From positions 124,001 through 188,000 of the forward strand of contig JADFAE010000007.1 of assembly GCA_015665415.1 (NCBI GenBank): 64,000 bases of DNA, in the 5' to 3' direction. This DNA is from Roseobacter sp. (lineage in GTDB: Bacteria > Pseudomonadota > Alphaproteobacteria > Rhodobacterales > Rhodobacteraceae). Positions 1-64,000 of this stretch are shown here, piece after piece. The notes below the pieces were generated by a model, which saw only the letters and a program-made list of their open reading frames with translations, was not told the DNA's origin and searched no databases. The stretch's first letter is position 1. Each line of letters begins with the position of its first letter. Position numbers and translations under genes: made by a program.

Positions 1-1066
1 GTTTCGCATCCACTGCCGCGCCACTCAGCTCGATGCGCCGGGCATCGGGCTGAAACCCCAGCCGCAGACCGGCGGCGATCTGGCTGCTGATCCGCTCCTG
101 CGGGGCCGTCTCAGCAGCAGGCTGGCGGATTTGCGGCGCAATCTCTGCGCCAGATTCCTCAGGAGGTTGTGGCTCTAAACGTGCCTTTAGAGCCTGTTCA
201 TTCTGCAGATCTTCCAGCGCCGCAGTCAACACCGCCAGTTCCTCAACTGCCGTGGGGCGCGCGGCTAACTGCAGCGCCGCTTTTAGGCGGGGCGCAAACT
301 CCGCATCCTCGCCCATCTGGCGCACCAGGGCCAGGCCCAGCTTCTCGCTGATCGCGGCGGGAAAATACAGCACCGCGTCCAGCGCCTCGACCAGGGTGAC
401 AAAACTGCCGATCTTGGAGCGCTTGGCCCGTGGTGCATTGGCAAACAGCCCCTGCAGCGCTTTCTTCTGGGTTGGGAACACCCCCTCCTTGAGCGCGCGC
501 ACCGCAATGCGGGCGCGTTCATAATGGGATAGATTGACCCGGATTTCATTCTCTTCGACCATGGCCACATAGGCCGCCTCGGCGCTGTCAGGGCGGATCA
601 CCAGCGCCTTGATCTGGGAGAATTCAGGCTCTGAATTCTCAGCATAGAGTCTGCGCAGCGCGCTCAGCCGGCGCCAGCCCGAAATCAGCCCCCAGGATTT
701 TCCGTCACGCCGCCCGCTCAGGGGCACCACTTCGATCGGGGTCTGCTGGCCGCGGGCGCGCAGGGATGCCATCAGCGCTGCCATTTCCTCTTCGTCCTGA
801 CTGATCCGGTCGCGCACCAGATGGGTCTCATCGATCGCCTCCAATGCGATCTCTTCCACCATCAACCCCTTGGCACGGGCATTGCTCAGCACATCCGACA
901 ATTCCTGCAGGGCGGCTTGGCTTGCGGCCTCGGAAGCTACCTGAGCAATGGGGGCGGGGGCAGCAGCGCTGGGGCTGGCCAGGGCCGGTCCCAGCGCCGA
1001 TTTGCCCTCAGGCGCGCCGGAAAGATAGCTGTTCTGTGCCGGGGTAAGCCGCTTGCGTTTTGCCAT
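1..1066 (-). CDS. parB: ParB-type partition protein (3' end outside window)
   Basis: Reading leftward from the ATG at 1064-1066 gives an open frame that runs off the window edge (about 355 codons seen). The protein starts MAKRKRLTPAQN, and a basic, low-complexity N-terminus precedes a ParB nuclease-like domain at about residues 75-140. The segment GLISGWRRLSAL (about 127-138) matches the arginine-rich box of ParB proteins. It would bind a centromere (parS) and work with the ParA ATPase in segregating the replicon. It lies 73 bp downstream of parA on the same strand, so the two probably form one operon. The C-terminus is not visible, so the dimerisation domain cannot be judged. Confidence 0.88.
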   Translation of the reverse strand, partial: MAKRKRLTPAQNSYLSGAPEGKSALGPALASPSAAAPAPIAQVASEAASQAALQELSDVLSNARAKGLMVEEIALEAIDETHLVRDRISQDEEEMAALMASLRARGQQTPIEVVPLSGRRDGKSWGLISGWRRLSALRRLYAENSEPEFSQIKALVIRPDSAEAAYVAMVEENEIRVNLSHYERARIAVRALKEGVFPTQKKALQGLFANAPRAKRSKIGSFVTLVEALDAVLYFPAAISEKLGLALVRQMGEDAEFAPRLKAALQLAARPTAVEELAVLTAALEDLQNEQALKARLEPQPPEESGAEIAPQIRQPAAETAPQERISSQIAAGLRLGFQPDARRIELSGAAVDAK

Positions 1067-1139
1067 CTGCCTTGTCTCCTCCTCATGCGATCCCGGGGGC
1101 ATTTGCGCCGCACCCTGGGCTTTCTACCTTGTTAGAGCC

Positions 1140-2570
1140 TTAAGCGCCCGCACGCGCGCTTTGCGCTTTACCCTGATCTTCAGCCTGTGCTTCCAGCTCT
1201 GCCCGCCGCCAGACCCCCAGCAAAAGCCGCTTGAAGGCCGCATAGGTGGCGTCAAATGTTTCACGCCCACGGGCGTAGGTCTCGCGGTTGAAATCGCGGT
1301 AATCGGCCTCATAGATGCCGCTGACCTGCTCCCCCGCCTGGCCGATCAGGGCGGTGAAGTCCTGTTTATGCGGAGAGAGCACCGGGCCCATATAGGCCTG
1401 CATCAACCCGGCCAGCTCGCCCTGCTGGGCGCTGTCATAGCGGGTGATCACCGCGCGCACTGCATCCCATTCAAAACCCATCTCTGGCCGCCCCAGCGCG
1501 CGTGCGGCCAGGTTCTCGCCGTCTTCAATGGAGGCAAAGGTCGAATGCAGCATGTCAAAGAACCGACCGGTGCTGTCGAACTCCAGAAAAGACGCCCCCA
1601 TCGGCACCAGCAGGATATCCGAAGCCGCCAGCCCGTTGATGGTGAGATAGCCCAGGGCGGGCGGGGTATCGATAAAGATCACATCATAGTCATCCAGCAC
1701 CCCATCCGCCTCCAGCCGGTCGGTGAGCGCATCCCACAGTTTCCAGCTGCGCGCGGCCATGCGCCAGACCGGGATCTGGAACTCGGCCCAGTACAAATTC
1801 AGCTGGGCGCCAATCAGATCGATATTGGGCCAATGGGTGCCCTGAATGACATCCCCAGCGGTCATCTCCATGGCAGTGCTCAGCGAGTCTTCCAGCGGCT
1901 GCGGGGCCTCACCACGCTCCAGTCGGCGCTGGTTGTCTGCGCGCAAATGCTCGCCGTAATGGCGCGCCAGCAGCGGAAAGGCGGTCTGCCATTCATCCTC
2001 GACACGGCCACCAAAGATCGAGGTCATCGAGCCCTGGCTGTCGAGATCGATCACCAGCACCTTGTAGCCATCCAGTGCCGCCGACATCGCCAGATGGGCG
2101 GCGGTGGAGGTCTTGCCAACACCACCTTTGAAATTGGCCACCGAGACCAGTTTGGCCGGCAGGCCCTTGGGGCGATAGGGGGTGTAATCCTTTGCCTTGG
2201 ATCCCTGGGCACCAAAATGCGCCCGCAGCATCAGCACCTCATCCAGGGTGAACCATTTGGCCCCCCCCTCGGTTTCTGAGCGCCCCTGGGGCAAGTCCGG
2301 GTTGGCCTTGAGCACGCGGCGGAAATGGGCCTGGGCAACAGGGATCAGATAGCGGGTGATTTCCCAGGTGGAAAACAGGCGCAGCTCTTTGCGTCCCTCT
2401 TCGTTCATGCCCCGGCTGGAGAGATCCGCACGACCCCGGGCGCAGCCCTCGGCGATATCGGCAAAGCCTGCGGTATTGGTTGGATTATCCAGCTCTGCCA
2501 GGGCCGCATCGGGATCAATGTTGAAATAGGGCGGCAGAGCGGCGCCTGCTTTGTGGATATCTCGTGCCAT
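1140..2570 (-). CDS. parA: ParA-family partition ATPase
   Basis: A 476-aa Walker-type partition ATPase. The deviant Walker A motif KGGVGKT is at about residues 148-154, followed by a VLVIDLDSQGS motif and an IFIDTPPALG switch region. The roughly 140-residue N-terminal extension ahead of the ATPase core is typical of plasmid ParA proteins that autoregulate by DNA binding. I chose the ATG at 2568-2570 (MARDIHK). The open frame extends to 2696, but those residues look non-coding. It sits upstream of parB on the same strand and faces away from repA, with the presumed origin between them. Confidence 0.93.
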   Translation of the reverse strand: MARDIHKAGAALPPYFNIDPDAALAELDNPTNTAGFADIAEGCARGRADLSSRGMNEEGRKELRLFSTWEITRYLIPVAQAHFRRVLKANPDLPQGRSETEGGAKWFTLDEVLMLRAHFGAQGSKAKDYTPYRPKGLPAKLVSVANFKGGVGKTSTAAHLAMSAALDGYKVLVIDLDSQGSMTSIFGGRVEDEWQTAFPLLARHYGEHLRADNQRRLERGEAPQPLEDSLSTAMEMTAGDVIQGTHWPNIDLIGAQLNLYWAEFQIPVWRMAARSWKLWDALTDRLEADGVLDDYDVIFIDTPPALGYLTINGLAASDILLVPMGASFLEFDSTGRFFDMLHSTFASIEDGENLAARALGRPEMGFEWDAVRAVITRYDSAQQGELAGLMQAYMGPVLSPHKQDFTALIGQAGEQVSGIYEADYRDFNRETYARGRETFDATYAAFKRLLLGVWRRAELEAQAEDQGKAQSARAGA

Positions 2571-2890
2571 GAGCTGTTGTCTGCCCTCGATCTGCGGCTG
2601 TTGCGCCGCTGTGCCTCTTGCTTTGGAGCCTTTGCCGGATCCAAAATTCCCGGCGAATGTATCGCCTTTATGAGCTGATATCAGAAAAGGCAGCACATGG
2701 GAAGAATATGCACATCCCTTTTTCTTTTTCTAAGCAATTCAGGGCTTTGCAACAGGGGAAAGGGGTGGATTTTGGGGCTTCCAAAATTATCTACCCTGTT
2801 ATTTATGAGTTATATTATAGTTATAGGCAGGCAGGCTCTTGCGCAAAGCCCTTTTTTTATTGGCGTTGAGCTTGGTTTTTGAAGCGGAAG

Positions 2891-2956
2891 TGACTCTGAA
2901 ACCCCGTTGAGATGACTCCAAACCCCCGAAGCAGTGACTCTGGAACCCCGTTGCGG
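2891..2956 (+). repeat. Three 22-bp direct repeats (iteron candidates)
   Basis: Units begin at 2891, 2913 and 2935 with exact 22-bp periodicity. The first starts TGACTCTGAAACCCCGTTG, the third differs from it at one base over 19, and the middle copy is degenerate (TGACTCCAAACCCCCGAAG). A spacing of two helical turns between initiator and DnaA box is the usual layout of RepA-binding iterons. They lie about 150 bp before repA. Confidence 0.72.
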
Positions 2957-2961
2957 GGTCA

Positions 2962-2970
2962 TGTGGATAA
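2962..2970 (-). promoter_or_regulatory. Perfect DnaA box
   Basis: The minus strand reads TTATCCACA, the consensus DnaA-binding 9-mer, directly beside the iteron-like repeats. Plasmid origins often recruit host DnaA in this way. Confidence 0.65.
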
Positions 2971-3102
2971 CTCTAGGGTGGGCGTAATCAAAACCACGAA
3001 AAACGAGTCACCCCTCGGTTCTGTAAAATGCGCGCCACAGAGTGAATGAGCGCCATCAAACTGGGGAGAGGGTGAGCGAACAGGCAGAGCGGGCAGGCAG
3101 CG

Positions 3103-4128
3103 ATGAGTGCAATTGCATCAGGGGGAGTATATCCACCCGAGGGGCAGGCGGATTTTTTCCTCTGCGATATTTTTGATGCCATTCCCAAGAATGATCTGGC
3201 GTCGATGGAGCATCCGCTGTTTTCATTGGCGACGCGCCCCGATCGACGGATCCTGAACTATCAGCACAATGGCGCCGAGATCACCGTGGTGCCCAGCGTC
3301 AAGGGTTTGGCGACAATCCACGACAAGGATATCCTGATCTTTTGCATCAGCCAGTTGATGGCGGCGCTGAATGCGGGCCGTCAGGTCAGCCGCACTCTGC
3401 ACCTGAAGGCGCATGATCTGCTGATTGCCACCAACCGCGAGACCTCTGGCGATGCCTATCGCCGGTTGCGTGAAAGCTTTGAACGCTTGGCCGGCACCCG
3501 TATCACCACCAATATCACCACCGGTGGCGAAGAGGTGACCAGCGGCTTTGGCTTGATCGAGAAATGGGAGATCGTGCGCAAGGCCCCCAGTTCCAAAAAG
3601 GGGCCGGGCCGCATGGTCAATGTGGCGGTGACGCTGTCGGACTGGCTGTTTCGCGCGGTGCTGTCGAAATCGGTGCTGACCCTCAGCCGTGATTATTTCC
3701 GTCTGCGCAAGCCGCTGGAGCGGCGCATCTATGAGCTCAGCCGCAAGCACTGCGGCCGCCAGGCGAGCTGGACCATTTCGGTAGAGACCTTGCTGAAAAA
3801 GTCGGGCTCTGCCAGTCCGCGCCGGGTGTTTCGCAAGATGCTGCGTGACATGATCGATGCCCAGCCGCTGCCGGATTACGCCATGGAGGAGCTGCCGGGG
3901 GATCTGATCCGGTTCAGCCAGAAACATGCACTGGTGGAACCGGGGGCCGGTGATGCGCCGGTGCTGAAGCCGGCCAGCCTGGAGCGTGCCCGCACATTGA
4001 TGCCGGGGGCGGATGTCTATGCGCTGGAGGCCGAATGGCGCGCTATGTGGGCGCGTTCTGGCCGGCCCCGGTTGCGCCAGGCCGATGCCGCCTTTCTGGG
4101 CTGGGTCAAAAAACGCAGCGCGGAGTAA
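3103..4128 (+). CDS. repA: Plasmid replication initiator RepA (RPA family)
   Basis: A 341-aa protein resembling the alphaproteobacterial 'replication initiator protein A' family used by RepA-type roseobacter plasmids. Recognisable stretches include a winged-helix-like region around TLHLKAHDLLIATNRE and the conserved block LRKPLERRIYELSRKHCG near residue 215. It would bind the repeats at 2891-2956 and start replication. It is divergent from parA across the origin region. The ATG at 3103 has only a weak purine stretch upstream, and an internal start near 3205 (MEHPLFSL) is possible. It is not RepC of repABC plasmids, and no repB/repC is present. Confidence 0.88.
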   Translation: MSAIASGGVYPPEGQADFFLCDIFDAIPKNDLASMEHPLFSLATRPDRRILNYQHNGAEITVVPSVKGLATIHDKDILIFCISQLMAALNAGRQVSRTLHLKAHDLLIATNRETSGDAYRRLRESFERLAGTRITTNITTGGEEVTSGFGLIEKWEIVRKAPSSKKGPGRMVNVAVTLSDWLFRAVLSKSVLTLSRDYFRLRKPLERRIYELSRKHCGRQASWTISVETLLKKSGSASPRRVFRKMLRDMIDAQPLPDYAMEELPGDLIRFSQKHALVEPGAGDAPVLKPASLERARTLMPGADVYALEAEWRAMWARSGRPRLRQADAAFLGWVKKRSAE

Positions 4129-4148
4129 AAAAGAGGGGGCTTTGCCCC
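4127..4148 (-). terminator. Rho-independent terminator for the GT4 gene
   Basis: On the minus strand a GGGGC/GCCCC stem with a 3-nt loop (4136-4148) is followed by a run of six T (complement of 4127-4132). It overlaps the end of repA and would stop transcripts arriving from the glycosyltransferase gene. Confidence 0.55.
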
Positions 4149-4205
4149 GTTCGACCCTCAAAGCGCCCAGAGGACGCTTTGCCGCCGCTGGCGGGCCGGG
4201 TCTCA

Positions 4206-4230
4206 CCCCCCAGGATATTTTTGGCCAAAT
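4206..4230 (+). repeat. Dispersed intergenic repeat, copy A
   Basis: CCCAGGATATTTTTGGCCAA followed by ATGAAG. It belongs to a family seen also at 4255-4290, 7404-7440 and 9195-9225. All copies are in gaps around the glycosyltransferase and rml genes. The shared pattern is a GC-rich block, then a TATTTT core, then AAATGAAG/A. Confidence 0.5.
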
Positions 4231-4254
4231 GAAGCCGGGCGGGTGCTGGCCATC

Positions 4255-4290
4255 TGTTTTCATTTTGCCCAAAATACCTCCGCCGGAGGC
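4255..4290 (-). repeat. Dispersed intergenic repeat, copy B
   Basis: On the minus strand this reads CCTCCGGCGGAGGTATTTTG then GGCAAAATGAAAACAG. It is nearly identical to the copy between rmlB and rmlD at 7404-7440. Its first ten bases form a perfect small inverted repeat (CCTCC/GGAGG). Confidence 0.6.
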
Positions 4291-4295
4291 TGTTA

Positions 4296-4317
4296 AATGT
4301 TTCGCGTGCGAAACATT
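4296..4317. promoter_or_regulatory. 22-bp parS-like palindrome
   Basis: AATGTTTCGC-GT-GCGAAACATT has perfect 10-bp arms with a 2-bp centre. It closely resembles the bacterial parS palindrome (TGTTTCACGTGAAACA) with the centre expanded. It lies in the gap after repA, within 3.3 kb of parAB, and has no T-run, so it is more likely a ParB-binding centromere site than a terminator. I saw no second copy in the window. Confidence 0.62.
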
Positions 4318-4321
4318 GACT

Positions 4322-5566
4322 CTAAATCGTGATCCGCTTGGCCGCGGGCACCAGGGCATTGATCTGGGCGATATGCTCTGGCAGGCAGCGGCTGAGGAAA
4401 TCGTAATTTTCCAGCACATGGGCGCGGGCAGCGGGGCCGAGATGCGCATAGGCGCCGGGATTGTCCAGCACATCCGTGACCTGATCCGCCAGGGCCGTGG
4501 GATCGAAGAAATCCACCAGCATGCCGGTCGCACCATGTCTCACCGCCTCGCGCACGGGGGCCACATTGGCAGCCACCACCGTGGCCTGCATCGACATCGC
4601 CTCAAGCAAGGACCAGCTGAGCACAAAGGGCATGGTCAGATAGATGTGGCAGCGGCTGATGCGGATGATGCGGCAGAGGTCGTCATAAGGCACCTTGCCG
4701 AGGAAATGCACCCGGCTCCAATCGACCTGATCGCCCAGTTCCGCCTCCATCTTGCCGCGCAGCCCCTTGGGGTGGCTGCTTTCGCTGCCGTAGGAGGTCT
4801 CGTTGCCGCCGATCATCAGCACCCGGGCCTTGGGGCGTTTGGCCTGGATCTGGGGCAGGGCGCGCATCATGATGTGAAAGCCGCGGGCCCGCTCCATGTT
4901 GCGGGCAACATAGGTCACCACCTCATCGTCGCGGGTCAGGGGGCGTGACAATCGCCCCAGGCCAACCGAGGCCGCTGGATCCGCCTGCAACCGGTCGCAG
5001 CGAATGCCGTCATGGCAGGTATACATGCGGTCATGAAAGGAGGTCGGGAAGCGGTCGCGCTGCCAATAGGTGGGGGTATGGCCCTGATCCACCACCTCGA
5101 TGCTGGCATAGGGCACGCTGTTGCGGGCCTGGGCAAAGAAACCGGCCTGATCATTGGGCGGGGCGTCAGGATCAAAACCGACCAGCCCACCGGAGGTGCG
5201 GTAGAAATACTCAAAGAAGCCAATCACCGGCACATCCGGCCAGATCTCCTTCATGAACAACAGCTCTCCCCAGCCGGTATGGCCGATGATGATATCGGGC
5301 TTGAATCCTTGGTCGCGCTGCAGTTGGCGCGCGGCAAGGGCGGCACCAAGGCCGGCACCGGCGGCCGCCTCCCAATCCTTGGACAGCCCATAGGCCTCCT
5401 TGCCGGGCTGATGATGCGGCTGGTAAGTGACGGTTGTGACCCCGTCGATCCGCAGCCCCTTGCGCTGGGTCAGAAAAACGATCTCATGGCCGCCCTGCTG
5501 GACCAGCCAGCTCAGCAGTTCGCGGTATTGGCCGGGCATGTTTTGATGCACAAAGAGAAATTTCAT
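4322..5566 (-). CDS. GT4-family glycosyltransferase
   Basis: A 414-aa cytoplasmic glycosyltransferase of the GT-B fold. The N-terminal domain opens with MKFLFVHQNMPGQYRELLSW, typical of nucleotide-sugar-dependent GT4 enzymes that build exopolysaccharide. The C-terminal half shows the donor-binding region (MPFVLSWSLLEAMSMQ, with an E in an E-x7-E-like arrangement) and a PVREAVRHGATGMLVD loop. I chose the ATG at 5564-5566. The frame extends 52 codons upstream without family similarity. It is divergent from rmlC, so rhamnose transfer is plausible, but the donor and acceptor cannot be read from sequence. Confidence 0.85.
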   Translation of the reverse strand: MKFLFVHQNMPGQYRELLSWLVQQGGHEIVFLTQRKGLRIDGVTTVTYQPHHQPGKEAYGLSKDWEAAAGAGLGAALAARQLQRDQGFKPDIIIGHTGWGELLFMKEIWPDVPVIGFFEYFYRTSGGLVGFDPDAPPNDQAGFFAQARNSVPYASIEVVDQGHTPTYWQRDRFPTSFHDRMYTCHDGIRCDRLQADPAASVGLGRLSRPLTRDDEVVTYVARNMERARGFHIMMRALPQIQAKRPKARVLMIGGNETSYGSESSHPKGLRGKMEAELGDQVDWSRVHFLGKVPYDDLCRIIRISRCHIYLTMPFVLSWSLLEAMSMQATVVAANVAPVREAVRHGATGMLVDFFDPTALADQVTDVLDNPGAYAHLGPAARAHVLENYDFLSRCLPEHIAQINALVPAAKRITI

Positions 5567-5773
5567 GACGACAGGGCTTTCAGGGCAATATGGGACAGAG
5601 AATTCTTGGCTCCATGCTTGCCGGGGAATGCTGCGGGGTGCAAGCAACCCGGTGGGGCGGAGTTGCGACATCTCCCCGGCCTGGCAAAAGCCGCCGCTGC
5701 TGCGGGTTTGACCATGGCGCAATGGCGCGGCAATGGGTAGGACTGAGGGGGCAGGCAGGTGACAGGATGACAG

Positions 5774-6334
5774 ATGCAGATTGAAGAGACAGGATTACCG
5801 GGGCTGAAGCTGCTGGTGCCGCAGCGTTTTGGCGATGCGCGTGGATTTTTCAGCGAGAGCTGGAACCGGCAACGGCTGCTGGATCACGGCATTGATCTGG
5901 ATTTTGTGCAGGACAATCATTCGCTCTCGATGCAAGAGGGCACCCTGCGCGGGCTGCATTTCCAATCCCCGCCCCATGCCCAGGACAAGCTGGTGCGCTG
6001 TGGCCGGGGCGCCTTGTTTGATGTGGCGGTGGATATTCGCGCAGGCTCGCCCTCTTATGGCAAATGGTTCGGGGTGGAGCTGACGGCTGAGAATGGCAGG
6101 CAGCTTTTGGTGCCTGCGGGGTTCCTGCATGGCTTTATCACCCGCGCGCCCGAGACTGAGATCATCTATAAATGCACCGACTATTATGCGCCCGACTGCG
6201 ATGGCGCGGTGGCCTGGGACAGCTGCGGCATTGAGTGGGGGTTCGACGGCCCCCCGGTGCTGAGCGATAAGGATGCCGCAGCGCTGTCGCTGGCGGAATT
6301 CAACAGCCCCTTTGTATTTGAGGATCCGGCATGA
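5774..6334 (+). CDS. rmlC: dTDP-4-dehydrorhamnose 3,5-epimerase
   Basis: A 186-aa cupin-fold epimerase, third step of dTDP-L-rhamnose synthesis. Family landmarks are QDNHS at 46-50, RGLHFQ with the catalytic His62, Lys72 and PAGFLHGF with His119, and the tyrosine near 132. First gene of rmlC-rmlB-rmlD-rmlA. The stop overlaps the rmlB start by 4 bases (ATGA). A second ATG at 5767 is out of frame. Confidence 0.96.
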
Positions 6335-7383
6335 AGATTCTGGTGACCGGTGGTGCGGGCTTTATCGGTTCGGCGGTGGTGCGGCTGGCCATCGGGCGCG
6401 GGTATGAGGTGGTCAATCTGGATGCGCTGACCTATGCCGCCTGTCTGGACAATGTGGCCGAGGTTGCGGGCTGTGATCGCTACGCCTTTGAGCAGGCGGA
6501 TATCCGCGACCGCGCCGCGCTGGATCGGGTCTTTGCCGTGCATGCTCCGGATGCGGTGATGCACCTGGCCGCCGAAAGCCATGTGGACCGCTCCATCGAC
6601 GGGCCCGGGGATTTCATCGAGACCAATATCAGTGGCACCTTCAACATGCTTGAGGCGGCGCGCAAATACTGGCTTGAGGCCGGTCGCCCCGAGGGCTTTC
6701 GCTTCCATCATATCTCGACCGATGAGGTCTATGGCAGCCTGCCCGATGACCCGGAGGTCTTGTTCACCGAAGAGACCGGGTATGATCCGCGCTCGCCCTA
6801 TTCCGCTTCCAAGGCCGCCTCTGACCATCTGGTGCGCGCCTGGGGCGAGACCTATGGGCTGCCGGTGCTCTTGACCAATTGCTCCAACAATTACGGGCCC
6901 TTCCATTTCCCGGAAAAACTGATCCCGGTGGTGATCCTCAATGCGCTGGCGGGCAAACCGCTGCCGATTTATGGCGATGGCTCCAATGTGCGCGACTGGC
7001 TCTATGTGGAGGACCACGCCGATGCCTTGCTGGTGGTGCTGGCCAAGGGCGCGGTTGGGCGGTGCTATAATATCGGCGGCGAGAATGAGCGCTCGAACCT
7101 GGAGTTGGTGAAGACACTTTGCGCTATTCTGGATGAAAAGCGCCCGCGTGCAGATGGGGTGTCCTATCAGAACCAGATCAGCTTTGTGACGGATCGCCCC
7201 GGCCATGATGCCCGCTATGCCATCGACCCCTCCCGTATCCGGAATGAACTGGACTGGCGTCCCAGCGTTACCGTCGAGGAGGGGCTGGCGCGCACGGTGC
7301 AATGGTATCTCGACCATGAGCCCTGGTGGCGCGCCTTGCAAAATCGTGACGGCGTGGGCCAGCGGCTGGGGCGGGGGACATAG
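6331..7383 (+). CDS. rmlB: dTDP-glucose 4,6-dehydratase
   Basis: A 350-aa extended short-chain dehydrogenase, second step of dTDP-L-rhamnose synthesis. The NAD-binding GGAGFIG is at 7-13, the catalytic TDE triad at 130-132 and YSASK at 157-161. Length and motifs are those of a complete RmlB. Translationally coupled to rmlC by a 4-base overlap. Confidence 0.97.
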
Positions 7384-7384
7384 G

Positions 7385-7404
7385 GGCTTTCCACTTGGAA
7401 AGCC
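7385..7404. repeat. Perfect 8-bp hairpin between rmlB and rmlD
   Basis: GGCTTTCC-ACTT-GGAAAGCC directly after the rmlB stop. It has no T-run, so it may stabilise the upstream mRNA or attenuate transcription rather than terminate it. The dispersed repeat (copy C) starts immediately after. Confidence 0.5.
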
Positions 7405-7440
7405 TGCCTCCGGCGGAGGTATTTGGGGAAAAGTGAAAAC
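7404..7440 (+). repeat. Dispersed intergenic repeat, copy C
   Basis: CCTCCGGCGGAGGTATTTGG then GGAAAAGTGAAAACAG, the same orientation-independent element as at 4255-4290, here inside the rml operon in front of rmlD. Confidence 0.6.
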
Positions 7441-7452
7441 AGGGCGCAGAAC

Positions 7453-8304
7453 ATGAGCATTCTGGTATTTGGCAAGACCGGTCAGTTGGCGCGGGAGCTG
7501 GCGTTGCAGGAGGGGGTTACCTGTCTGGGGCGCGATCAGGCGGATCTGTCGGATCCGGCTGCCTGCGCCGAGGCCATCCGGCAGGCGCGACCGCAGGCCG
7601 TGATTAATGCCGCAGCCTACACGGCCGTGGACAAGGCGGAGCAGGAAGAAGCACAGGCAAGTCGCATCAATGGCGCCGCCCCCGGTGCCATGGCACGCGC
7701 CTGCGCCGATCTGGGTATTCCCCTGGTGCAGGTCTCCACCGATTATGTCTTTGACGGCAGCGGCGAGACCGCCTGGCAGCCGGAGGATACAACGGCACCC
7801 ATCAATGCCTATGGCCGCAGCAAGCTGACCGGCGAAGAGGCGGTGCGGGCGGCGGGCGGCACATATGCGATCCTGCGCACCTCCTGGGTGGTCTCTGCCC
7901 ATGGCAATAATTTTGTGAAAACCATGCGGCGCTTGGGTGCTGAACGGGATCGCTTGACCATTGTGGCGGATCAGATCGGCGCGCCGACCTCGGCGCGCGA
8001 TCTTGCGCTGGCCTGCCTTGAGATGGCGCGCCAGCTGATTGCGGACCCCAAAAAAGCGGGGACCTATCATCTGCAGGGCACCCCCTGGGTGAGCTGGGCA
8101 GGCTTTGCGGCGGAGATCTTTGCGCAAAGCAAGATCGCCTGCGCGGTGGCAGAAATCCCTTCCCGCAATTATCCCACCCCGGCGGCGCGGCCATTGAACT
8201 CAAGGCTGGATTGCACCTTGTTAGAGACTGTTTTTGGAATTGCACAGCCAGATTGGCGCTGCGGCTTAGCTGAGATTTTGCAGGATTTGGAGGCCATATC
8301 ATGA
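7453..8304 (+). CDS. rmlD: dTDP-4-dehydrorhamnose reductase
   Basis: A 283-aa short-chain dehydrogenase, last step of dTDP-L-rhamnose synthesis. The N-terminal nucleotide-binding loop is GKTGQLA (7-13), in which the last glycine of GxxGxxG is alanine, as in many alphaproteobacterial RmlD. STDYVFDG is at 95-102 and the catalytic Y120-x3-K124 follows. Start chosen at the ATG at 7453. The frame opens 30 bases earlier inside the dispersed repeat. It overlaps rmlA by 4 bases. Confidence 0.96.
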
Positions 8305-9173
8305 GCATTAGAAAGGGCATCATTCTGGCGGGGGGCTCCGGCACCCGGCTCTATCCCATCACCATGGGCGTCTCCAAGCAGCTCCTGCCGATCTATGACA
8401 AGCCGATGATCTATTATCCGCTGTCTGTCTTGATGCTGGCGGGCATCCGCGAGATCTGCCTGATTACCACGCCACAGGACCAGGCGCAGTTTCAGCGCAC
8501 CCTGGGCGATGGCAGCCAATGGGGGGTTTCGCTCTCTTATGTGGTGCAGCCTTCGCCCGACGGGCTGGCCCAGGCCTTTATCCTGGCCGAAGAGTTTCTG
8601 GCGGGCGCCCCTTCGGCGCTGGTGCTGGGGGACAATATCTTCTTTGGCCATGGCTTGCCAAAACTGCTGGCCGCGGCGGATGCCCAAGACAGTGGCGGCA
8701 CCGTCTTTGGCTATCACGTGGCCGACCCTGAACGCTATGGGGTGGTGGATTTCGACGCGGCGGGCCGGGCCCGCCAGATCATCGAGAAACCCAGCGTGCC
8801 GCCCTCGAACTATGCGGTGACCGGGCTCTACTTCCTTGATGGCACCGCGCCCCAGCGTGCCCGCCAGGTGCAGCCCAGCCCCCGGGGCGAGTTGGAGATC
8901 ACCGATCTGCTGCAGATGTATCTCGACGAGGAGAGCCTGCAGGTCGAGACCATGGGTCGCGGCTATGCCTGGCTCGACACCGGCACCCATGGATCGCTTC
9001 TGGAGGCGGGCAATTTTGTCCGTACCCTGCAGGATCGTCAGGGGCTGCAGACCGGCTGCCCCGAAGAGATCGCCTATGAGGCGGGCTGGATCAGCGATGC
9101 GGCCCTGCGCACCCGCGCCCAGCTCTTTGCCAAGAACGACTATGGCCGCTATCTGGAACGGCTGCTGGGTTAG
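8301..9173 (+). CDS. rmlA: Glucose-1-phosphate thymidylyltransferase
   Basis: A 290-aa nucleotidyltransferase making dTDP-glucose from dTTP and glucose-1-phosphate, the first and feedback-controlled rhamnose step. The signature [11 protein letters not shown] is at 9-19, followed by SKQLLP (Lys26) and GDNIFFG (Asp111). Full length for the family. Last gene of the rml operon. Confidence 0.97.
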
Positions 9174-9194
9174 ACCGCGTATCGCGGTGGGATC

Positions 9195-9225
9195 TGTCTT
9201 CATTTGGCTGAAAATATCCCGGGGG
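9195..9225 (-). repeat. Dispersed intergenic repeat, copy D
   Basis: On the minus strand this reads CCCCCGGGATATTTTCAGCC then AAATGAAGA. It lies just downstream of rmlA, so copies A-D bracket and interrupt the rhamnose block. The remaining gap to gspD (9226-9459) holds no gene; a GGGGGC-AGG-GCCCCC hairpin is present. Confidence 0.5.
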
Positions 9226-9459
9226 AACGGGCCGCAGGTCCGTGGGGGCAGGGCCCCCTGAACTTTGCCGTCTCAAGCCTGGAGGAGGCTTTTGGCGCTC
9301 CGGCCACAGGTCCCGCCAGATATGGGAGTAGCGGGGCGAGAAAGCCGTGGGTTTTGATGGCAAATCCGCTATGGTGCCCAGCAAAGATCAAATGAGCAGC
9401 GGGCGGCAGATTCTATCGCGGATCTGAGGCCTGTCACGCAGGGACATAAAGAGCAGCCC

Positions 9460-11469
9460 ATGAACAAACGCGCAGTGAAACATGCGGTGGCCTTCAGCCT
9501 GGGCCCCAGCGGCCTGACCGGGTGGATCTCAGGTCTCAGAGCGGCGTTGGGGGCTGGCCTCTTGGCCCTGACCCTGTTGCTGGCCCCGCCGCTGCGGGCC
9601 CAGGTGACCCTAGATCTGCGCGACGCCGACCTGCGCAGTTTTGTCGAAATCGTCTCCGAGGCCACCGGGCGCAGCTTTGTGCTCGATCCCGGCGTGCGCG
9701 GCACGGTGACGGTGCTGGCCCCCGATCAGATGTCGCCACAGGATCTGTTCGAAGTCTTCCTGTCGGTGCTGGAGTTGAACCGGCTGACCCTGATCACCGG
9801 CGCCGGGGCCGATCGCATCGTGCCGATGAATGTCGCGCGCGAGCTGTCCTCGGGGGGCAGTGCGGGTCTGCCCAGCGGCTTTGAGACCCGGGTGATCCCG
9901 GTGCGCGAGGTGCCGCTGCAGGAGGTGATCGAAGTGGTACGCCCGCTGCTGCCCGCCGAGGCGGTGATGACACCGGTGCCGGGGGCCAAACGGCTGATCA
10001 TCTCGGACCGGGCCGCTAATCTGAACCGGATCGCCAAGCTGATCGCGCGACTGGACCAGCCCCGTGCCGCGCCACCAATCGAGATCATCCGGCTGCAGAA
10101 TGCCAATGCCGGCGAGGTGCTTCAGGTGGTGCAATCGATGGACCTGATCCCCGAGGGCTCTTCGGTCACGGTGGACCGGCGCTCGAACGCCTTGCTGATT
10201 TCCGGCTCCGAGGCGCTGCGCCACCGGGTGCGTCTTTTGGTGGATGAACTGGACACCCAGCGCGACACCGTGGTCTCGCGTACGGTGCCTCTGAACTATG
10301 CCGATGCGGCCTCGATTGCCGATGTGGTGATGCGCACCCTCAACACCGATGATGGCAATACGGCGCGCGCGCCGGTGCGCATCGTGCCGGAGCTGCAGAC
10401 CAATACCCTGCTGATCTCCGCCCCGCAGGAGCGCATTGCCGAGATCGTGCAGATGGTGCGCTATCTGGACCAACGTCCAACCCAGGTGCTGGTCGAGGCG
10501 GTGATTTTTGAAATGTCGGTCGAGGGGCTGTCGGATCTGTCGGTGCAGTTTGGCGCGGTGCTGAACAATGCCCTGGTGGGCGGGGCCCAGTTCGATCTGC
10601 CGGGACGCAGCAGCCTGACCAATCTGATTTCCTCGGTCTCCAATGGCACCACCCCGGCGCTGGGGGCGGGGGGTGTCTTTGGCGGCGCGGCGCGCAATGC
10701 CAGTGGCGATGGCATCGTCGGGCTGATCACCGCCATTGCCTCGGTCAATTCCACCCGGCTGTTGTCGACGCCCTCGATCCTGACCCTCAACAATCAGGAA
10801 GCAGAGATCGTGGTGGCGCAGAATGTGCCCTTTGTCACCGGCAGCTATTCCACCGTCAGCGATGGCAGCTCTGTCGACAATCCGTTCCAGACCATCGAGC
10901 GCCAGGACGTCGGGCTGACGCTGAATGTGACGCCGCAGATCAATGCCGATCGCACCGTGCGCATGCTGATCAAGCAGGAGGTCTCCAACCTCACCAATAC
11001 CACCGCCTCCTCGGGCGGGGAGATCACCTCGCGGCGTTCGCTTTCGACCACGGCGCTGGTGCGCGATGGCAATGTGATCATGCTGGGCGGGCTCTTGGAA
11101 AATGGCTCTGGCGGGGTCAGCCAGAAGGTGCCCGGCCTGGCCGAGCTGCCGCTGGTGGGCGGGCTGTTTCGCGGCAAGAATGCCAGCAGCAGTCAGCGGG
11201 TGCTTCTGGTGATGCTGCGCCCGCAGGTGGTCTCTACCGAGGCCGAGGCGCAGCGCATCAGCCGCGAGCTGTCGCGCAAGGCCCGCGACATCAGCGCTGC
11301 CATCACCCCGGTGGATGACGGCCGCTTTCCGCATAATCAGCTGGGCGGGCTGCCCTTTGACGGCGCCGATCTGAACCAGCCCTTTGATGCCGGTTTCATC
11401 GATGATGTGGCGCAGCGCCGCAACTTCCCGCCCTTGCCCAGCAGGCTCCGGTTTGGCAGTGGCAACTAA
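9460..11469 (+). CDS. gspD: Type II secretion secretin GspD
   Basis: A 669-aa outer-membrane secretin. A signal sequence (to about residue 48) is followed by the N0 domain (LDLRDADLRSFVEIV...) and N1-N3 repeats up to about residue 340. The C-terminal secretin domain carries the conserved segments LLSTPSILTLNNQEAEI, VGLTLNVTPQI and VPGLAELPLVGGLFR. It forms the outer-membrane channel of the T2SS. First of gspD-gspE-gspF; its last codons overlap the gspE start. Confidence 0.95.
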   Translation: MNKRAVKHAVAFSLGPSGLTGWISGLRAALGAGLLALTLLLAPPLRAQVTLDLRDADLRSFVEIVSEATGRSFVLDPGVRGTVTVLAPDQMSPQDLFEVFLSVLELNRLTLITGAGADRIVPMNVARELSSGGSAGLPSGFETRVIPVREVPLQEVIEVVRPLLPAEAVMTPVPGAKRLIISDRAANLNRIAKLIARLDQPRAAPPIEIIRLQNANAGEVLQVVQSMDLIPEGSSVTVDRRSNALLISGSEALRHRVRLLVDELDTQRDTVVSRTVPLNYADAASIADVVMRTLNTDDGNTARAPVRIVPELQTNTLLISAPQERIAEIVQMVRYLDQRPTQVLVEAVIFEMSVEGLSDLSVQFGAVLNNALVGGAQFDLPGRSSLTNLISSVSNGTTPALGAGGVFGGAARNASGDGIVGLITAIASVNSTRLLSTPSILTLNNQEAEIVVAQNVPFVTGSYSTVSDGSSVDNPFQTIERQDVGLTLNVTPQINADRTVRMLIKQEVSNLTNTTASSGGEITSRRSLSTTALVRDGNVIMLGGLLENGSGGVSQKVPGLAELPLVGGLFRGKNASSSQRVLLVMLRPQVVSTEAEAQRISRELSRKARDISAAITPVDDGRFPHNQLGGLPFDGADLNQPFDAGFIDDVAQRRNFPPLPSRLRFGSGN

Positions 11470-12916
11470 GTTTTCCTTTGCCTTTGCCCGCGATCAGCAG
11501 GTCCTGTTTGAGGGCAGCTGCCTGTTGGCGGGCCCCGGGGTGACCCAGCTGGGCCTGCGCGAGGCGCAGCGGCGCATCGGCCTGGATCCGGCGCTGCGCT
11601 ATCAGGCCCTGGATCAGGCGGATTTTGAGACGGCGCTGGCGCGGATCTATCAGCAGGGCGGCGACAGCAGCGAGCAGGGCAGCGAGCTGAGCTTTGATCT
11701 GGAGGAAGCTGCCTTTGCCCGCCGCCAGCGTGATCTGTTGGATGAGCCAGGCGATGCGCCGGTGATCACCCTGGTCAACCAGCTGTTGCGCCGCGCCGTG
11801 CAAAGCGGCGCATCCGATCTGCATATCGAACCCCACGAGGCGGGCCTGCGGGTGCGCATGCGCATTGACGGCGTGTTGCAGCAGGTGATGGACCGCGCGG
11901 ATGTGCCGGTCAAACGCATCGTCTCCCGGCTCAAGGTCATGGCCGGGCTGGATATCGCCGAGACCCGATTGCCGCAGGATGGCCGCATTCCGCTGGCCCT
12001 GGCCGGTCGGCAGATCGACACCCGCGTCAGCTCTTTGCCCGGCCATTACGGCGAGCGCATCGTGCTGCGGATCCTGGACCGATCCACCGGGTTACGGCCG
12101 CTGGCGGATCTGGGGCTTTCGTCGCAACAACAGGCTCTATTGCAGCGGCTTTCGGGTTTTCCCAACGGAATTATCCTCGCCACCGGGCCCACCGGGGCGG
12201 GCAAGACCACGACGCTGTATTCGCTGCTGCAGCTGGCCGATCGCGCCGAGCGCAATATCGTCACCGTCGAGGATCCGATCGAATATGATCTGCCCGGCAT
12301 CAGCCAGAGCCAGATCAATGCCGAGATCGGCATGAGCTTTGCCGCCGGGCTGCGCGCCACCCTGCGCCAGGATCCGGATGTCATTCTGGTGGGCGAGGTG
12401 CGCGACGGCGAAACTGCCCAGACTGCGGCGCAGGCCGCCCTCACCGGCCATCTGGTGTTTTCCTCGCTGCATGCCAATAGCGCGGTGGGGGCGATTGTGC
12501 GCCTGCGCGATCTTGGTCTCGACAATTTCCTGATTGCCGCCACCCTGCGCGGGGTGATTGCGCAGCGCCTGCTGCGCCGTCTGTGCCCTGATTGCTGCGT
12601 GCCCCAAGACACCCCGGCCCGGGCGGCGGCGCTGTTTCACCGCCACGGGGTATCCCTGCCTGCGCAGATCCAGGACCCCGGCGCAGGCTGCGAGGCCTGC
12701 GGCGGCAGCGGTCATGCCGGGCGTCTGGGTATTTTTGAAATGGTGGAGATCAGCGAGGATCTGACCCGGGCCATTGATCAGGGCGCCAGCGAGGTGGCGC
12801 TGAAAGAGCAGGCGCTTGGGGCCGAGGAGACGCTGATCGGCCAGGGGCTGGCGGCGGTGGCCGCAGGCGCGGTCAGCCTCGATGAGGCGCTGCGGGTGGT
12901 GGGGGATGTGGCGTGA
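11459..12916 (+). CDS. gspE: Type II secretion ATPase GspE
   Basis: A 485-aa secretion ATPase. The GTG at 11459-11461 is chosen because it overlaps the gspD stop; the longer frame upstream encodes unrelated residues. Walker A GPTGAGKT is at about 243-250 and Walker B VILVGEVRD at about 308-316. The GspE-specific zinc-binding cysteines are CPDC (376-379) and CEAC (411-414). It powers pseudopilus assembly at the inner membrane. The N1E-like region is short compared with classical GspE. Confidence 0.95.
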   Translation: MATKFSFAFARDQQVLFEGSCLLAGPGVTQLGLREAQRRIGLDPALRYQALDQADFETALARIYQQGGDSSEQGSELSFDLEEAAFARRQRDLLDEPGDAPVITLVNQLLRRAVQSGASDLHIEPHEAGLRVRMRIDGVLQQVMDRADVPVKRIVSRLKVMAGLDIAETRLPQDGRIPLALAGRQIDTRVSSLPGHYGERIVLRILDRSTGLRPLADLGLSSQQQALLQRLSGFPNGIILATGPTGAGKTTTLYSLLQLADRAERNIVTVEDPIEYDLPGISQSQINAEIGMSFAAGLRATLRQDPDVILVGEVRDGETAQTAAQAALTGHLVFSSLHANSAVGAIVRLRDLGLDNFLIAATLRGVIAQRLLRRLCPDCCVPQDTPARAAALFHRHGVSLPAQIQDPGAGCEACGGSGHAGRLGIFEMVEISEDLTRAIDQGASEVALKEQALGAEETLIGQGLAAVAAGAVSLDEALRVVGDVA

Positions 12917-14136
12917 AGGCCTATCGCTATACCGCCTATACCGGGGCCGGGCGGCGGCGCAGCGGCACGGTGGTGGCTGAAACCGAAAGCGATGCCACCA
13001 CCCAATTGGCGGCGCAGGATCTCTTTGTTGCAAAGCTGAGCGAGGTCGGCGCTGCGGGCAAAGTGGCGGCGGGCAGGCCCGCGCTCTTGGCGCGCCGCCC
13101 CCGGCTGAGCCCGGATCTGCAGGTGGTCTTTACCCGTCAGATGGCGGTGATGCTGGCGGCAGAGCTGCCGGTGGATGCAGCGCTGGAGGCGGTGCGCAGC
13201 GGCGGCCATCCAGCGCTGGATGCCATGGCCGCCGAGACCCGTGCTGCGCTGCTGGATGGGGCCAGCCTCAGCGCGGCGCTGACCCAGACCGGGGCGGGTT
13301 TTGCCCCCTATTACCTGGCGGCCCTGCGCGCCGGCGAGGCGGCCGGTGAGCTGGCCTCGGTCTTTGACGCGCTGGCTGATCATCTGGAGCAGCTGGGCAG
13401 CGACAAGGCGCAGATCGCCACGGCGCTGATCTACCCGGGCTTTGTCGCCGCCGTTTCGCTGCTGGTCTGCGCCATCCTGATGACCACGGTCGCGCCCGAG
13501 ATCGTGGCCATGTTTGAGATGTCGGGTCGCCCGCTGCCAGAGCTGACCCGCGCTGTGCTCTGGGTCTCTGATCTGATCCGTGACAACGACCTGCTGATCC
13601 TGCTGTTGCTGCTGGCCTTGGCGGGGATCTTGCTGCTGGCGGCACGGCTGCCCCATCTGCGGGCGCGGCGCGATCAGCTGCTGTTGCGCCTGCCGCTGGT
13701 GGGGCGGCTGATGCGACTGTCGGCGGCGGTGCAATATCTGCGCACCCTGGCCCTGGTGCTGGGCTCCCGCCACGCGGTGCTCAGTGCCACCGACAGCGCT
13801 GTCGAGGTGCTGACCCTGGTGTCGTTTCAGGCCGAGGCCCGGGCGGTCACCCGGGCGGTGCAGCAGGGCGAAAGCCTGTCAAAATCGCTGGAGCAGCTCA
13901 GCTTTCTGCCCCCGGTGGCGCGCCAGTTGATTGCGGCGGGTGAGGTCTCGGTGCGGCTGGCGCGGATGTCAGAACGCGCCGCCACCCTGGTAGAGCATCG
14001 CCTGTCGACCGAGAGAAAGCGCATTGCGGCCTTGTTAGAGCCTGCTTTGATGATGCTGGTGGGCGGGCTGGTGCTGGTGATCGTGCTGGCGGTGCTACTG
14101 CCGATCTTTGATCTGCAGGCGGTGGTGGCCGGCTGA
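12913..14136 (+). CDS. gspF: Type II secretion inner-membrane platform GspF
   Basis: A 407-aa polytopic protein with two repeated T2SSF domains. The first helix (about 178-198) follows the first cytoplasmic domain, with further helices near 218-245 and 378-405. Conserved stretches are VFTRQMAVMLAAELPVDAAL and LRTLALVLGSRHAVLSA. It forms the platform contacting GspE. It overlaps gspE by 4 bases and ends four bases before the gspC stop codon of the convergent gene. Confidence 0.94.
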   Translation: MKAYRYTAYTGAGRRRSGTVVAETESDATTQLAAQDLFVAKLSEVGAAGKVAAGRPALLARRPRLSPDLQVVFTRQMAVMLAAELPVDAALEAVRSGGHPALDAMAAETRAALLDGASLSAALTQTGAGFAPYYLAALRAGEAAGELASVFDALADHLEQLGSDKAQIATALIYPGFVAAVSLLVCAILMTTVAPEIVAMFEMSGRPLPELTRAVLWVSDLIRDNDLLILLLLLALAGILLLAARLPHLRARRDQLLLRLPLVGRLMRLSAAVQYLRTLALVLGSRHAVLSATDSAVEVLTLVSFQAEARAVTRAVQQGESLSKSLEQLSFLPPVARQLIAAGEVSVRLARMSERAATLVEHRLSTERKRIAALLEPALMMLVGGLVLVIVLAVLLPIFDLQAVVAG

Positions 14137-14140
14137 CCCC

Positions 14141-14611
14141 TTAGTTCTCGGCAAAGCCCAAAAGCTCTGGCGCATCGCCCTGACGCGAGACCCACAGCCC
14201 CTCGGCATCGATGCGCACCACAGTGACATCCTCGCGTAGGGAATCGCCGCGGCGGACCAGCTGCTCACCACTGGGATGATCGACAATGGCCCAGGTGGCC
14301 TGCCCCGCCTGCACCCGGCCTTTCAGCACATAGCCAAGCGAGTCCAGCGGTGGTTTTGGCGCCCGCGGGGGCTGCGGTTCCGGCGTCACCGGGGCGGCGG
14401 CGGGTCTGGGCGGCTGTTTCTCCCCAAAAAGTGCGGGCCAGTGCCTGCGCGCCCGCTGCGGCGCTGGCGGTGCGCTGCCCGCCGCCAGCGTTGGCAACTC
14501 CTGGCGCTGCTGCTCCGGCGGCGGCGCGGCCAGTACCTGCCACAGCTGATGCCCGGCAAGGCTGGCCAGGGCCAGACAGCCAAGGGTCGAGAGGGCAGCG
14601 ATCAGGCGCAT
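14141..14611 (-). CDS. gspC: Type II secretion inner-membrane protein GspC
   Basis: A 156-aa protein with an N-terminal membrane anchor (3-25), a proline-rich linker and a homology-region domain (about 92-150) around LGYVLKGRVQ...WAIVDHPSGEQLVRRGD. These are the features by which GspC contacts the GspD N0 domain. It lacks a C-terminal PDZ or coiled-coil domain. The ATG at 14609-14611 has a strong AAGGAG. A longer frame to 15109 is an artefact. It lies alone on the minus strand, convergent with gspF. Confidence 0.8.
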   Translation of the reverse strand: MRLIAALSTLGCLALASLAGHQLWQVLAAPPPEQQRQELPTLAAGSAPPAPQRARRHWPALFGEKQPPRPAAAPVTPEPQPPRAPKPPLDSLGYVLKGRVQAGQATWAIVDHPSGEQLVRRGDSLREDVTVVRIDAEGLWVSRQGDAPELLGFAEN

Positions 14612-14764
14612 GGTGCTCCTTGCGAGGTTAGAGGCTGGCCTCAGGGCCGGCGCATATGGGTCACAGGTCCAGCTCCAGTACAGGGATGTGGCAGGGCTGC
14701 GATAGACGGGTTGCGCCGACCATGGTAAATTTCTGTTCACAGTTAAACAGGAAAAGAGCAGGCA

Positions 14765-15280
14765 ATGCAGGCGATATCTTTGGCACGGATCGGGATGATT
14801 TCCTGTGTGGCTTTGCTGCTGGGCAGCTGCGGCGAGGGCAGCGGGCCCGCAGGCAGCGGTTTTCAATCCAAATATGCGGTGGCGCGCAATGCGCTGGAAA
14901 CGGGCGATTACGCCCGCGCCAAACGCAGCTATCAGCGGCTGATCGCAGAGGCTGGCCCGCTGGTGCCGCGTCTGCAGCTGGAATATGCCCATGCGGAGTT
15001 GCGGGCCGGCAATTATGCCGCCGCGGCAAAGATCGCGGGCGATCTGGCCCAGAACCAAAGCGGCGAGGCCCGTGCGGTTGCGCTGGCGGTGCAGGGCACG
15101 GCCCAGCATGAGCTGGGGTTGGACCTGCTGGCCCGGGGCGAGGTCGAAGCTGGCAAGGCACAGCTGACCCAGGCCCGCGCGGCGCTGAGCGAAGTGTTGA
15201 AATCCAAAAGCGATCTGGATCCGCTGGGTTCCATGGCCGGGCGTCGGGCCAGCATTGAGGCGCGGTTGCAGAAATTGTGA
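14765..15280 (+). CDS. TPR-containing lipoprotein, possible T2SS accessory
   Basis: A 171-aa lipoprotein. The signal sequence ends in a lipobox LGS-C (Cys22), followed by tetratricopeptide-like helices (residues 32-110, KYAVARNALETGDYARAKRSY). It is embedded between gspC and gspM and is the only lipoprotein in the secretion cluster, so a pilotin role in placing GspD in the outer membrane is a reasonable guess. It shows no recognisable GspS or AspS similarity. An alternative start is Met11. Confidence 0.6.
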   Translation: MQAISLARIGMISCVALLLGSCGEGSGPAGSGFQSKYAVARNALETGDYARAKRSYQRLIAEAGPLVPRLQLEYAHAELRAGNYAAAAKIAGDLAQNQSGEARAVALAVQGTAQHELGLDLLARGEVEAGKAQLTQARAALSEVLKSKSDLDPLGSMAGRRASIEARLQKL

Positions 15281-15320
15281 TCACGAGGCTGCGGCAGCGC
15301 GGATCCTGCCTGATCCGGGC

Positions 15321-15830
15321 CTAGTTTCCCGCCGGGCTGAGGCTGATCCAGGCCGCGACCCGGCCCGCATCCGCCGCGGCGTCCAGGGCCTCCAGCCGGA
15401 AACTGTCAATGTGATAGCCCCAGCCGGGATGGGCCTGCGACAGCCACTGGGCCAGCTGGATGAAATCCACCCGCTCAAAGCGCAGATCGATGCCGCCATC
15501 GCCCGTGGTCGACAGCGCGCTGAGCGCCACCCGCAGCCGGGCGTTGATCAACCCCTGTTCGATACCGCTGGAGCCTATGGGATCCTGGGGGGTGACGGAA
15601 TCTTCGCCTTTTAGAGCCTGTTTTTCCACCACGCGCGCGGCCACCCAGGCCTCCAGCGCCTGGGCGTCCTGTACCGCGAGTTCGGCGGCCAGACGGCGCT
15701 CCTGCAGCGGCAACAACAGGCCAAATCCGATACCTAGGACCGCAACCAGACCCGCCACAGCCAGCAGGGCGCGCTCCCGCGGGCTCAGCCGCAGCAAAAG
15801 ATCAATCAGAGGCAGGGATATCGGTCTCAT
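15321..15830 (-). CDS. gspM: Type II secretion protein GspM
   Basis: A 169-aa bitopic protein. A short cytoplasmic N-terminus (LLLRLSPRERALLAVAG) leads into one membrane helix (about 23-42) and a periplasmic ferredoxin-like domain. The LSPRERxLL motif and its position after gspL identify it. Start overlaps the gspL stop by 4 bases. Partner of GspL in the assembly platform. Confidence 0.85.
   Translation of the reverse strand: MRPISLPLIDLLLRLSPRERALLAVAGLVAVLGIGFGLLLPLQERRLAAELAVQDAQALEAWVAARVVEKQALKGEDSVTPQDPIGSSGIEQGLINARLRVALSALSTTGDGGIDLRFERVDFIQLAQWLSQAHPGWGYHIDSFRLEALDAAADAGRVAAWISLSPAGN
15611..15625 (+). repeat. Dispersed motif TTAGAGCCTGTTTTT, best copy
   Basis: The 9-mer core TTAGAGCCT also occurs at 187-195 (in parB), 1132-1140 (parA-parB gap), 14035-14043 (gspF) and, inverted, 20059-20067 (gspG/gspH junction). 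A one-mismatch 15-mer is at 8221-8235 (rmlD). Several copies extend to the left as CCTTG. The copies fall in different reading frames, so the conservation is at DNA level. Confidence 0.6.
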
Positions 15831-17194
15831 GGGCGGGTCTCCCCCAAAGCGGCAGCGGAGGCGGCAGGGCCCGGCGTGATCACAAATTCGGCGCGCACGC
15901 CCTGGCTGTCTTCGCTGACCTGGGATTCGACCAGATTGGCCGAGAGATCCGCCGCTTGCAGCGCCGTGGCCAGACGGTCTGCGGCGGCAAAATCCGCCAG
16001 CCGCAGCACCAGCAGCAAGCCGCTGTCGCTGTGATAACTCAGCAGGTCGGGGCGCAGATCGGCGGCGGCCAGCACCTGGGCCACCCGGGCGGTCAGCTCC
16101 AGCGGGTTGTGTAGCGATCCGGCCGCGCCTTTTGCGCGGCGCAGATCCTCAAGCGCGCGGCTGACCTGCAGGCGCGCATCCAGCACCGGGGCTGCGGGGA
16201 TGAAATGGGTTTTGACCAGGGCCTGGGCACTGGCCTCTGCGGTGCGGCGTTCTGTCTGCAGCTGGTCCAGCTGGATCAGCTGCGCGGCGGCCCAGAGGCT
16301 GGCCGCCAGAGCGAGCGCCAGCAGCGGCCAGCGCCAGGGCAGCACTGCGGCAGCGAGGCGCGCGCGCGCCGCCATCGGGTTGTGACGTAGATCGCAGTCC
16401 AGCTCACCATGGGCAAAGACCGCAGGCCTGGCCAGGCCAAGCGCCGGTGCCGCCTCGGGCTGGGTGATCAGGGGGATGTCATGCTCGGCGGCCAGGGTCT
16501 CGATCTCAGCCTGCAGCGCCTTGCCGGCAGGGCCCGGCTGGTCAGGCTGTTGTAGCAGGATTGCCTGGGGTGGGGAGATCTGTGGATCGGGGCTCTGCAG
16601 GGCTTGGCGCAACAGGGCCAGGGCAATCGGGGACTGGGCGCCAAAGCCATCTTCGGGTCCCAGCCGGACCATCATCTGCGTCGGGACATTGGGGTCGCCA
16701 GCCTCGGGAGTATCCGCCTCAGGGTTCTGGGTCTCGGGCTCCAGCCGCAGACTCCAGAGGCCGGCACTGGTGGGCAGGGTGAGGTAATCCGGCAGCACCG
16801 CCCGGCAGGAGATCCCTGCAAGCGTCTGCAGATAGACCTGATCTGCCACCATCACCCGGGTCCAGCTGTCCGGGTTCTGTCGCCCCCCCCGGGGCAGAAA
16901 GGGGCGCAGGCTCAGGCTGTCCTGGGGCAGGCCGGTGCGATCTGCCAATTGCCGCCGGGCCACCTGCTCGCGCGCCTGTCCGCGCAGCCCCTTTGGCAGA
17001 TCCAGGGGCAGCAGCGGCACCTGACTGCCGGGCACCGTGACCACCGCCTCGACCCCCGCCTCGGTCAAGGTTTTGGGCCCTGAATCGACCTGGGTCTCGG
17101 GGGCGCCGGCCTTGGGCTGCGCCAGGGCGGCAAGCCGGATCACCGGGCCAGGTGGGATCCGGGCGCGTTTTGCCTTGCGGGCGGCGGCGGGCAT
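15827..17194 (-). CDS. gspL: Type II secretion protein GspL
   Basis: A roughly 455-aa protein with a long cytoplasmic actin-like domain (including VTVPGSQVPLLPLDLPKGLRG), a membrane helix near residues 275-292 (LPWRWPLLALALAASLWAA) and a periplasmic ferredoxin-like domain. It would recruit GspE to the membrane. AGGAG lies upstream; the start is the ATG at 17192-17194 or the GTG one codon earlier. A 164-bp gap separates it from gspK, breaking the otherwise overlapping gspG-K string. Confidence 0.85.
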   Translation of the reverse strand: MPAAARKAKRARIPPGPVIRLAALAQPKAGAPETQVDSGPKTLTEAGVEAVVTVPGSQVPLLPLDLPKGLRGQAREQVARRQLADRTGLPQDSLSLRPFLPRGGRQNPDSWTRVMVADQVYLQTLAGISCRAVLPDYLTLPTSAGLWSLRLEPETQNPEADTPEAGDPNVPTQMMVRLGPEDGFGAQSPIALALLRQALQSPDPQISPPQAILLQQPDQPGPAGKALQAEIETLAAEHDIPLITQPEAAPALGLARPAVFAHGELDCDLRHNPMAARARLAAAVLPWRWPLLALALAASLWAAAQLIQLDQLQTERRTAEASAQALVKTHFIPAAPVLDARLQVSRALEDLRRAKGAAGSLHNPLELTARVAQVLAAADLRPDLLSYHSDSGLLLVLRLADFAAADRLATALQAADLSANLVESQVSEDSQGVRAEFVITPGPAASAAALGETRP

Positions 17195-17361
17195 CACTGG
17201 GGGCTCCTGCGCAGGATCATCTGGTTTTCGGGTCTTTCATAGTTTGACGCAGCATGGCGATAGCATCGCCAAAGCGCAATGTCGCCTGTTCTGTGGCATC
17301 GGGTGGAAATGCACTGGGGAAACAAGATCCTGTGGACGCGGAGAAGCGGGGAAGGGGCTGG

Positions 17362-18420
17362 TCATGGGCGTTGGGTCACCTGCCAGATCAGCTCGGGTCG
17401 TTGCCCGGGGGCCTTGCGGTGCAGGATGGTCACCCGGCGGGCCGCAAGCGGGGCCAGCGCTGCCTGGCTGTCGATGCGAAACCAGCCTGAGCTGATTGTC
17501 AGCTGATCCGGGCCCAATTGGCTGGGGTCCGGATCTGTCTCGGCCTCGTCCTGGTTCTCTGCCTGCTGCAGCCGGGCCGCGATCAAAAAGGCCTCGACCG
17601 AGGGGAAGGGGCTCTGCGCGCGGGACTGGATCAGCCGGGACAGGGCGGCGGCGGGCAGATCGCTCAGAAAGGCAGAGAGCACCTCGGGGGCGGCGGTATT
17701 GACATTGAGGCGGCTGTCGCCGGGCAGAGCGGTGATCAGGGGGCGCAGCCGGGCATAGGCGCGTGGGCTGAGGCCGGGCAGATCGGCCAGTTGATCACCG
17801 CTCAGCAGTGGCCCGCCCACCGGATCAAGCGGCACCGGATCAAGATGTTGCGGGTTGAGGCTCGGCGCAGTGAGAGAGAGCTGCGGCGCCTGGGCCTCCC
17901 GCAGGGCCCCGGGGGTGACAAAGCGGCGTATGTCGGCGGCGATCTGTGGCGGCAATCCCAACTGCGCCAGCAGGCGGTCAAAGGCGGTCTGCGCCAGAGT
18001 GTTGTCCGGATCACTCAGCCAGTTCACGTTAAAGCGCCCCTGCAGGTCGTGGATCTCCCCCTGTACAGTCCCGCGGGCCAGGGTCAGGGGGGGCGTGGTG
18101 CGGGCCTGCGTGACAGGATTGCCACTGCTCTGGCCAGTGCCCTGACCCTGGTCGCGGGCCAGCCGGGTCAGGGCCAGGGCATCAAAACCATCCAGTGAGA
18201 GCGCAAGTTGATCCGCCATCAGGGCGGTCTCGAGCTGGTGACGCCCCTGTTCGGCGCGGCTCAGCAACAGGGTGGCGACAGCCGCCAGCGCCGCGACCAG
18301 AACCAGCGCATTGACCAGGACAAAGCCGCCATCGCCAAAGCGCGCTCCCTCGCCCACCTTGGTCCTTGCCCTGGCCACAGTTGGCTGGGTCTTGGGGGGA
18401 TGTGGCCTGCGCGGGGTCAT
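17362..18420 (-). CDS. gspK: Minor pseudopilin GspK
   Basis: A 352-aa pseudopilin, the large member expected at the pseudopilus tip. A basic leader precedes a prepilin-peptidase site at GDGG/FVLVNALVLV and a hydrophobic helix. As in other GspK proteins, no glutamate is seen at position 5. The C-terminal part contains the SAM-like helical domain (SRLNVNTAAPEVLSAFL). Start overlaps the gspJ stop (ATGA). Confidence 0.9.
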   Translation of the reverse strand: MTPRRPHPPKTQPTVARARTKVGEGARFGDGGFVLVNALVLVAALAAVATLLLSRAEQGRHQLETALMADQLALSLDGFDALALTRLARDQGQGTGQSSGNPVTQARTTPPLTLARGTVQGEIHDLQGRFNVNWLSDPDNTLAQTAFDRLLAQLGLPPQIAADIRRFVTPGALREAQAPQLSLTAPSLNPQHLDPVPLDPVGGPLLSGDQLADLPGLSPRAYARLRPLITALPGDSRLNVNTAAPEVLSAFLSDLPAAALSRLIQSRAQSPFPSVEAFLIAARLQQAENQDEAETDPDPSQLGPDQLTISSGWFRIDSQAALAPLAARRVTILHRKAPGQRPELIWQVTQRP

Positions 18421-19142
18421 TTCAGGCTCTCCACAAGGGAAATCTCGCCATGATCGCGGGTCACCAGGGTCAGTTCCACCGCCAGGGGCAGGCTGTTGGA
18501 ATAGACCTCGCTGGCCACCGCGGTGCTGTCGCTATCCCCCGCAGCGGTGGGTGTGGCATTGGCACTGGCGCGACTGTGGGCGCCTTCGACCCATCCAATC
18601 TGTGGCCAATAGCTGCGCAGGCGCAGCGCCTCAATCGGACCAAATCCGCGGTCACGCTCGGCGGAGGGCCAGGGCACCGGGGCACTGCGCGCATCGGCGC
18701 GCGCCGGAAACAGGCTGGGCCAGACCCGGCGGCTGAGCTGGCCCTGATGCAGAAGCCATTCGACCCGGATCGGCTGCAGAGAGGCGGTGGAGGCCGCTGC
18801 CTCGCTGTCAAAGCGGGACAGCCCCGCCCGCGATAGCGACAGCTTGGCACTGGGGCCCGCCGGTTCAAACAGCAGCGCTGAGCGCGGCGCGGCGCGATCC
18901 GGTGGGTAAAACAGCATCGGCACCAGGGCTGCGAGATCGGCGCGCAGCAGGCTGGTGAGCTCTGCCAGGGCCGCACTCTGGTCGGATCGGATCACCAGAT
19001 CATCGCGCATCCGCAGCATGCCGGTGAGCGCCTGCGCCCCCAGCACCGCGACCAGTGCAAAGATCGCCATGGCCAGCACCAGCTCGATCAGGCTGATGCC
19101 GCGATCGGGCCGCGCGGATTGATCCTGGGGCGCGCGCCTCAT
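18417..19142 (-). CDS. gspJ: Minor pseudopilin GspJ
   Basis: A 241-aa prepilin-like protein with an N-terminal class III signal RG/ISLIELVLAMAIFALV and glutamate at position 5, followed by the minor pseudopilin domain. Overlaps gspI and gspK by 4 bases on each side. It forms the pseudopilus tip complex with GspI and GspK. Confidence 0.9.
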   Translation of the reverse strand: MRRAPQDQSARPDRGISLIELVLAMAIFALVAVLGAQALTGMLRMRDDLVIRSDQSAALAELTSLLRADLAALVPMLFYPPDRAAPRSALLFEPAGPSAKLSLSRAGLSRFDSEAAASTASLQPIRVEWLLHQGQLSRRVWPSLFPARADARSAPVPWPSAERDRGFGPIEALRLRSYWPQIGWVEGAHSRASANATPTAAGDSDSTAVASEVYSNSLPLAVELTLVTRDHGEISLVESLK

Positions 19143-19531
19143 GGGCGGGGCTGCGGCGGCAGATAGAGGATCAGCTGCGCCCCCTCACCGCTGGCGCTGC
19201 GGGCGGTGACGCTGGCCTTGATCAAGCCGCCCTGGGTGGCTTGGCGCTGGGTGGTGAGGGTGATGCGATGCCCGCCCTGGACCACCACATCCGGCAGCAC
19301 CGGGGCGGCAGAGCCGTAGATCTGCAGCTCTTCGGCGCGGTTGCGGGCGGCAATGCGGGCCAGCAGGCGCGGCATCTCACCGCCAATGGCCAGGCGGGAT
19401 TGATCGCTGGCGCGCAGGGCGGCCAGACTGCCAAGCGCCAGCACCAGGATCGCCACTGCCAGTTCCAGCAGGGTAAAGCCGCGGTTGCGCGCGGCGCGCC
19501 CGCTCTTGTCTCGCATCAGGAGGCCTCGCAT
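19139..19531 (-). CDS. gspI: Minor pseudopilin GspI
   Basis: A 130-aa pseudopilin. The cleavage signal RG/FTLLELAVAILVLAL lies after a 17-residue leader, followed by the GspI-like ARNRAEEL segment. Start at the ATG at 19529-19531; Met6 is an alternative. Overlaps gspH by 16 bases and gspJ by 4. Confidence 0.9.
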   Translation of the reverse strand: MRGLLMRDKSGRAARNRGFTLLELAVAILVLALGSLAALRASDQSRLAIGGEMPRLLARIAARNRAEELQIYGSAAPVLPDVVVQGGHRITLTTQRQATQGGLIKASVTARSASGEGAQLILYLPPQPRP

Positions 19532-20079
19532 CTGAGCCCGGTCCAGCCATCGCTGCGGCAGCTGCCACCGGGGGCACCGCTTGCGCGGGGGGAAAACCGG
19601 ATGACAAAGGCAGAGCTGCGCCCATCGCCGAGGACCTGGATCTGCGGGATTTGCGTGCCGCTGCTGCGGCGCGCGCCGGCCGTGGTGCCGGTGGCGTCAA
19701 AGCGCACCACCCCGTGCCAGCGCTGCTCTTGCTTTGAGATCTGCCAGCCCTGTTTGTGCCAGCCCTGGTTCTGCGTGCCCTGTTGCGGTGTCGACTCGCG
19801 TCTGGCCTGGCGCATGCCACGGGCATTCACCACCAGCCCCAGTGTGTGTTGCCCGGCAATGGCACGCTGACGCAGGCTGTCAAATTGGCGTTGAAACCGT
19901 GCCATATCGCTGTCGCCGCTGCTGCTGCGGGGCAGGCTGAGCGTAAGGCCAAGCGCCAGCACCGCCAGAATGGCGATGCTCACCAGCAGCTCAATCAGGG
20001 TGAAACCAGCCTCAGCTGCAGCGGCTGGGGCTGCTACAGGCGCATCTGCCGCTGAAACAGGCTCTAATTCAGGGTCCAT
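19516..20079 (-). CDS. gspH: Minor pseudopilin GspH
   Basis: A 187-aa pseudopilin with the prepilin site AG/FTLIELLVSIAILAVLAL after an unusually long leader of about 24 residues, then a GspH-type domain. The start region coincides with the gspG stop and with one inverted copy of the TTAGAGCCTGTTT motif. Confidence 0.88.
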   Translation of the reverse strand: MDPELEPVSAADAPVAAPAAAAEAGFTLIELLVSIAILAVLALGLTLSLPRSSSGDSDMARFQRQFDSLRQRAIAGQHTLGLVVNARGMRQARRESTPQQGTQNQGWHKQGWQISKQEQRWHGVVRFDATGTTAGARRSSGTQIPQIQVLGDGRSSAFVIRFSPRASGAPGGSCRSDGWTGLRCEAS

Positions 20080-20600
20080 GAGCCGATATCCCGATCCGCA
20101 CCCGTGCCCCCGGCACTGCCATTGGCGCCATAGCTGAAGATGTCGAAATCCCCATGCACCCCCGGCGAGAGATAGTGATAGGGCTGGCCCCAGGGATCCA
20201 CCGGCAGCCGGTCCATATAGCCGTTCTCGGCCCAGTTGGCGGGCTGGGGGTCGCTGCTGGGGCGGCTGACCAATGCGGCCAGCCCCTGTTCGCTGCTGGG
20301 GTAGTTGAAATTGTCCAGCCGATAGAGTTTCACCGCGCTGGAAATGGCGGCGATATCGGCCTTGGCGCGGGCGGCGCGGGCCTGATCGGGACGGTCGATC
20401 ACCCGCGGCACCACCACCAGCGCCAGGATCGACAGGATCACCACCACCACCATCAGCTCCAGCAGCGAGAACCCGGCATCGCGGGCCCGGGTTGGGGCTT
20501 CACGCTGGGCAGGATCAGGGGCCTTGGCGCGGCGTTGCAACGGGACCAGAGCGGGACAGGCAAGAGGGGGCATGGGAGACTTTCTTTTGAATGGCTTCAT
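20064..20600 (-). CDS. gspG: Major pseudopilin GspG
   Basis: A 178-aa major pseudopilin. The processing site AG/FSLLELMVVVVILSILALVV is followed by the GspG core with the conserved NYPSSEQGL, DPWGQPYHY and FDIFSYGANG segments that build the calcium site. The leader of about 42 residues is long for GspG, so the true start may be Met10 or later. First gene of the minus-strand gspG-K string. Confidence 0.94.
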   Translation of the reverse strand: MKPFKRKSPMPPLACPALVPLQRRAKAPDPAQREAPTRARDAGFSLLELMVVVVILSILALVVVPRVIDRPDQARAARAKADIAAISSAVKLYRLDNFNYPSSEQGLAALVSRPSSDPQPANWAENGYMDRLPVDPWGQPYHYLSPGVHGDFDIFSYGANGSAGGTGADRDIGSWTLN

Positions 20601-20670
20601 GATAAGGGAGGGGGGGAGAGCTTGTCCATCACCCGCCCCCGGATCAGGGAAAATCAGTTGATGCCAAAGA

Positions 20671-21552
20671 GTGCTGCCTGTGCCAAGTGACCTGCTAACG
20701 CCGTTTTTGCCCCAGGTTTCATCCCTGCCCTTGTCGCAGCCTGTGTCTTTGCCCTGGGTGCTGTTCCTGCTGTTGTTGGCACCCGCTCTGGGCTCGTTTC
20801 TGGGGGTGCTGGTGGATCGGCTGCCGCGCGGCGAGGATGTGCTGCGCGCGCCCTCGCGCTGTCGCAGCTGTGCGCATCGGTTGGGCCTGCGGGATTTGCT
20901 GCCGATCCTGTCCTTTGCGGCCAGTCGCGGGCGTTGTCGTCACTGCAGGGCCGTCATTCCACCCTGGAGCCTCTATCTGGAGATCTCCGCCACCGGTGCG
21001 GCGGTGCTGGCGCTGGCCGCGGGTGGCAGCCTCGCGGAGGTGCTGTTCTCCTGCCTGTTTTTATGGCTGCTGTTGGCGCTGGCGGCCTGCGATCTGATCT
21101 GGCTGCGGCTGCCGGATCTGCTGACGGCGGCGCTGGCGCTGCTGGTTTTTGCCTGGGTGGGACTTGGCGCTGGCCTGGAATTTAGACTGGGGCTGGAATT
21201 TGAGCTGGCGCTGGTCGGAGCGGGACTGGGCCTGGGCAGTTTTCTGGCCCTGCGGCTGGGCTATCGGGCCTGGCGGGGGCGCGAAGGCCTGGGCCTGGGC
21301 GATGTCAAGCTGATGGTGGGGCTGGGGGCCTTTGCCGGGCCTTTTGATCTGCCACTTCTGGTGCTGATGGCAGCGCTGATGGGGCTGACAGGGGGCGGGG
21401 CGGCGGCGTGGATCAAAAGGCGGCAAAGGCTTGGGGCGGCGGCGATTGGATCTCCGCCTCTGGGGCAGCAGGCGCTGCCCTTTGGGGCCGCCCTTTGCGC
21501 CGCTGCCGCGCTGCTCTGGCTGCTGCGCGCCCTTGATCTGCTGCCCGGTTGA
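20671..21552 (+). CDS. gspO: Prepilin peptidase GspO
   Basis: A polytopic aspartyl prepilin peptidase and methylase (up to 293 aa). The cytoplasmic zinc-binding cysteines are present (CRSC and CRHC near residues 68-92). The two catalytic aspartates lie in ACDLIWLRLPD and GLGLGDVKLM. It would process GspG-K. The GTG at 20671 is the first in-frame start; no strong ribosome site was seen, so a later start is possible. Divergent from gspG. Confidence 0.9.
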   Translation: MLPVPSDLLTPFLPQVSSLPLSQPVSLPWVLFLLLLAPALGSFLGVLVDRLPRGEDVLRAPSRCRSCAHRLGLRDLLPILSFAASRGRCRHCRAVIPPWSLYLEISATGAAVLALAAGGSLAEVLFSCLFLWLLLALAACDLIWLRLPDLLTAALALLVFAWVGLGAGLEFRLGLEFELALVGAGLGLGSFLALRLGYRAWRGREGLGLGDVKLMVGLGAFAGPFDLPLLVLMAALMGLTGGGAAAWIKRRQRLGAAAIGSPPLGQQALPFGAALCAAAALLWLLRALDLLPG

Positions 21553-21657
21553 GGCTGCGGGTTTGATCTTGCCAGCGCCAGCGCTTAGGGTCCGGGCTGA
21601 TGTCGCTTCCACAGCGGCGCTGACGCGTTTTTTCAGACCTATTCACACGTGAGAGAC

Positions 21658-23277
21658 ATGGCGATTTCCAATACCTTTCCCCGCGCCCTGCAGATGGCGA
21701 GCACGGCTTTGATCCTCACAACCTGGCCTGTGGCGCTTTGGGCTGAGGGGAGCCCGTCGCAGGCGAGCAGCGAGAGCAACGGGTCCGCCGCTGAGGTAGC
21801 CTCGCTCAGCATGGCCGAAATCGAAGCGGCCTGGGCGGCGGGGGATTTTGTCTCTGTGCGTCAGGGGCTGCAGCATCACGCCGAGACAACCGGAGCCCCC
21901 TTTGCCCAGTATCGCTATGGCCGGGTGCTGCTGGAGGGGCGCGGCGGGCCGCAGGATCTGATGGCGGCGCGCGACTGGCTGGAACGCGCAGCGGCGCAGA
22001 ACCAGTCCGAAGCGGCGGTGCTGTTGGCGCGGCTTTACCTCAGTGCCCCTGCCGGTGGACCGCCGCGTGATCCGGCCCGCGCGGCGGTGCTGTTTCGCCA
22101 GGCTGCGGTGCGTGGCCAGGCCGAGGCGCAGTATTACCTGGGGCTGCTATATGGCCAGGGCACCGGGGTGACCGCAGATCCGGTCGAGGCGCTGACCTGG
22201 CTGCAGGCGGCGGCGGAACGCGACTATACCGAGGCTCAGTTCGAGCTGAGCCGCGCCTATGCCAGCGGCAGGGGCACCGCCGAGGATCCGGCCAAGGCCT
22301 TGCACTGGTTGCAGGCGGCCGCCACTGCGGGCCATGCGCAGGCGCAGTATTTTCTGGCCTATGCCCTGGACAGTGGCCAGGGCGCGCCGCGCAACCGCGC
22401 AGAGGCGCTGAACTGGCTGCATCGCTCCGCCGAGGGAGGGTTTCTGCGTGCGCAGGTGGCCTTGGGCAAGAAATATCTGCGGGGTGACGGGGTTGAACCC
22501 AACCCGCAGGAGGCGCTTCGCTGGCTGGCACTTGGGGTCCAAGCGGACAACCAGGAGGCGGTGCTGACCCTGGGGCTGGCGCTGTTGGGCGGAGAGGGCA
22601 TTGCCGCCAATCCGGCCCAGGCGCAGATCCTGCTGACCCAGGCTGCCGCCGAAGGCCAACCCGCTGCCAGTCATGCGCTGGGGCGGATGCTGGAACAGGG
22701 GCTGGGCCAGCCCGCCAATCTGCCGGAGGCGGTGAAACTCTATCGCCAGGCGGTGGATCAGGGCAGCACCAAAGCGGCGCTTCGCCTGGGAGAGCTGGCG
22801 GTGGCGGGTCAGCTGCAGGGGATGATGGCCCCGCATCGTATGGTGCCTTGGGTCGAGACGCTGAGCGGCGCGGCAGCGCGTGATTGGCTGCAGGCCCAGG
22901 CACAGGATGGGCTGCGCCCGGCGCAGCGGGCCTTTGGCGAGATGCTGTTGGCAGAGGGCGAAGCCGAGACGGCGGCGCAGTGGCTGACCCTGGCCGCGCG
23001 CGCCTATGACATGCGGGCCCAGCACCAGTTGGGGCGGCTTTATATTCAGGGCGAAGGGGTCGAACAGGATTATGTGCTGGCCCATAAATGGCTCAATCTG
23101 GCGGCGGGGGCAGGTGATGCCAAAGCCTTGGAGATGCGCGCGGTGGTGGCAGATCTGATGACGCCAGAGCAGGTGGCCCAGGCCCAGGCCCTGGCGCGGG
23201 AACATCTGGAGACCGCCAGATCCGGCCCGGATGCACAAACCCTCCGGCAATCCGTGCCGCAAGCGGCCTCGCAATGA
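21658..23277 (+). CDS. Secreted Sel1-repeat protein
   Basis: A 539-aa protein with a signal sequence (cleavage after WPVALWA) and about ten Sel1-type helical repeats of 36 residues (pattern AQYxLGLLYGQGTGVxxDPVEALTWLQAAAE). Sel1 arrays are protein-binding scaffolds, usually periplasmic when exported. The ATG at 21658 is preferred over a GTG three codons earlier. It ends overlapping the next Sel1 gene by 4 bases. Function is unknown; the T2SS genes lie just upstream. Confidence 0.85.
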   Translation: MAISNTFPRALQMASTALILTTWPVALWAEGSPSQASSESNGSAAEVASLSMAEIEAAWAAGDFVSVRQGLQHHAETTGAPFAQYRYGRVLLEGRGGPQDLMAARDWLERAAAQNQSEAAVLLARLYLSAPAGGPPRDPARAAVLFRQAAVRGQAEAQYYLGLLYGQGTGVTADPVEALTWLQAAAERDYTEAQFELSRAYASGRGTAEDPAKALHWLQAAATAGHAQAQYFLAYALDSGQGAPRNRAEALNWLHRSAEGGFLRAQVALGKKYLRGDGVEPNPQEALRWLALGVQADNQEAVLTLGLALLGGEGIAANPAQAQILLTQAAAEGQPAASHALGRMLEQGLGQPANLPEAVKLYRQAVDQGSTKAALRLGELAVAGQLQGMMAPHRMVPWVETLSGAAARDWLQAQAQDGLRPAQRAFGEMLLAEGEAETAAQWLTLAARAYDMRAQHQLGRLYIQGEGVEQDYVLAHKWLNLAAGAGDAKALEMRAVVADLMTPEQVAQAQALAREHLETARSGPDAQTLRQSVPQAASQ

Positions 23278-24554
23278 GGCGGCGGCAGCGGCGGCCCCTT
23301 TGGCTTGCGCCTGCGCTGCTGAGTGCGGGGATTGGGACTGGGGTGATGACCGGACTGGTGAGTGGACTGGCCAGCCCGGCTCTGGCACAGCAGCAAAATC
23401 CGGTTTCCCCTCCCGTTCAGAGCGCCTCTCTGCAAAGCCAGGCGGCGGCAGGGCAGGCCGAAGCGCAATATCAGCTGGCCCTGCAGCTGCAGCGCGGCGA
23501 GGCGCTGCTGCAGGATTACGCCGCAGCGGTGATCTGGCTGCGCCGCGCCGCCGAGCAGGGCCATGTCGCGGCGCAGACCCGTCTGGGTCAAAGCTATCTG
23601 CACGGGCTGGGGCTGGCCCAGGATCCGGAGCAGGCGCTGGTCTGGCTGCGCCGTGCAGCCGCCAGTGGCGCGCCAGAGCCGCAGTTTCAGCTGGCCAGCC
23701 TGCTGGAACAGGGGCCTGCCAGCCTGGCAGATCCCGTCCAGGCGGCGCAGCTTTATGCCCTGGCGGCCGAACAGGGCCATGTGGATGCCTCCGTCAGCCT
23801 TGGGGTGCTTTATCAGAATGGCACCGGTGTGGCACAGGATCCGGTGCGCGCGCGCCAACTCTATGAGGGACCGGCCCAGGCGGGTCACGCCCGGGCGTTG
23901 AACAATCTCGGCCTGATCTATGTGCGTGGCGCGGGCGTGGCGCAGGATTATGCGCTGGCGGCACAGCTGTTTCAGGCCGCAGCCGAGCGGGGGCTGGCGG
24001 TGGCGCTGAACAATCTTGGCACGCTTTATGAAAACGGTTTTGGCGTTGATCTGGACGAGGCCCGCGCCGAGGCGCTGTACCGTCAGGCCGCGGATCTGGA
24101 GCGCGGCGGCGCTAGTCTGATCTCCCGGACCCGCCCCGGCGCGCTTTATGACCCCAGCCCGGCGATGCCCGATCTGGGTGGCTCCGGGTTGAGCCAGCTG
24201 CAAACACGGGCCAAGGCGGGGGATGTGCAGGCGCAGTTTCAGCTTGGCTGGCTGATGTTGCAGCCTGCGGCAGGCGCGGATCGCGAAACCGAGGCACAGG
24301 CGCTGGCGCTGTTGCAGGCCGCCGCCCGGGGCGGACAGCCGGCGGCCATGGGCAATCTGGCGCTGCTTTATGTCGAAGGCCGGTTGCTGCCGCAGGATTA
24401 CATGCTGGGGTATATGTGGCTGGTGCTGGCGATTGCCGCAGGCCAGCCCGAAGCCCCGGCGCTGGCCGAAAGCCTGGCAGCGCAACTGCCGCCGGCGCAG
24501 CTGCGCGCCGCCCAGGACCGGGCCGCAGCCCTGGTGGCGGCTGCCAGGCCCTAG
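23274..24554 (+). CDS. Secreted Sel1-repeat protein (paralogue)
   Basis: A 426-aa protein with a signal peptide ending near SPALA-QQQ and six to eight Sel1 repeats (e.g. ALNNLGLIYVRGAGVAQDYALA). It is coupled to the preceding Sel1 gene by ATGA. The two probably act together in the periplasm. The last repeats differ from the earlier block, separated by a short linker near residue 285. Confidence 0.85.
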   Translation: MRRRQRRPLWLAPALLSAGIGTGVMTGLVSGLASPALAQQQNPVSPPVQSASLQSQAAAGQAEAQYQLALQLQRGEALLQDYAAAVIWLRRAAEQGHVAAQTRLGQSYLHGLGLAQDPEQALVWLRRAAASGAPEPQFQLASLLEQGPASLADPVQAAQLYALAAEQGHVDASVSLGVLYQNGTGVAQDPVRARQLYEGPAQAGHARALNNLGLIYVRGAGVAQDYALAAQLFQAAAERGLAVALNNLGTLYENGFGVDLDEARAEALYRQAADLERGGASLISRTRPGALYDPSPAMPDLGGSGLSQLQTRAKAGDVQAQFQLGWLMLQPAAGADRETEAQALALLQAAARGGQPAAMGNLALLYVEGRLLPQDYMLGYMWLVLAIAAGQPEAPALAESLAAQLPPAQLRAAQDRAAALVAAARP

Positions 24555-24604
24555 CCGCTGCCGCCACGGCCTTCAGGGGGAAGACAGCAGAGGCTCTCGC
24601 CTTC

Positions 24605-24647
24605 CCGAATAAACAAAACAGCCGCCCCCGGATAGGAGCGGCTGTTT
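24605..24647 (-). terminator. Rho-independent terminator of the autotransporter gene
   Basis: A perfect 10-bp stem AAACAGCCGC/GCGGCTGTTT (24616-24647) with a 12-nt loop. On the minus strand it is followed by a T-rich tail (TTTTGTTTATT), 40 bp beyond the autotransporter stop. It may also act on the convergent Sel1 operon. Confidence 0.8.
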
Positions 24648-24688
24648 GCGGTTGCAGGACCTGCGTTGGATCAGAACTCCCGTTTGGT

Positions 24689-27600
24689 TCAGAACTCCAG
24701 GCGCACCCCATGTTCAATCTTCAGCGCATCGCTGTTGGGCATCGACAGGCGGGTGACCACCGCGCCGCGATCATTGGCAAAGCGGCGCTCGCGGTGGAAA
24801 TTGGCGCTCAGCCGGTCGCTGTCATTGACCGTCTCATAGTCGATCTCAAAGCGGTAGCTCAGCCCGGTGAGCGGGTTGAACAGCTCATGGGCAAAGCCCA
24901 GTCCCAACCCACAGCCCAGGCTGCTGTCATAGGAGGAGGTCTCGCAGATCAGCCGCGGCGTCAGCGCCAGGCTGGTTTGCACGCCACGGGGGTCCGCCTC
25001 AGCGCTGTTGCCAAAGCCGGAGAACTCGATTTCGGCAAAGATGCGGCTGCCATCGAAATCGGGGATATCAATGCTGCCAGTATCTGTCTGCGACAGCTGG
25101 GTGGCGGTGACATCGGCGTCGCTGGCGCGGGCGATGGCCAGATCGAGCCCGACGCGCGGGGTGATCCGCAGCCGGTCCAGCTGATGCTGCCCCGACAGGG
25201 CTATGCCGCCAAAGAGAGCGGCATAGTCATAGCTGCCATCGGCCTGGATCGGGGTGGTTGTGGTGGCAAAGCTGAGATCAAACCGGTGATGGCCCACAGC
25301 GCCGGCGGCGTAATAGTCGAGGAACAACCCATCGCCCAGCTGACGGGCGCCATAGACACCGCCATTGACGCCAAAACCATTGATCGAGCCATCGGCCAGA
25401 CCGGTGACATTGGTGCGGCTGAGATAGCCGCCCCAGAAGCGCCCGCGCAGGTCCTGCTCTGACAGGAAGCGCTCGCGTTGCTGCGAGAACTGTACCAGTG
25501 CCTGGGTGCCGATGCTCTCGCTGCGGGTCAGGCTGAAGCTGCCGGCCAGGATCTGGCGACTGCCGCTGGCGCAATTGTAGACGTCATAGCCGAAAGTGCC
25601 GTCGCTTTGGCCGGTGCCGCCCTGGATGTTCAGGCTGCCATCAATATCAAAGGAGGAGAGCGTGCCACAGCCGAGCCCGGCCGCACCGGCCTGCAGCCGC
25701 GACAGCGCACCTTTGGCGATGGTGCTGAAATGGCGCTGCTGGTTGCGCACCGTCTGCTCGAGATCGTTTTTCAGGATCTCGGTCAGCGGCTCACGGATCT
25801 GGTCGATCAGATCATCCGTCACGGTGACCGCCGACAGGGTGAGGGCAAAGCCGTCAAAACCGGCATCCCCGGAGCTGACGGTGACCGTGGGCTGACAGCT
25901 GTGCGATCCTTCGACCACGTCATCGTCGATGGCGGTGATGGTCAGGCTTTGCGACGTATCGTAAGTGCCGCTGGTGAAGGTCAGGCTGGCGGGCGAGACG
26001 TTGCACTGCGCATCGCCGGCAAAATCCAGCTGCACATCCGCCGTGGGCTGACCCAGCAGCACAAAGGACATGGCGGCGGTGTCATTGCCGCTTTCGGAGG
26101 CGGTGAGATCGTCATTGGTGACAGAAATGACCGCGGAATCGTCGTCAAACAGCGTGGTGCTGCCGGTCAGATCCGCAGGGGTGGTCGACAGCGCCACATC
26201 GGCCGCACCAGAGGTGACAGCGGTGAGGGTCAGGGTGACGGTCTCATCGCCCTCGATCAGCCCGTCTTCCAGCACCGGCAGATCCACCACCGCCGAGGTA
26301 TCGCCGGTCAGAATGGTGACGCTGCCACTGGGGGCGGTGTAATCCGTGCCGGAGGTGGCGGTGCCGCCCAGGGTATAGCTGATGACGCTGTCCTGGGCAG
26401 AGACCAGATCCTGGCTGACGGTAAAGCTGACACTGTCGGTTGCACCGCCATTGGCCTCTGCGCCGGTGTCGCTGGCGCTGACCGTGACCGCATTGATCTG
26501 GCAATTGGTCATCGGGATATTGTTGGCCAGCACATCCGGGTCACCGGCCTCGATCACGAAGGTGTCATAGAACACCGGGTTGGCGGCCAGGGAGGCATCC
26601 GCCAGCACCCCGGTCGAGCCCACTTCGGTAGAGCCCAGCACGGCGGGGTTGGAGGGCAGCAGCGTGGTCACATCAATGCTGCCCGAGGACAACCGCGCGG
26701 TGCTGGCCACGCCGGTCGAGGGGTAGCTATAGGCCACACTATAGGTGCCGGGCACCAGGGCGAACCACTGGTATTCCCCGGTGGAGCCATCGCGCACGAT
26801 CGTGATGTTGTTGGCGGTCCCGACCGAGCTGTTGGAGCCCGAGTCGCCGGTCACGGTGATGCCACCGCCCGACAGGATGCGGCCATCGTCTTCGCAGTAG
26901 AAATAGCCCTGCGGGTCGTAATCGGCGCTGTCGACGATACCATCGCCATCGCGGTCGGCGCTGCTGCTCTCGAGACTGTCGGGAACACCGTCGCCATCGG
27001 CATCCGGCTCGGGGCTGGGATCGGGGGTGCCGGTCAGATCGGCGGTGACCTCGATGGCGCTGCTGGCGGAGTTGCCATTGCCACTGCCGTTCACCGCCGC
27101 ATCCAGCGGCAGAGAGATGGTAAGGGTGCCATCGTGATCCGGGGACACGGTCAGGGTGTAGCTGGTACCGCTGCCGGTCAGCGCTGTGGCGGTGCCGCCA
27201 TCAATGCTGAAATCGCTGTCGGCCAGGCCTGTCACGCTCTCGCTGAAGGTGACGGTGACGCTAAAGGCGTGGCTCTGCGCATCCGAGGGCCCGCTGAGGG
27301 TGACGCTGGGACGATCGGTGTCCTTGGTGGCGGTGTCATTGATCACCGGCGCGGCATGGCCAAGGCTGCCGGTCATCCCCACCGCCAGTGTCACGGTGCC
27401 ATCACCCAGGCCAGAGACATCGAGGCCGCTGATCTGTTCGCTGCTGCTGGACACGGTGCCGCTGCCGGTCACCGTGGTGCCGCCACCACTGGAGGACAGG
27501 CCATAGCTGTAGCTGGCGCCGACTTCGGCATTGGCAAAGGTAAAGCTCACCGCGCTCTCATTGGCGGTGGTGATTGGATCCTGATCCAGGCTGACGCTGG

Positions 27601-30600
27601 TGGCGGTGGCGGTCAGGGTGTCGCTGGAGCTGCCGGAATCGCCCAGAGAGGAGGTCAGATCGCCACTGGTATTGACAAAACTGCCGCCCACTGTGGCCTT
27701 GACGTCCACCGCGACGGTGCAGCTGGCCCCGGCACTGGTGCTGCCGCCGGTATAGGACAGCGTGCTGGTATTGGTCACGGCGGTGATCGTGCCGCCGGTG
27801 CAGGTGGTGCTGGCATTGGCGGGGCTGGCCACAACCAGGCCCGATGGCAGGGTGTTGCTGAAATCCAGGCCGCTGGCCGCCAGGGCTGCAGCGCTGTTGT
27901 CGATGGTGAATGTCACAGTGCTGGTGCCGCCCTGATCAACCGTTGCCGGGGAGAAACTCTGGGTGAAACCGGGGGCAGGTTCGACGGTGAAGCTGGCGGT
28001 GGTGGCGGCGGCGACAACAGTGCCGCCCTCGGTCAGGCTGGCGGAGGTGATGTCATAGCTGCCCGCAGTGGCCGGACTGGGCAGTTGCACCACCAGATCA
28101 AGGCTGCAGCTGTCGCTGGGCGCCAGGGAGGCGCCAGAGAGGGTCAGCAGGCTGGAGCCGGTGAGGCTGGACCCTGCACCGCAGAGATCGCTGCCGGTGC
28201 CCGAGGTGACGGTCATGCCGGAAATCACCGCATCGAGATCGGTGCTGAAGCGCAGGTCCGACAGGGTGGCGCTGGTATCGGTATTGGTGATCACATAGGT
28301 CAGCGTGCTGCTGCCGCCACTTGCCAGGGCGCTGTCGGCGAGGCTGGCGGTAAAGCTGGGCAGATCAAAGCTGCTGACGGTGAGCGCCGCCGAGGTGGCA
28401 GGGCCGGTGACGGCCAATCCGCTGGCGGTGCCGGTCAGGCTGCTGGTATCGCCGGAATGGGTCTCGGCGCTGGCGCCTGCGGGCACCACTTGGGTCACGC
28501 TGAAGCTGCAGCTGGCACCGGCAGCAAGGCTGCCACCACTAAAGCTGAGGGGCGAGGTGCCGCTGATTGCGGAGCCGGATCCGCAGATATCGGAGAGGCT
28601 GCCGGAGCTGGAGGTGAGACCTGAGAGCTGCGCATCCAGATCATCGCTAAAGGCCAGAGCGCTGAGCGCATGGCTGCTGCTGAGATTGGTCAGCGTATAG
28701 TCGACACTGACGCTGCCGCCGGGGGCGGTGGGGCTGCTGGCATAGGATTTGCTCAGCGAGATCAACTCCCCCTCGACCAAAAGATTGGCCACGATGGGAT
28801 CCAGGGTCACCGCATTGCCGTCCAGCTGCGCCGAGAGGCTGGAGGTGGTTGTCCCATAGGTGCCATCTGCTGCGCCGAGGGGCACCACCACATCCAGATC
28901 GATGGTGCAGGTTGTTGTCGGCAGGACCTCTAGATTGAGGAAGATGAGAAAGGTTGTGCCGCTGCCCGAAGCAGAGCCACCGCAATTGTCGAACACCGCC
29001 GTGGAGGCATCTACCGCCCCCAGGCCGGAGAGCGGGGTGGAGAGGCTTTCGGTGAAAAGGGTGATGTCATAGGTGGCGGCGGCATCGGGGTTTTGCAGGC
29101 TGTAGCTCAGCCTGATGGTCTCGCCGGGCAGGGCCGAGCTGGGGGCAAAACTCTTGGAGGTCACCAGCGGTTCGGCCGCCAGCACCTGCAAATCATCGCT
29201 GCTCGCGGGGACTGTCAGGGCTTCGCCGCCCGCTGTGCCGGCGAGGCTGGAGCTGGTATTGGTATAGGTGCCGTTGCTGGCCCCGGCGGGAATGGCGACG
29301 CTCATCACGATCTCGCAGCTGGCCCCGGGGGCCAGGCTGCCGCCACTATAGCTCAGCAGCGTATCGCCGGCCGAGAGCGCCGGGCTGCCGCCGCAGCTGT
29401 CGCTCACGGTGCTGAAGCTGGCCCCGGACAAAAAAGTGGTCAGATCATCGCTAAAGCTGAGGCCAGTGGCGGTATTGGGCGATTCCGCCTCGCTGGCGAG
29501 GGCGAAGGTCAGGGTGGCGCTGTCGCCGGCACCGATCACGGATTCGGTGAATTCCTTGACAAAGCTGAGATTGGCGCCGCCTTCCACCTGCAGGGTGGCG
29601 CTGGCGCCCAGGGTGACCACCGATCCGCCATTGACGGTGGAGTTTACGTCCCCGGTGGTGAAATCATAATCGCCCGGTGTGGCATCGGAGGCAACGCTGA
29701 GCACCAGATCAAAACTGCAGCTGTCGCCGGCGGCCAGAACCCCATCGGTGAGGGTAAAGGCCCAGGTATCCGTATCGACAAAGGTCTGGGCAAATGTACT
29801 GCCAGCGCCGCAGTCGCCCGCTGTGGGCAGGGTATTGATGGTGACATCATTGCCGCCGGTGATATCGGTGATGATGTCACTGAAGGTCACGTCGCTGAGG
29901 GCAAAGCTCGCGTTGGGATTGGTGAGCGTATAGCGCAGGGTGCCACTGCCGCCCGGGGCCACCGGATTGTCGATGACACTCTTGCTGAGGCTGGCGCCCT
30001 GGCCGCCATCGCCCAGGATGCGCAGATCGGCCGTGGCGGTGCCGCCGGTATAGGGGTTGCCGCCGATATCGGCCGTCAGCGCGCTGGTGGTATTGGTGTA
30101 ATCCCCGGTGGTGGCCGCGGCGGGCGTCAGCAGGGTGACGTCAAAGCTGCAGCTCTCGCTTGAGGCCAATGAGGCGCCAGCAAGGGTCAGACTGCCGGAG
30201 CCGGTCAGGGTTGATCCGGCTCCGCAGAACCCGTCGGCGGGCAGGCTGGTGGCAACCAACCCGCTGAGCATGGCATCGAGATCATCGGTGAAGGCAATAT
30301 TGGTGGCGGCGCTGTCGCGGCTGGTGTTCTGCAGATCAAAGCTGAGGGTCACATTTTGCGACAGGCCCACCTGGGTCAGCGAAAAGCTCTTGGAGAAATT
30401 GATCTCGCTGGGGGTGGGGGCTTCGACCACCAGGGTGCCGGTGCCGGTGACCTGGCTGCTGGAGAAGTTGGAGAAGGTCGAAAACAGGGTGCTGGTGGCG
30501 ATCTGATCGCCCAGGCTCAGCGCTTCGACATCAACGGTGATGGTACAGCTGGCCCCGGCCGTCACCGCCAGACTATCGGCATCGATATTGTCACCGCCGG

Positions 30601-31264
30601 AAGCGGCCACAACCGTGCCGCCGCAGCTGTTGCTGATATTTGCCGGGGTGGTGAGCGCCAGCCCGCTGGGCAAGGTTTCGTCGAAACTGGCGGCGAGGAT
30701 GTTGAGCCCACCACCGGTATTGTCGATGGTATAGGTCAGGGTGCTGATATCGCCGGGATTGACGGTGCTGGGCGAGAAGCTGTGGGAAAACACTGGGGTC
30801 GGCAGGCTGACGATCAGATCATCCGTGGCACTGCCGCTGTTGCCCTGCGAGGAGGTCAGATCGCCGGTCGTCAGCGTGTGCGTGGCCACGGTGCTGGAGG
30901 TCACCGGCAGGGTGATGGTGCAGCTCTCGCTGGCGCCCAACCGTCCTTCCGTCAGGCTCAGGCTGGTCCCGCCGGAGGTGGCGGTGAAAGTACCGCTACA
31001 GCTGTTGGACTGGCTGCCTGCGGCCACGGTAACACCGGTGGGCAGGGTGGCGCTGAAGGTGAGATCGCTGGCGGTGCTGGCGGAGGTTTCGGTGAGGGTA
31101 AAGATCAGGCTGGTGTTGTTGCCCGTCGTGACTGTGTCCGGGGAAAAGACCGCCGTGAATGTCGGCGCCGATTGGGCCCTGGCAAGACCTGGGATCAGAC
31201 CCGACATCAGGATCAGAAAAGACGCAAGGAACAGATTGGAAAAAGGGCGCAACAGGCTGGTCAT
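24689..31264 (-). CDS. Giant autotransporter with DUF11-like repeat passenger
   Basis: A 2191-aa surface protein. A signal peptide ending LARAQS is followed by nine repeats of about 110-140 aa, each opening like LSKSVxxxPVAPGGSGTLxYTLTN with a cysteine pair (DUF11-like, Ig-type). Then come an Ig-like domain (VTVTFSESVTGLADSDFSI), a calcium-binding thrombospondin-3-like stretch (DGDGVPDSLESSSADRDGDG) and Calx-beta-type domains. The C-terminus of about 300 aa is an outer-membrane beta-barrel ending in ...RLEF, preceded by a helical linker. Architecture is type Va secretion with an adhesin-like passenger. The ATG at 31262-31264 is chosen for the signal peptide; the frame opens earlier at 31369. 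Confidence 0.85.
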   Translation of the reverse strand: MTSLLRPFSNLFLASFLILMSGLIPGLARAQSAPTFTAVFSPDTVTTGNNTSLIFTLTETSASTASDLTFSATLPTGVTVAAGSQSNSCSGTFTATSGGTSLSLTEGRLGASESCTITLPVTSSTVATHTLTTGDLTSSQGNSGSATDDLIVSLPTPVFSHSFSPSTVNPGDISTLTYTIDNTGGGLNILAASFDETLPSGLALTTPANISNSCGGTVVAASGGDNIDADSLAVTAGASCTITVDVEALSLGDQIATSTLFSTFSNFSSSQVTGTGTLVVEAPTPSEINFSKSFSLTQVGLSQNVTLSFDLQNTSRDSAATNIAFTDDLDAMLSGLVATSLPADGFCGAGSTLTGSGSLTLAGASLASSESCSFDVTLLTPAAATTGDYTNTTSALTADIGGNPYTGGTATADLRILGDGGQGASLSKSVIDNPVAPGGSGTLRYTLTNPNASFALSDVTFSDIITDITGGNDVTINTLPTAGDCGAGSTFAQTFVDTDTWAFTLTDGVLAAGDSCSFDLVLSVASDATPGDYDFTTGDVNSTVNGGSVVTLGASATLQVEGGANLSFVKEFTESVIGAGDSATLTFALASEAESPNTATGLSFSDDLTTFLSGASFSTVSDSCGGSPALSAGDTLLSYSGGSLAPGASCEIVMSVAIPAGASNGTYTNTSSSLAGTAGGEALTVPASSDDLQVLAAEPLVTSKSFAPSSALPGETIRLSYSLQNPDAAATYDITLFTESLSTPLSGLGAVDASTAVFDNCGGSASGSGTTFLIFLNLEVLPTTTCTIDLDVVVPLGAADGTYGTTTSSLSAQLDGNAVTLDPIVANLLVEGELISLSKSYASSPTAPGGSVSVDYTLTNLSSSHALSALAFSDDLDAQLSGLTSSSGSLSDICGSGSAISGTSPLSFSGGSLAAGASCSFSVTQVVPAGASAETHSGDTSSLTGTASGLAVTGPATSAALTVSSFDLPSFTASLADSALASGGSSTLTYVITNTDTSATLSDLRFSTDLDAVISGMTVTSGTGSDLCGAGSSLTGSSLLTLSGASLAPSDSCSLDLVVQLPSPATAGSYDITSASLTEGGTVVAAATTASFTVEPAPGFTQSFSPATVDQGGTSTVTFTIDNSAAALAASGLDFSNTLPSGLVVASPANASTTCTGGTITAVTNTSTLSYTGGSTSAGASCTVAVDVKATVGGSFVNTSGDLTSSLGDSGSSSDTLTATATSVSLDQDPITTANESAVSFTFANAEVGASYSYGLSSSGGGTTVTGSGTVSSSSEQISGLDVSGLGDGTVTLAVGMTGSLGHAAPVINDTATKDTDRPSVTLSGPSDAQSHAFSVTVTFSESVTGLADSDFSIDGGTATALTGSGTSYTLTVSPDHDGTLTISLPLDAAVNGSGNGNSASSAIEVTADLTGTPDPSPEPDADGDGVPDSLESSSADRDGDGIVDSADYDPQGYFYCEDDGRILSGGGITVTGDSGSNSSVGTANNITIVRDGSTGEYQWFALVPGTYSVAYSYPSTGVASTARLSSGSIDVTTLLPSNPAVLGSTEVGSTGVLADASLAANPVFYDTFVIEAGDPDVLANNIPMTNCQINAVTVSASDTGAEANGGATDSVSFTVSQDLVSAQDSVISYTLGGTATSGTDYTAPSGSVTILTGDTSAVVDLPVLEDGLIEGDETVTLTLTAVTSGAADVALSTTPADLTGSTTLFDDDSAVISVTNDDLTASESGNDTAAMSFVLLGQPTADVQLDFAGDAQCNVSPASLTFTSGTYDTSQSLTITAIDDDVVEGSHSCQPTVTVSSGDAGFDGFALTLSAVTVTDDLIDQIREPLTEILKNDLEQTVRNQQRHFSTIAKGALSRLQAGAAGLGCGTLSSFDIDGSLNIQGGTGQSDGTFGYDVYNCASGSRQILAGSFSLTRSESIGTQALVQFSQQRERFLSEQDLRGRFWGGYLSRTNVTGLADGSINGFGVNGGVYGARQLGDGLFLDYYAAGAVGHHRFDLSFATTTTPIQADGSYDYAALFGGIALSGQHQLDRLRITPRVGLDLAIARASDADVTATQLSQTDTGSIDIPDFDGSRIFAEIEFSGFGNSAEADPRGVQTSLALTPRLICETSSYDSSLGCGLGLGFAHELFNPLTGLSYRFEIDYETVNDSDRLSANFHRERRFANDRGAVVTRLSMPNSDALKIEHGVRLEF

Positions 31265-31562
31265 GGAGGATCCCGAAAAGTCAGAGGTCTTTGAGAATAT
31301 CGTGATGTTTGTCCGGGGCATCCCGCACAGGTTGGCGCCACGGTAGGGGGAGCCAAGCCTCTGCGGCAACGGCGAATTTTCAAAACATTAAATTTTTTGA
31401 CAACTGTCACAGATTGGCCATTTTTTGCCGATGCAGTTGCGATGTTCCCGTATAAAGAGAGCTTAGCGCCAGGTAATCACCTGATTTCAATCTGCGTTTG
31501 GGCCCAAAGCTGACCTAGCGGCAGGGGAGGCCGGATCGGATCGGATTTTGTCGCCGCGTCTC
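31265..31562. other. AT-rich upstream region of the autotransporter gene
   Basis: A 298-bp gap holding no gene. It carries an AT-rich patch (31375-31440) and a short inverted repeat TGACA-AC-TGTCA around 31398-31410, a plausible promoter/operator area for the minus-strand autotransporter gene. Confidence 0.35.
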
Positions 31563-34500
31563 TCAGCGCTGGCGGCGAATCCGATAGAGCTGCCCGACGG
31601 CAAAATCGCCCGCAATCCGGGTCTCCTGACCATCGGGCCAGCGGATCTGCAGGGCCTCGACCTGGTGGCTGTCGCCGAGGCCAAAATGGGCCCGGGCGGC
31701 ATCATAGCTCATGAAGCCGCCGCCCAGCTGCAGCTCGCGGCTCTGGCGACTGCCATCGGCCATCTCCAGGGTGAGACGGGCGCCGATGCCATCATGGTTG
31801 CCGTGCAGATCCTGCAGCTGCACCACGATCCCGCGCCGCTGGCTGTTGTTGCGAAACGCCACCAGCGGGCCATTGACCGGATGGGTCACCAGATCCAGAT
31901 CGCCATCGCCATCCATATCAAACTGGGTGGCGGCGGCGGTCATCAGGTAATCCTCCAGCCCGGCCGGTCCCGAGGCCTCGGCAAAGCTGCCATCGCCCTG
32001 GTTGCGAAAGAACAGGTTGGAGGGGGAGACCTCATTGGGCACCCAGGTGCCATTGACGATATAGAGATCCTGCCAGCCGTCCTGGTCGAAATCCGCCACC
32101 TTGGTGTCCCAGCTCCAGCCGCCGACCTCGAGCCCGCGCGCCGCAGCGCTGTCCCTGTAGCGGTCTCCCTGCCACTCCAGCAGCACATTGGCCCGCAGGA
32201 TCTGGGGATGGCTGAGGGCAATTTCTGCCGCCAATGGCTGGCGGCTGGGTTTGAAATGCACCGCGCAATAGGCCCGCGGCAGCGCCTGGCTGGCGGGGAT
32301 CAGGGCGCAGAGGCTGGCATCGCGTTTCTGAATGGCCAGATCCTTGATCAGCATCGCCTTGCACTGGGCCGCCAGATCGCCGCTCAGCTCTTGGCAGCGG
32401 GCGGCATAAGACGGATCAAAGCGGTTGCCAGAGCGGTACCAGCGCTTGATCTCCATGTTCTGCAGGCAGGTCGCCTTGGCTTCCGGATCCTGGATGACGT
32501 CGCAATATTGCCCCAGGGGCTGCATCTTCAACCGCTCAGAGACCCCCGAAGAGCGCCCGGCGATCTGCGCCAGATAGATCTCGGGGCGACCATCATTGAA
32601 CAGATCGGCGGTGCTCACTGCCATGGTGGTGGTGGTGGTATGGGGGATCAGCCCCTCGGGCTGGGTCAGCATGGTCAGGCCGCCTGCGCCATCGCCGCGA
32701 TAGAAGTAATCGGGAATGTCGAAATCATTGCCGATGATCAGATCCTGCGCCCCGTCGCCGTCAAAATCGCTGACCAGCACCGACAGGGTCTCGCCGGGGA
32801 TGCCGGGCAGGTCACGATACTGGCTGCCATCCAGGGTGCCGCCGGGATTAAAGATCACCCGGTTGCGCGATTCCTCACCGGGAATGCGCCGGTACCAGCC
32901 CGCCGCCCAGTTGCCCAGGGCCAGATCGAGATAGCCGTCGCCATCAAGATCGCCAAAGCTGAGCCCCAGGGTCAGCGGCGTATCGGCGCGGTTCTGCACC
33001 CTGCGCAGCGGGCTGTCACCAAAGCGCCCCTGATGGTTGCGCCACCAGGAATTGCCCTGGCCATAGCTGGTGAAGAACAGATCCAGCCAGCCATCATTGT
33101 CGATATCCACCAGGGCTGCATTGAACACCGCCAGATCCGCCAAAGGGCCCAGATCCAGCTTGACGCGCAAGAACTGCCCGGCGCCGTCGTTTTCATAAAG
33201 ATAGAGCCCGGCCTGGGTGGAGGCCACGGCCAGATCGATGTCGCCATCGCGGTCGAAATCGCCCGAGGCCAGGCTGCGCCCTTCCCAGAAGGGGGGCCAC
33301 ATGTCGCGCATGGAGAATTCCAGCGGCTTGTCGATGCCGATGCGGGTGGCCTCCAGGCGGGTAAACAGCGTCTCGGCAGGCGGCGAGGGTGGAGCCAGGG
33401 GCTGGCTGCTGATCTGTATCTCGGCGACATCAGCGCTGAGGATCTGCGGCAGTGGCGCGGGATCTGCCTGGGCTGTGTCCAGCGTCGCGGCCTGGGCAGC
33501 CCCCCAGAACAGCCCGGAAGCGGGGGGCGGGGCCGGGCGCGCCTCGCTGTGCAGCAACATCTCCAGGGCGCGTTGGCTTTGCCAGTGGTGATAGCCCTGG
33601 GCCCCCAGTCCGGCCAGCACGCCCAGGGCGGCAATCGACGCCGCCATCAGGGCGGCCAGGCGCAGCCCCAGCATCTGGTGAATGATAAAGAAGGAATAGA
33701 TCGAAAAGCTGCCAAGGCAGATCAGCAGCGCCATGACATAGCCCTGGGCCAGTCCACTGGCGATCAGCACCCCACAGAGCACCACGTCAAAGCCCATCGG
33801 CACCGGCAGGAACAGCCCCACCAGGGCAATCAGCACCAGCAGCCCCAGCCCAAAGGGCAGCCCGGTGATCAGATCCGGTGGCAGCAGCGTCGCCACCAGG
33901 GCACCAAGAAAACCGGCCAGCAGCATCAGGGGCACTGTCAGGCGCAGGATATACCAGAGATTTCCAAGATAGGCGCGCGCCACCGCCAGGGTGGCCGCGA
34001 TCACCCCCTCTGGCGAGGGGCTGTCTGATGCCAACTCGGCAGCGCTCCAGGGCTGTGGCAACTGTTCGGGGGGCTGAACCTGCCGCTGATCCGGGCCCAG
34101 GACACGGCAGATCAGCGGCACCAGCCCCAGGATCACCACCAGGCTGAGGAAGATCTTGGCCAGCACCATGTAAAAGGGCAGCAGGCTGAACAACATGGTC
34201 AGCACCACAAAGTTCAGACTGGGCGAGGCCACCATCGCCGCCAGCGCTGTCTCGACCCGCATCCCCGAGGCATAAAGCCCGCGGCCGATGGGAGCGGCGC
34301 AATTGGCGCAGACCCCAAGCGGCGTGCCAATGAACAGCCCCAAAAGCGCATTGGCCAGCGGGCTGGCAAAGGCGCGCTGGCGCAGTTGCGCCAGCAGGGT
34401 CATGAACCCAGCGGCAAAGAGAATGCCAAATGTCATCCCCTGTTTGTTGGTATAAAGCCAGTTCAGGGTGGAATAGATCACCCGCTCCGGGATCGACATG

Positions 34501-34730
34501 GTCTCGTTCAGGGCAAAGCGCGCCTCAAAGCTCAAGGGATCCTCGAGCTGGATGGCCCCGGACATCATCAGTTTTTCATTCAGCGCCGGATAGCGCGAGC
34601 CTGTCCAGAACAGGGCGCAGAGCAGCGCCAGGATCGCCAGGGAGATCCCCAGGCGCAGAGGACTGGGCAGAGGTTGGCGCAGATGGGTCTGGTCGGAGGG
34701 GGCGGGCATGCGCAAAGGGTTTGCTCTCAT
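31563..34730 (-). CDS. Permease fused to VCBS/FG-GAP repeats and ASPIC/UnbV domain
   Basis: A 1055-aa fusion. Residues 20-390 form a multi-helix membrane domain resembling the ArsP/DUF318 permease group, with a cysteine-bearing loop GVCANCAAPIGRG. From about 440 onward six FG-GAP/VCBS calcium-binding repeats follow (DFDRDGDIDLAV, DIDNDGWLDLFF, DLDGDGYLDLAL and others). They are interrupted by a six-cysteine insert, and the protein ends in an ASPIC/UnbV module (FGLGDSHQVEALQIRWPDG). The beta-propeller part would face the periplasm or surface. The ATG at 34728-34730 is chosen. The domain joining looks genuine: one uninterrupted frame with a proline-rich linker. Substrate unknown. Confidence 0.78.
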   Translation of the reverse strand: MRANPLRMPAPSDQTHLRQPLPSPLRLGISLAILALLCALFWTGSRYPALNEKLMMSGAIQLEDPLSFEARFALNETMSIPERVIYSTLNWLYTNKQGMTFGILFAAGFMTLLAQLRQRAFASPLANALLGLFIGTPLGVCANCAAPIGRGLYASGMRVETALAAMVASPSLNFVVLTMLFSLLPFYMVLAKIFLSLVVILGLVPLICRVLGPDQRQVQPPEQLPQPWSAAELASDSPSPEGVIAATLAVARAYLGNLWYILRLTVPLMLLAGFLGALVATLLPPDLITGLPFGLGLLVLIALVGLFLPVPMGFDVVLCGVLIASGLAQGYVMALLICLGSFSIYSFFIIHQMLGLRLAALMAASIAALGVLAGLGAQGYHHWQSQRALEMLLHSEARPAPPPASGLFWGAAQAATLDTAQADPAPLPQILSADVAEIQISSQPLAPPSPPAETLFTRLEATRIGIDKPLEFSMRDMWPPFWEGRSLASGDFDRDGDIDLAVASTQAGLYLYENDGAGQFLRVKLDLGPLADLAVFNAALVDIDNDGWLDLFFTSYGQGNSWWRNHQGRFGDSPLRRVQNRADTPLTLGLSFGDLDGDGYLDLALGNWAAGWYRRIPGEESRNRVIFNPGGTLDGSQYRDLPGIPGETLSVLVSDFDGDGAQDLIIGNDFDIPDYFYRGDGAGGLTMLTQPEGLIPHTTTTTMAVSTADLFNDGRPEIYLAQIAGRSSGVSERLKMQPLGQYCDVIQDPEAKATCLQNMEIKRWYRSGNRFDPSYAARCQELSGDLAAQCKAMLIKDLAIQKRDASLCALIPASQALPRAYCAVHFKPSRQPLAAEIALSHPQILRANVLLEWQGDRYRDSAAARGLEVGGWSWDTKVADFDQDGWQDLYIVNGTWVPNEVSPSNLFFRNQGDGSFAEASGPAGLEDYLMTAAATQFDMDGDGDLDLVTHPVNGPLVAFRNNSQRRGIVVQLQDLHGNHDGIGARLTLEMADGSRQSRELQLGGGFMSYDAARAHFGLGDSHQVEALQIRWPDGQETRIAGDFAVGQLYRIRRQR

Positions 34731-34994
34731 GGATAGGCTCTCGGGGATCTGGTGCCCAGGTCCGGCACCCGCGGTCTGATGGCGGTTTTGCCGCCAAGCT
34801 AGAACCGGCAGCGCCGCTTGCCAAGCCACAACAGGGGCTGGCGCCGCGAGCGAGGCGCTGGCCTGCAGGCCCCCAGTCAGATCAGATCCAGACAGATCCC
34901 GTCAGATCAGACCCTGTTCAGGCCAGAAGGGGCGACAAGGCTCCGCGCCTTGCCAACCCCGCCCTTTGCGACTGTTTTTGAGTGTTGCGGCTGA

Positions 34995-36320
34995 TCACTG
35001 CGACTGCAGGCGGGTTTCCAGCTCTGAAATCCGCCGGGTCAGCTGTTCGATCTGCAAATCTGCGGCATCCCGCTCTGCCATCCGGGTATTCAGCTGTTCG
35101 ATATAGATATGGGCGGTCTCCAGCTCATTGAGCATCCGCAGCAGTTTCTGCGAGACATTGACCGGAATGCCGGGGCCGGTTGGGCCAACGGCGGGCAGAT
35201 GTTTGTCTTCCCACATCGCGGCGGCATGCGCTTCGATCGAGGGCACCTGATAAATTTCGGGGTCAAACACCGCGTCACAGGGATCGGCCACGGTACAGAC
35301 ACCGCCGCCGCCGGTGGTGATCAGATTGCCGGGGATGATCATATTGCCGTCGTCAAAGAGCTCCAGTTCAGCGTCGCCGGTGCCGGCAAAGGACAGCCGG
35401 AAGGTGCCATCTTTGAGGACCATTTTGAGATCGGGGCCGACATTGGAGGTATCCGACAGGGTGACGGTGGCCTCGCCGGCATTGGTGACCATCAGACTGC
35501 CGCCGCCTGAGGCGATGATATTGCCGCCCGTGGTTGCGCTGCCACGGCTTGCGGTAATATTGCCGCCCCCCGAGGCGGTGATATTGCCCGTGACCGGGGT
35601 CGCGGCGATGTCCGTTGCGCTCCGGGTGGCCGTGACATTGCCGTCATTGGACACTGTGATATCGCCGCGGACGTCCAATCTTGCCGTTGGGGATGGCGTG
35701 CCCAGGCCGATATTGCCGCTGGCTGCAATATAGACAGAATCGTCCGGAGCCCCGGGCTTGATCCGGAAGGGCAAGTTGCTGCTATTGGTGACGTCACGGA
35801 TAAAGAAATTGGTCTCATTGCCGGATATATCCCAGGTCTGCGGGGCAAAGCCGGAGGAGCCGTCCTGCTGCAGACGCAGGCTAGGGCTGTTGCCCTGGAC
35901 CATATGCAGATCGACAACCGGGGTGCTGGTGCCAACGCCAATTCGTCCAGCGCTATCGACATAGAGCGTATGAGAGGGGGTATTCGCCTCAACGGTAAAG
36001 GGGATTTTGCCATTGGTGATGTCATCGATGGAGAATTTATTGGCACCGCCATTGCCGCTGTCATTGGCGGTCAGCTGCCAGTCATTATTGGGGAAACTGC
36101 CGGTGCTGGAGGTGTCATCGAATTTGAGGCGCAGGTTGTTTTCCTTCAGGCGAATGGTGTCAAAGCCAAAGCTTTCGCTGCTGGCGCAGTCAATGCCGAC
36201 ACAGAGGCTGCCCTGTACGATCTGGTCCGTGGCAACCACATCGGCGGCCTGGGCGGCACCGGCGATCAGGCCCAAAGCACTGACACCAGACATGAGGGAG
36301 AGATTGAAAAAATGTCGCAT
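34995..36320 (-). CDS. Secreted tail-fibre-like protein with C-terminal coiled coil
   Basis: A 441-aa protein with a signal peptide (cleavage after GAAQA). Its beta-rich body contains phrases common in tail-fibre/endosialidase-chaperone-type proteins (LYVDSAGRIGVGTSTPVVDL, IPGNLITTGGG). The body has glycine-rich repeats (NITASGGG, about 250-275). The conserved end module (VPSIEAHAAAMWEDKHLPAVG) leads into a coiled coil. AGGA lies 5 bases before the ATG. It is paralogous to the next gene upstream, which lacks the glycine-rich insert. Probably a trimeric secreted or surface protein; function unknown. Confidence 0.72.
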   Translation of the reverse strand: MRHFFNLSLMSGVSALGLIAGAAQAADVVATDQIVQGSLCVGIDCASSESFGFDTIRLKENNLRLKFDDTSSTGSFPNNDWQLTANDSGNGGANKFSIDDITNGKIPFTVEANTPSHTLYVDSAGRIGVGTSTPVVDLHMVQGNSPSLRLQQDGSSGFAPQTWDISGNETNFFIRDVTNSSNLPFRIKPGAPDDSVYIAASGNIGLGTPSPTARLDVRGDITVSNDGNVTATRSATDIAATPVTGNITASGGGNITASRGSATTGGNIIASGGGSLMVTNAGEATVTLSDTSNVGPDLKMVLKDGTFRLSFAGTGDAELELFDDGNMIIPGNLITTGGGGVCTVADPCDAVFDPEIYQVPSIEAHAAAMWEDKHLPAVGPTGPGIPVNVSQKLLRMLNELETAHIYIEQLNTRMAERDAADLQIEQLTRRISELETRLQSQ

Positions 36321-36397
36321 GAAATTCCTGTTCCGTAATGCGGCGCAGCCTTGATCTGGGCGCAGTTTTCTGAATCGCCTGGGGACATCAATTTATT

Positions 36398-36435
36398 GGC
36401 CCGTACAGATGGCCTGTACAAAAACGGCCTGTACA
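36398..36435 (+). repeat. Three GGCC(C/T)GTACA direct repeats
   Basis: GGCCCGTACA (36398), GGCCTGTACA (36411) and GGCCTGTACA (36426) lie 78-115 bp upstream of the start of the 441-aa gene. Each contains the palindrome GTAC. They could be operator sites for that minus-strand gene. The rest of the 36321-36736 gap holds no other gene. Confidence 0.5.
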
Positions 36436-36630
36436 AATCGATTGAGCGGCTCCCCCGGCTTTGCCCGGCAGGCTACGGGGAAAAGACAAAAAATCTAAGC
36501 GGTTTTTCCACCTTGGAGTGGTTTTTTTCTCACGTTTCATCCCTAGGGAGATCCTGGCCCGGGGTCAAATTGCAGCAGAGGCGCTGACAGAGCCGCCAGA
36601 ACAGGCGGGACCAAAGGAGGATCTGATGAC

Positions 36631-36661
36631 AAAAAAGCGCGCACCCCGGGGCACGCGCTTT
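36631..36661 (-). terminator. Rho-independent terminator after the 372-aa secreted protein gene
   Basis: An AAAGCGCG/CGCGCTTT stem with a GC-rich loop. On the minus strand it is followed by six T. It lies about 75 bp beyond the stop of the 372-aa gene and separates the two paralogues into independent transcripts. Confidence 0.75.
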
Positions 36662-36736
36662 CTCTTTGTTGGGATCAGGACTTTGGCAGGATCGATTGCT
36701 GCGCCTGGGTCAAAAGCCCGCGCAGCCGCCGCGCTG

Positions 36737-37855
36737 TCAGCCCTCTTGCAGCTGTACCTCCAGCTCGGAAATCCGGCTGTTCAGCTGTTCGATGTAGATA
36801 TGTGCGGTCTCCAGCTCATTGAGCATCCGCAGCAGTTTTTCGGAGACATTGACTGGAATGCCAGGGCCGGTTGGGCCAACGGCGGGCAGATGTTTGTCTT
36901 CCCACATCGCGGCGGCATGCTCTTCGATCGAGGGCACCTGGTAGACTTCGGGGTCAAACACCGCATCACAGGGATCGGCCACGGTGCAGGCACCGCCGCC
37001 GCCGGTGGTGATCAGATTGCCGGGGATGATCATATTGCCGTCGTCAAAGAGCTCCAGTTCAGCGTCGCCGGTGCCGGCAAAGGAGATCCGGAAGGTGCCA
37101 TCTTTGAGGAGCATTTTGAGATCGGGACCGGCATCGGAGGCATCCGCCAGGGTGATGGTGGTATCCCCGCTATCCACACCCGCGATCAGCATGCCGTTGC
37201 CAACGAGATGCAGGCCCGCAGTGGGGCTGGCGGTGCCCAGGCCGATATCCCCATCGGTATCGACATAGATCGCGTTGCTGGGCGCGCTGGGGCGGATCCG
37301 GAACGGCAAGGTAGAGCCATTGGTGGCGTCACGCACAAAGAAATTGGTCTCATTGGCGGCCACATCCCAGGTCTGCGGGGTAAAGCCGGAGGTGCCATCC
37401 TGCTCCAGGCGCAGGGTCGGGGTGTCGCCATCGGGCACATGGATTTCAACCACCGGGGTGTTGGTGCCAATCCCGATCCGGCCCGCATCATCGACATAGA
37501 GGCTATGCGAGGGGGCTGAGGCCTCGATGGTAAAGGGGGTGCGCCCGCCATCAATATCATCAATGGAGAATTTATTGGCGCCACCATTGCTGCTGTCATT
37601 GGCGGTAAGCTGCCAGTCATTGGTCGGGAAACTGGCCGAGTTCGATGTATCCTGGAATTTGATCCGCAGATTGTTTTCCTTCAGGCGGATGGTGTCAAAG
37701 CCAAAGCTCTCGCCATTGACGCAGTCCTGCCCCGCACAGATGCTGCCCTGTACGATCAGATCGTCGATAATCTGCTGATCCGCCTGCGCGGCCCCGGCCA
37801 CCAGGCCCAGCGTGCTGACTGTGGCGATGAGATTGAGTTGGAACAAATTTCTCAT
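36737..37855 (-). CDS. Secreted tail-fibre-like protein (paralogue)
   Basis: A 372-aa protein with a signal peptide (ending GAAQA). It shares both ends and most of the body with the 441-aa neighbour (SFGFDTIRLKENNLR near the N-terminus, AAMWEDKHLPAVGPTGPG near the C-terminus) but lacks the glycine-rich insert. It has a GGGAATTTC site before the ATG. Strong conservation of the terminal module suggests a shared folding or trimerisation role. Confidence 0.72.
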   Translation of the reverse strand: MRNLFQLNLIATVSTLGLVAGAAQADQQIIDDLIVQGSICAGQDCVNGESFGFDTIRLKENNLRIKFQDTSNSASFPTNDWQLTANDSSNGGANKFSIDDIDGGRTPFTIEASAPSHSLYVDDAGRIGIGTNTPVVEIHVPDGDTPTLRLEQDGTSGFTPQTWDVAANETNFFVRDATNGSTLPFRIRPSAPSNAIYVDTDGDIGLGTASPTAGLHLVGNGMLIAGVDSGDTTITLADASDAGPDLKMLLKDGTFRISFAGTGDAELELFDDGNMIIPGNLITTGGGGACTVADPCDAVFDPEVYQVPSIEEHAAAMWEDKHLPAVGPTGPGIPVNVSEKLLRMLNELETAHIYIEQLNSRISELEVQLQEG

Positions 37856-37942
37856 GAAATTCCCTTTTCTTCGGTGCTGCGCAGTTCTGCTCTCTGCGTG
37901 GCGGTGTCTTGATGTGGTATTATGTGGCGGTTGCGGCGCAGA

Positions 37943-38359
37943 TCAGTCTTCGCGGATTTCTTCGGGGGTGATGATCACCCCGCGCGAGACCATGAACGAG
38001 CCATTCAGATAAAAGCCCTTGGATCTTGAGCTGGCGACCTCGCCGCGGCCATTGTCGATTGGGTTGACGATCTCGACCTGCTCCTCGGTCGCGGCCTTCA
38101 GCTCGTAGCGGTAGATGCCGTCCTGCACCTCGGCGCGGTCCAGCTCATAGACCGGGGTGCCGGAGGCGGCAAAGATCTGGGTGATCTTGCCGTTGGGGGC
38201 AGAGACCACCAGCTGGGCATTGCTGAGACCGGTCCAGTTTTCGAACCAGACCGCATTGGAATTATGCTGCTGCACCGGATCGACGCTCAGCGCGCTTGCG
38301 GCACTGGCAAGGCCCAGTCCTAGCCCGAAGATCAGAGATCGAAGTGAGTTTTGCATCAT
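37943..38359 (-). CDS. Small secreted protein of unknown function
   Basis: A roughly 138-aa protein with a signal peptide (MQNSLRSLIFGLGLGLASAASA). The predicted beta-rich mature part (WTGLSNAQLVVSAPNGKITQIF) may be an Ig-like or carbohydrate-binding-like domain. The start is the ATG at 38357-38359, or the adjacent one at 38356, with AGAGG upstream. A perfect TTAA-N7-TTAA box lies about 120 bp upstream. It follows the wza-type gene on the same strand with a 232-bp gap. Confidence 0.6.
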   Translation of the reverse strand: MMQNSLRSLIFGLGLGLASAASALSVDPVQQHNSNAVWFENWTGLSNAQLVVSAPNGKITQIFAASGTPVYELDRAEVQDGIYRYELKAATEEQVEIVNPIDNGRGEVASSRSKGFYLNGSFMVSRGVIITPEEIRED

Positions 38360-38477
38360 CAGGTACACCTCTGCGAATTTACACGTCATCGAAAAGCGCC
38401 ACGGCCAGACCTCTAGCCAAGAGCAGGGGCAGTTTTCCACCAAATTTCTGCGAGATTACGGGGAAAACCTGCGAACT

Positions 38478-38504
38478 TTAAGCAATTTTTAATCTTAACG
38501 TTAA
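38478..38504. promoter_or_regulatory. CtrA-type box TTAA-N7-TTAA plus TTAACGTTAA palindrome
   Basis: TTAA-GCAATTT-TTAA (38478-38492) is a perfect match to the CtrA half-site pair, followed by TTAACGTTAA (38495-38504). It lies upstream of the small secreted protein gene on the minus strand. CtrA is a conserved alphaproteobacterial regulator of motility and cell-surface functions. Confidence 0.5.
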
Positions 38505-38591
38505 TTTCGCTTTTGAAACGCGCTCTTTAGGTGACGCAGGGTCACCTCAGTCTGGCGCGGCCGCCTCAGGCCGCCGGAGCTGCGCTGCGCC

Positions 38592-39707
38592 CTACAGCAC
38601 GCCCGCGCGGCTGAAGACGCCAAAGAAATTGCCGATGATATTGGAGATGGTGAGCGCGTCATTGATCGGAGATTCGGTGGCCATGACCAGGTCTCCGGGG
38701 TTGATCTGAAACTGGCGGGCCGAGAACAGCCCATCCGCCGAGGTCAGATCCAGACTGAAGACCACCCGGGTCTGGCGCGGCCCCCGCAGCCCCGGGGCCA
38801 CCGCCGCCGCCTCATATTCGCGCAGCACCAGCAATCCCTGCGGATCGGCCTTGCCGTCCTGAAAGCCCCCCGAAATCGACATTGCATCCATCGCCGACAG
38901 CGCATCCTTGCTGAAGATATGCAGATCTTCCCGGCCGGTGGCCCCAAAGGAGAGAAAATAGCGCTCATCTTCTTCGACAAAGACCCGGTCACCGCCGCGC
39001 AGCAAAGTGTCCAGCCGCGGATCATTCAGCAGCGCATCCACCGAGGTGCCATAGATATGGTGGCCGCGCACCAGGCGGATCTGCGGATTGTTGAGCCCCG
39101 AAGAGATGCCGCCCCCCGCCGAAATCAGCCCCATCACCGAGAAGTTGCGGTTGGGCATCGGATAGGTGCCGGGCTGGGCGACGCCAGAGACCAGATCCAC
39201 CGAGTTGTTGCGCCCCTCGGCCATGTCCAGCTGCAGCTGCGCCGAAGGCACGATTGCTTCCAATGCGTCCTGCAATTTCTCCCGGGCCAGATCCGGGGTC
39301 AGCCCCAAGACATTCACATTGCCCACATAGGGCATGAAGATACTGCCATTGGCCGCCACCCGCACATCCTGCAGCTGCACCATCTTCTGCTCCTGCGAGG
39401 TGAGCAGGGAATTGTCGCTGCTGTCCCAGATCCGCAGTGTCAGCTGGTCGCCGGACTGGATGATCTGGGTCTTGGCCCCCGTGCTGGCCGGGATCCAGCT
39501 CAGCCGTTCCTGCGTGCCGGTGGTGGGCCATTGCGCCACGCTGGGCAGAAAGGCCCGGGTCACCGAATAAAGCGCAAAATCGGCATCGGCGGCGCTGGCG
39601 CCCCGGACGATCTCTTCGCTGGCGGGGGCACCACCGGGCAACCGCCCGCAAGCCGCCGGCAACAGAATCAGGCTGACGGCGGCAACAAGGGAAAGCAGAA
39701 GGCGCAT
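38592..39707 (-). CDS. Wza-type polysaccharide export lipoprotein
   Basis: A 371-aa outer-membrane export protein. The signal sequence carries a lipobox LPAA-C (Cys20). The polysaccharide export domain (SGDQLTLRIWDSSDNSL) and SLBB domains (VNVLGLTPDLAREKLQDAL; GGDRVFVEEDERYFLSFGA) follow. It would form the pore for capsule or EPS release. The ATG at 39705-39707 has AAAAGAG upstream. No Wzc/Wzx/Wzy gene is adjacent, so other parts of the pathway must lie elsewhere. Confidence 0.88.
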   Translation of the reverse strand: MRLLLSLVAAVSLILLPAACGRLPGGAPASEEIVRGASAADADFALYSVTRAFLPSVAQWPTTGTQERLSWIPASTGAKTQIIQSGDQLTLRIWDSSDNSLLTSQEQKMVQLQDVRVAANGSIFMPYVGNVNVLGLTPDLAREKLQDALEAIVPSAQLQLDMAEGRNNSVDLVSGVAQPGTYPMPNRNFSVMGLISAGGGISSGLNNPQIRLVRGHHIYGTSVDALLNDPRLDTLLRGGDRVFVEEDERYFLSFGATGREDLHIFSKDALSAMDAMSISGGFQDGKADPQGLLVLREYEAAAVAPGLRGPRQTRVVFSLDLTSADGLFSARQFQINPGDLVMATESPINDALTISNIIGNFFGVFSRAGVL

Positions 39708-39811
39708 GGAGGCTCTTTTCAGGAACGGTCTTGATTTTTGCTGCCCGCAAGATACTGGGCTTGGACGGAGCGTCAACAGGGCAGCGACCCGCAAGCAATG
39801 AGAGGCGACAA

Positions 39812-40807
39812 ATGGGTTTTCCGGTCACAGTTGTTCTGGGGGCCTCGGGGCGGATCGGGTCGGTGCTGCGTCAAGAGTGGCAGCCCTATCATGACATGAT
39901 CCGCTGGCAGGCGCGCCGAGCCGCGCCGCGCCCGCGCGCCGATGAAGACTGGCATCTGGATGAAGACTGGCACCTGCTGGATCCCCTGGCGCGCGCGCCC
40001 AAAGGCCTGGCCGCCCGTGATGATCTGGCGCAGCTGATGACAGGGGCCGAGGTGCTGCTGTGCCTTGCCGGCAGTATTCCGGGGCGCGGCAAACCCGGTC
40101 AGGATGTGGATCTGGCGGACAACAGCCGCCTGGCCCTGGCCGCGGTTGAGGCCGCAGCCGAGGCCACAGGTGCCGCCGCAGGGACAACAGCCCCGGCGCG
40201 GGTGTTTCTCTGCTCTTCGGCGGCGGTCTATGGCAATCAATCCGGACTGCTGCAGGAAAGCGCCGCGCTGCGGCCCGCCAATGCCTATGGCGAGGCCAAG
40301 GCCGAGATGGAACAGCGCGCCGCGCGCCGCGCCCAGGAACTGGGGGTGCAGCTCTGTGCGCTCAGGATTGGCAATATCGCCGGGCTGGACGCGGTGCTGG
40401 GCGGCTGGCGACCGGGATTTCGCCTGGATCACTTCGCCGATGGCCAGAGCCCCGGGCACAGTCCGCGGCGCAGCTATGTCGGGGTGCAGGCGCTGGCGCG
40501 AATTCTCGCCGCTTTGGTGGCGGTGCCAAACCTGCCCCGCATCCTCAACCTGGCGCAGCCGGGGGGGGTTGAGATGGCCGCCCTGCTGCGCGCCGCCGGG
40601 CGGGACTATGAGCCGGTGCCAGCCCCCGATCACGCCATTGCCGAGGTCCAGCTGGACCTGGAGCTGCTGCAACAGATCCTGCCGGGCCATCCCGATCTCA
40701 TGACCGCAGCAGATCCCATCCGCCTGGTGGCCGAATGGATTGCATTGAACCCGGCCTCTGGCCCCCTTCAAACCGCCGCCGCAAACCGCAAGGAGCCCCA
40801 GCGCTGA
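39812..40807 (+). CDS. NAD-dependent epimerase/dehydratase
   Basis: A 331-aa extended SDR protein. The dinucleotide loop GASGRIG is near residue 8, a CSSAAVYG segment follows and the active-site YGEAK (Y-x3-K) is present, so it probably acts on a nucleotide sugar or on undecaprenyl-linked sugar. A tandem duplication of DEDWHL is present near residue 45. The ATG at 39812 is preferred. It overlaps the sugar transferase start (TGATG), indicating one operon. Confidence 0.8.
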   Translation: MGFPVTVVLGASGRIGSVLRQEWQPYHDMIRWQARRAAPRPRADEDWHLDEDWHLLDPLARAPKGLAARDDLAQLMTGAEVLLCLAGSIPGRGKPGQDVDLADNSRLALAAVEAAAEATGAAAGTTAPARVFLCSSAAVYGNQSGLLQESAALRPANAYGEAKAEMEQRAARRAQELGVQLCALRIGNIAGLDAVLGGWRPGFRLDHFADGQSPGHSPRRSYVGVQALARILAALVAVPNLPRILNLAQPGGVEMAALLRAAGRDYEPVPAPDHAIAEVQLDLELLQQILPGHPDLMTAADPIRLVAEWIALNPASGPLQTAAANRKEPQR

Positions 40808-41418
40808 TGACCTGGCACAAACGTCTGTTCGACCTTTTCTTTGTCACCCTGCTGATCGTGATCCTGGGGCCGATCCTGCTGGCGCTGCTGCTCTGGCTGT
40901 TGCTGAAAGAGGGGCGGCCGCTGTTTTATGTCGCCGAGCGCATGAGCACCCCAACGCGCGGCTTTGGCCTGTGGAAACTGCGCACCATGACCGTGGTTGC
41001 AGAGGATGCCGGCGTCTCGGGGGGCGACAAGAGCGCTCGGATCACCGCAACCGGTGCCTGGCTGCGCGCCAAACGGCTGGATGAGTTTCCGCAGCTGTGG
41101 AATATCCTGCGGGGGGATCTGTCCTTTGTCGGCCCGCGCCCGCCGCTGCGCCAATATGTCGAGGCCCACCCAGAGATCTACGCCGAAGTGCTGAAATCGC
41201 GCCCCGGCGTCACCGGCCTGGCTTCGATCATCTACCACAAACACGAGGCGGCCCTGCTGGCGCGCTGCGCCACGCCACAGGAAACCGATGCAACCTATTC
41301 GCGCATCTGCGTGCCCGCCAAGGCGCGGCTGGACCTGATCTATCAGCGCCACCAAAACATGTGCTTTGACTTTGACCTGGTGTTCCAGACCATCGGCAAT
41401 ATCTTCCGGCGCCGTTAG
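40807..41418 (+). CDS. Initiating polyprenyl-phosphate sugar-1-phosphate transferase
   Basis: A 203-aa bacterial sugar transferase of the small (PglC-like) type: one N-terminal membrane segment (about 10-35), then FGLWKLRTM, KRLDEFPQLWN and GDLSFVGPRPP, the conserved catalytic region. It would start polysaccharide repeat-unit synthesis by loading a sugar-phosphate on undecaprenyl phosphate. Coupled to the epimerase. Confidence 0.9.
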   Translation: MTWHKRLFDLFFVTLLIVILGPILLALLLWLLLKEGRPLFYVAERMSTPTRGFGLWKLRTMTVVAEDAGVSGGDKSARITATGAWLRAKRLDEFPQLWNILRGDLSFVGPRPPLRQYVEAHPEIYAEVLKSRPGVTGLASIIYHKHEAALLARCATPQETDATYSRICVPAKARLDLIYQRHQNMCFDFDLVFQTIGNIFRRR

Positions 41419-41516
41419 GGCTCCTGCAGGTTCTGGCCCTGAAATTCCCCTTGAACCAGCCAGACCCCTGCGCAAAGAGGGGGCTGTTCATTTGATTTTT
41501 TCCAAAGGTTTTTCAT

Positions 41517-42431
41517 ATGCCTCGCTCAGCAAAACAGAAAGTAACAAAGGCGATATTTCCGGTTGCGGGTCTGGGGACGCGGTTTTTGCCTGCGACCAAA
41601 TCGGTGCCCAAGGAAATCATGACCCTGGTTGACCGCCCGCTGGTGCAATATGCCATCGACGAGGCGCGCGCGGCCGGCATCAAGGAGTTCATCTTTGTCA
41701 CCTCGCGCGGCAAGGGGGCGTTGGAGGACTATTTTGACCACGCCCCGGCGCTGGAGCAGGAGCTGCGCAAAAAGGGCAAGGACGCGCTGTTGGAGGTGTT
41801 GAAAGACACCAATATGGACAGCGGCGCCATCGCCTATATCCGCCAGCACAAGGCCCTGGGCCTGGGCCATGCGGTCTGGTGCGCGCGCCGTCTGATCGCC
41901 AATGAACCCTTTGCGGTGATCCTGCCCGATGACGTGATTGCCGCCGAAAAACCCTGCCTGCAGCAGATGGTCGAAGCCTACGCCGAGACCGGCGGCAATA
42001 TGGTGGCAACGATGGAGGCCTCGCCCGAGCAGACCTCCTCTTACGGGGTGCTGGACCCCAGCGCCGGGGCCTCGATCTCGGGGGCGGTGGTTGCCGCCCG
42101 CGGCATGGTGGAAAAGCCGGCACCCGGCACCGCGCCGTCGAACCTGGCGGTGATCGGCCGCTACATCCTGGGGCCCTCGGTGCTGCGCAATCTCAATCAG
42201 ATGAAACAGGGGGCGGGTGGCGAAATTCAGCTGACCGATGCCATCGCCGAGGATATCGCCGCCGCGGTGCCAACCCATGGGTTCCGCTTCAAAGGAGAGC
42301 GCTATGACTGCGGCTCCAAGGCCGGGTTCTTGCAGGCCACCGTCGCCTTTGCCCTGTCGCGCCCCGAATTGCGCGAGGATTTGATGGGCTATATCTCCAA
42401 GGTGGCGCAGGTCGACAAGGCTGCTGAGTGA
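41517..42431 (+). CDS. galU: UTP-glucose-1-phosphate uridylyltransferase
   Basis: A 304-aa nucleotidyltransferase making UDP-glucose. The signature FPVAGLGTRFLPATKSVPKE is near residue 14, with KPAPGTAPSNLAVIGRYIL and GGEIQLTDAI following. Full length. It supplies donor sugar for glycans and the substrate of the neighbouring galE. Confidence 0.96.
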   Translation: MPRSAKQKVTKAIFPVAGLGTRFLPATKSVPKEIMTLVDRPLVQYAIDEARAAGIKEFIFVTSRGKGALEDYFDHAPALEQELRKKGKDALLEVLKDTNMDSGAIAYIRQHKALGLGHAVWCARRLIANEPFAVILPDDVIAAEKPCLQQMVEAYAETGGNMVATMEASPEQTSSYGVLDPSAGASISGAVVAARGMVEKPAPGTAPSNLAVIGRYILGPSVLRNLNQMKQGAGGEIQLTDAIAEDIAAAVPTHGFRFKGERYDCGSKAGFLQATVAFALSRPELREDLMGYISKVAQVDKAAE

Positions 42432-42482
42432 ACATGAAGCTGGCTGTGCAGAAGGTGCGGCCTTTGAGAGGCGTGAATTGAC

Positions 42483-43466
42483 GTGAAGACTGTACTTGTG
42501 ACCGGCGGCGCCGGCTATATCGGCTCCCATGCCTGCAAGGCGCTCAAGGCGGCGGGGTATACTCCGGTTACCTTTGATAATCTGGTCACCGGATGGCGTG
42601 ATGCGGTCAAGTTTGGCCCCTTCGAGCAGGGCGACCTGCAAGACCGGGCCCGCCTGGATGAGGTCTTTGCCAAACACAGGCCGGTGGCGGTGATGCATTT
42701 TGCCGCCCTCAGCCAGGTTGGCGAGGCGATGAGTGAGCCGGGGCGCTATTGGGCCAATAATACCGGTGGCTCGCTCAATCTGATCGAAGCAGCTGTTGCT
42801 GCGGGCTGTCTGGATTTTGTGTTTTCCTCTACCTGCGCCACCTATGGCGAACATGACAATGTGGTGCTGGACGAGCAGACCCCGCAATTGCCGCTCAATG
42901 CCTATGGGGCCTCCAAGCGCGCGGTTGAGGATATCCTCCAGGATTTTGAAGCCGCACATGGGCTGCGCTCGGTGATTTTTCGTTATTTCAACGTGGCTGG
43001 GGCTGATCCGGAGGCCGAGGTGGGGGAATTCCACCGTCCCGAGACCCATCTGGTGCCACTGGTGCTGGATGCCATCGACGGTAAACGCGATGCCCTGACC
43101 GTGTTTGGCACCGATTACGAGACCCCGGATGGCACCTGCATTCGCGACTATGTTCATGTTTGTGATCTGGTGGATGCCCATGTGCTGGGTCTCCAGTGGC
43201 TTGAAGCAGAGAAGGGATCGCAGGTCTTCAATCTGGGCACCGGCAGCGGTTTTTCCGTCCGCGAGGTCATGGACAAGGCGGCAGAGGTGACCGGGCGGGC
43301 AGTGCCCTGCAACGAGGGGCCGCGCCGGGCCGGGGATTGCACCAAACTGGTGTCGGGTTCGACCCGGGCGATCACAGAGCTGGGCTGGGAGCCGCGCCGT
43401 TCGCGTCTGGAAGTGATGATTGCTGATGCCTGGAGCTGGCATCAATCGGGCCACTACGAGGCCTGA
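42483..43466 (+). CDS. galE: UDP-glucose 4-epimerase
   Basis: A 327-aa SDR enzyme interconverting UDP-glucose and UDP-galactose. GGAGYIGSH is at 7-15, SSTCATYG near 117 and YGASK near 141, the catalytic Y-x3-K. It begins with GTG at 42483, 51 bp after galU. Confidence 0.95.
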   Translation: MKTVLVTGGAGYIGSHACKALKAAGYTPVTFDNLVTGWRDAVKFGPFEQGDLQDRARLDEVFAKHRPVAVMHFAALSQVGEAMSEPGRYWANNTGGSLNLIEAAVAAGCLDFVFSSTCATYGEHDNVVLDEQTPQLPLNAYGASKRAVEDILQDFEAAHGLRSVIFRYFNVAGADPEAEVGEFHRPETHLVPLVLDAIDGKRDALTVFGTDYETPDGTCIRDYVHVCDLVDAHVLGLQWLEAEKGSQVFNLGTGSGFSVREVMDKAAEVTGRAVPCNEGPRRAGDCTKLVSGSTRAITELGWEPRRSRLEVMIADAWSWHQSGHYEA

Positions 43467-43467
43467 G

Positions 43468-44511
43468 ATGACGCAGGGGCGCCGCCATAGTCTGGACCAT
43501 GGTCAGGGCTGGATCGCGCGCTACCGATTGCGTCTCAAGCGGCGGCGCCTGTTATGGCGCTGCCTGCGCGCGCGCCATCAGCTGGTGCAGCAGGTGGACC
43601 GCACCGATCAGATTTCCCGCGATGACATCCTGGGGGTTGCGGTCTTGCGCAATGAACGGGCGCGGTTGCCTTATTTTCTGCAGCATTACCGGGACCTTGG
43701 GGTCGCGCATTTTCTGATCGTGGACAATGGCAGCAGTGACGGAAGCCTTGCCTATCTGCAAGCGCAACAGGATGTTTCTGTGTGGCAGACCGATGCCAGC
43801 TACCGCGACAGCCGGTTTGGCGTGGATTGGGCTGGATGGTTGTTGATGCGCTATGGCCATGGGCATTGGTGCCTGACGGTAGATGCGGATGAGATCCTGA
43901 CCTTCCCGCATGCGGATCGGCGTAATCTGCTGGACCTGACGGCCTGGCTGGACCAGCGCGGGGTGCAGGCCTTTGGTGCGATGATGCTGGATATGTACCC
44001 CAAAGGCCCGATTGGTGCGGTGTCCTATCGGCCTGGATCGGATCCCTTTGCGGTGCTCGATTGGTTTGATGGCGAAGGCTACACTTGGGAACAGCAGCCG
44101 CGGTTTGGCAATGTCTCGATCCGGGGCGGGGTTCGCAAGCGGGTGTTCTTTGCGCAAGAGCCGGAGCATGCACCGCATCTGCACAAAGTGCCACTGGTGC
44201 GCTGGGATCGTCGTTTTGCCTATGTCAGCTCCACGCATATAGCCTTGCCCCAGACCCTGAACCAGGTGTTCGACGCACGGTCCGAGCTGCCCACAGGGGT
44301 TTTGTTGCACAGCAAGTTTTTGGAAGAGGTCATTGCCAAATCGGTGGAAGAAAAACAGCGGCGACAGCATTTCACCCATATTGAGCGATATGATGACTAC
44401 TACGACGGTCTCATTGCCAACCCGGTGCTCTGGAGCCCGCAATCGCTTCGCTACAGGGATTGGCACCAGCTGGAGGCGCTGGGGCTGATGACACGTGGGG
44501 CCTGGGACTAG
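43468..44511 (+). CDS. Glycosyltransferase family 2-like protein
   Basis: A 347-aa GT-A-fold glycosyltransferase of the Glyco_tranf_2_4 type. It shows VLRNERARLPYFLQHYRDLG, a donor-binding IVDNGSSDGS segment and VDADEI, a likely DxD metal site. It starts one base after the galE stop. A close paralogue follows at 44757. Substrates unknown. Confidence 0.85.
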   Translation: MTQGRRHSLDHGQGWIARYRLRLKRRRLLWRCLRARHQLVQQVDRTDQISRDDILGVAVLRNERARLPYFLQHYRDLGVAHFLIVDNGSSDGSLAYLQAQQDVSVWQTDASYRDSRFGVDWAGWLLMRYGHGHWCLTVDADEILTFPHADRRNLLDLTAWLDQRGVQAFGAMMLDMYPKGPIGAVSYRPGSDPFAVLDWFDGEGYTWEQQPRFGNVSIRGGVRKRVFFAQEPEHAPHLHKVPLVRWDRRFAYVSSTHIALPQTLNQVFDARSELPTGVLLHSKFLEEVIAKSVEEKQRRQHFTHIERYDDYYDGLIANPVLWSPQSLRYRDWHQLEALGLMTRGAWD

Positions 44512-44756
44512 AGCTGTGCAGTCCCTGATTGAACTGCTTTTGATTGCGGCCGTCGAATTGGGGTCGAATCCAACCGTCCAAACCGCCCCTGCCATGGGAA
44601 ACAATCTGTTTACCTCATCAGTTGCAGGCCGTATTGTTCTAAAAATAGAAACAATATCCCAGACCCTCTCTTCTCATCGAAACACCATATTAGGCGCTGA
44701 AACGCTATAACAACCGGGTATCGGCAGCTGGGTTTGGATATCGTAAGGGCAGGCAT

Positions 44757-45767
44757 TTGAAGATTTGGCAGTCATATCGCATGCGGTTGAGGCGTAAGCG
44801 CCGCCTTGTTCGGGCTGTCCGCAAGTCCAGCGAGTTGCGCTCCGTTCAGGACAATACCAGATCTATCCGGCCCAGTGACATTCTGCTGGTCTCGACCATG
44901 CGCAATGAGCAGATCCGGCTGCCTTATTTCCTCGACTATTACCGCAAGCTGGGCATAGGTCACTTTCTCTTTGTCGATAATGGCTCAGAAGATGGCACAG
45001 CCGAATATCTGCAGGGCATGGCGGATGTGTCTTTGTGGCAGACCAATGCCAGCTACAGGCGGTCGCATTTTGGTGTCGACTGGATGAACTATCTCAAGCG
45101 CAAATATGCCCACGGGCATTGGGTGCTTGTGGTGGATCCGGATGAGCTGTTTATCTACCCGTTTTGCGATACGCGCCCGATCCAGGCCCTGACCGATTGG
45201 CTGGACAATTCTGCCATCCGCAGCTTCTCGGCGATGTTGATCGACACCTATCCCAAGGGCTCGATCAGCGAGGTGCCCTATCAGGCTGGGCAGGATCCGC
45301 TGGAGATCGCCAATTGGTTCGACAGCGGCAATTACACCATCAGCCAGAATCCGACCTATGGCAATCTGTGGATCCAGGGGGGGCCGCGCGCGCGGGTGTT
45401 TTTTGCGGATGAGCCGAAAAAGGCACCGGCGTTGAACAAGACACCGCTGGTGAAATGGGATCGGCGCTACGCCTATGTCAGTTCGACCCATGCCTTGTTG
45501 CCGCGCGGGCTCAACCAGGTCTACGAGACCAATGGGGGGGAAAAGGCCAGCGGCGCGCTGCTGCATACCAAATTCCTGGATACCTTTGGGGCCAAGGCCA
45601 AAGAAGAGCTGGCCCGCAGCCAGCATTATGCCGGGTCCCGCGAGTACAGGGCCTATGCGGAAAACCTGGAAAAGCAGCCTGAGCTCTGGTGTAAATGGAG
45701 CGAGAAATACATCAACTGGCGGCAGTTGGAAATTCTCGGTCTGATGTCCAAGGGGAATTGGGCATGA
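44757..45767 (+). CDS. Glycosyltransferase family 2-like protein (paralogue)
   Basis: A 336-aa protein, collinear with the preceding glycosyltransferase (STMRNEQIRLPYFLDYYRKLG, FVDNGSEDGTAEYL, VVDPDELF as DxD). The TTG at 44757 is used with AAGGG upstream and gives full-length alignment to the paralogue; an ATG lies 24 bases later. Its stop overlaps the GT14 start. The 245-bp gap before it holds no gene, only an imperfect hairpin around ATTGTTCTA/TAGAAACAAT. Confidence 0.85.
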   Translation: MKIWQSYRMRLRRKRRLVRAVRKSSELRSVQDNTRSIRPSDILLVSTMRNEQIRLPYFLDYYRKLGIGHFLFVDNGSEDGTAEYLQGMADVSLWQTNASYRRSHFGVDWMNYLKRKYAHGHWVLVVDPDELFIYPFCDTRPIQALTDWLDNSAIRSFSAMLIDTYPKGSISEVPYQAGQDPLEIANWFDSGNYTISQNPTYGNLWIQGGPRARVFFADEPKKAPALNKTPLVKWDRRYAYVSSTHALLPRGLNQVYETNGGEKASGALLHTKFLDTFGAKAKEELARSQHYAGSREYRAYAENLEKQPELWCKWSEKYINWRQLEILGLMSKGNWA

Positions 45768-47467
45768 GTGGTGTTGGCATTGTCATGCTGGTGCATACGG
45801 CCTTGGATCGGGCCGAGCAGGTTGCCCGTCATTGGATTGCCAGCGGCTGCCCGGTGGTGCTGCATGTGGACAAGAATGTTGACGGGGCCACCTTTCGCAA
45901 GTTCCGCCAGGCACTGGCATCAGAGCCTCTGATCCGCTTCAGCAAGCGGCATCGCTGTGAATGGGGGACCTGGGGTATAGTGGCGGCCTCGCAATCGGCC
46001 GCTGCGTTGATGTTGGAACAGTTTCCCGATGTGCGCCATGTCTATCTCTCCTCTGGCTCATGCCTGCCGCTGAGGCCGGTGGAGGAGCTGGTGGATTATC
46101 TTGCCGCCCGCCCGCGCACCGATTTCATCGAAAGCGCCACCACCGCCGATGTGCCCTGGATTGTTGGCGGGCTGGATTTTGAGCGCTTTACCCTGCGCTT
46201 CCCGTTCTCCTGGAAAAAACACCGCTATCTGTTTGACCGCTATGTCGATCTGCAGCGTGCCTTGGGGATCCGCCGCCGCATTCCCGCCGGTCTGGTGCCA
46301 CATATGGGCAGCCAGTGGTGGTGTCTGACACGGCAGACGCTATCGGCCATTCTGGAAGACCCGGAGCGCGCCGTTTATGACGCCTATTTCCAGAAGGTCT
46401 GGATCCCGGACGAGAGCTATTTCCAAACTCTGGCACGACAATATTCCACCAATATCGAAAGCCGATCGCTGACCCTGTCGAAATTCGATTTCCAGGGCAA
46501 GCCGCATATTTTTTACGATGACCATCTGCAGCTGTTGCGGCGCTCGGATTGTTTTGTGGCGCGCAAGATCTGGCCGCGGGCCGACCGTTTGTACCAGGCG
46601 TTTTTGACCGATTCTGCCGGGGCGATGAAAAAAACAGAACCCAACCCGGGTAAGATCGACCGCATTTTTGCCAAGGCGGTGGAGCGTCGCACCCGTGGCC
46701 GTCCTGGCCTGTATATGCAAAGCCGACTGCCCGCGTCTTGGGCTGTCAACAGTGTGACATCGAACCCCTATTCGGTGTTTCAGGGGTTTTCGGAGCTGTT
46801 TGAAGATTTTGAGACCTGGCTGGCGCGCATCACCGGTTCCAAGGTGCATGGCCATCTTTTTGCACCGGAGCGTGCCGAACTGGCCGGCGGGGGCCACATG
46901 ATCAATGGGGCCCTGACCGACAGGGCCGAAATACGTGACTACAACCCGCAGAACTATCTGACAAACCTGATTTGGAACACCCGCGGGGAACGTCAGTGCC
47001 TGCAGTTTGGCCCGCGCGACAATCAGGTGATCCGCAAGACCTTTGCCCGCGATCCCAACGCGCAGATTTCCGTGATCAGTGGGGCCTGGGCGGTACCGCT
47101 GTTCCGCTCCAACCAGAATTTCACCGAATTGCGCCGGGAGGCTGCCAAGCTGCAACAGATCGAGGCCAGTTTTCTGAACACTCTGCGTAACCAAGAGACA
47201 AAGGCGCGGGTGCGGATCTGGACAATGGCCGAATTTATCGAGGCTCCGATGGAGCCGCTGCAGACCATTCTGGATGAGTTGGGGCCCCTGATGCCGCGAC
47301 ATTTGAGCGAGGCCCCGACCCTGGTCAATCTCGACGGCTTTGGTCAATTCCTGCAAAATCTCAAGAACCAGGGGATGCATCCCTATCTGATGGGGGATTT
47401 CCCGGTGGAGCAGGGACCGGTGAACATGCCAAAACCCCCGAGAAAACCCTATCTGGTGCGAAAATAA
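45764..47467 (+). CDS. GT14-type (core-2/I-branching-like) glycosyltransferase with C-terminal extension
   Basis: A 567-aa protein. The N-terminal half resembles the core-2/I-branching beta-N-acetylglucosaminyltransferase/xylosyltransferase family (VMLVHTALDRAEQVARHW, HVDKNVDG, YLSSGSCLPLRP, HMGSQWWCLTR, PDESYFQTL). The C-terminal half (about 300-567) is the uncharacterised module usually attached to bacterial members, with RxxxL sulfotransferase-like spacing not evident. Coupled by ATGA to the preceding glycosyltransferase and four bases from the sulfotransferase. Confidence 0.82.
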   Translation: MSGVGIVMLVHTALDRAEQVARHWIASGCPVVLHVDKNVDGATFRKFRQALASEPLIRFSKRHRCEWGTWGIVAASQSAAALMLEQFPDVRHVYLSSGSCLPLRPVEELVDYLAARPRTDFIESATTADVPWIVGGLDFERFTLRFPFSWKKHRYLFDRYVDLQRALGIRRRIPAGLVPHMGSQWWCLTRQTLSAILEDPERAVYDAYFQKVWIPDESYFQTLARQYSTNIESRSLTLSKFDFQGKPHIFYDDHLQLLRRSDCFVARKIWPRADRLYQAFLTDSAGAMKKTEPNPGKIDRIFAKAVERRTRGRPGLYMQSRLPASWAVNSVTSNPYSVFQGFSELFEDFETWLARITGSKVHGHLFAPERAELAGGGHMINGALTDRAEIRDYNPQNYLTNLIWNTRGERQCLQFGPRDNQVIRKTFARDPNAQISVISGAWAVPLFRSNQNFTELRREAAKLQQIEASFLNTLRNQETKARVRIWTMAEFIEAPMEPLQTILDELGPLMPRHLSEAPTLVNLDGFGQFLQNLKNQGMHPYLMGDFPVEQGPVNMPKPPRKPYLVRK

Positions 47468-47470
47468 CCT

Positions 47471-48901
47471 ATGACAGCTGCTTTTGACTATTTCATTGTC
47501 TTTGCCGAGATGCGCACAGGCTCCAATTTTCTGGAAGCCAACCTCAATGCTTTTGACGGGATTACCTGCCACGGAGAGGCTTTTAATCCGCATTTCATCG
47601 GCTATCCGGATCGGGACAATATTCTTGGGGTGACCGAGGCCATGCGAGAGGATAATCCCGGTTGCCTGATCTCTCGGATCAAATCGGAATCAGGGGAGTT
47701 GGGTGGGTTTCGCTATTTTCACGATCATGACCCGCGCATTTTGCAGCAGGCGCTGGATGATCCGCGTTGCGCCAAGATCATCCTGACCAGAAACCCGCTG
47801 GACAGCTATGTGTCCTGGAAGATTGCCCAGGCGACAGGGCAGTGGAAACTGACCAACGTAAAGCGCCGCAAGGAGGCGCTGGCGCAGTTTGACAGTGCCG
47901 AGTTCTCGCAACATGTGGAGGCGCTGCAGGACTTTCAGATCACTTTGCTGAACCATATGCAGAAAGCTGGCCAGAGTCCTTTCTACATCGCTTATGAAGA
48001 TTTGCAGAGCGTCGAGGTGATGAATGGTCTGGCCCGATGGCTTGGGGTTGAGGCTCAGCTTGAGGCCTTGGACGACAGTCTCAAGCGGCAGAACCCGGCC
48101 CCGGTGGTGAGCAAGGTGGAAAACCCCAAAGTGATGGAAGAGGCGCTGGCGGGGATGGACCGGTTCAACCTCAGCCGCACGCCAAATTTTGAACCACGTC
48201 GCGGTCCTGCTGTACCAAACTATGTTGCCGGGGTGGTGACACCGCTGCTGTACCTTCCGATCTCAGGCGGACCCGAGGCTGAGGTGACTGCCTGGATGGC
48301 GGGACTCGACCATGTGGCACCGGAGGGGCTGATTACCGGTATGAACCAAAAGCAGCTGCGGCAATGGAAACGGGGCAATCCCGGTTTCCGCAGTTTCACC
48401 GTTCTGCGCCATCCGGCCGAACGGGTCCATTCGGTGTTTTGCCGCCGCATTCTGCCAAAGGGCCAGAGCGGTTTTGGCAATATCCGCGAGACATTGCGGC
48501 AGCGGTTCAATCTGTCCCTGCCCAAGCATGGCCCCGACGCGAGCTATGGCACGGCAGAGCACCGCAAGGCTTTTTCGCAGTTCCTGACTTTTCTGCAAGC
48601 CAATCTGGCAGGACAAACCTCGGTGCGAATGGATGCGGAATGGGCCAGCCAGTCGCAGGCGCTGGCTGGTTTTGCCGATTTGGGCCCCCCGGATATGGTG
48701 TTGCGGGAAGATGAGTTGAGCACGGCTTTGCCGGATCTGGCCCAAAGGCTTGGTCGCGCCACGCCGGGCCAGCCGGACCAGGCCCCGGTGGATCTGCCCT
48801 TTGCTCTGGCGGAGATCTGGGATGGGGCGCTGGAAAAGCAGATCTCAAAGCTCTATCAGCGGGATTATCTGAATTTTGGGTTCTCTGCCTGGCACCCTTG
48901 A
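47471..48901 (+). CDS. Sulfotransferase with two sulfotransferase-like halves
   Basis: A 476-aa protein. The N-terminal half has the PAPS 5'-phosphosulfate loop (AEMRTGSNFLEANL, about 12-25) and a 3'-phosphate region (LTRNPLDSYVSWKIAQATGQW), like Stf0/NodH carbohydrate sulfotransferases. The C-terminal half carries a second PAPS-type motif (FTVLRHPAERVHSVFCRRIL) without an obvious first loop. It probably sulfates the glycan built by the upstream glycosyltransferases. Last gene of the glycan cluster. Confidence 0.82.
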   Translation: MTAAFDYFIVFAEMRTGSNFLEANLNAFDGITCHGEAFNPHFIGYPDRDNILGVTEAMREDNPGCLISRIKSESGELGGFRYFHDHDPRILQQALDDPRCAKIILTRNPLDSYVSWKIAQATGQWKLTNVKRRKEALAQFDSAEFSQHVEALQDFQITLLNHMQKAGQSPFYIAYEDLQSVEVMNGLARWLGVEAQLEALDDSLKRQNPAPVVSKVENPKVMEEALAGMDRFNLSRTPNFEPRRGPAVPNYVAGVVTPLLYLPISGGPEAEVTAWMAGLDHVAPEGLITGMNQKQLRQWKRGNPGFRSFTVLRHPAERVHSVFCRRILPKGQSGFGNIRETLRQRFNLSLPKHGPDASYGTAEHRKAFSQFLTFLQANLAGQTSVRMDAEWASQSQALAGFADLGPPDMVLREDELSTALPDLAQRLGRATPGQPDQAPVDLPFALAEIWDGALEKQISKLYQRDYLNFGFSAWHP

Positions 48902-49422
48902 TCGGGTAGGCGCTGCGCGCCGGTGATCCTGTGGGGCGGAAAGCCAACGAAGAGGGCTCTCCCGCGCCCGTTTGGAGTTTTGACATGCAAAACACCAAAA
49001 TCGGCCTTGGGCCTGGCGCCGCGCTATGCGCGGCGCTGATGCGCTAGATCGCAAGTATATGTCCCACGGCGACACCAAAGCTATACGGCGGTCCGTTCGG
49101 ATCCTCCCAGAGCACAGCAAGCAAAGCCACAGGACCTGTGTGAGGCCTGCCAATCCGCCTCTTGACGGGCCCCAATCCTTTGGCCAATCCTTTGCGGACG
49201 GTGGCAGTTTGCGCCGGTTGAGACTGGCGGTTCTGGGGGCGTTCTCAGCGGTCCGGAATTGCAAGTTGGGCTGCAGGGTGCTCCGCAGGAGCGATCCTGC
49301 CCGGCCCAAGGGGAGAGGACCAATCTTTGATTGTTCCGAAACGGGCGGGAGCTCCCCTTTTCATGTGATGAAAGGGCGGCGGCATATTGGACGGGTTTTG
49401 GTTGCGCCGGTTTGATACCTGA
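48902..49422. other. Gene-free gap between glycan cluster and housekeeping block
   Basis: A 521-bp gap with no supported gene. It holds a perfect 9-bp hairpin GCGCCGCGC-TAT-GCGCGGCGC (49016-49036) without a T-run, a possible transcript end for the sulfotransferase. It is a candidate junction between plasmid-like and chromosome-like sequence, though no att repeat was recognised. Confidence 0.4.
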
Positions 49423-49887
49423 TCAGGCGGCTTGAACCGGCTGCACTTCGGTCAGGATCGTGAACAGGGTGGCAGGATCATGATTGGCGCGCAGCTTTGT
49501 GCAAAAACTCTGTTCGCGCAGCGTGCGCGAGACCAGGGCCAAGGCTTTCAAATGTTCAACACCTGCGTCTTCGGGTGCAAACAGCGAAAACACGATATCC
49601 ACGGGCTGTCGATCCACGGAGTCGAAATCAAGGGGTTTTTCAAGGATGATAAAGGCGCTGCAGACCTCATGCAGCCCATCCAGACGTGCATGCGGCAGGG
49701 CAACGCCATGGCCAACCCCGGTGGGGCCAAGGCTCTCCCGATCCAGAAGAGCCTCGACCGTGGATTGGGCTGAGAGGCCATAGGCCCCAGAGGCCACCTC
49801 GGCAATTTCCTGAAACAGGCGCTTTTTGCTGGATACGGCACCGATAACCCGGACGGCGTCCGGTTTAAGGAGGCTTGAAATCTGCAT
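49423..49887 (-). CDS. ptsN: PTS IIA-like nitrogen regulatory protein
   Basis: A 154-aa EIIA-Ntr protein. The phosphorylated His66 lies in GVALPHARLDG, and the HLKALALVSRTLR segment is typical. It relays PTS-Ntr phosphorylation to metabolic and potassium regulation. The ATG at 49885-49887 has GGAGCAGGTG upstream; a GTG two codons earlier is less likely. Downstream of hpf, as in most proteobacteria. Confidence 0.95.
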   Translation of the reverse strand: MQISSLLKPDAVRVIGAVSSKKRLFQEIAEVASGAYGLSAQSTVEALLDRESLGPTGVGHGVALPHARLDGLHEVCSAFIILEKPLDFDSVDRQPVDIVFSLFAPEDAGVEHLKALALVSRTLREQSFCTKLRANHDPATLFTILTEVQPVQAA

Positions 49888-49932
49888 AGTCACCTGCTCC
49901 GTTCAGATGCCGTGGTGCGCCTGTTCTAAGGC

Positions 49933-50502
49933 TTATACTTTTGGGTCGATCCAGCCAATGTTGCCATCTTCCCGGCGGTATACCACGTTCACCCCGTTCT
50001 TGTTCTCATTGCGGAAAACCAGCACCGGGGCGCCAGCCAATTCCATCTGCATCACTGCTTCACCTACCGAGAGGGACGGAATGCGGGTTTCCATCTCTGC
50101 CACGATGATCGGCTGCAGTGTTTCGGGCTCGTCTCCGCTCCCGGCTGCATCAGAAGCGAGGATATAAGAGCTGCCGTCGAGAATTTCAACCGGTTCGCTG
50201 CGATCCCGGTGGTGATCTTTCAGCCGACGCTTGTAGCGGCGCAGCTGTTTTTCCATCTTTTCGCAGCAGTCTTCAAAAGCCGAATAGATTTCAGTGGCAT
50301 GTGCCTTGGCCTGGGCGGTAAGCCCGGTGGACAGATGCACGGTGGCTTCGCAAACATATTCATGCGCAGACCGGGAAAAGACGACATTCGCGTCGGTCGG
50401 GCGTTCTGCATATTTCGCGACGACAGTCCCCAGCTCGGTCTGAACATGGGTCTGCAATGCTTCGCCAATGTCGATCTGTTTACCGCTGATTTTGTAACGC
50501 AT
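49933..50502 (-). CDS. hpf: Long-form ribosome hibernation promoting factor
   Basis: A 189-aa protein with the N-terminal ribosome-binding domain (MRYKISGKQIDIGEAL...) and the C-terminal dimerisation domain (EAVMQMELAGAPVLVFRNEN) that mark long HPF, which forms 100S ribosomes. The ATG at 50500-50502 has a strong GAAGGAG. The frame extends 12 codons upstream without similarity. Confidence 0.95.
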   Translation of the reverse strand: MRYKISGKQIDIGEALQTHVQTELGTVVAKYAERPTDANVVFSRSAHEYVCEATVHLSTGLTAQAKAHATEIYSAFEDCCEKMEKQLRRYKRRLKDHHRDRSEPVEILDGSSYILASDAAGSGDEPETLQPIIVAEMETRIPSLSVGEAVMQMELAGAPVLVFRNENKNGVNVVYRREDGNIGWIDPKV

Positions 50503-50825
50503 GTGATCTCCTTCACAAATTTCCACCCAAAACACCACCCGGGCCGGGCCCGGAGGGTTGTCGTCAGTTCTGGGTCAGGGGATGTGGCAGGGCAGTGGGT
50601 TGCAGACCTTCGGGTCTTGTTGCCAAGACCTCGCTTCGGACTACCTCGAACTGCACGTTTGCCATAGGTCAATTCGATGCCAAACCAGCGGTAGAGTCAA
50701 TGGCGATACCTCAAATTGATGAGAGGAAAACCTGTCAGCCGGCGGAATTCAGCACGGATAAAGATGCCTCCTTGATAGAGGTATCACAGTTGTCAGGCGT
50801 GAATTTTGGAAATCAATTCTGCAGT
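50503..50825. other. Gap between lptB and hpf; no rpoN
   Basis: A 323-bp region without a gene at the place where many proteobacteria carry rpoN. A short hairpin with a TTCG tetraloop (AGACC-TTCG-GGTCT) lies near 50604-50617 and may end the lptB transcript or lie in the hpf leader. Confidence 0.4.
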
Positions 50826-51587
50826 TTAAGAGATTCGAAAATTGTCGCCCAGATAGACGCGACGGACGTTTTCGTTCTCCACCACCTCGGCAGGGCTGCC
50901 CGACATCAACACCTGACCATCGTGCAGAATATAGGCGCGATCCACGATCTCAAGAGTCTCGCGGACGTTGTGATCGGTGATCAGTACACCGATGCCACGC
51001 TTTTTCAGATCGGCCACCAGATGGCGGATATCGCCAACCGATATCGGGTCAACCCCGGCAAAGGGTTCGTCCAGCAGAAGATATTTGGGGTCAGCCGCCA
51101 GGCAACGGGCGATCTCCACCCGGCGGCGCTCACCGCCTGACAACGCCAGTGCCGGAGCGCGGCGCAGGTGTTCGATGGAAAAGTCCGACAGCAGCTCTTC
51201 CAGCCGCTCGCGGCGTTTGTGATCGTGTTTTACCGCAATATCGAGGACGGCCATGATATTGTCTTCGACCGAGAGGCCGCGAAAAATCGACATCTCCTGC
51301 GGCAGGTAGCCGATCCCCAGCCGGGCGCGGCGATACATCGGCAGGTTGGTGACGTTCTGACCATCAATGGTCACGGTGCCGGCTTCGGGAAAGATCAGCC
51401 CGGCAATGGCGTAAAAACTGGTGGTCTTGCCGGACCCGTTGGGCCCGAGCAGAGCAACCACCTCGCCGCGGTCCAGTGACATCGACACGTCACGGATCAC
51501 CACTTTTTTGCGGTAGCTTTTGCGCAGTCTTTCGATGCGCAGGCCCGAGGTGCCTTCGGTCAGCTTGAGATCAGGTTTCTGCGCCAT
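50826..51587 (-). CDS. lptB: LPS transport ABC ATPase
   Basis: A 253-aa ABC ATPase with Walker [10 protein letters not shown] (about 48-56), signature [13 protein letters not shown] and Walker [13 protein letters not shown]. It energises extraction of LPS from the inner membrane with LptFG. ATG at 51585-51587 overlaps the lptA stop (TGATG). Confidence 0.96.
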
Positions 51588-52105
51588 CAATTGCCATCGC
51601 CCGAATTGGAGCTGGGGTTCAGAATTGTCTTTACCCGACCTGCCATGCTTGCGGTTCCGGTGGTCAAGTTGACCACCATACGCTGCGAGGTAAGGCTGCC
51701 AGCGTTCTGATTCAAGAGGACATTCCCGCTCAATACGATGGTGCCCTGATCGATTGTATACTCGGCACGCTGGGCTTCGGCGGCATCCGCTCCGCTGACC
51801 AGCAGCACATTGCCAATGGCCTCCAGCCGTTCGATGCCACGTTTGCCCGCATCATCGGTCTTGTAGATCACCAGAACCCGGTCGGCTGACAGGCGCATCA
51901 CCCCTTGGATGATCAGCACATCGCCGGTGAACTCAGCGGAGCCGTCCACCTGATTGACCGCCAGGGCATCAGAGGTGACCTCGACCGGTTGCGAGGGATC
52001 TGCCTTGACCGAGCCAAAGGCAACGGCGGCATTCTGCGCCAGCACAGGTGCGGTGAGCCAAAGGGAGGCCATCAGGCTAATCAACAGGGCACGCAAATGA
52101 GTCAC
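51587..52105 (-). CDS. lptA: LPS transport periplasmic protein
   Basis: A 172-aa OstA/LptA-fold protein with a signal peptide (cleavage after PVLA-QN) and the jelly-roll pattern [22 protein letters not shown]. It forms the periplasmic bridge for LPS. Start is GTG at 52103-52105. Between lptC and lptB in one operon. Confidence 0.93.
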
Positions 52106-52108
52106 AGT

Positions 52109-52705
52109 CTATCTATCCAATTTTTGGGGATCGTATACCAGCTTGACCCTGTTGGTGAAGAGAAGATGCACTGGCCCACCAACAGTTTGTGAGGTGATTT
52201 CCATATGGCCGGCGGTCAATTTGCCCAAATCACCCGTTGCAGTGACGGCACCGGGGCTTTCTGCCTGCACCGCAGAGAGCTGGGTCTTCAGGGCTTCGGT
52301 CTCAATTACCAGTCCGTCGGCGCTGGTGATTTCCACATTACCGACAAAGCGGGCCAGGTCCTGATCCGGATGTAGCGTGCCGCGGTCCGAGCGCAGCGTC
52401 AGCCGACCACCGGCCACCATGCGGATCTCTGCTTCAAGGTCACTGGCGATCACGGGCGTATCAGAGCTGGCCCGGGCCACTGTGGCGGTGACCCAGATTT
52501 CATCCCCGTCGGAGGTCGAGCCGGAGAAGAAGGGGCCGGTCACTTGCTGACCCTGCATGCGTTCTTCGATTTCGCGGTCGGCAAAGGGGATAACCGCTTC
52601 GGTGTCTGCATTGCGCGAGATCAGGAACAGGGTCGACAGCAATCCCAGGGCTGCCAACGGCAGCAGCACCTTGAGATAATTGACCATACGGGAATAGGGA
52701 TCCAT
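52109..52705 (-). CDS. lptC: LPS export protein LptC
   Basis: A 198-aa bitopic protein with one N-terminal helix (about 11-30) and a periplasmic LptC-type beta-jelly roll (MQGQQVTGPFFSGSTSDG, LTLRSDRGTLHPDQ). It hands LPS from LptBFG to LptA. Position before lptA supports the call. Confidence 0.9.
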   Translation of the reverse strand: MDPYSRMVNYLKVLLPLAALGLLSTLFLISRNADTEAVIPFADREIEERMQGQQVTGPFFSGSTSDGDEIWVTATVARASSDTPVIASDLEAEIRMVAGGRLTLRSDRGTLHPDQDLARFVGNVEITSADGLVIETEALKTQLSAVQAESPGAVTATGDLGKLTAGHMEITSQTVGGPVHLLFTNRVKLVYDPQKLDR

Positions 52706-52723
52706 GACCTGGCTGCCTTGTGC

Positions 52724-53692
52724 TTATCCGAGGCCTGCGCGCAGGCAATCGTGAATATGCAAGAGCCCCTCGGCGCGATGGCCCTTGGCGGGATCCACCA
52801 CAAACAGACAGGTGATCTTGCGCTGGTTCATGATCGCCACTGCTTCTTCGGCCAGCGCGTCAGGGGCGATGGTTGTTGGGTCCTTGGTCATCACCGCTTC
52901 GGCGCTGTTTTGCAGCAACCCCTCCATGTGGCGGCGCAAATCCCCATCGGTGATGATGCCCAGCAGAGTGCCGTCGGCATCGGTCACACCAGAGACGCCA
53001 AAGCCTTTTTGGCTGATCTCAATGAGGGCTTCGGACATTGGGGTGTCTTTGTTGACCAGCGGCAGGGCCGTGTCGCCATGCATCAAATCGCGCACCCGGC
53101 TGAGCTGGGCCCCCAGTTTGCCACCCGGGTGAAAGTCGCGAAAGTTTTCGGGGCGGAAGTCGCGGTATTTCATGATAGCGATGGCCAGGGCATCGCCCAT
53201 GGCCAGAGTCAGGGTTGTCGAATTCGAGGGCACAATGCCATAGCCGCAGGCCTCGCCCATGGCTGGGATCTGCAGCTGCACATCTGCCTGGGTCATCAGG
53301 GTGCTTTCGGGCTTGCTCGAAAGCCCGATCAGCGGAATGTCAAAGCGGCGGGTAAAGGCCAGCAGATTTGCCAATTCCGGCGCTTCGCCCGAGTTGGAGA
53401 TCGCCAGAACCACATCGCCCTTGGACAGCATGCCCAGGTCGCCATGGCTGGCCTCGGCCGGGTGCACAAAATAGGCGGGGGTGCCGGTGCTGGCCAGGGT
53501 GGCGGCAATCTTGTGGCCGATATGGCCAGATTTGCCGATGCCGCTGATGATGATCCGCCCGGTGGCCGCCAGGATCATGCGGGCGGCTTGGGCAAAGCGT
53601 TCGTCAAAGCTTTCGGCCAGGGCGTCTAGCGCTCGGGCCTCGTCTGTGGCCACCTGACGCGCGGTGGCGAGGAATTTTTCAGTATCGGTCAT
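52724..53692 (-). CDS. kdsD: Arabinose-5-phosphate isomerase
   Basis: A 322-aa KpsF/GutQ-family enzyme. The SIS domain (IISGIGKSGHIGHKIAATL; HPAEASHGDLGML) is followed by two CBS domains (VRDLMHG...; MTKDPTTIAPDALAEEAV). It converts ribulose-5-P to arabinose-5-P for Kdo synthesis, consistent with the adjoining LPS export genes. Overlaps rnd by 4 bases. Confidence 0.94.
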   Translation of the reverse strand: MTDTEKFLATARQVATDEARALDALAESFDERFAQAARMILAATGRIIISGIGKSGHIGHKIAATLASTGTPAYFVHPAEASHGDLGMLSKGDVVLAISNSGEAPELANLLAFTRRFDIPLIGLSSKPESTLMTQADVQLQIPAMGEACGYGIVPSNSTTLTLAMGDALAIAIMKYRDFRPENFRDFHPGGKLGAQLSRVRDLMHGDTALPLVNKDTPMSEALIEISQKGFGVSGVTDADGTLLGIITDGDLRRHMEGLLQNSAEAVMTKDPTTIAPDALAEEAVAIMNQRKITCLFVVDPAKGHRAEGLLHIHDCLRAGLG

Positions 53693-54327
53693 GAGTGTGC
53701 AAAAATATCCGTTTCGGGCCAGCCAGCCAGGTCCAGTCTGGCACGCATTGGCAGAAAGTCAAAACAGGCCTGGGCCATTTCGGTGCGGCCTTCGCGTTCC
53801 AGCCTTTTGTTCAAGGCCTCGCGGAGGCGGTGCAGGTACAGAACATCCGAGGCGGCATAGTCCAGCTGCGCAGGGGTCAGAATCTTGGCCCCCCAATCGC
53901 TCATCTGCTGCTGTTTGGAGATGTCGACGCCGATCAGCTCTTGGGTGAGGTTCCTGAGACCGTGTCGGTCGGTGTAGGTGCGCACCAGGCGGCTGGCGAT
54001 CTTGGTGCAGTAGACCGGGGTCGTCAGGGCACCAAAGGCGTTATACATGGCAGCAATGTCAAAGCGGCCATAGTGAAACAGCTTCAGGGTGTCAGGATCT
54101 TCCAGCAAGGCGCAGAGATTGGGGGCCTCGGTTTGGCCTTTGGCGATCTGCACAATATGGGCATTGCCATCGCCATCAGACAGTTGCACCACGCAGAGCC
54201 GATCGCGATGCGGGTTCAACCCCATGGTCTCGCAATCGATCGCAACGGTGGGGCCCAGTTGCAGGCCATCCGGCAGGTCGCCTTGGTAGAGGTGGTTGGC
54301 CAATTCACGCGTTCCTTTGATTTCCAA
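53689..54327 (-). CDS. rnd: Ribonuclease D-like 3'-5' exonuclease
   Basis: A 212-aa DEDDy exonuclease. Asp31 and Glu33 lie in AIDCETMGL, HYGRFDIAAMYN is the second motif and DYAASDVLYLHRL the third. It is the short alphaproteobacterial form without the HRDC domains of E. coli RNase D. The start appears to be TTG at 54325-54327; no in-frame ATG lies nearby. Confidence 0.9.
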   Translation of the reverse strand: MEIKGTRELANHLYQGDLPDGLQLGPTVAIDCETMGLNPHRDRLCVVQLSDGDGNAHIVQIAKGQTEAPNLCALLEDPDTLKLFHYGRFDIAAMYNAFGALTTPVYCTKIASRLVRTYTDRHGLRNLTQELIGVDISKQQQMSDWGAKILTPAQLDYAASDVLYLHRLREALNKRLEREGRTEMAQACFDFLPMRARLDLAGWPETDIFAHS

Positions 54328-54832
54328 GCCCCGGCACGGGGCGTATCCAGCCCGGGTTTTGACCGGGCGGTTCCAACTGGGTGGGTCTATCAGTCAGCCT
54401 TGTTCCCGAAATAGGGGGAATATGGGGTGAACTCAACCGTTGGCCGGTGATCCGGGGGCCGTTGGCCGTAAATCTGCGTCGGGCCAAGAGAGTGGCTGGG
54501 TTTTGATCAAGGCGACAGCCTGGCCCCCAGACCTGATCCCCGAGAGGGCGATCTGATGACACGAGATGTGCAGATGTGAAGGGGGCCAAAATATACAGGT
54601 CTGCGACCAAGTTGACCAAAGGGCCGGAGCAGAGTGGTCGGGTGCCCTACGGGGGGGGGCTGCAAGAGGTCGGATATTTTGGGGAGATGACTTGGTGCCC
54701 AGGAGAGGAACCTAATATATATTTTATAATCTTGTTAAATAACATTTTTCTACAAAATCACTTTCTAGACCACCCGTGGGTCCACCCTTTGAAATCAATA
54801 CCTGCAAAAATGGCTCACTTTTCCAATTACTA
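54328..54832. other. Gene-free gap before the IS5-type element
   Basis: About 500 bp without a supported gene. GC-rich up to about 54700, then AT-rich up to the IS (54715-54800). A segment at 54667-54690 (GGATATTTTGGGGAGATGAC) loosely resembles the dispersed repeats near the rml genes. Confidence 0.35.
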
Positions 54833-54905
54833 GGCTCTGGACCCATTGATTTGGTTGCGGTTGTCGCGTCGAACTGATTCAAGCACCTGAGCTTCAGGAG
54901 GCGTG

Positions 54906-55253
54906 ATGAGCAATCTTTTCTGGCTGAGCGACGAGCAAATAGATCGGCTCCGACCCTTCTTTCCAAAGAGCCATGGCAAACCACGTGTCGACTACAAGCG
55001 TGTATTGAGTGGGATTATATTTATCAACCGCAATGGCTTACGTTGGTCTGACGCTCCAAGGGAGTATGGCCCGCCCAAGACGCTCTACAACCGTTGGAAG
55101 CGATGGAGCGATATGGGCGTGTTTGCCCGGATCATGGAAGGATTGGCGGCGGAGGCCGCTGATGACAAGACCATCATGATCGATGCCACTTACCTCAAGG
55201 CGCACCGCACGGCTTCCAGCCTGCGGTTGAAAAAGGGGGGCGTGGTCGGCTGA
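54906..55253 (+). CDS. IS5-family transposase, OrfA
   Basis: About 115 aa: an N-terminal helix-turn-helix-like region (FWLSDEQIDRLRPFFP) and the first catalytic aspartate in MIDATYLKAHR. The frame ends just after a slippery A6/G6 stretch (near 55228-55239). A -1 shift there continues as GRLIGRTKGGMNTKLHAV into OrfB, giving the complete DDE transposase. Confidence 0.85.
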   Translation: MSNLFWLSDEQIDRLRPFFPKSHGKPRVDYKRVLSGIIFINRNGLRWSDAPREYGPPKTLYNRWKRWSDMGVFARIMEGLAAEAADDKTIMIDATYLKAHRTASSLRLKKGGVVG

Positions 55254-55273
55254 TTGGCCGAACAAAGGGTGGG

Positions 55274-55663
55274 ATGAACACAAAGCTGCATGCCGTCACT
55301 GACACGAACGGTCGTCCGATCCGCTTCTTTGTGACAGCCGGTCAAATCAGCGATTACACTGGGGCCAGGGCTTTGGTCAGCAGCCTGCCATCGGCCGATT
55401 GGCTGTTGGGCGACCGGGGCTATGATGCGGACTGGTTCCGGGAAGCCCTTGTAGACAAGGGAATTAAGCCCTGTATTCCGGGGCGGAAGTCGCGCGACAA
55501 ACCTATCAAATACGACAAGCGCCGCTACAAACGCCGTAACCGGATCGAGATCATGTTCGGACGCCTGAAAGAATGGCGCCGTGTCGCTACCCGCTATGAC
55601 AGATGCCCAAAGGTCTTCCTGTCAGCCATAGCTCTTGCTGCAACGGTCTTGTTCTGGCTGTAA
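55274..55663 (+). CDS. IS5-family transposase, OrfB
   Basis: A 129-aa catalytic part with the second aspartate in GDRGYDADWFR and the glutamate in RNRIEIMFGRLKEWRR. It is probably translated as an OrfAB fusion by -1 frameshifting rather than from its own ATG. Confidence 0.85.
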   Translation: MNTKLHAVTDTNGRPIRFFVTAGQISDYTGARALVSSLPSADWLLGDRGYDADWFREALVDKGIKPCIPGRKSRDKPIKYDKRRYKRRNRIEIMFGRLKEWRRVATRYDRCPKVFLSAIALAATVLFWL

Positions 55664-55683
55664 ATCAATGAGTCTGGAGCCTA

Positions 55684-55786
55684 AGACCACCAAGGAATCG
55701 TGGTAAAAGAGTTCGTTTCCGTTCTCCATCATATGCAGGGTGACCTGGGTATCTTTGGGCCCATTTTTTCCCAGCTGTTGTGACAT
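55684..55786 (-). pseudogene. Possible gene start cut by the IS5 element
   Basis: On the minus strand an ATG at 55784-55786, preceded by GAGAGGG, opens MSQQLGKNGPKDTQVTLH and reads straight into the right end of the IS, stopping inside it. Removing the IS and one TA restores only a short frame, so this may be a small broken gene or chance. Not recognised. Confidence 0.25.
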
Positions 55787-55934
55787 GCCCTCTCGTCAAG
55801 CGGATGGAGTTTGAAGTTCAGGTCAAAAGCCACCTATTTTTTCTCGTGTTGAACAGTGTAGACTTCCGCTTTAGGACGAGTCGCGAGTGTCAACCTAGCC
55901 TCAACCCAGTTCATAATATTGCTGGAGACATTTT

Positions 55935-56711
55935 GTGTTTCAAAAACTAAATGATATTTTTCGTTCGGACGATTTCCTCCCCAATTCCGCCATCTTTCCA
56001 GATATCAACAAGGAGAAGCTTGCTCGAGATCTTAAGCTTGAAGAGGAGGGTCGCAAGCGTGGTGCTGTTAAGCAGCCTGAGGAGGGTGCCGAAACTCTTG
56101 ACCACATGGAGCTCAAGGCCGTTGCTCGTGTTGAAGATCTTAAGCGTCGGGGCTTGGAGAACTATGAGACAAACAGGGGGGTCTACAGTGAGCGCCTGAA
56201 CTTGGCCGTTTCTGCCAGAATGCAGGTGGAGACGGAGTCAAATGATGCGAAAGCGCGATTCGCAGAAGATGTGACTAAGTGGAAATCTATGATGGTTTCC
56301 CCAAGGGAGAAAGTTCAAGAGGCCTTTCGTTGGCGCAATAGGTTTCGGGAGCTGAATAAGCTTGAGCGTCCGGCTGATCCGCAAGTGAGCCTGGTCAAGA
56401 TCATTGGTCTTGCGTTGATAATGATTATTTTGGAAGCCTTTGGTAACGCTTACCTGTTTGCTCAGGCAAACCCACTTGGACTTCTTGGGGGCCTTGTCGC
56501 GGCGTTCCTTGTGTCGGCTGGGAATGTTGCCATGAGCACGATCCTTGGAATGGGTGTGCGCTTCATAAATTGCAGGGGGTTCTTTAATCGGCGATCCCTC
56601 AAGTATGAACCCAGATATTCCATATTTCCTTGGCCCGATCCTTCGGACTTGGGCCAAGGAGGAGGTGACCAAGGCAGATCACAACACCCGCATTTGGGAT
56701 GTCGTGCATAG
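55935..56711 (+). pseudogene. Chimeric ORF: unknown membrane protein N-terminus joined to foreign sequence
   Basis: The 258-codon frame starts at GTG 55935 with GGAGA upstream. Residues 1-150 are charged and coiled-coil-like. Two hydrophobic segments follow (about 153-175 and 182-210), then a sequence without character (about 220 to the end). From about 56600 the DNA encodes the C-terminal part of an alpha/beta hydrolase in another frame. I infer a deletion or recombination joint near 56590-56605. The membrane protein is not recognised; codon use is less GC-rich than in the first 50 kb. Confidence 0.5.
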
Positions 56712-56958
56712 CAAATCCGACGTGCCTACGATCTTAGATCTTGCGCCCTCACTTGAGATGCCGACGCTGATAATCTGGCGTCAAGAAGACCGGATTTTTC
56801 ATATCAGTGGCGCTGCACTACTCGATCATAGTTTACCGACCTCACATTTAACTAAGCTTGATGAATGTGGGCACGTGCCAATGCTGGATAAACCCGCTGC
56901 TGTAGCGTCAGAGTACCTCGAGTTCCTGTCATCTTACCCCATTCATGCGTCTCAATAA
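56605..56958 (+). pseudogene. Alpha/beta hydrolase C-terminal remnant
   Basis: A 117-codon frame matching the end of an alpha/beta hydrolase: PTLIIWRQEDRIFHISGAALL carries the acid-residue region and LDECGHVPMLDKPAAVA the catalytic histidine. The nucleophile elbow and N-terminal two-thirds are missing. It overlaps the preceding chimeric frame, so it is a relic rather than a working enzyme. Confidence 0.65.
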
Positions 56959-57140
56959 CCGGTTAACCGCCTATTCGCTTTTGAAGACGCCAGCTTCTTA
57001 GTATTCGTAAAATCATCGACGCTCCAAAGTGTGCCAAGTAGTCGTTCATTTTTAAAGCGGCATCGATGACATGGATTAGTGCTGTTTTCTCGGAGGTCGA
57101 AGCTAAAAAGTCCACAGGAAAGGCTTAGTGGTTCAATACC

Positions 57141-59012
57141 TCAACCTGTACGTTGACCACCCAATTCATCCATGGCAATCCGCCCTCCGATTTCATTTAA
57201 CAGGCAGTCAATTTCGCGCTTGCGCACCGGTTTGGCAACAGTTTGATCCACACCGCATGCTCTGTATTCTGGCAACTGATCGGGCATCACATTGGCCGTC
57301 ACTGCAATGATGATAGGGGGCGGCAATCCCTGCCTCTTTTTCTCACTAAGAATTTTTGAGGTAGCAGCCATTCCGCCCATACCAGGCATATTGATGTCCA
57401 TAAAAATGACATCGAAATATTTTTCTTCAGTTCGACTGATAGCTTCCTCACCAGTTTCCGCTTCCTCAATTGAATTACTGTGTTTTTTGGTGAAAGCTCT
57501 TAATACTCTACGGTTGATCTTGCTGTCGTCCACTATCAGTACACGCAAACCCGAATTACTGAATTCGTTGTCTTGTCTCGCCTTTTTGAGACCCGAAATT
57601 TTTCGTACTAGACCATCGCCAATTTTTTCTTTATCTGCAATATTTTGCATCGCCGAAGAACAGAACGGTTTAACTTCAAAAGTTGCGGTGAATGTGCTGC
57701 CACACCCAAGCTCACTTGATACCGTCAGATCCCCCCCCATCGCCTTACATATTGCGCTCGAAATCGACAGTCCTAGACCTGTTCCCTTATACTTCTTTTG
57801 GGTCGCCTGCTCTGTCTGGTAGAAGGGATCAAAAACCAACTTTGCATCGTGTTCGGATAAGCCGCAACCACTATCCTCAATTGAAAACATCAATTGTCTG
57901 GTGCTTGGCGAGCCACCGTCACGAACTGATACACGAAGATTAACAAACCCGACGTCCGTAAACTTGAGAGCATTAGACACCAAGTTATTAACTACTTGGA
58001 CAATTCTCATCGAGTCTCCCACCAATTTCATGGGACTTTCGCTTGAAACTTGAAAGTAAAAATCGATGCCACATGATCTCGCCGTTGGCTCATTAATCAC
58101 AAAAACATTTTGCACAATCTCTTGGAGCGAAAAAATTCGCTCTGCAAATACAAAAGCCCTGGAGTCAATTTTTGATAAGTCTAGAATATCGTTTATTGCG
58201 TGCTGCAAAACATTTCCTGAAGTTAGGATTGTGCCAACCATTCCGTTCTGCTGAGTTGTAAGTGAAGTTTCAGACAGCAGTTGTGCCATTCCCAAAACTC
58301 CATTCAGAGGAGTGCGGATTTCATGGCTAACGTTGGCCACAAAGGCAGACTTTGCCTCACTACTCTTTATTGCTTCTCGGCGGAGAGCTCTTTCTCTCTT
58401 CGCTGCCAAAAATGAAACAACGCACTCAAAAGCACAATAAATCAATACCGAGACAAAGGAAGCAATTATTAGATTATTGTGAAAAACCGCATCTCGATTG
58501 CTGTTATATTGTGCGAAATGAACGACTGACCTGTGTTGTTGAAGGTAGTCGGTTATCCACAAACGCCTAAACTCCGTAATTAGCGCTTGAATTTCAAATT
58601 TTGCGGCCCGAAGTTGCTGACTATTGAATTTCAGGTCTTTGCCCCAAGACTTTTCAAGTGCCGTCAAAAAGCTCTCATATCCTTTGACCATCTCCTTTAG
58701 GTCTAGATCGCTGAGAATTTCCCTTTGATCAAAGATCCCTAAGCGGCTCCATAGCACATCAATTCTTGTCTGGAGAGACGTGGCCGGTACGTTTCCCTGT
58801 TCGACCTGAAGAAGCGCAATGTGCAAACGAAGGGCTTCATAAATTACCTCATTTACTTTCCAAGTTAAAGATGAAAGCCGGAGCGCGTCGTCAGTCGAGA
58901 CTTGACGACGTTGATTTTCCGAATTGGTTGCGGCCCAAAGCACTGCGGCCAATACGGCGAACACGGCGAATGGCCTTAGAAGCCGAGTACTCAATATTCT
59001 ACGGAGCCGCAT
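57141..59012 (-). CDS. Hybrid sensor histidine kinase with receiver domain
   Basis: A 623-aa hybrid kinase. Two membrane helices (about 12-30 and 181-203) enclose a helical periplasmic sensor of about 150 residues. The HisKA box has His230 in VSHEIRTPLNG. The ATPase N box NNLVSNALKF, G1 EDSGCGLS and G2 GTGLGLS follow, then a receiver domain with Asp495/496 and phospho-acceptor Asp539 (FMDINMPGMGG). ATG at 59010-59012 lies two bases after the upstream stop, so it is probably coupled to the SUOX-fold-like gene. Confidence 0.92.
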   Translation of the reverse strand: MRLRRILSTRLLRPFAVFAVLAAVLWAATNSENQRRQVSTDDALRLSSLTWKVNEVIYEALRLHIALLQVEQGNVPATSLQTRIDVLWSRLGIFDQREILSDLDLKEMVKGYESFLTALEKSWGKDLKFNSQQLRAAKFEIQALITEFRRLWITDYLQQHRSVVHFAQYNSNRDAVFHNNLIIASFVSVLIYCAFECVVSFLAAKRERALRREAIKSSEAKSAFVANVSHEIRTPLNGVLGMAQLLSETSLTTQQNGMVGTILTSGNVLQHAINDILDLSKIDSRAFVFAERIFSLQEIVQNVFVINEPTARSCGIDFYFQVSSESPMKLVGDSMRIVQVVNNLVSNALKFTDVGFVNLRVSVRDGGSPSTRQLMFSIEDSGCGLSEHDAKLVFDPFYQTEQATQKKYKGTGLGLSISSAICKAMGGDLTVSSELGCGSTFTATFEVKPFCSSAMQNIADKEKIGDGLVRKISGLKKARQDNEFSNSGLRVLIVDDSKINRRVLRAFTKKHSNSIEEAETGEEAISRTEEKYFDVIFMDINMPGMGGMAATSKILSEKKRQGLPPPIIIAVTANVMPDQLPEYRACGVDQTVAKPVRKREIDCLLNEIGGRIAMDELGGQRTG

Positions 59013-59014
59013 AC

Positions 59015-59536
59015 CTACCGAATCTCCATAGAAATCAGCTGCCAAATCATCTCATTGTCAAATTTCTTTAGCTTGGCCTCGCCTTTGGACTGCGGGTAAA
59101 TGACCCAGATCGGCCCCTTGTCACGCACGGTCATCTCCTTGCTATTGTGCAAAATGGCCAAAATAACCCCTTGATTTTCTGCGTGTGTTACTGGAATGTC
59201 CACGAAGTAGTCGTTTATCGCGGACGCACCAATTGTGGTTCCTGATGCCGAAACGAAATCTAGTAACGACGATAGCCTTGGACCCTCAAATGTCTGCATG
59301 CCGTCGGTGAACGACGTAAAAGTATTAACCTCCTCCCATTGCAGCGCCTTAAGCAGGTCCAAGTCGAACTTTGCGCCTGCTTGCGAGTTTGTTTTTCCAA
59401 TAGCGCCAGAAACAGTCAAAATGACTTCGCCAGTGGGCATCGGAAGCTGTTCTGCTGTTGCAGCCATTGAGAACGACATGGTAGCTGCCGCAGCTGCAGC
59501 AAAGTCTTTGAAGTATATTGTCCAGTTTTTGTTCAT
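59015..59536 (-). CDS. Periplasmic SUOX-fold-like protein without cofactor cysteine
   Basis: A 173-aa protein with a signal peptide (cleavage near MAATA-EQ). The pattern VILTVSGAIG...FDLDLLKALQW...FEGPRLSSLLDFV resembles oxidoreductase molybdopterin-binding (sulfite-oxidase-fold) domains. It contains no cysteine at all, so it cannot ligate molybdenum in the usual way. AGAGGTGA precedes the ATG. It is placed directly before the hybrid kinase, so it may be a periplasmic signal-binding partner of the kinase. Confidence 0.65.
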   Translation of the reverse strand: MNKNWTIYFKDFAAAAAATMSFSMAATAEQLPMPTGEVILTVSGAIGKTNSQAGAKFDLDLLKALQWEEVNTFTSFTDGMQTFEGPRLSSLLDFVSASGTTIGASAINDYFVDIPVTHAENQGVILAILHNSKEMTVRDKGPIWVIYPQSKGEAKLKKFDNEMIWQLISMEIR

Positions 59537-59886
59537 TTAGTCACCTCTTAATTTTCATCCAAGGACCTGCAAATCCGCCGCAGTGTCGCTTTCTCTTGTT
59601 TCTGCATCCTTTGCCCGGATCAATTAGTCCCGTTTATTCTCTTTCCTCTGCCGCAGGGAACGACCGCATCCAATTAAAGATACATTAATTTTCGTGAGGT
59701 CCAATTTTTTTGTTCGACACATGCATCCCTGGCTATCTTGTGCTCACTCTTTGAGCACCGCAGGGCTTGCGCAAATTTTGAGGATGGGAGGTAGGAACTC
59801 CACTCAAAGTCATAGTTCGGACCGTGAGCTTTGATGCCCAGGCTGTCTGGCTATCGTTCTTATCGAGCAAACTGAATCTGGGTGAT
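59537..59886. other. Upstream region of the kinase operon
   Basis: A 350-bp gap with no gene, bounded by the PilZ gene end and the SUOX-fold-like gene start. It contains the perfect TTAA-N7-TTAA box at 59674-59688. The remainder shows no further feature. Confidence 0.4.
59674..59688. promoter_or_regulatory. CtrA-type box TTAA-N7-TTAA
   Basis: TTAA-AGATACA-TTAA, an exact CtrA-type pair, about 140 bp upstream of the SUOX-fold-like/kinase operon start. Confidence 0.5.
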
Positions 59887-60225
59887 CTATCGATGATTTG
59901 GAATCCTGAATTCAGAACCGAGAAGCGCTTCCAGCTGCGTCCGACGAATGGGAACTGTGAAGTTAAGTCCCACTCTGAATCCGGAGCTCCAAACAATTTT
60001 TGCTTTGCGAGAAATGGAGTTAGCCAATATTATTCGAATTTCGGCTTGACGAACCAGTCCGTTAATATTGAGGTTCGCTTCGATGCAGGCTCCATGGGCT
60101 CCTAGGTCTATGGTCACGGCACCCAACGAGTGGTTCTCAAACTGAACCTCACATGCTAACTGTTTACTGAACCTTCGCCCAGATTTTCGATTATCTGAGT
60201 ACCGGATAATTCCATTCAGGTCCAA
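59887..60225 (-). CDS. PilZ-like domain protein
   Basis: A 112-aa protein. RKSGRRFSKQLACEVQF followed by TIDLGAHGACIEA resembles the c-di-GMP-binding RxxxR...(D/N)xSxxG pattern of PilZ, with the serine replaced by glycine (DLGxxG), so nucleotide binding is uncertain. A WSSGFRVGLNF segment closes the barrel. It starts at TTG (60223-60225), overlapping the stop of the CHASE3 gene by 10 bases, which points to coupled translation. Confidence 0.65.
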   Translation of the reverse strand: MDLNGIIRYSDNRKSGRRFSKQLACEVQFENHSLGAVTIDLGAHGACIEANLNINGLVRQAEIRIILANSISRKAKIVWSSGFRVGLNFTVPIRRTQLEALLGSEFRIPNHR

Positions 60226-61496
60226 TTCAGGTTTCCCCCAAGCAGACAGTGTTCTAGTGAATTCGCCGGTATTTGTCCCAACTGTGAGAAAAGAGAAAAA
60301 TAGTCGAACCCAGTGTAATGCTCCGTCATCCTACCGCTCTCGAATTTAGCCATTAGAAGGACATCAATGGCGATTGATTTGGGCTTAGTGGTTAACTTTT
60401 CAATCAGTTTGAATGTTGCACTGCACCATGGCGTATCTTCGATAAGCTTGGTGATTTTGACCTCACCTGGCCCGGTCAAGCGTCTGAACAGTTCAACAAG
60501 TTCCGGAAACTCTTCCTTTGGAAAGTTCTCTGAGCCCAGAAAATCCGCCATATCATCCATTGTTTTGGCATCGCCAATTTCTCGGCGCAGCTGAAGCAGC
60601 GGTTCCACAGCCTGTTCACGCCAGTCGGCGATGATCTTGGCCATCTTTTGCGCCCGGATCTCCTGCATCATGCTCTCGACCGATTTAACTTCCAACTCAG
60701 CGACCAGTCGGTCGAACTCAGCCGCATTGGCGTTGAAAGAGTCCAATAGCGTGTTTTCGCCGACCAGAAGGAACCCACGCATTCCAGCCTGCAAATCTAC
60801 AGCGATGGTCTGTAGGTCTTTGGCGTCACTGATAATTGAGTGGGAACGCTCCACCGCTTCGAGGGAGCTATTCATAAACTCTGGGCTGGCAATGCCGGTT
60901 TTCACCAGGGTCATAAATGCCTGTCGGCGATTGCTCAGGCTGACCTCTTCCTCTTCGATGAAACTCTCAATCTCCGTGCGGAAGGCATCAAAGAACTCTG
61001 TGCCCTTGGCCTTCCTTACTTCGGCGGCCATGTCATTCATGGTCATTGAATCACCAATGTACCGGCGAAGCTGAATGGCGTGCTCAGCAACCTCGGTCTG
61101 CCAGGCGCGCAGGGTGTTCTCCGCCTGCGTTAGCCGCTCCACCATCTGAGGTTCATCGCTGACGGTCTCATACAATTCTTCAAAGGCGACAAAGGTCTCT
61201 GCCAAGCCGTGTTCATAGGGTTCCAGATATTGTTCTTGGCCGGCCAATAGATAGCCGCGAAGACCAGCTTCCATTTCGAAGGCCGCTGAAGTGAGATGTG
61301 CAACCTCATCCAGAATATGCTGGGTGTGGTCAACCTTATGGGAGGTCTCTTCCATCAGTTTGAGGTCAAAGACCGTTAGTGCCCCAACGCCCCCAATTAG
61401 GACCAATGGAAACAATGCTGCAGACATGACTTTTGTCTTGGTCTTTACACTGGAAAGAGAAAATCTTCGTACCTTATTCGCAGAAATACCGGTCAT
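60216..61496 (-). CDS. Tandem-CHASE3 sensor protein lacking an output domain
   Basis: A 426-aa protein. One N-terminal membrane helix (about 24-45) is followed by two similar helical sensor units of about 150 aa, each with an A-x-E-M/L-x-A-G-x-RG-(Y/F)-LL motif and a QLRR(Y/E)IGD...TM(N/D)DMA segment typical of CHASE3. Related proteins normally continue into a second helix, HAMP and a chemoreceptor signalling or kinase domain. Here the frame ends after about 60 unrelated residues. Either a truncated chemoreceptor or a stand-alone sensor paired with the PilZ gene. Confidence 0.7.
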   Translation of the reverse strand: MTGISANKVRRFSLSSVKTKTKVMSAALFPLVLIGGVGALTVFDLKLMEETSHKVDHTQHILDEVAHLTSAAFEMEAGLRGYLLAGQEQYLEPYEHGLAETFVAFEELYETVSDEPQMVERLTQAENTLRAWQTEVAEHAIQLRRYIGDSMTMNDMAAEVRKAKGTEFFDAFRTEIESFIEEEEVSLSNRRQAFMTLVKTGIASPEFMNSSLEAVERSHSIISDAKDLQTIAVDLQAGMRGFLLVGENTLLDSFNANAAEFDRLVAELEVKSVESMMQEIRAQKMAKIIADWREQAVEPLLQLRREIGDAKTMDDMADFLGSENFPKEEFPELVELFRRLTGPGEVKITKLIEDTPWCSATFKLIEKLTTKPKSIAIDVLLMAKFESGRMTEHYTGFDYFSLFSQLGQIPANSLEHCLLGGNLNWT

Positions 61497-61506
61497 CGTT
61501 ACATCC

Positions 61507-61531
61507 TGTGAGAGTCAATATAAGTCTCACA
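61507..61531. promoter_or_regulatory. Inverted repeat TGTGAGA-N11-TCTCACA
   Basis: Perfect 7-bp arms lie 11 bp upstream of the CHASE3 gene start. Possible operator, or a hairpin in the leader RNA covering the ribosome site. Confidence 0.4.
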
Positions 61532-61568
61532 ATGAGAAAAAACGTTTACTATATCATTAATTGTATTA

Positions 61569-62936
61569 CCTGAAATTCCCCAATTAGAACGCCTTCCCCT
61601 GCATGTTGGCGCTGTTTTGACCCCCGATCAAGATTTTTATGCACGCCCTAAGTTTGTTTGGTCGCCTCGCACGCGAACTGAGGGTGTTTTCTGTCCTCAA
61701 CCACCGATTTGACCCGGCTTTTGGTCTGATCAACATCCGTTTGGACAGACCGGTTAAGCCGCTTTCCTACCAGTTTTGCCGCTGTCGCCCTCATGCAGGA
61801 CACGGATGTGCACGCAGCCGCTGGATAGCCGAGAGAATGCGATTGAACGGGTCACCAGTGACGCCGACTTCAGCAAGCTGAAAGGTAATGGCACGGGCAT
61901 GTCGGACGACGCGCGCACCGATTTTAATCAGCCGGGTTTGCAAGCTGGTCAGCGACCAATCGGCTATCTCGTCGGGCAACGCGGACCCTTGCAAGAATAC
62001 ACCGAGATTTTAGGCCAGTGCATGGAGTTGCAGGCGGACCTCGTTCTGCGCCATTCCCTTACATGACAAACGTGTCCAATTGATCGCCAGCTTTCCTTCC
62101 TTGATGTGCTGCTCGGCCGTGCCGCGTTGATTGTAGAAGCGGATGATCCAGTCAGGTTTCATTGGCATGTTGGTGACCACAAAACCGACGCGCGGGAACA
62201 GCTCGCCGGGATGCCATTCCACTTTGGCGATGACACGACGCGGCTTGTCCCAGGATGCCGCCTGATACTCGAAGTCGCCGTAGATGCGCTTGACGCCTTT
62301 TGGCGGACGACCCACAGGGCGCTTTAGGAGATGCGCAATTCTGCCCTGAAGAACACAGTTGGTGCGCAGGCGAATGGCATAGTAATATCTTTCCGCTTCC
62401 AGAGTTTTGTATAACTCTGGGATGGCGAAGGCAGCATCGCCCCGGAAGAACCGCATCAGGTGATGACCCGCATATCGCGCAATGACGGGTTTCAGAACCT
62501 CTTCCCATCCATCCGCGCTATGCACATTGCCGGTGCGCAAGGCACAACGTTCCAAGTGGCCAAACTGGTTGAAGACGAACAGCGGGTGATAACACATGCA
62601 ACCGAAATGACCGTTCCAGGCGGTGCCCTCCTGCGCTCCATGGGTCGGGCTGACCGAGCTATCCATATCCAGCATGATCCACTTCAGCGGCTTGCGCTCG
62701 TGAAAGCGGTCGATCCATTGTCCTGACATATCAGCCAGTGCAGCGCGGTTATCAGTTGTCGCCAGCACCTCGGTCTCGAACCGTCCCATCTGGCTTGCGG
62801 ACGCGGCATTGGCATCCACAGCCCGTCCGCCGACCACCTGCCGCATCACCGGATCAGGCGACAGACGATCCGCATCATTCACATCATCGTACCCGGCCAG
62901 CCGACCGAAAACCGATTGGCGCAACAGACCGACCAG
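61569..62936 (-). mobile_element. IS1380-family element, interrupted and decayed
   Basis: Transposase sequence reads leftward from 62936 to about 61791, and a candidate end (CCTGAAATTCCCC) lies at 61569. The transposase N-terminus is missing where an IS3 element begins at 62937. The downstream reading frame has an internal stop. The insertion sits 72 bp upstream of the CHASE3 gene. Confidence 0.65.
61791..62936 (-). pseudogene. IS1380-family transposase, truncated and with an internal stop
   Basis: The DDE core is recognisable (IMLDMDSSVSPTHGAQEGTAWN; RFFRGDAAFAIPELY; FYNQRGTAEQHIKEGK). At 62010-62012 the frame reads LHALA-stop-NLGVFLQG, where relatives have tyrosine (LHALAYNLG), so a nonsense change removed about 75 C-terminal residues. 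These residues remain readable in frame down to 61791. About 100 N-terminal residues are lost at the IS3 junction. Confidence 0.85.
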
Positions 62937-63002
62937 TGAAGTGGTCCGGCAAAACTGGACAGCGTGCTAAGGTGTATCCAACACGAATGAATGGATACGA
63001 GA

Positions 63003-63281
63003 ATGACGAAGCGACGGAACTTTTCAGACACGTTTAAGGCTGCTGTGGCGCTTGAGGCGCTGCGCGGAGATAAGACGGTTCGGGAGATTGCGGCCAAGCG
63101 GCAGCTCCATCCGACGCAGGTGAGCACATGGCAACGGCAAGCGATTGAAGGCATGGCTGGCGTTTTCTCAGACAAGGTCAGGAAGGCTGAGAACAAAGAG
63201 GGCGAGCTCAAGGAGCTTCACGCCAAGATCGGGCAGTTGGCGGTGGAGAATGATTTTTTGTCACAAGGGCTGAAGCGATGA
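63003..63281 (+). CDS. IS3-family transposase OrfA
   Basis: A 92-aa protein with a helix-turn-helix (FKAAVALEALRGDKTVREIA) and a leucine-zipper-like C-terminus (KELHAKIGQLAVENDFL). Typical DNA-binding OrfA. The stop overlaps the orfB ATG (ATGA). An ATG four codons upstream is also in frame. Confidence 0.92.
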   Translation: MTKRRNFSDTFKAAVALEALRGDKTVREIAAKRQLHPTQVSTWQRQAIEGMAGVFSDKVRKAENKEGELKELHAKIGQLAVENDFLSQGLKR

Positions 63282-64000
63282 GCCCGTCTGAACGTCGCGA
63301 GATGATCCGCAAGAAGAACACGAAGCTGAGCCTGACGCGCCAATGCAAGCTGCTGAAGATCAGCCGTTCATCGATCTACTACACGCCGGTCGGCTTTGAT
63401 CCGGCAACGCTTGATTTGATGCATGAGATTGATCGGATATTTACGAAGTATCCTTTCTTCGGGAGCCGTCAGATTGCGGCTTATCTTCCCCAGTCAGGGT
63501 TCTCGGCGGGGCTGCATCGGGTGCGTCGCCTGATGAGCATTATGGGCCTACAGGCTGTCTATAAGGGCCCCAACACCAGTAAGAAACATCCACAGCACCG
63601 CATTTACCCATACCTGCTGAGAAAGCTGCCAATATCGCGATCCAATCACGTTTGGTGCAGCGACATTACCTACATCCCGGTCAAGCGCGGCTTTCTGTAC
63701 CTGGTGGCAATCATGGATTGGGCGACACGCAAGGTGTTGTCATGGCGTTTGTCTAATACGCTGGATGCCAGCTTTTGTGTTGAGGCGCTGGAAGAGGCTA
63801 TCGCAAGGTATGGAAAGCCGGAAATAATGAATACGGATCAGGGCAGCCAATACACGCGCGCTGGCTGGATCACGACATTGACCAAAGCGGACATCAAAAT
63901 CTCGATGGATGGGCGCGGTCGTTATCTCGACAATATCTTCATCGAACGGCTCTGGCGATCCCTGAAGCAGGAGGCTGTGTATCTGCACGAGATCACCAAC
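63278..64000 (+). CDS. IS3-family transposase OrfB (3' end outside window)
   Basis: 241 codons are seen. An HTH_21-type region precedes an rve integrase core with the first aspartate in VWCSDITYIPVKRGFLY, the second in MNTDQGSQYT and the glutamate in FIERLWRSLKQE. The frame is open to the window edge. Confidence 0.92.
   Translation, partial: MSPSERREMIRKKNTKLSLTRQCKLLKISRSSIYYTPVGFDPATLDLMHEIDRIFTKYPFFGSRQIAAYLPQSGFSAGLHRVRRLMSIMGLQAVYKGPNTSKKHPQHRIYPYLLRKLPISRSNHVWCSDITYIPVKRGFLYLVAIMDWATRKVLSWRLSNTLDASFCVEALEEAIARYGKPEIMNTDQGSQYTRAGWITTLTKADIKISMDGRGRYLDNIFIERLWRSLKQEAVYLHEITN

Follow-up and report, generated by a model that had tools for sequence, protein, structure and literature searches.

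Do a plasmid replication module and a set of essential housekeeping genes lie on one molecule in this Roseobacter sp. genome, or has the assembly brought two molecules together? The window, the whole stretch of 64,000 nucleotides that was analyzed, is C2:124001-188000, C2 being a contig of 400,792 bases in a draft of 4,474,503 bases in 40 contigs; this genome is labelled G000 among those compared. A first-pass annotation had proposed three ways in which a RepA replicon with rhamnose and secretion genes could have come to stand beside the essential block: integration into the chromosome, capture of the block to give a chromid, or misassembly. We searched 60 genomes, including the genome itself and 11 others of the same genus. 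The apparent fusion of plasmid and essential genes is very probably a repeat-induced misjoin of two separate molecules.

Plasmid and chromosomal parts of the window

The left part of the window (1..42388) is plasmid sequence comprising the end of parB, parA, iterons, repA, the rml operon, type II secretion genes, polysaccharide genes and galU up to a break point. As the first-pass annotation had it, repA and parA stand at the left of the window: the replication initiator RepA (3103..4128, plus strand) matched PF10134 with an E value of 1.1e-98, and a ParA-type partition ATPase (1140..2696, minus strand), an open frame whose start is approximate, matched PF13614 with an E value of 3.8e-29. The iterons that it had noted can be recognized as three iteron-like direct repeats with a spacing of 22 nt (2889..2953, plus strand). 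Its parB corresponds to a ParB-like partition protein (1..1102, minus strand), which starts left of the window edge and is cut there. This protein had no Pfam match at E 0.001 and matched NCBIfam partition_RepB, TIGR03454, under the cut-off (E 4.2e-18), and the plasmid homologues inspected, 8 of the 664 records matched, are annotated as ParB N-terminal domain proteins. The rhamnose and secretion cargo was likewise correctly named: rmlC, rmlB, rmlD and rmlA form a dTDP-rhamnose operon at 5774..9173, and genes for the type II secretion secretin, ATPase and F protein follow 3' of it at 9460..14136, both on the plus strand. The plasmid part also contains two 411-base direct repeats, at 35068-35478 and 36759-37169, which are 92% alike.

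Rhamnose-operon plasmids mediate a switch between motile and sessile states, and the operon is carried on a native 65-kb plasmid, as stated in the relevant passages of two reports (PMC9426580, PMC11481893). RepA, parAB and an rml operon, the combination that characterizes such biofilm plasmids, are all present here, with ParB below the curated cut-off. The plasmid described here differs from the roseobacter biofilm plasmids in that it is larger (95 kb) and carries type II secretion genes and galU. It is partly collinear with CP104103.1, a complete circular plasmid of 131,482 bases from Phaeobacter sp. G2, with 81.8% identity over 66% of window positions 1-20000; parB, parA, repA, a glycosyltransferase, rfbC-B-D-A, gspD, the ATPase and the F protein occur in the same order in both. 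However, G006:C4, the presumed counterpart of CP104103.1, is without galU at the corresponding site. Among the matches listed, P. inhibens plasmids of 65-70 kb are 81-82% identical to window positions 321-5566 (partition genes, repA and glycosyltransferase), a likeness that consists of DNA similarity alone, and in Leisingera plasmids the match extends through the rml genes.

On the right side of the window, galE (42483..43466, plus strand; TIGR01179, E 6e-123) is the first gene that is entirely chromosomal, and it is contiguous with galU in relatives. The ptsN, hpf, lptB, lptA, lptC, kdsD and rnd genes form a native chromosomal block at 49423..54327 on the minus strand, where the first-pass annotation had placed them. 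Hpf and LptB scored over the NCBIfam cut-offs of their own names and KdsD over that of the broader KpsF/GutQ family; PtsN, LptA and LptC fell narrowly under their cut-offs, and Rnd (E 3e-29) far under. When plasmid records were searched with window positions 41001-64000, the best place covered 3-5% of the query among the best 20 of 88 records, and these matches were mostly insertion-sequence stretches and one galU. On the chromosomal side, insertion sequences matching IS5-family and IS1380-family transposases lie at 54830-55683 and 61709-62943, and the G+C content drops to 45-50% between 56000 and 62000, where a hybrid histidine kinase and a CHASE3 protein are encoded.

The first-pass annotation had suggested looking for a second lptBAC or kdsD copy and for dnaA on the same molecule. 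The lpt block is present in full only once in the genome. The dnaA gene is found on another contig, C5, which ends at the other side of galU, and not on C2. A search for the 16S gene gave no match in this genome, a result to which we attach no weight because 6 of the 40 contigs consist wholly of N; the same search matched 9 of 14 control genomes.

The plasmid is repeated on the contig

A profile search matched RepA at two places on C2 with equal score, the copy outside the window lying at C2:32002-32700. Self-comparison of the contig revealed that C2:1514-71203 recurs as C2:96700-166388, and that window positions 1..42388 are the second, identical occurrence of C2:28816-71203. The two copies differ by three mismatches and one gap (blastn), confined to the first ~50 and the very last bases, and the ~69.6 kb between these edge differences is letter-identical in both. 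The repeat period is ~95.2 kb, corresponding to a lap of 95,186 bases (C2:1514-96699). Judged from its sequence, C2 reads as one whole plasmid lap, ~70 kb of a second lap, and then chromosome, with 1.7 laps in total. Because the identical 69.6 kb is used twice in the contig, the copy number of the plasmid is not readable from C2.

Over its entire circumference, the first lap is collinear with G008:C4, a 92,209-base contig from a relative in the same genus. Of the 95,186 bases in the lap, 78,218 align, and the shared order runs on from one end of G008:C4 into the other. Subtraction of coordinates places galU ~37.6 kb from the RepA match in the plasmid described here and ~38.0 kb from it in G008:C4.

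Two different left flanks enter the duplicated stretch, C2:1-1513 and C2:95778-96699. Because of these two flanks, we conclude that the sample probably held more than one version of the plasmid, either as mixed plasmids or as an integrated together with a free copy. Over their left 300 bases, the two left-flank alleles are ~94% alike. One has a 296-aa open frame and the other a short frame of 86 aa, and by eye both are sulfotransferase-like, with no Pfam match. When the alleles were compared with G008:C4 and with stretches of G006:C4 and of contigs C19 and C30 of G009, just ~110 bases matched, in the second allele only.

The join lies inside galU

The two laps part at C2:71204 and C2:166389, and the break point between plasmid and chromosome is located at window positions 42388..42389. 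Beyond the break, lap one runs on into one GalU C-terminus and then polysaccharide genes, arranged as in G008:C4, and lap two into a different GalU C-terminus and then galE; both versions read as GalU C-termini. The galU gene of the window (41517..42431, plus strand; TIGR01099, E 2e-94, narrowly under the cut-off) is a hybrid, the body of which is that of the first plasmid lap and the last 43 bases of which are chromosomal.

Contig C5 ends at its base 279065 with the start of chromosomal galU and 115 bases identical to window positions 41538-41652, and a search of the genome itself found no additional copy of this galU. The chromosomal and plasmid galU genes seem to have been collapsed into one 851-base stretch, R, at window positions 41538-42388 on the plus strand. 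This stretch would be common to both genes: its first 115 bases are present in their chromosomal context on C5, and the middle of the chromosomal copy is presumed to be the same. The break falls at the edge of the sequence shared by both molecules, with the sharing in between presumably unbroken.

This position is within the interval of 41.4-49.4 kb to which the first-pass annotation had assigned the joint. The claim that both gene sets are on one molecule was not confirmed, given that the plasmid part occurs twice on the contig and that the join is in galU sequence common to both.

Relatives keep the two gene sets on separate contigs

Nine of the 11 same-genus relatives have the sequence at the end of C5, galU and galE in one uninterrupted stretch, and the other two, G003 and G009, have a break in galU. 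The lpt block is on the galE contig in all seven relatives tested, 5.6-5.9 kb past galE, compared with 5.96 kb in the window. The gene-free segment 48902-49422, which the first-pass annotation had named as another possible place for the joint, lies within this conserved galE-to-ptsN spacing and was rejected.

RepA is present in 9 of the 11 relatives (it is absent from G002 and G003), and in all nine it is on a contig other than that of chromosomal galU. In the comparison of gene order that the first-pass annotation had recommended, galU, galE and lpt share one contig in 7/7 relatives tested, and RepA stands apart from chromosomal galU in 9/9 that have it. A separate contig is weak evidence in a fragmented draft, which several of these nine genomes are, so the comparison depends mainly on G006 (7 contigs) and G008 (6 contigs). 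Integration at galU was seen in none of the 11 relatives of the genus that were searched; an unjoined arrangement in relatives is the one expected if the window is misassembled.

In three relatives (G008, G006 and G002), the contig with chromosomal galU also carries C2:384001-389000, a segment close to the right end of C2. In G008 this segment has the same orientation and lies ~295 kb past galE, compared with 218 kb in C2; in G006 and G002 it is inverted with respect to galU, and the long-range order is not kept.

The two relatives with a break in galU are of different kinds. G003 is an 86%-complete draft of ~240 contigs in which RepA was not found. Its break is unexplained by a plasmid copy, and since it occurs where RepA was not found, breaks at this gene can have other causes. 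In G009, galU is where four contigs of that draft end (C2, C19, C3 and C30), two coming from each side of the gene, with exactly 55 bases common on each side. This genome looks like a natural control in which the same repeat was left unjoined, apparently at k = 55.

Contig ends and the limits of the assembly

Contig ends were surveyed in 34 contigs (68 ends), the six contigs that are wholly N being left out. Twenty of the 21 exact contig-end overlaps are 127 bases long and one is 95 bases long, and 28 of the 68 ends, including the start of C2 and the end of C5, are without an exact terminal overlap. A de Bruijn graph with k = 127 characteristically leaves overlaps of 127 bases, and because of them the assembly was read as the product of such a graph. 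Misjoins between replicons through repeat collapse are a known kind of error in de Bruijn assemblies. The present case resembles them in the position of the join, at the border of a gene that both molecules have, in the k-long contig overlaps (20/21), and in the exact large duplication (69.6 kb, letter-identical, in a short-read graph assembly). It differs from them in that the contig walks 1.7 laps before its exit. The overlap of C5 is 115 bases, not 127, and neither the C5 end nor the C2 start is a clean graph node, which counts against a misjoin. We infer that the 115-base overlap marks a coverage gap at k = 127.

Two models were built from real sequence, a chromosome with a separate circle and a chromosome with the circle integrated at galU, the unseen middle of chromosomal galU being set equal to that of the plasmid. 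The separate and integrated models yielded the same multisets of pieces at lengths of 128, 300, 600 and 850, and differed at 860, 900 and 1000; the threshold length that distinguishes them, determined from counts, is 853. Since the pieces are the same below 853, shorter reads cannot separate the two arrangements, and since the k-mers are identical, the assembly itself does not prove the separate arrangement either.

Two molecules, an integrated plasmid or a chromid

The misjoin would have arisen as follows. The cell, presumably sharing the arrangement of its relatives, would contain two molecules: a circular plasmid of ~95.2 kb that carries RepA and a galU gene of its own, and a chromosome with the order ...-galU-galE-...-ptsN-lpt-kdsD-rnd. 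The two galU copies of one genome would be held near-identical by gene conversion, presumably in this genome as well. A de Bruijn assembly with k = 127 would then have fused the two copies into one repeat, provided that their middle parts are identical. The contig would have gone once round the plasmid, met the repeat again and exited to the chromosome, in keeping with the general behavior of graph assemblers on leaving a loop, and C5, the other chromosomal side, would have halted at the entry of the repeat.

Among the options of the first-pass annotation, misassembly is best supported, integration is highly unlikely, and chromid capture is contradicted. In the integration model, plasmid and chromosomal galU would have recombined in a single crossover, and the inserted plasmid would be flanked by galU on both sides. 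A crossover could readily happen between galU copies as alike as those of G008, and the integrated arrangement has the same 128-mer multiset as separate molecules, and the same multisets at 300, 600 and 850, on the assumption of an equal galU middle. However, it predicts one plasmid copy, and C2 has 1.7; the second junction, from the C5 end into C2:71204, was not assembled, just one junction being present; and RepA is on a separate contig in 9/9 relatives that have it. The two alternative left flanks, with their different open frames, could also mean that integrated and free copies coexist, or that two slightly different plasmids are integrated in tandem in galU, so that the 1.7 laps would be partly real. 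This is very improbable: letter-identity over ~69.6 kb is expected of one graph path used twice, mixed plasmid versions account for both flanks without integration, and no such state is seen in any of the nine relatives with RepA. One form of this coexistence, to which we give just as slight a chance, is that galU homology, refreshed by gene conversion, serves as a standing crossover site at which the RepA plasmid moves in and out, the sample having held both states; on this view, the two plasmid versions as well as the 1.7 laps would be explained. Integration in any form, single as well as mixed or tandem, is on the whole unlikely. If the integrated state were true, the locus would be a clean system for reversible replicon fusion.

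Capture of the lpt block by the replicon to give a chromid has next to no probability and was rejected on synteny. Adjacency on the contig speaks for it; against it are the single full lpt copy in the genome, the galU-galE-...-lpt order in 7/7 relatives tested, where lpt is chromosomal, and, in G008, G006 and G002, the occurrence of C2:384001-389000 on the contig that carries chromosomal galU. Reading the window as a misjoin of two molecules takes away what is probably a spurious example of a plasmid bound to essential genes, and supplies the exact place and likely cause of the join.

A galU gene shared between plasmid and chromosome

In G008, the chromosomal galU and that of the RepA contig (G008:C4:18485-19388), which are on separate contigs, are 99.56% identical over 904 bases. 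By comparison, galU of G008 and G000 are identical at 747 of 849 positions (~12% different). The two G008 copies group as sisters (99/98 support) in a tree built from 12 galU sequences. The two galU 3' ends of G009 are alike at 146 of 155 bases and then diverge; compared with G000, they match at 124 and 126 of 149 bases. We read these data as indicating that the plasmid acquired galU in an ancestor and that gene conversion with the host chromosome followed; repeated recapture of galU at one site could also explain them, though less simply than one capture followed by conversion. For G000 itself, the direct support for this reading comes from the first 115 bases only. Among plasmid records, galU genes are 60-80% identical in the best 40 of 155, which is of no help in placing this copy. 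In the literature, surveyed at the level of titles and abstract openings, no homogenization of galU between replicons is described; we do not claim that it is unpublished.

A chromosomal housekeeping gene that was copied to a plasmid and homogenized with the plasmid copy is found in at least one other genome of the genus, G008. G009, the draft of which has its break at galU, shows it in part, and such a gene may mislead the reading of other drafts. That the plasmid galU is near-identical to the chromosomal galU of the same genome, over its full length in G008 and in the parts seen in G009 and G000, has the appearance of concerted evolution. No galU occurs at the plasmid site in the plasmid-type stretches of G001, G005, G006, G010 and G011. 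In G007:C29, at ~7.0-7.4 kb of the reverse complement, a galU remnant with its middle missing stands where G000 and G008 have the whole gene.
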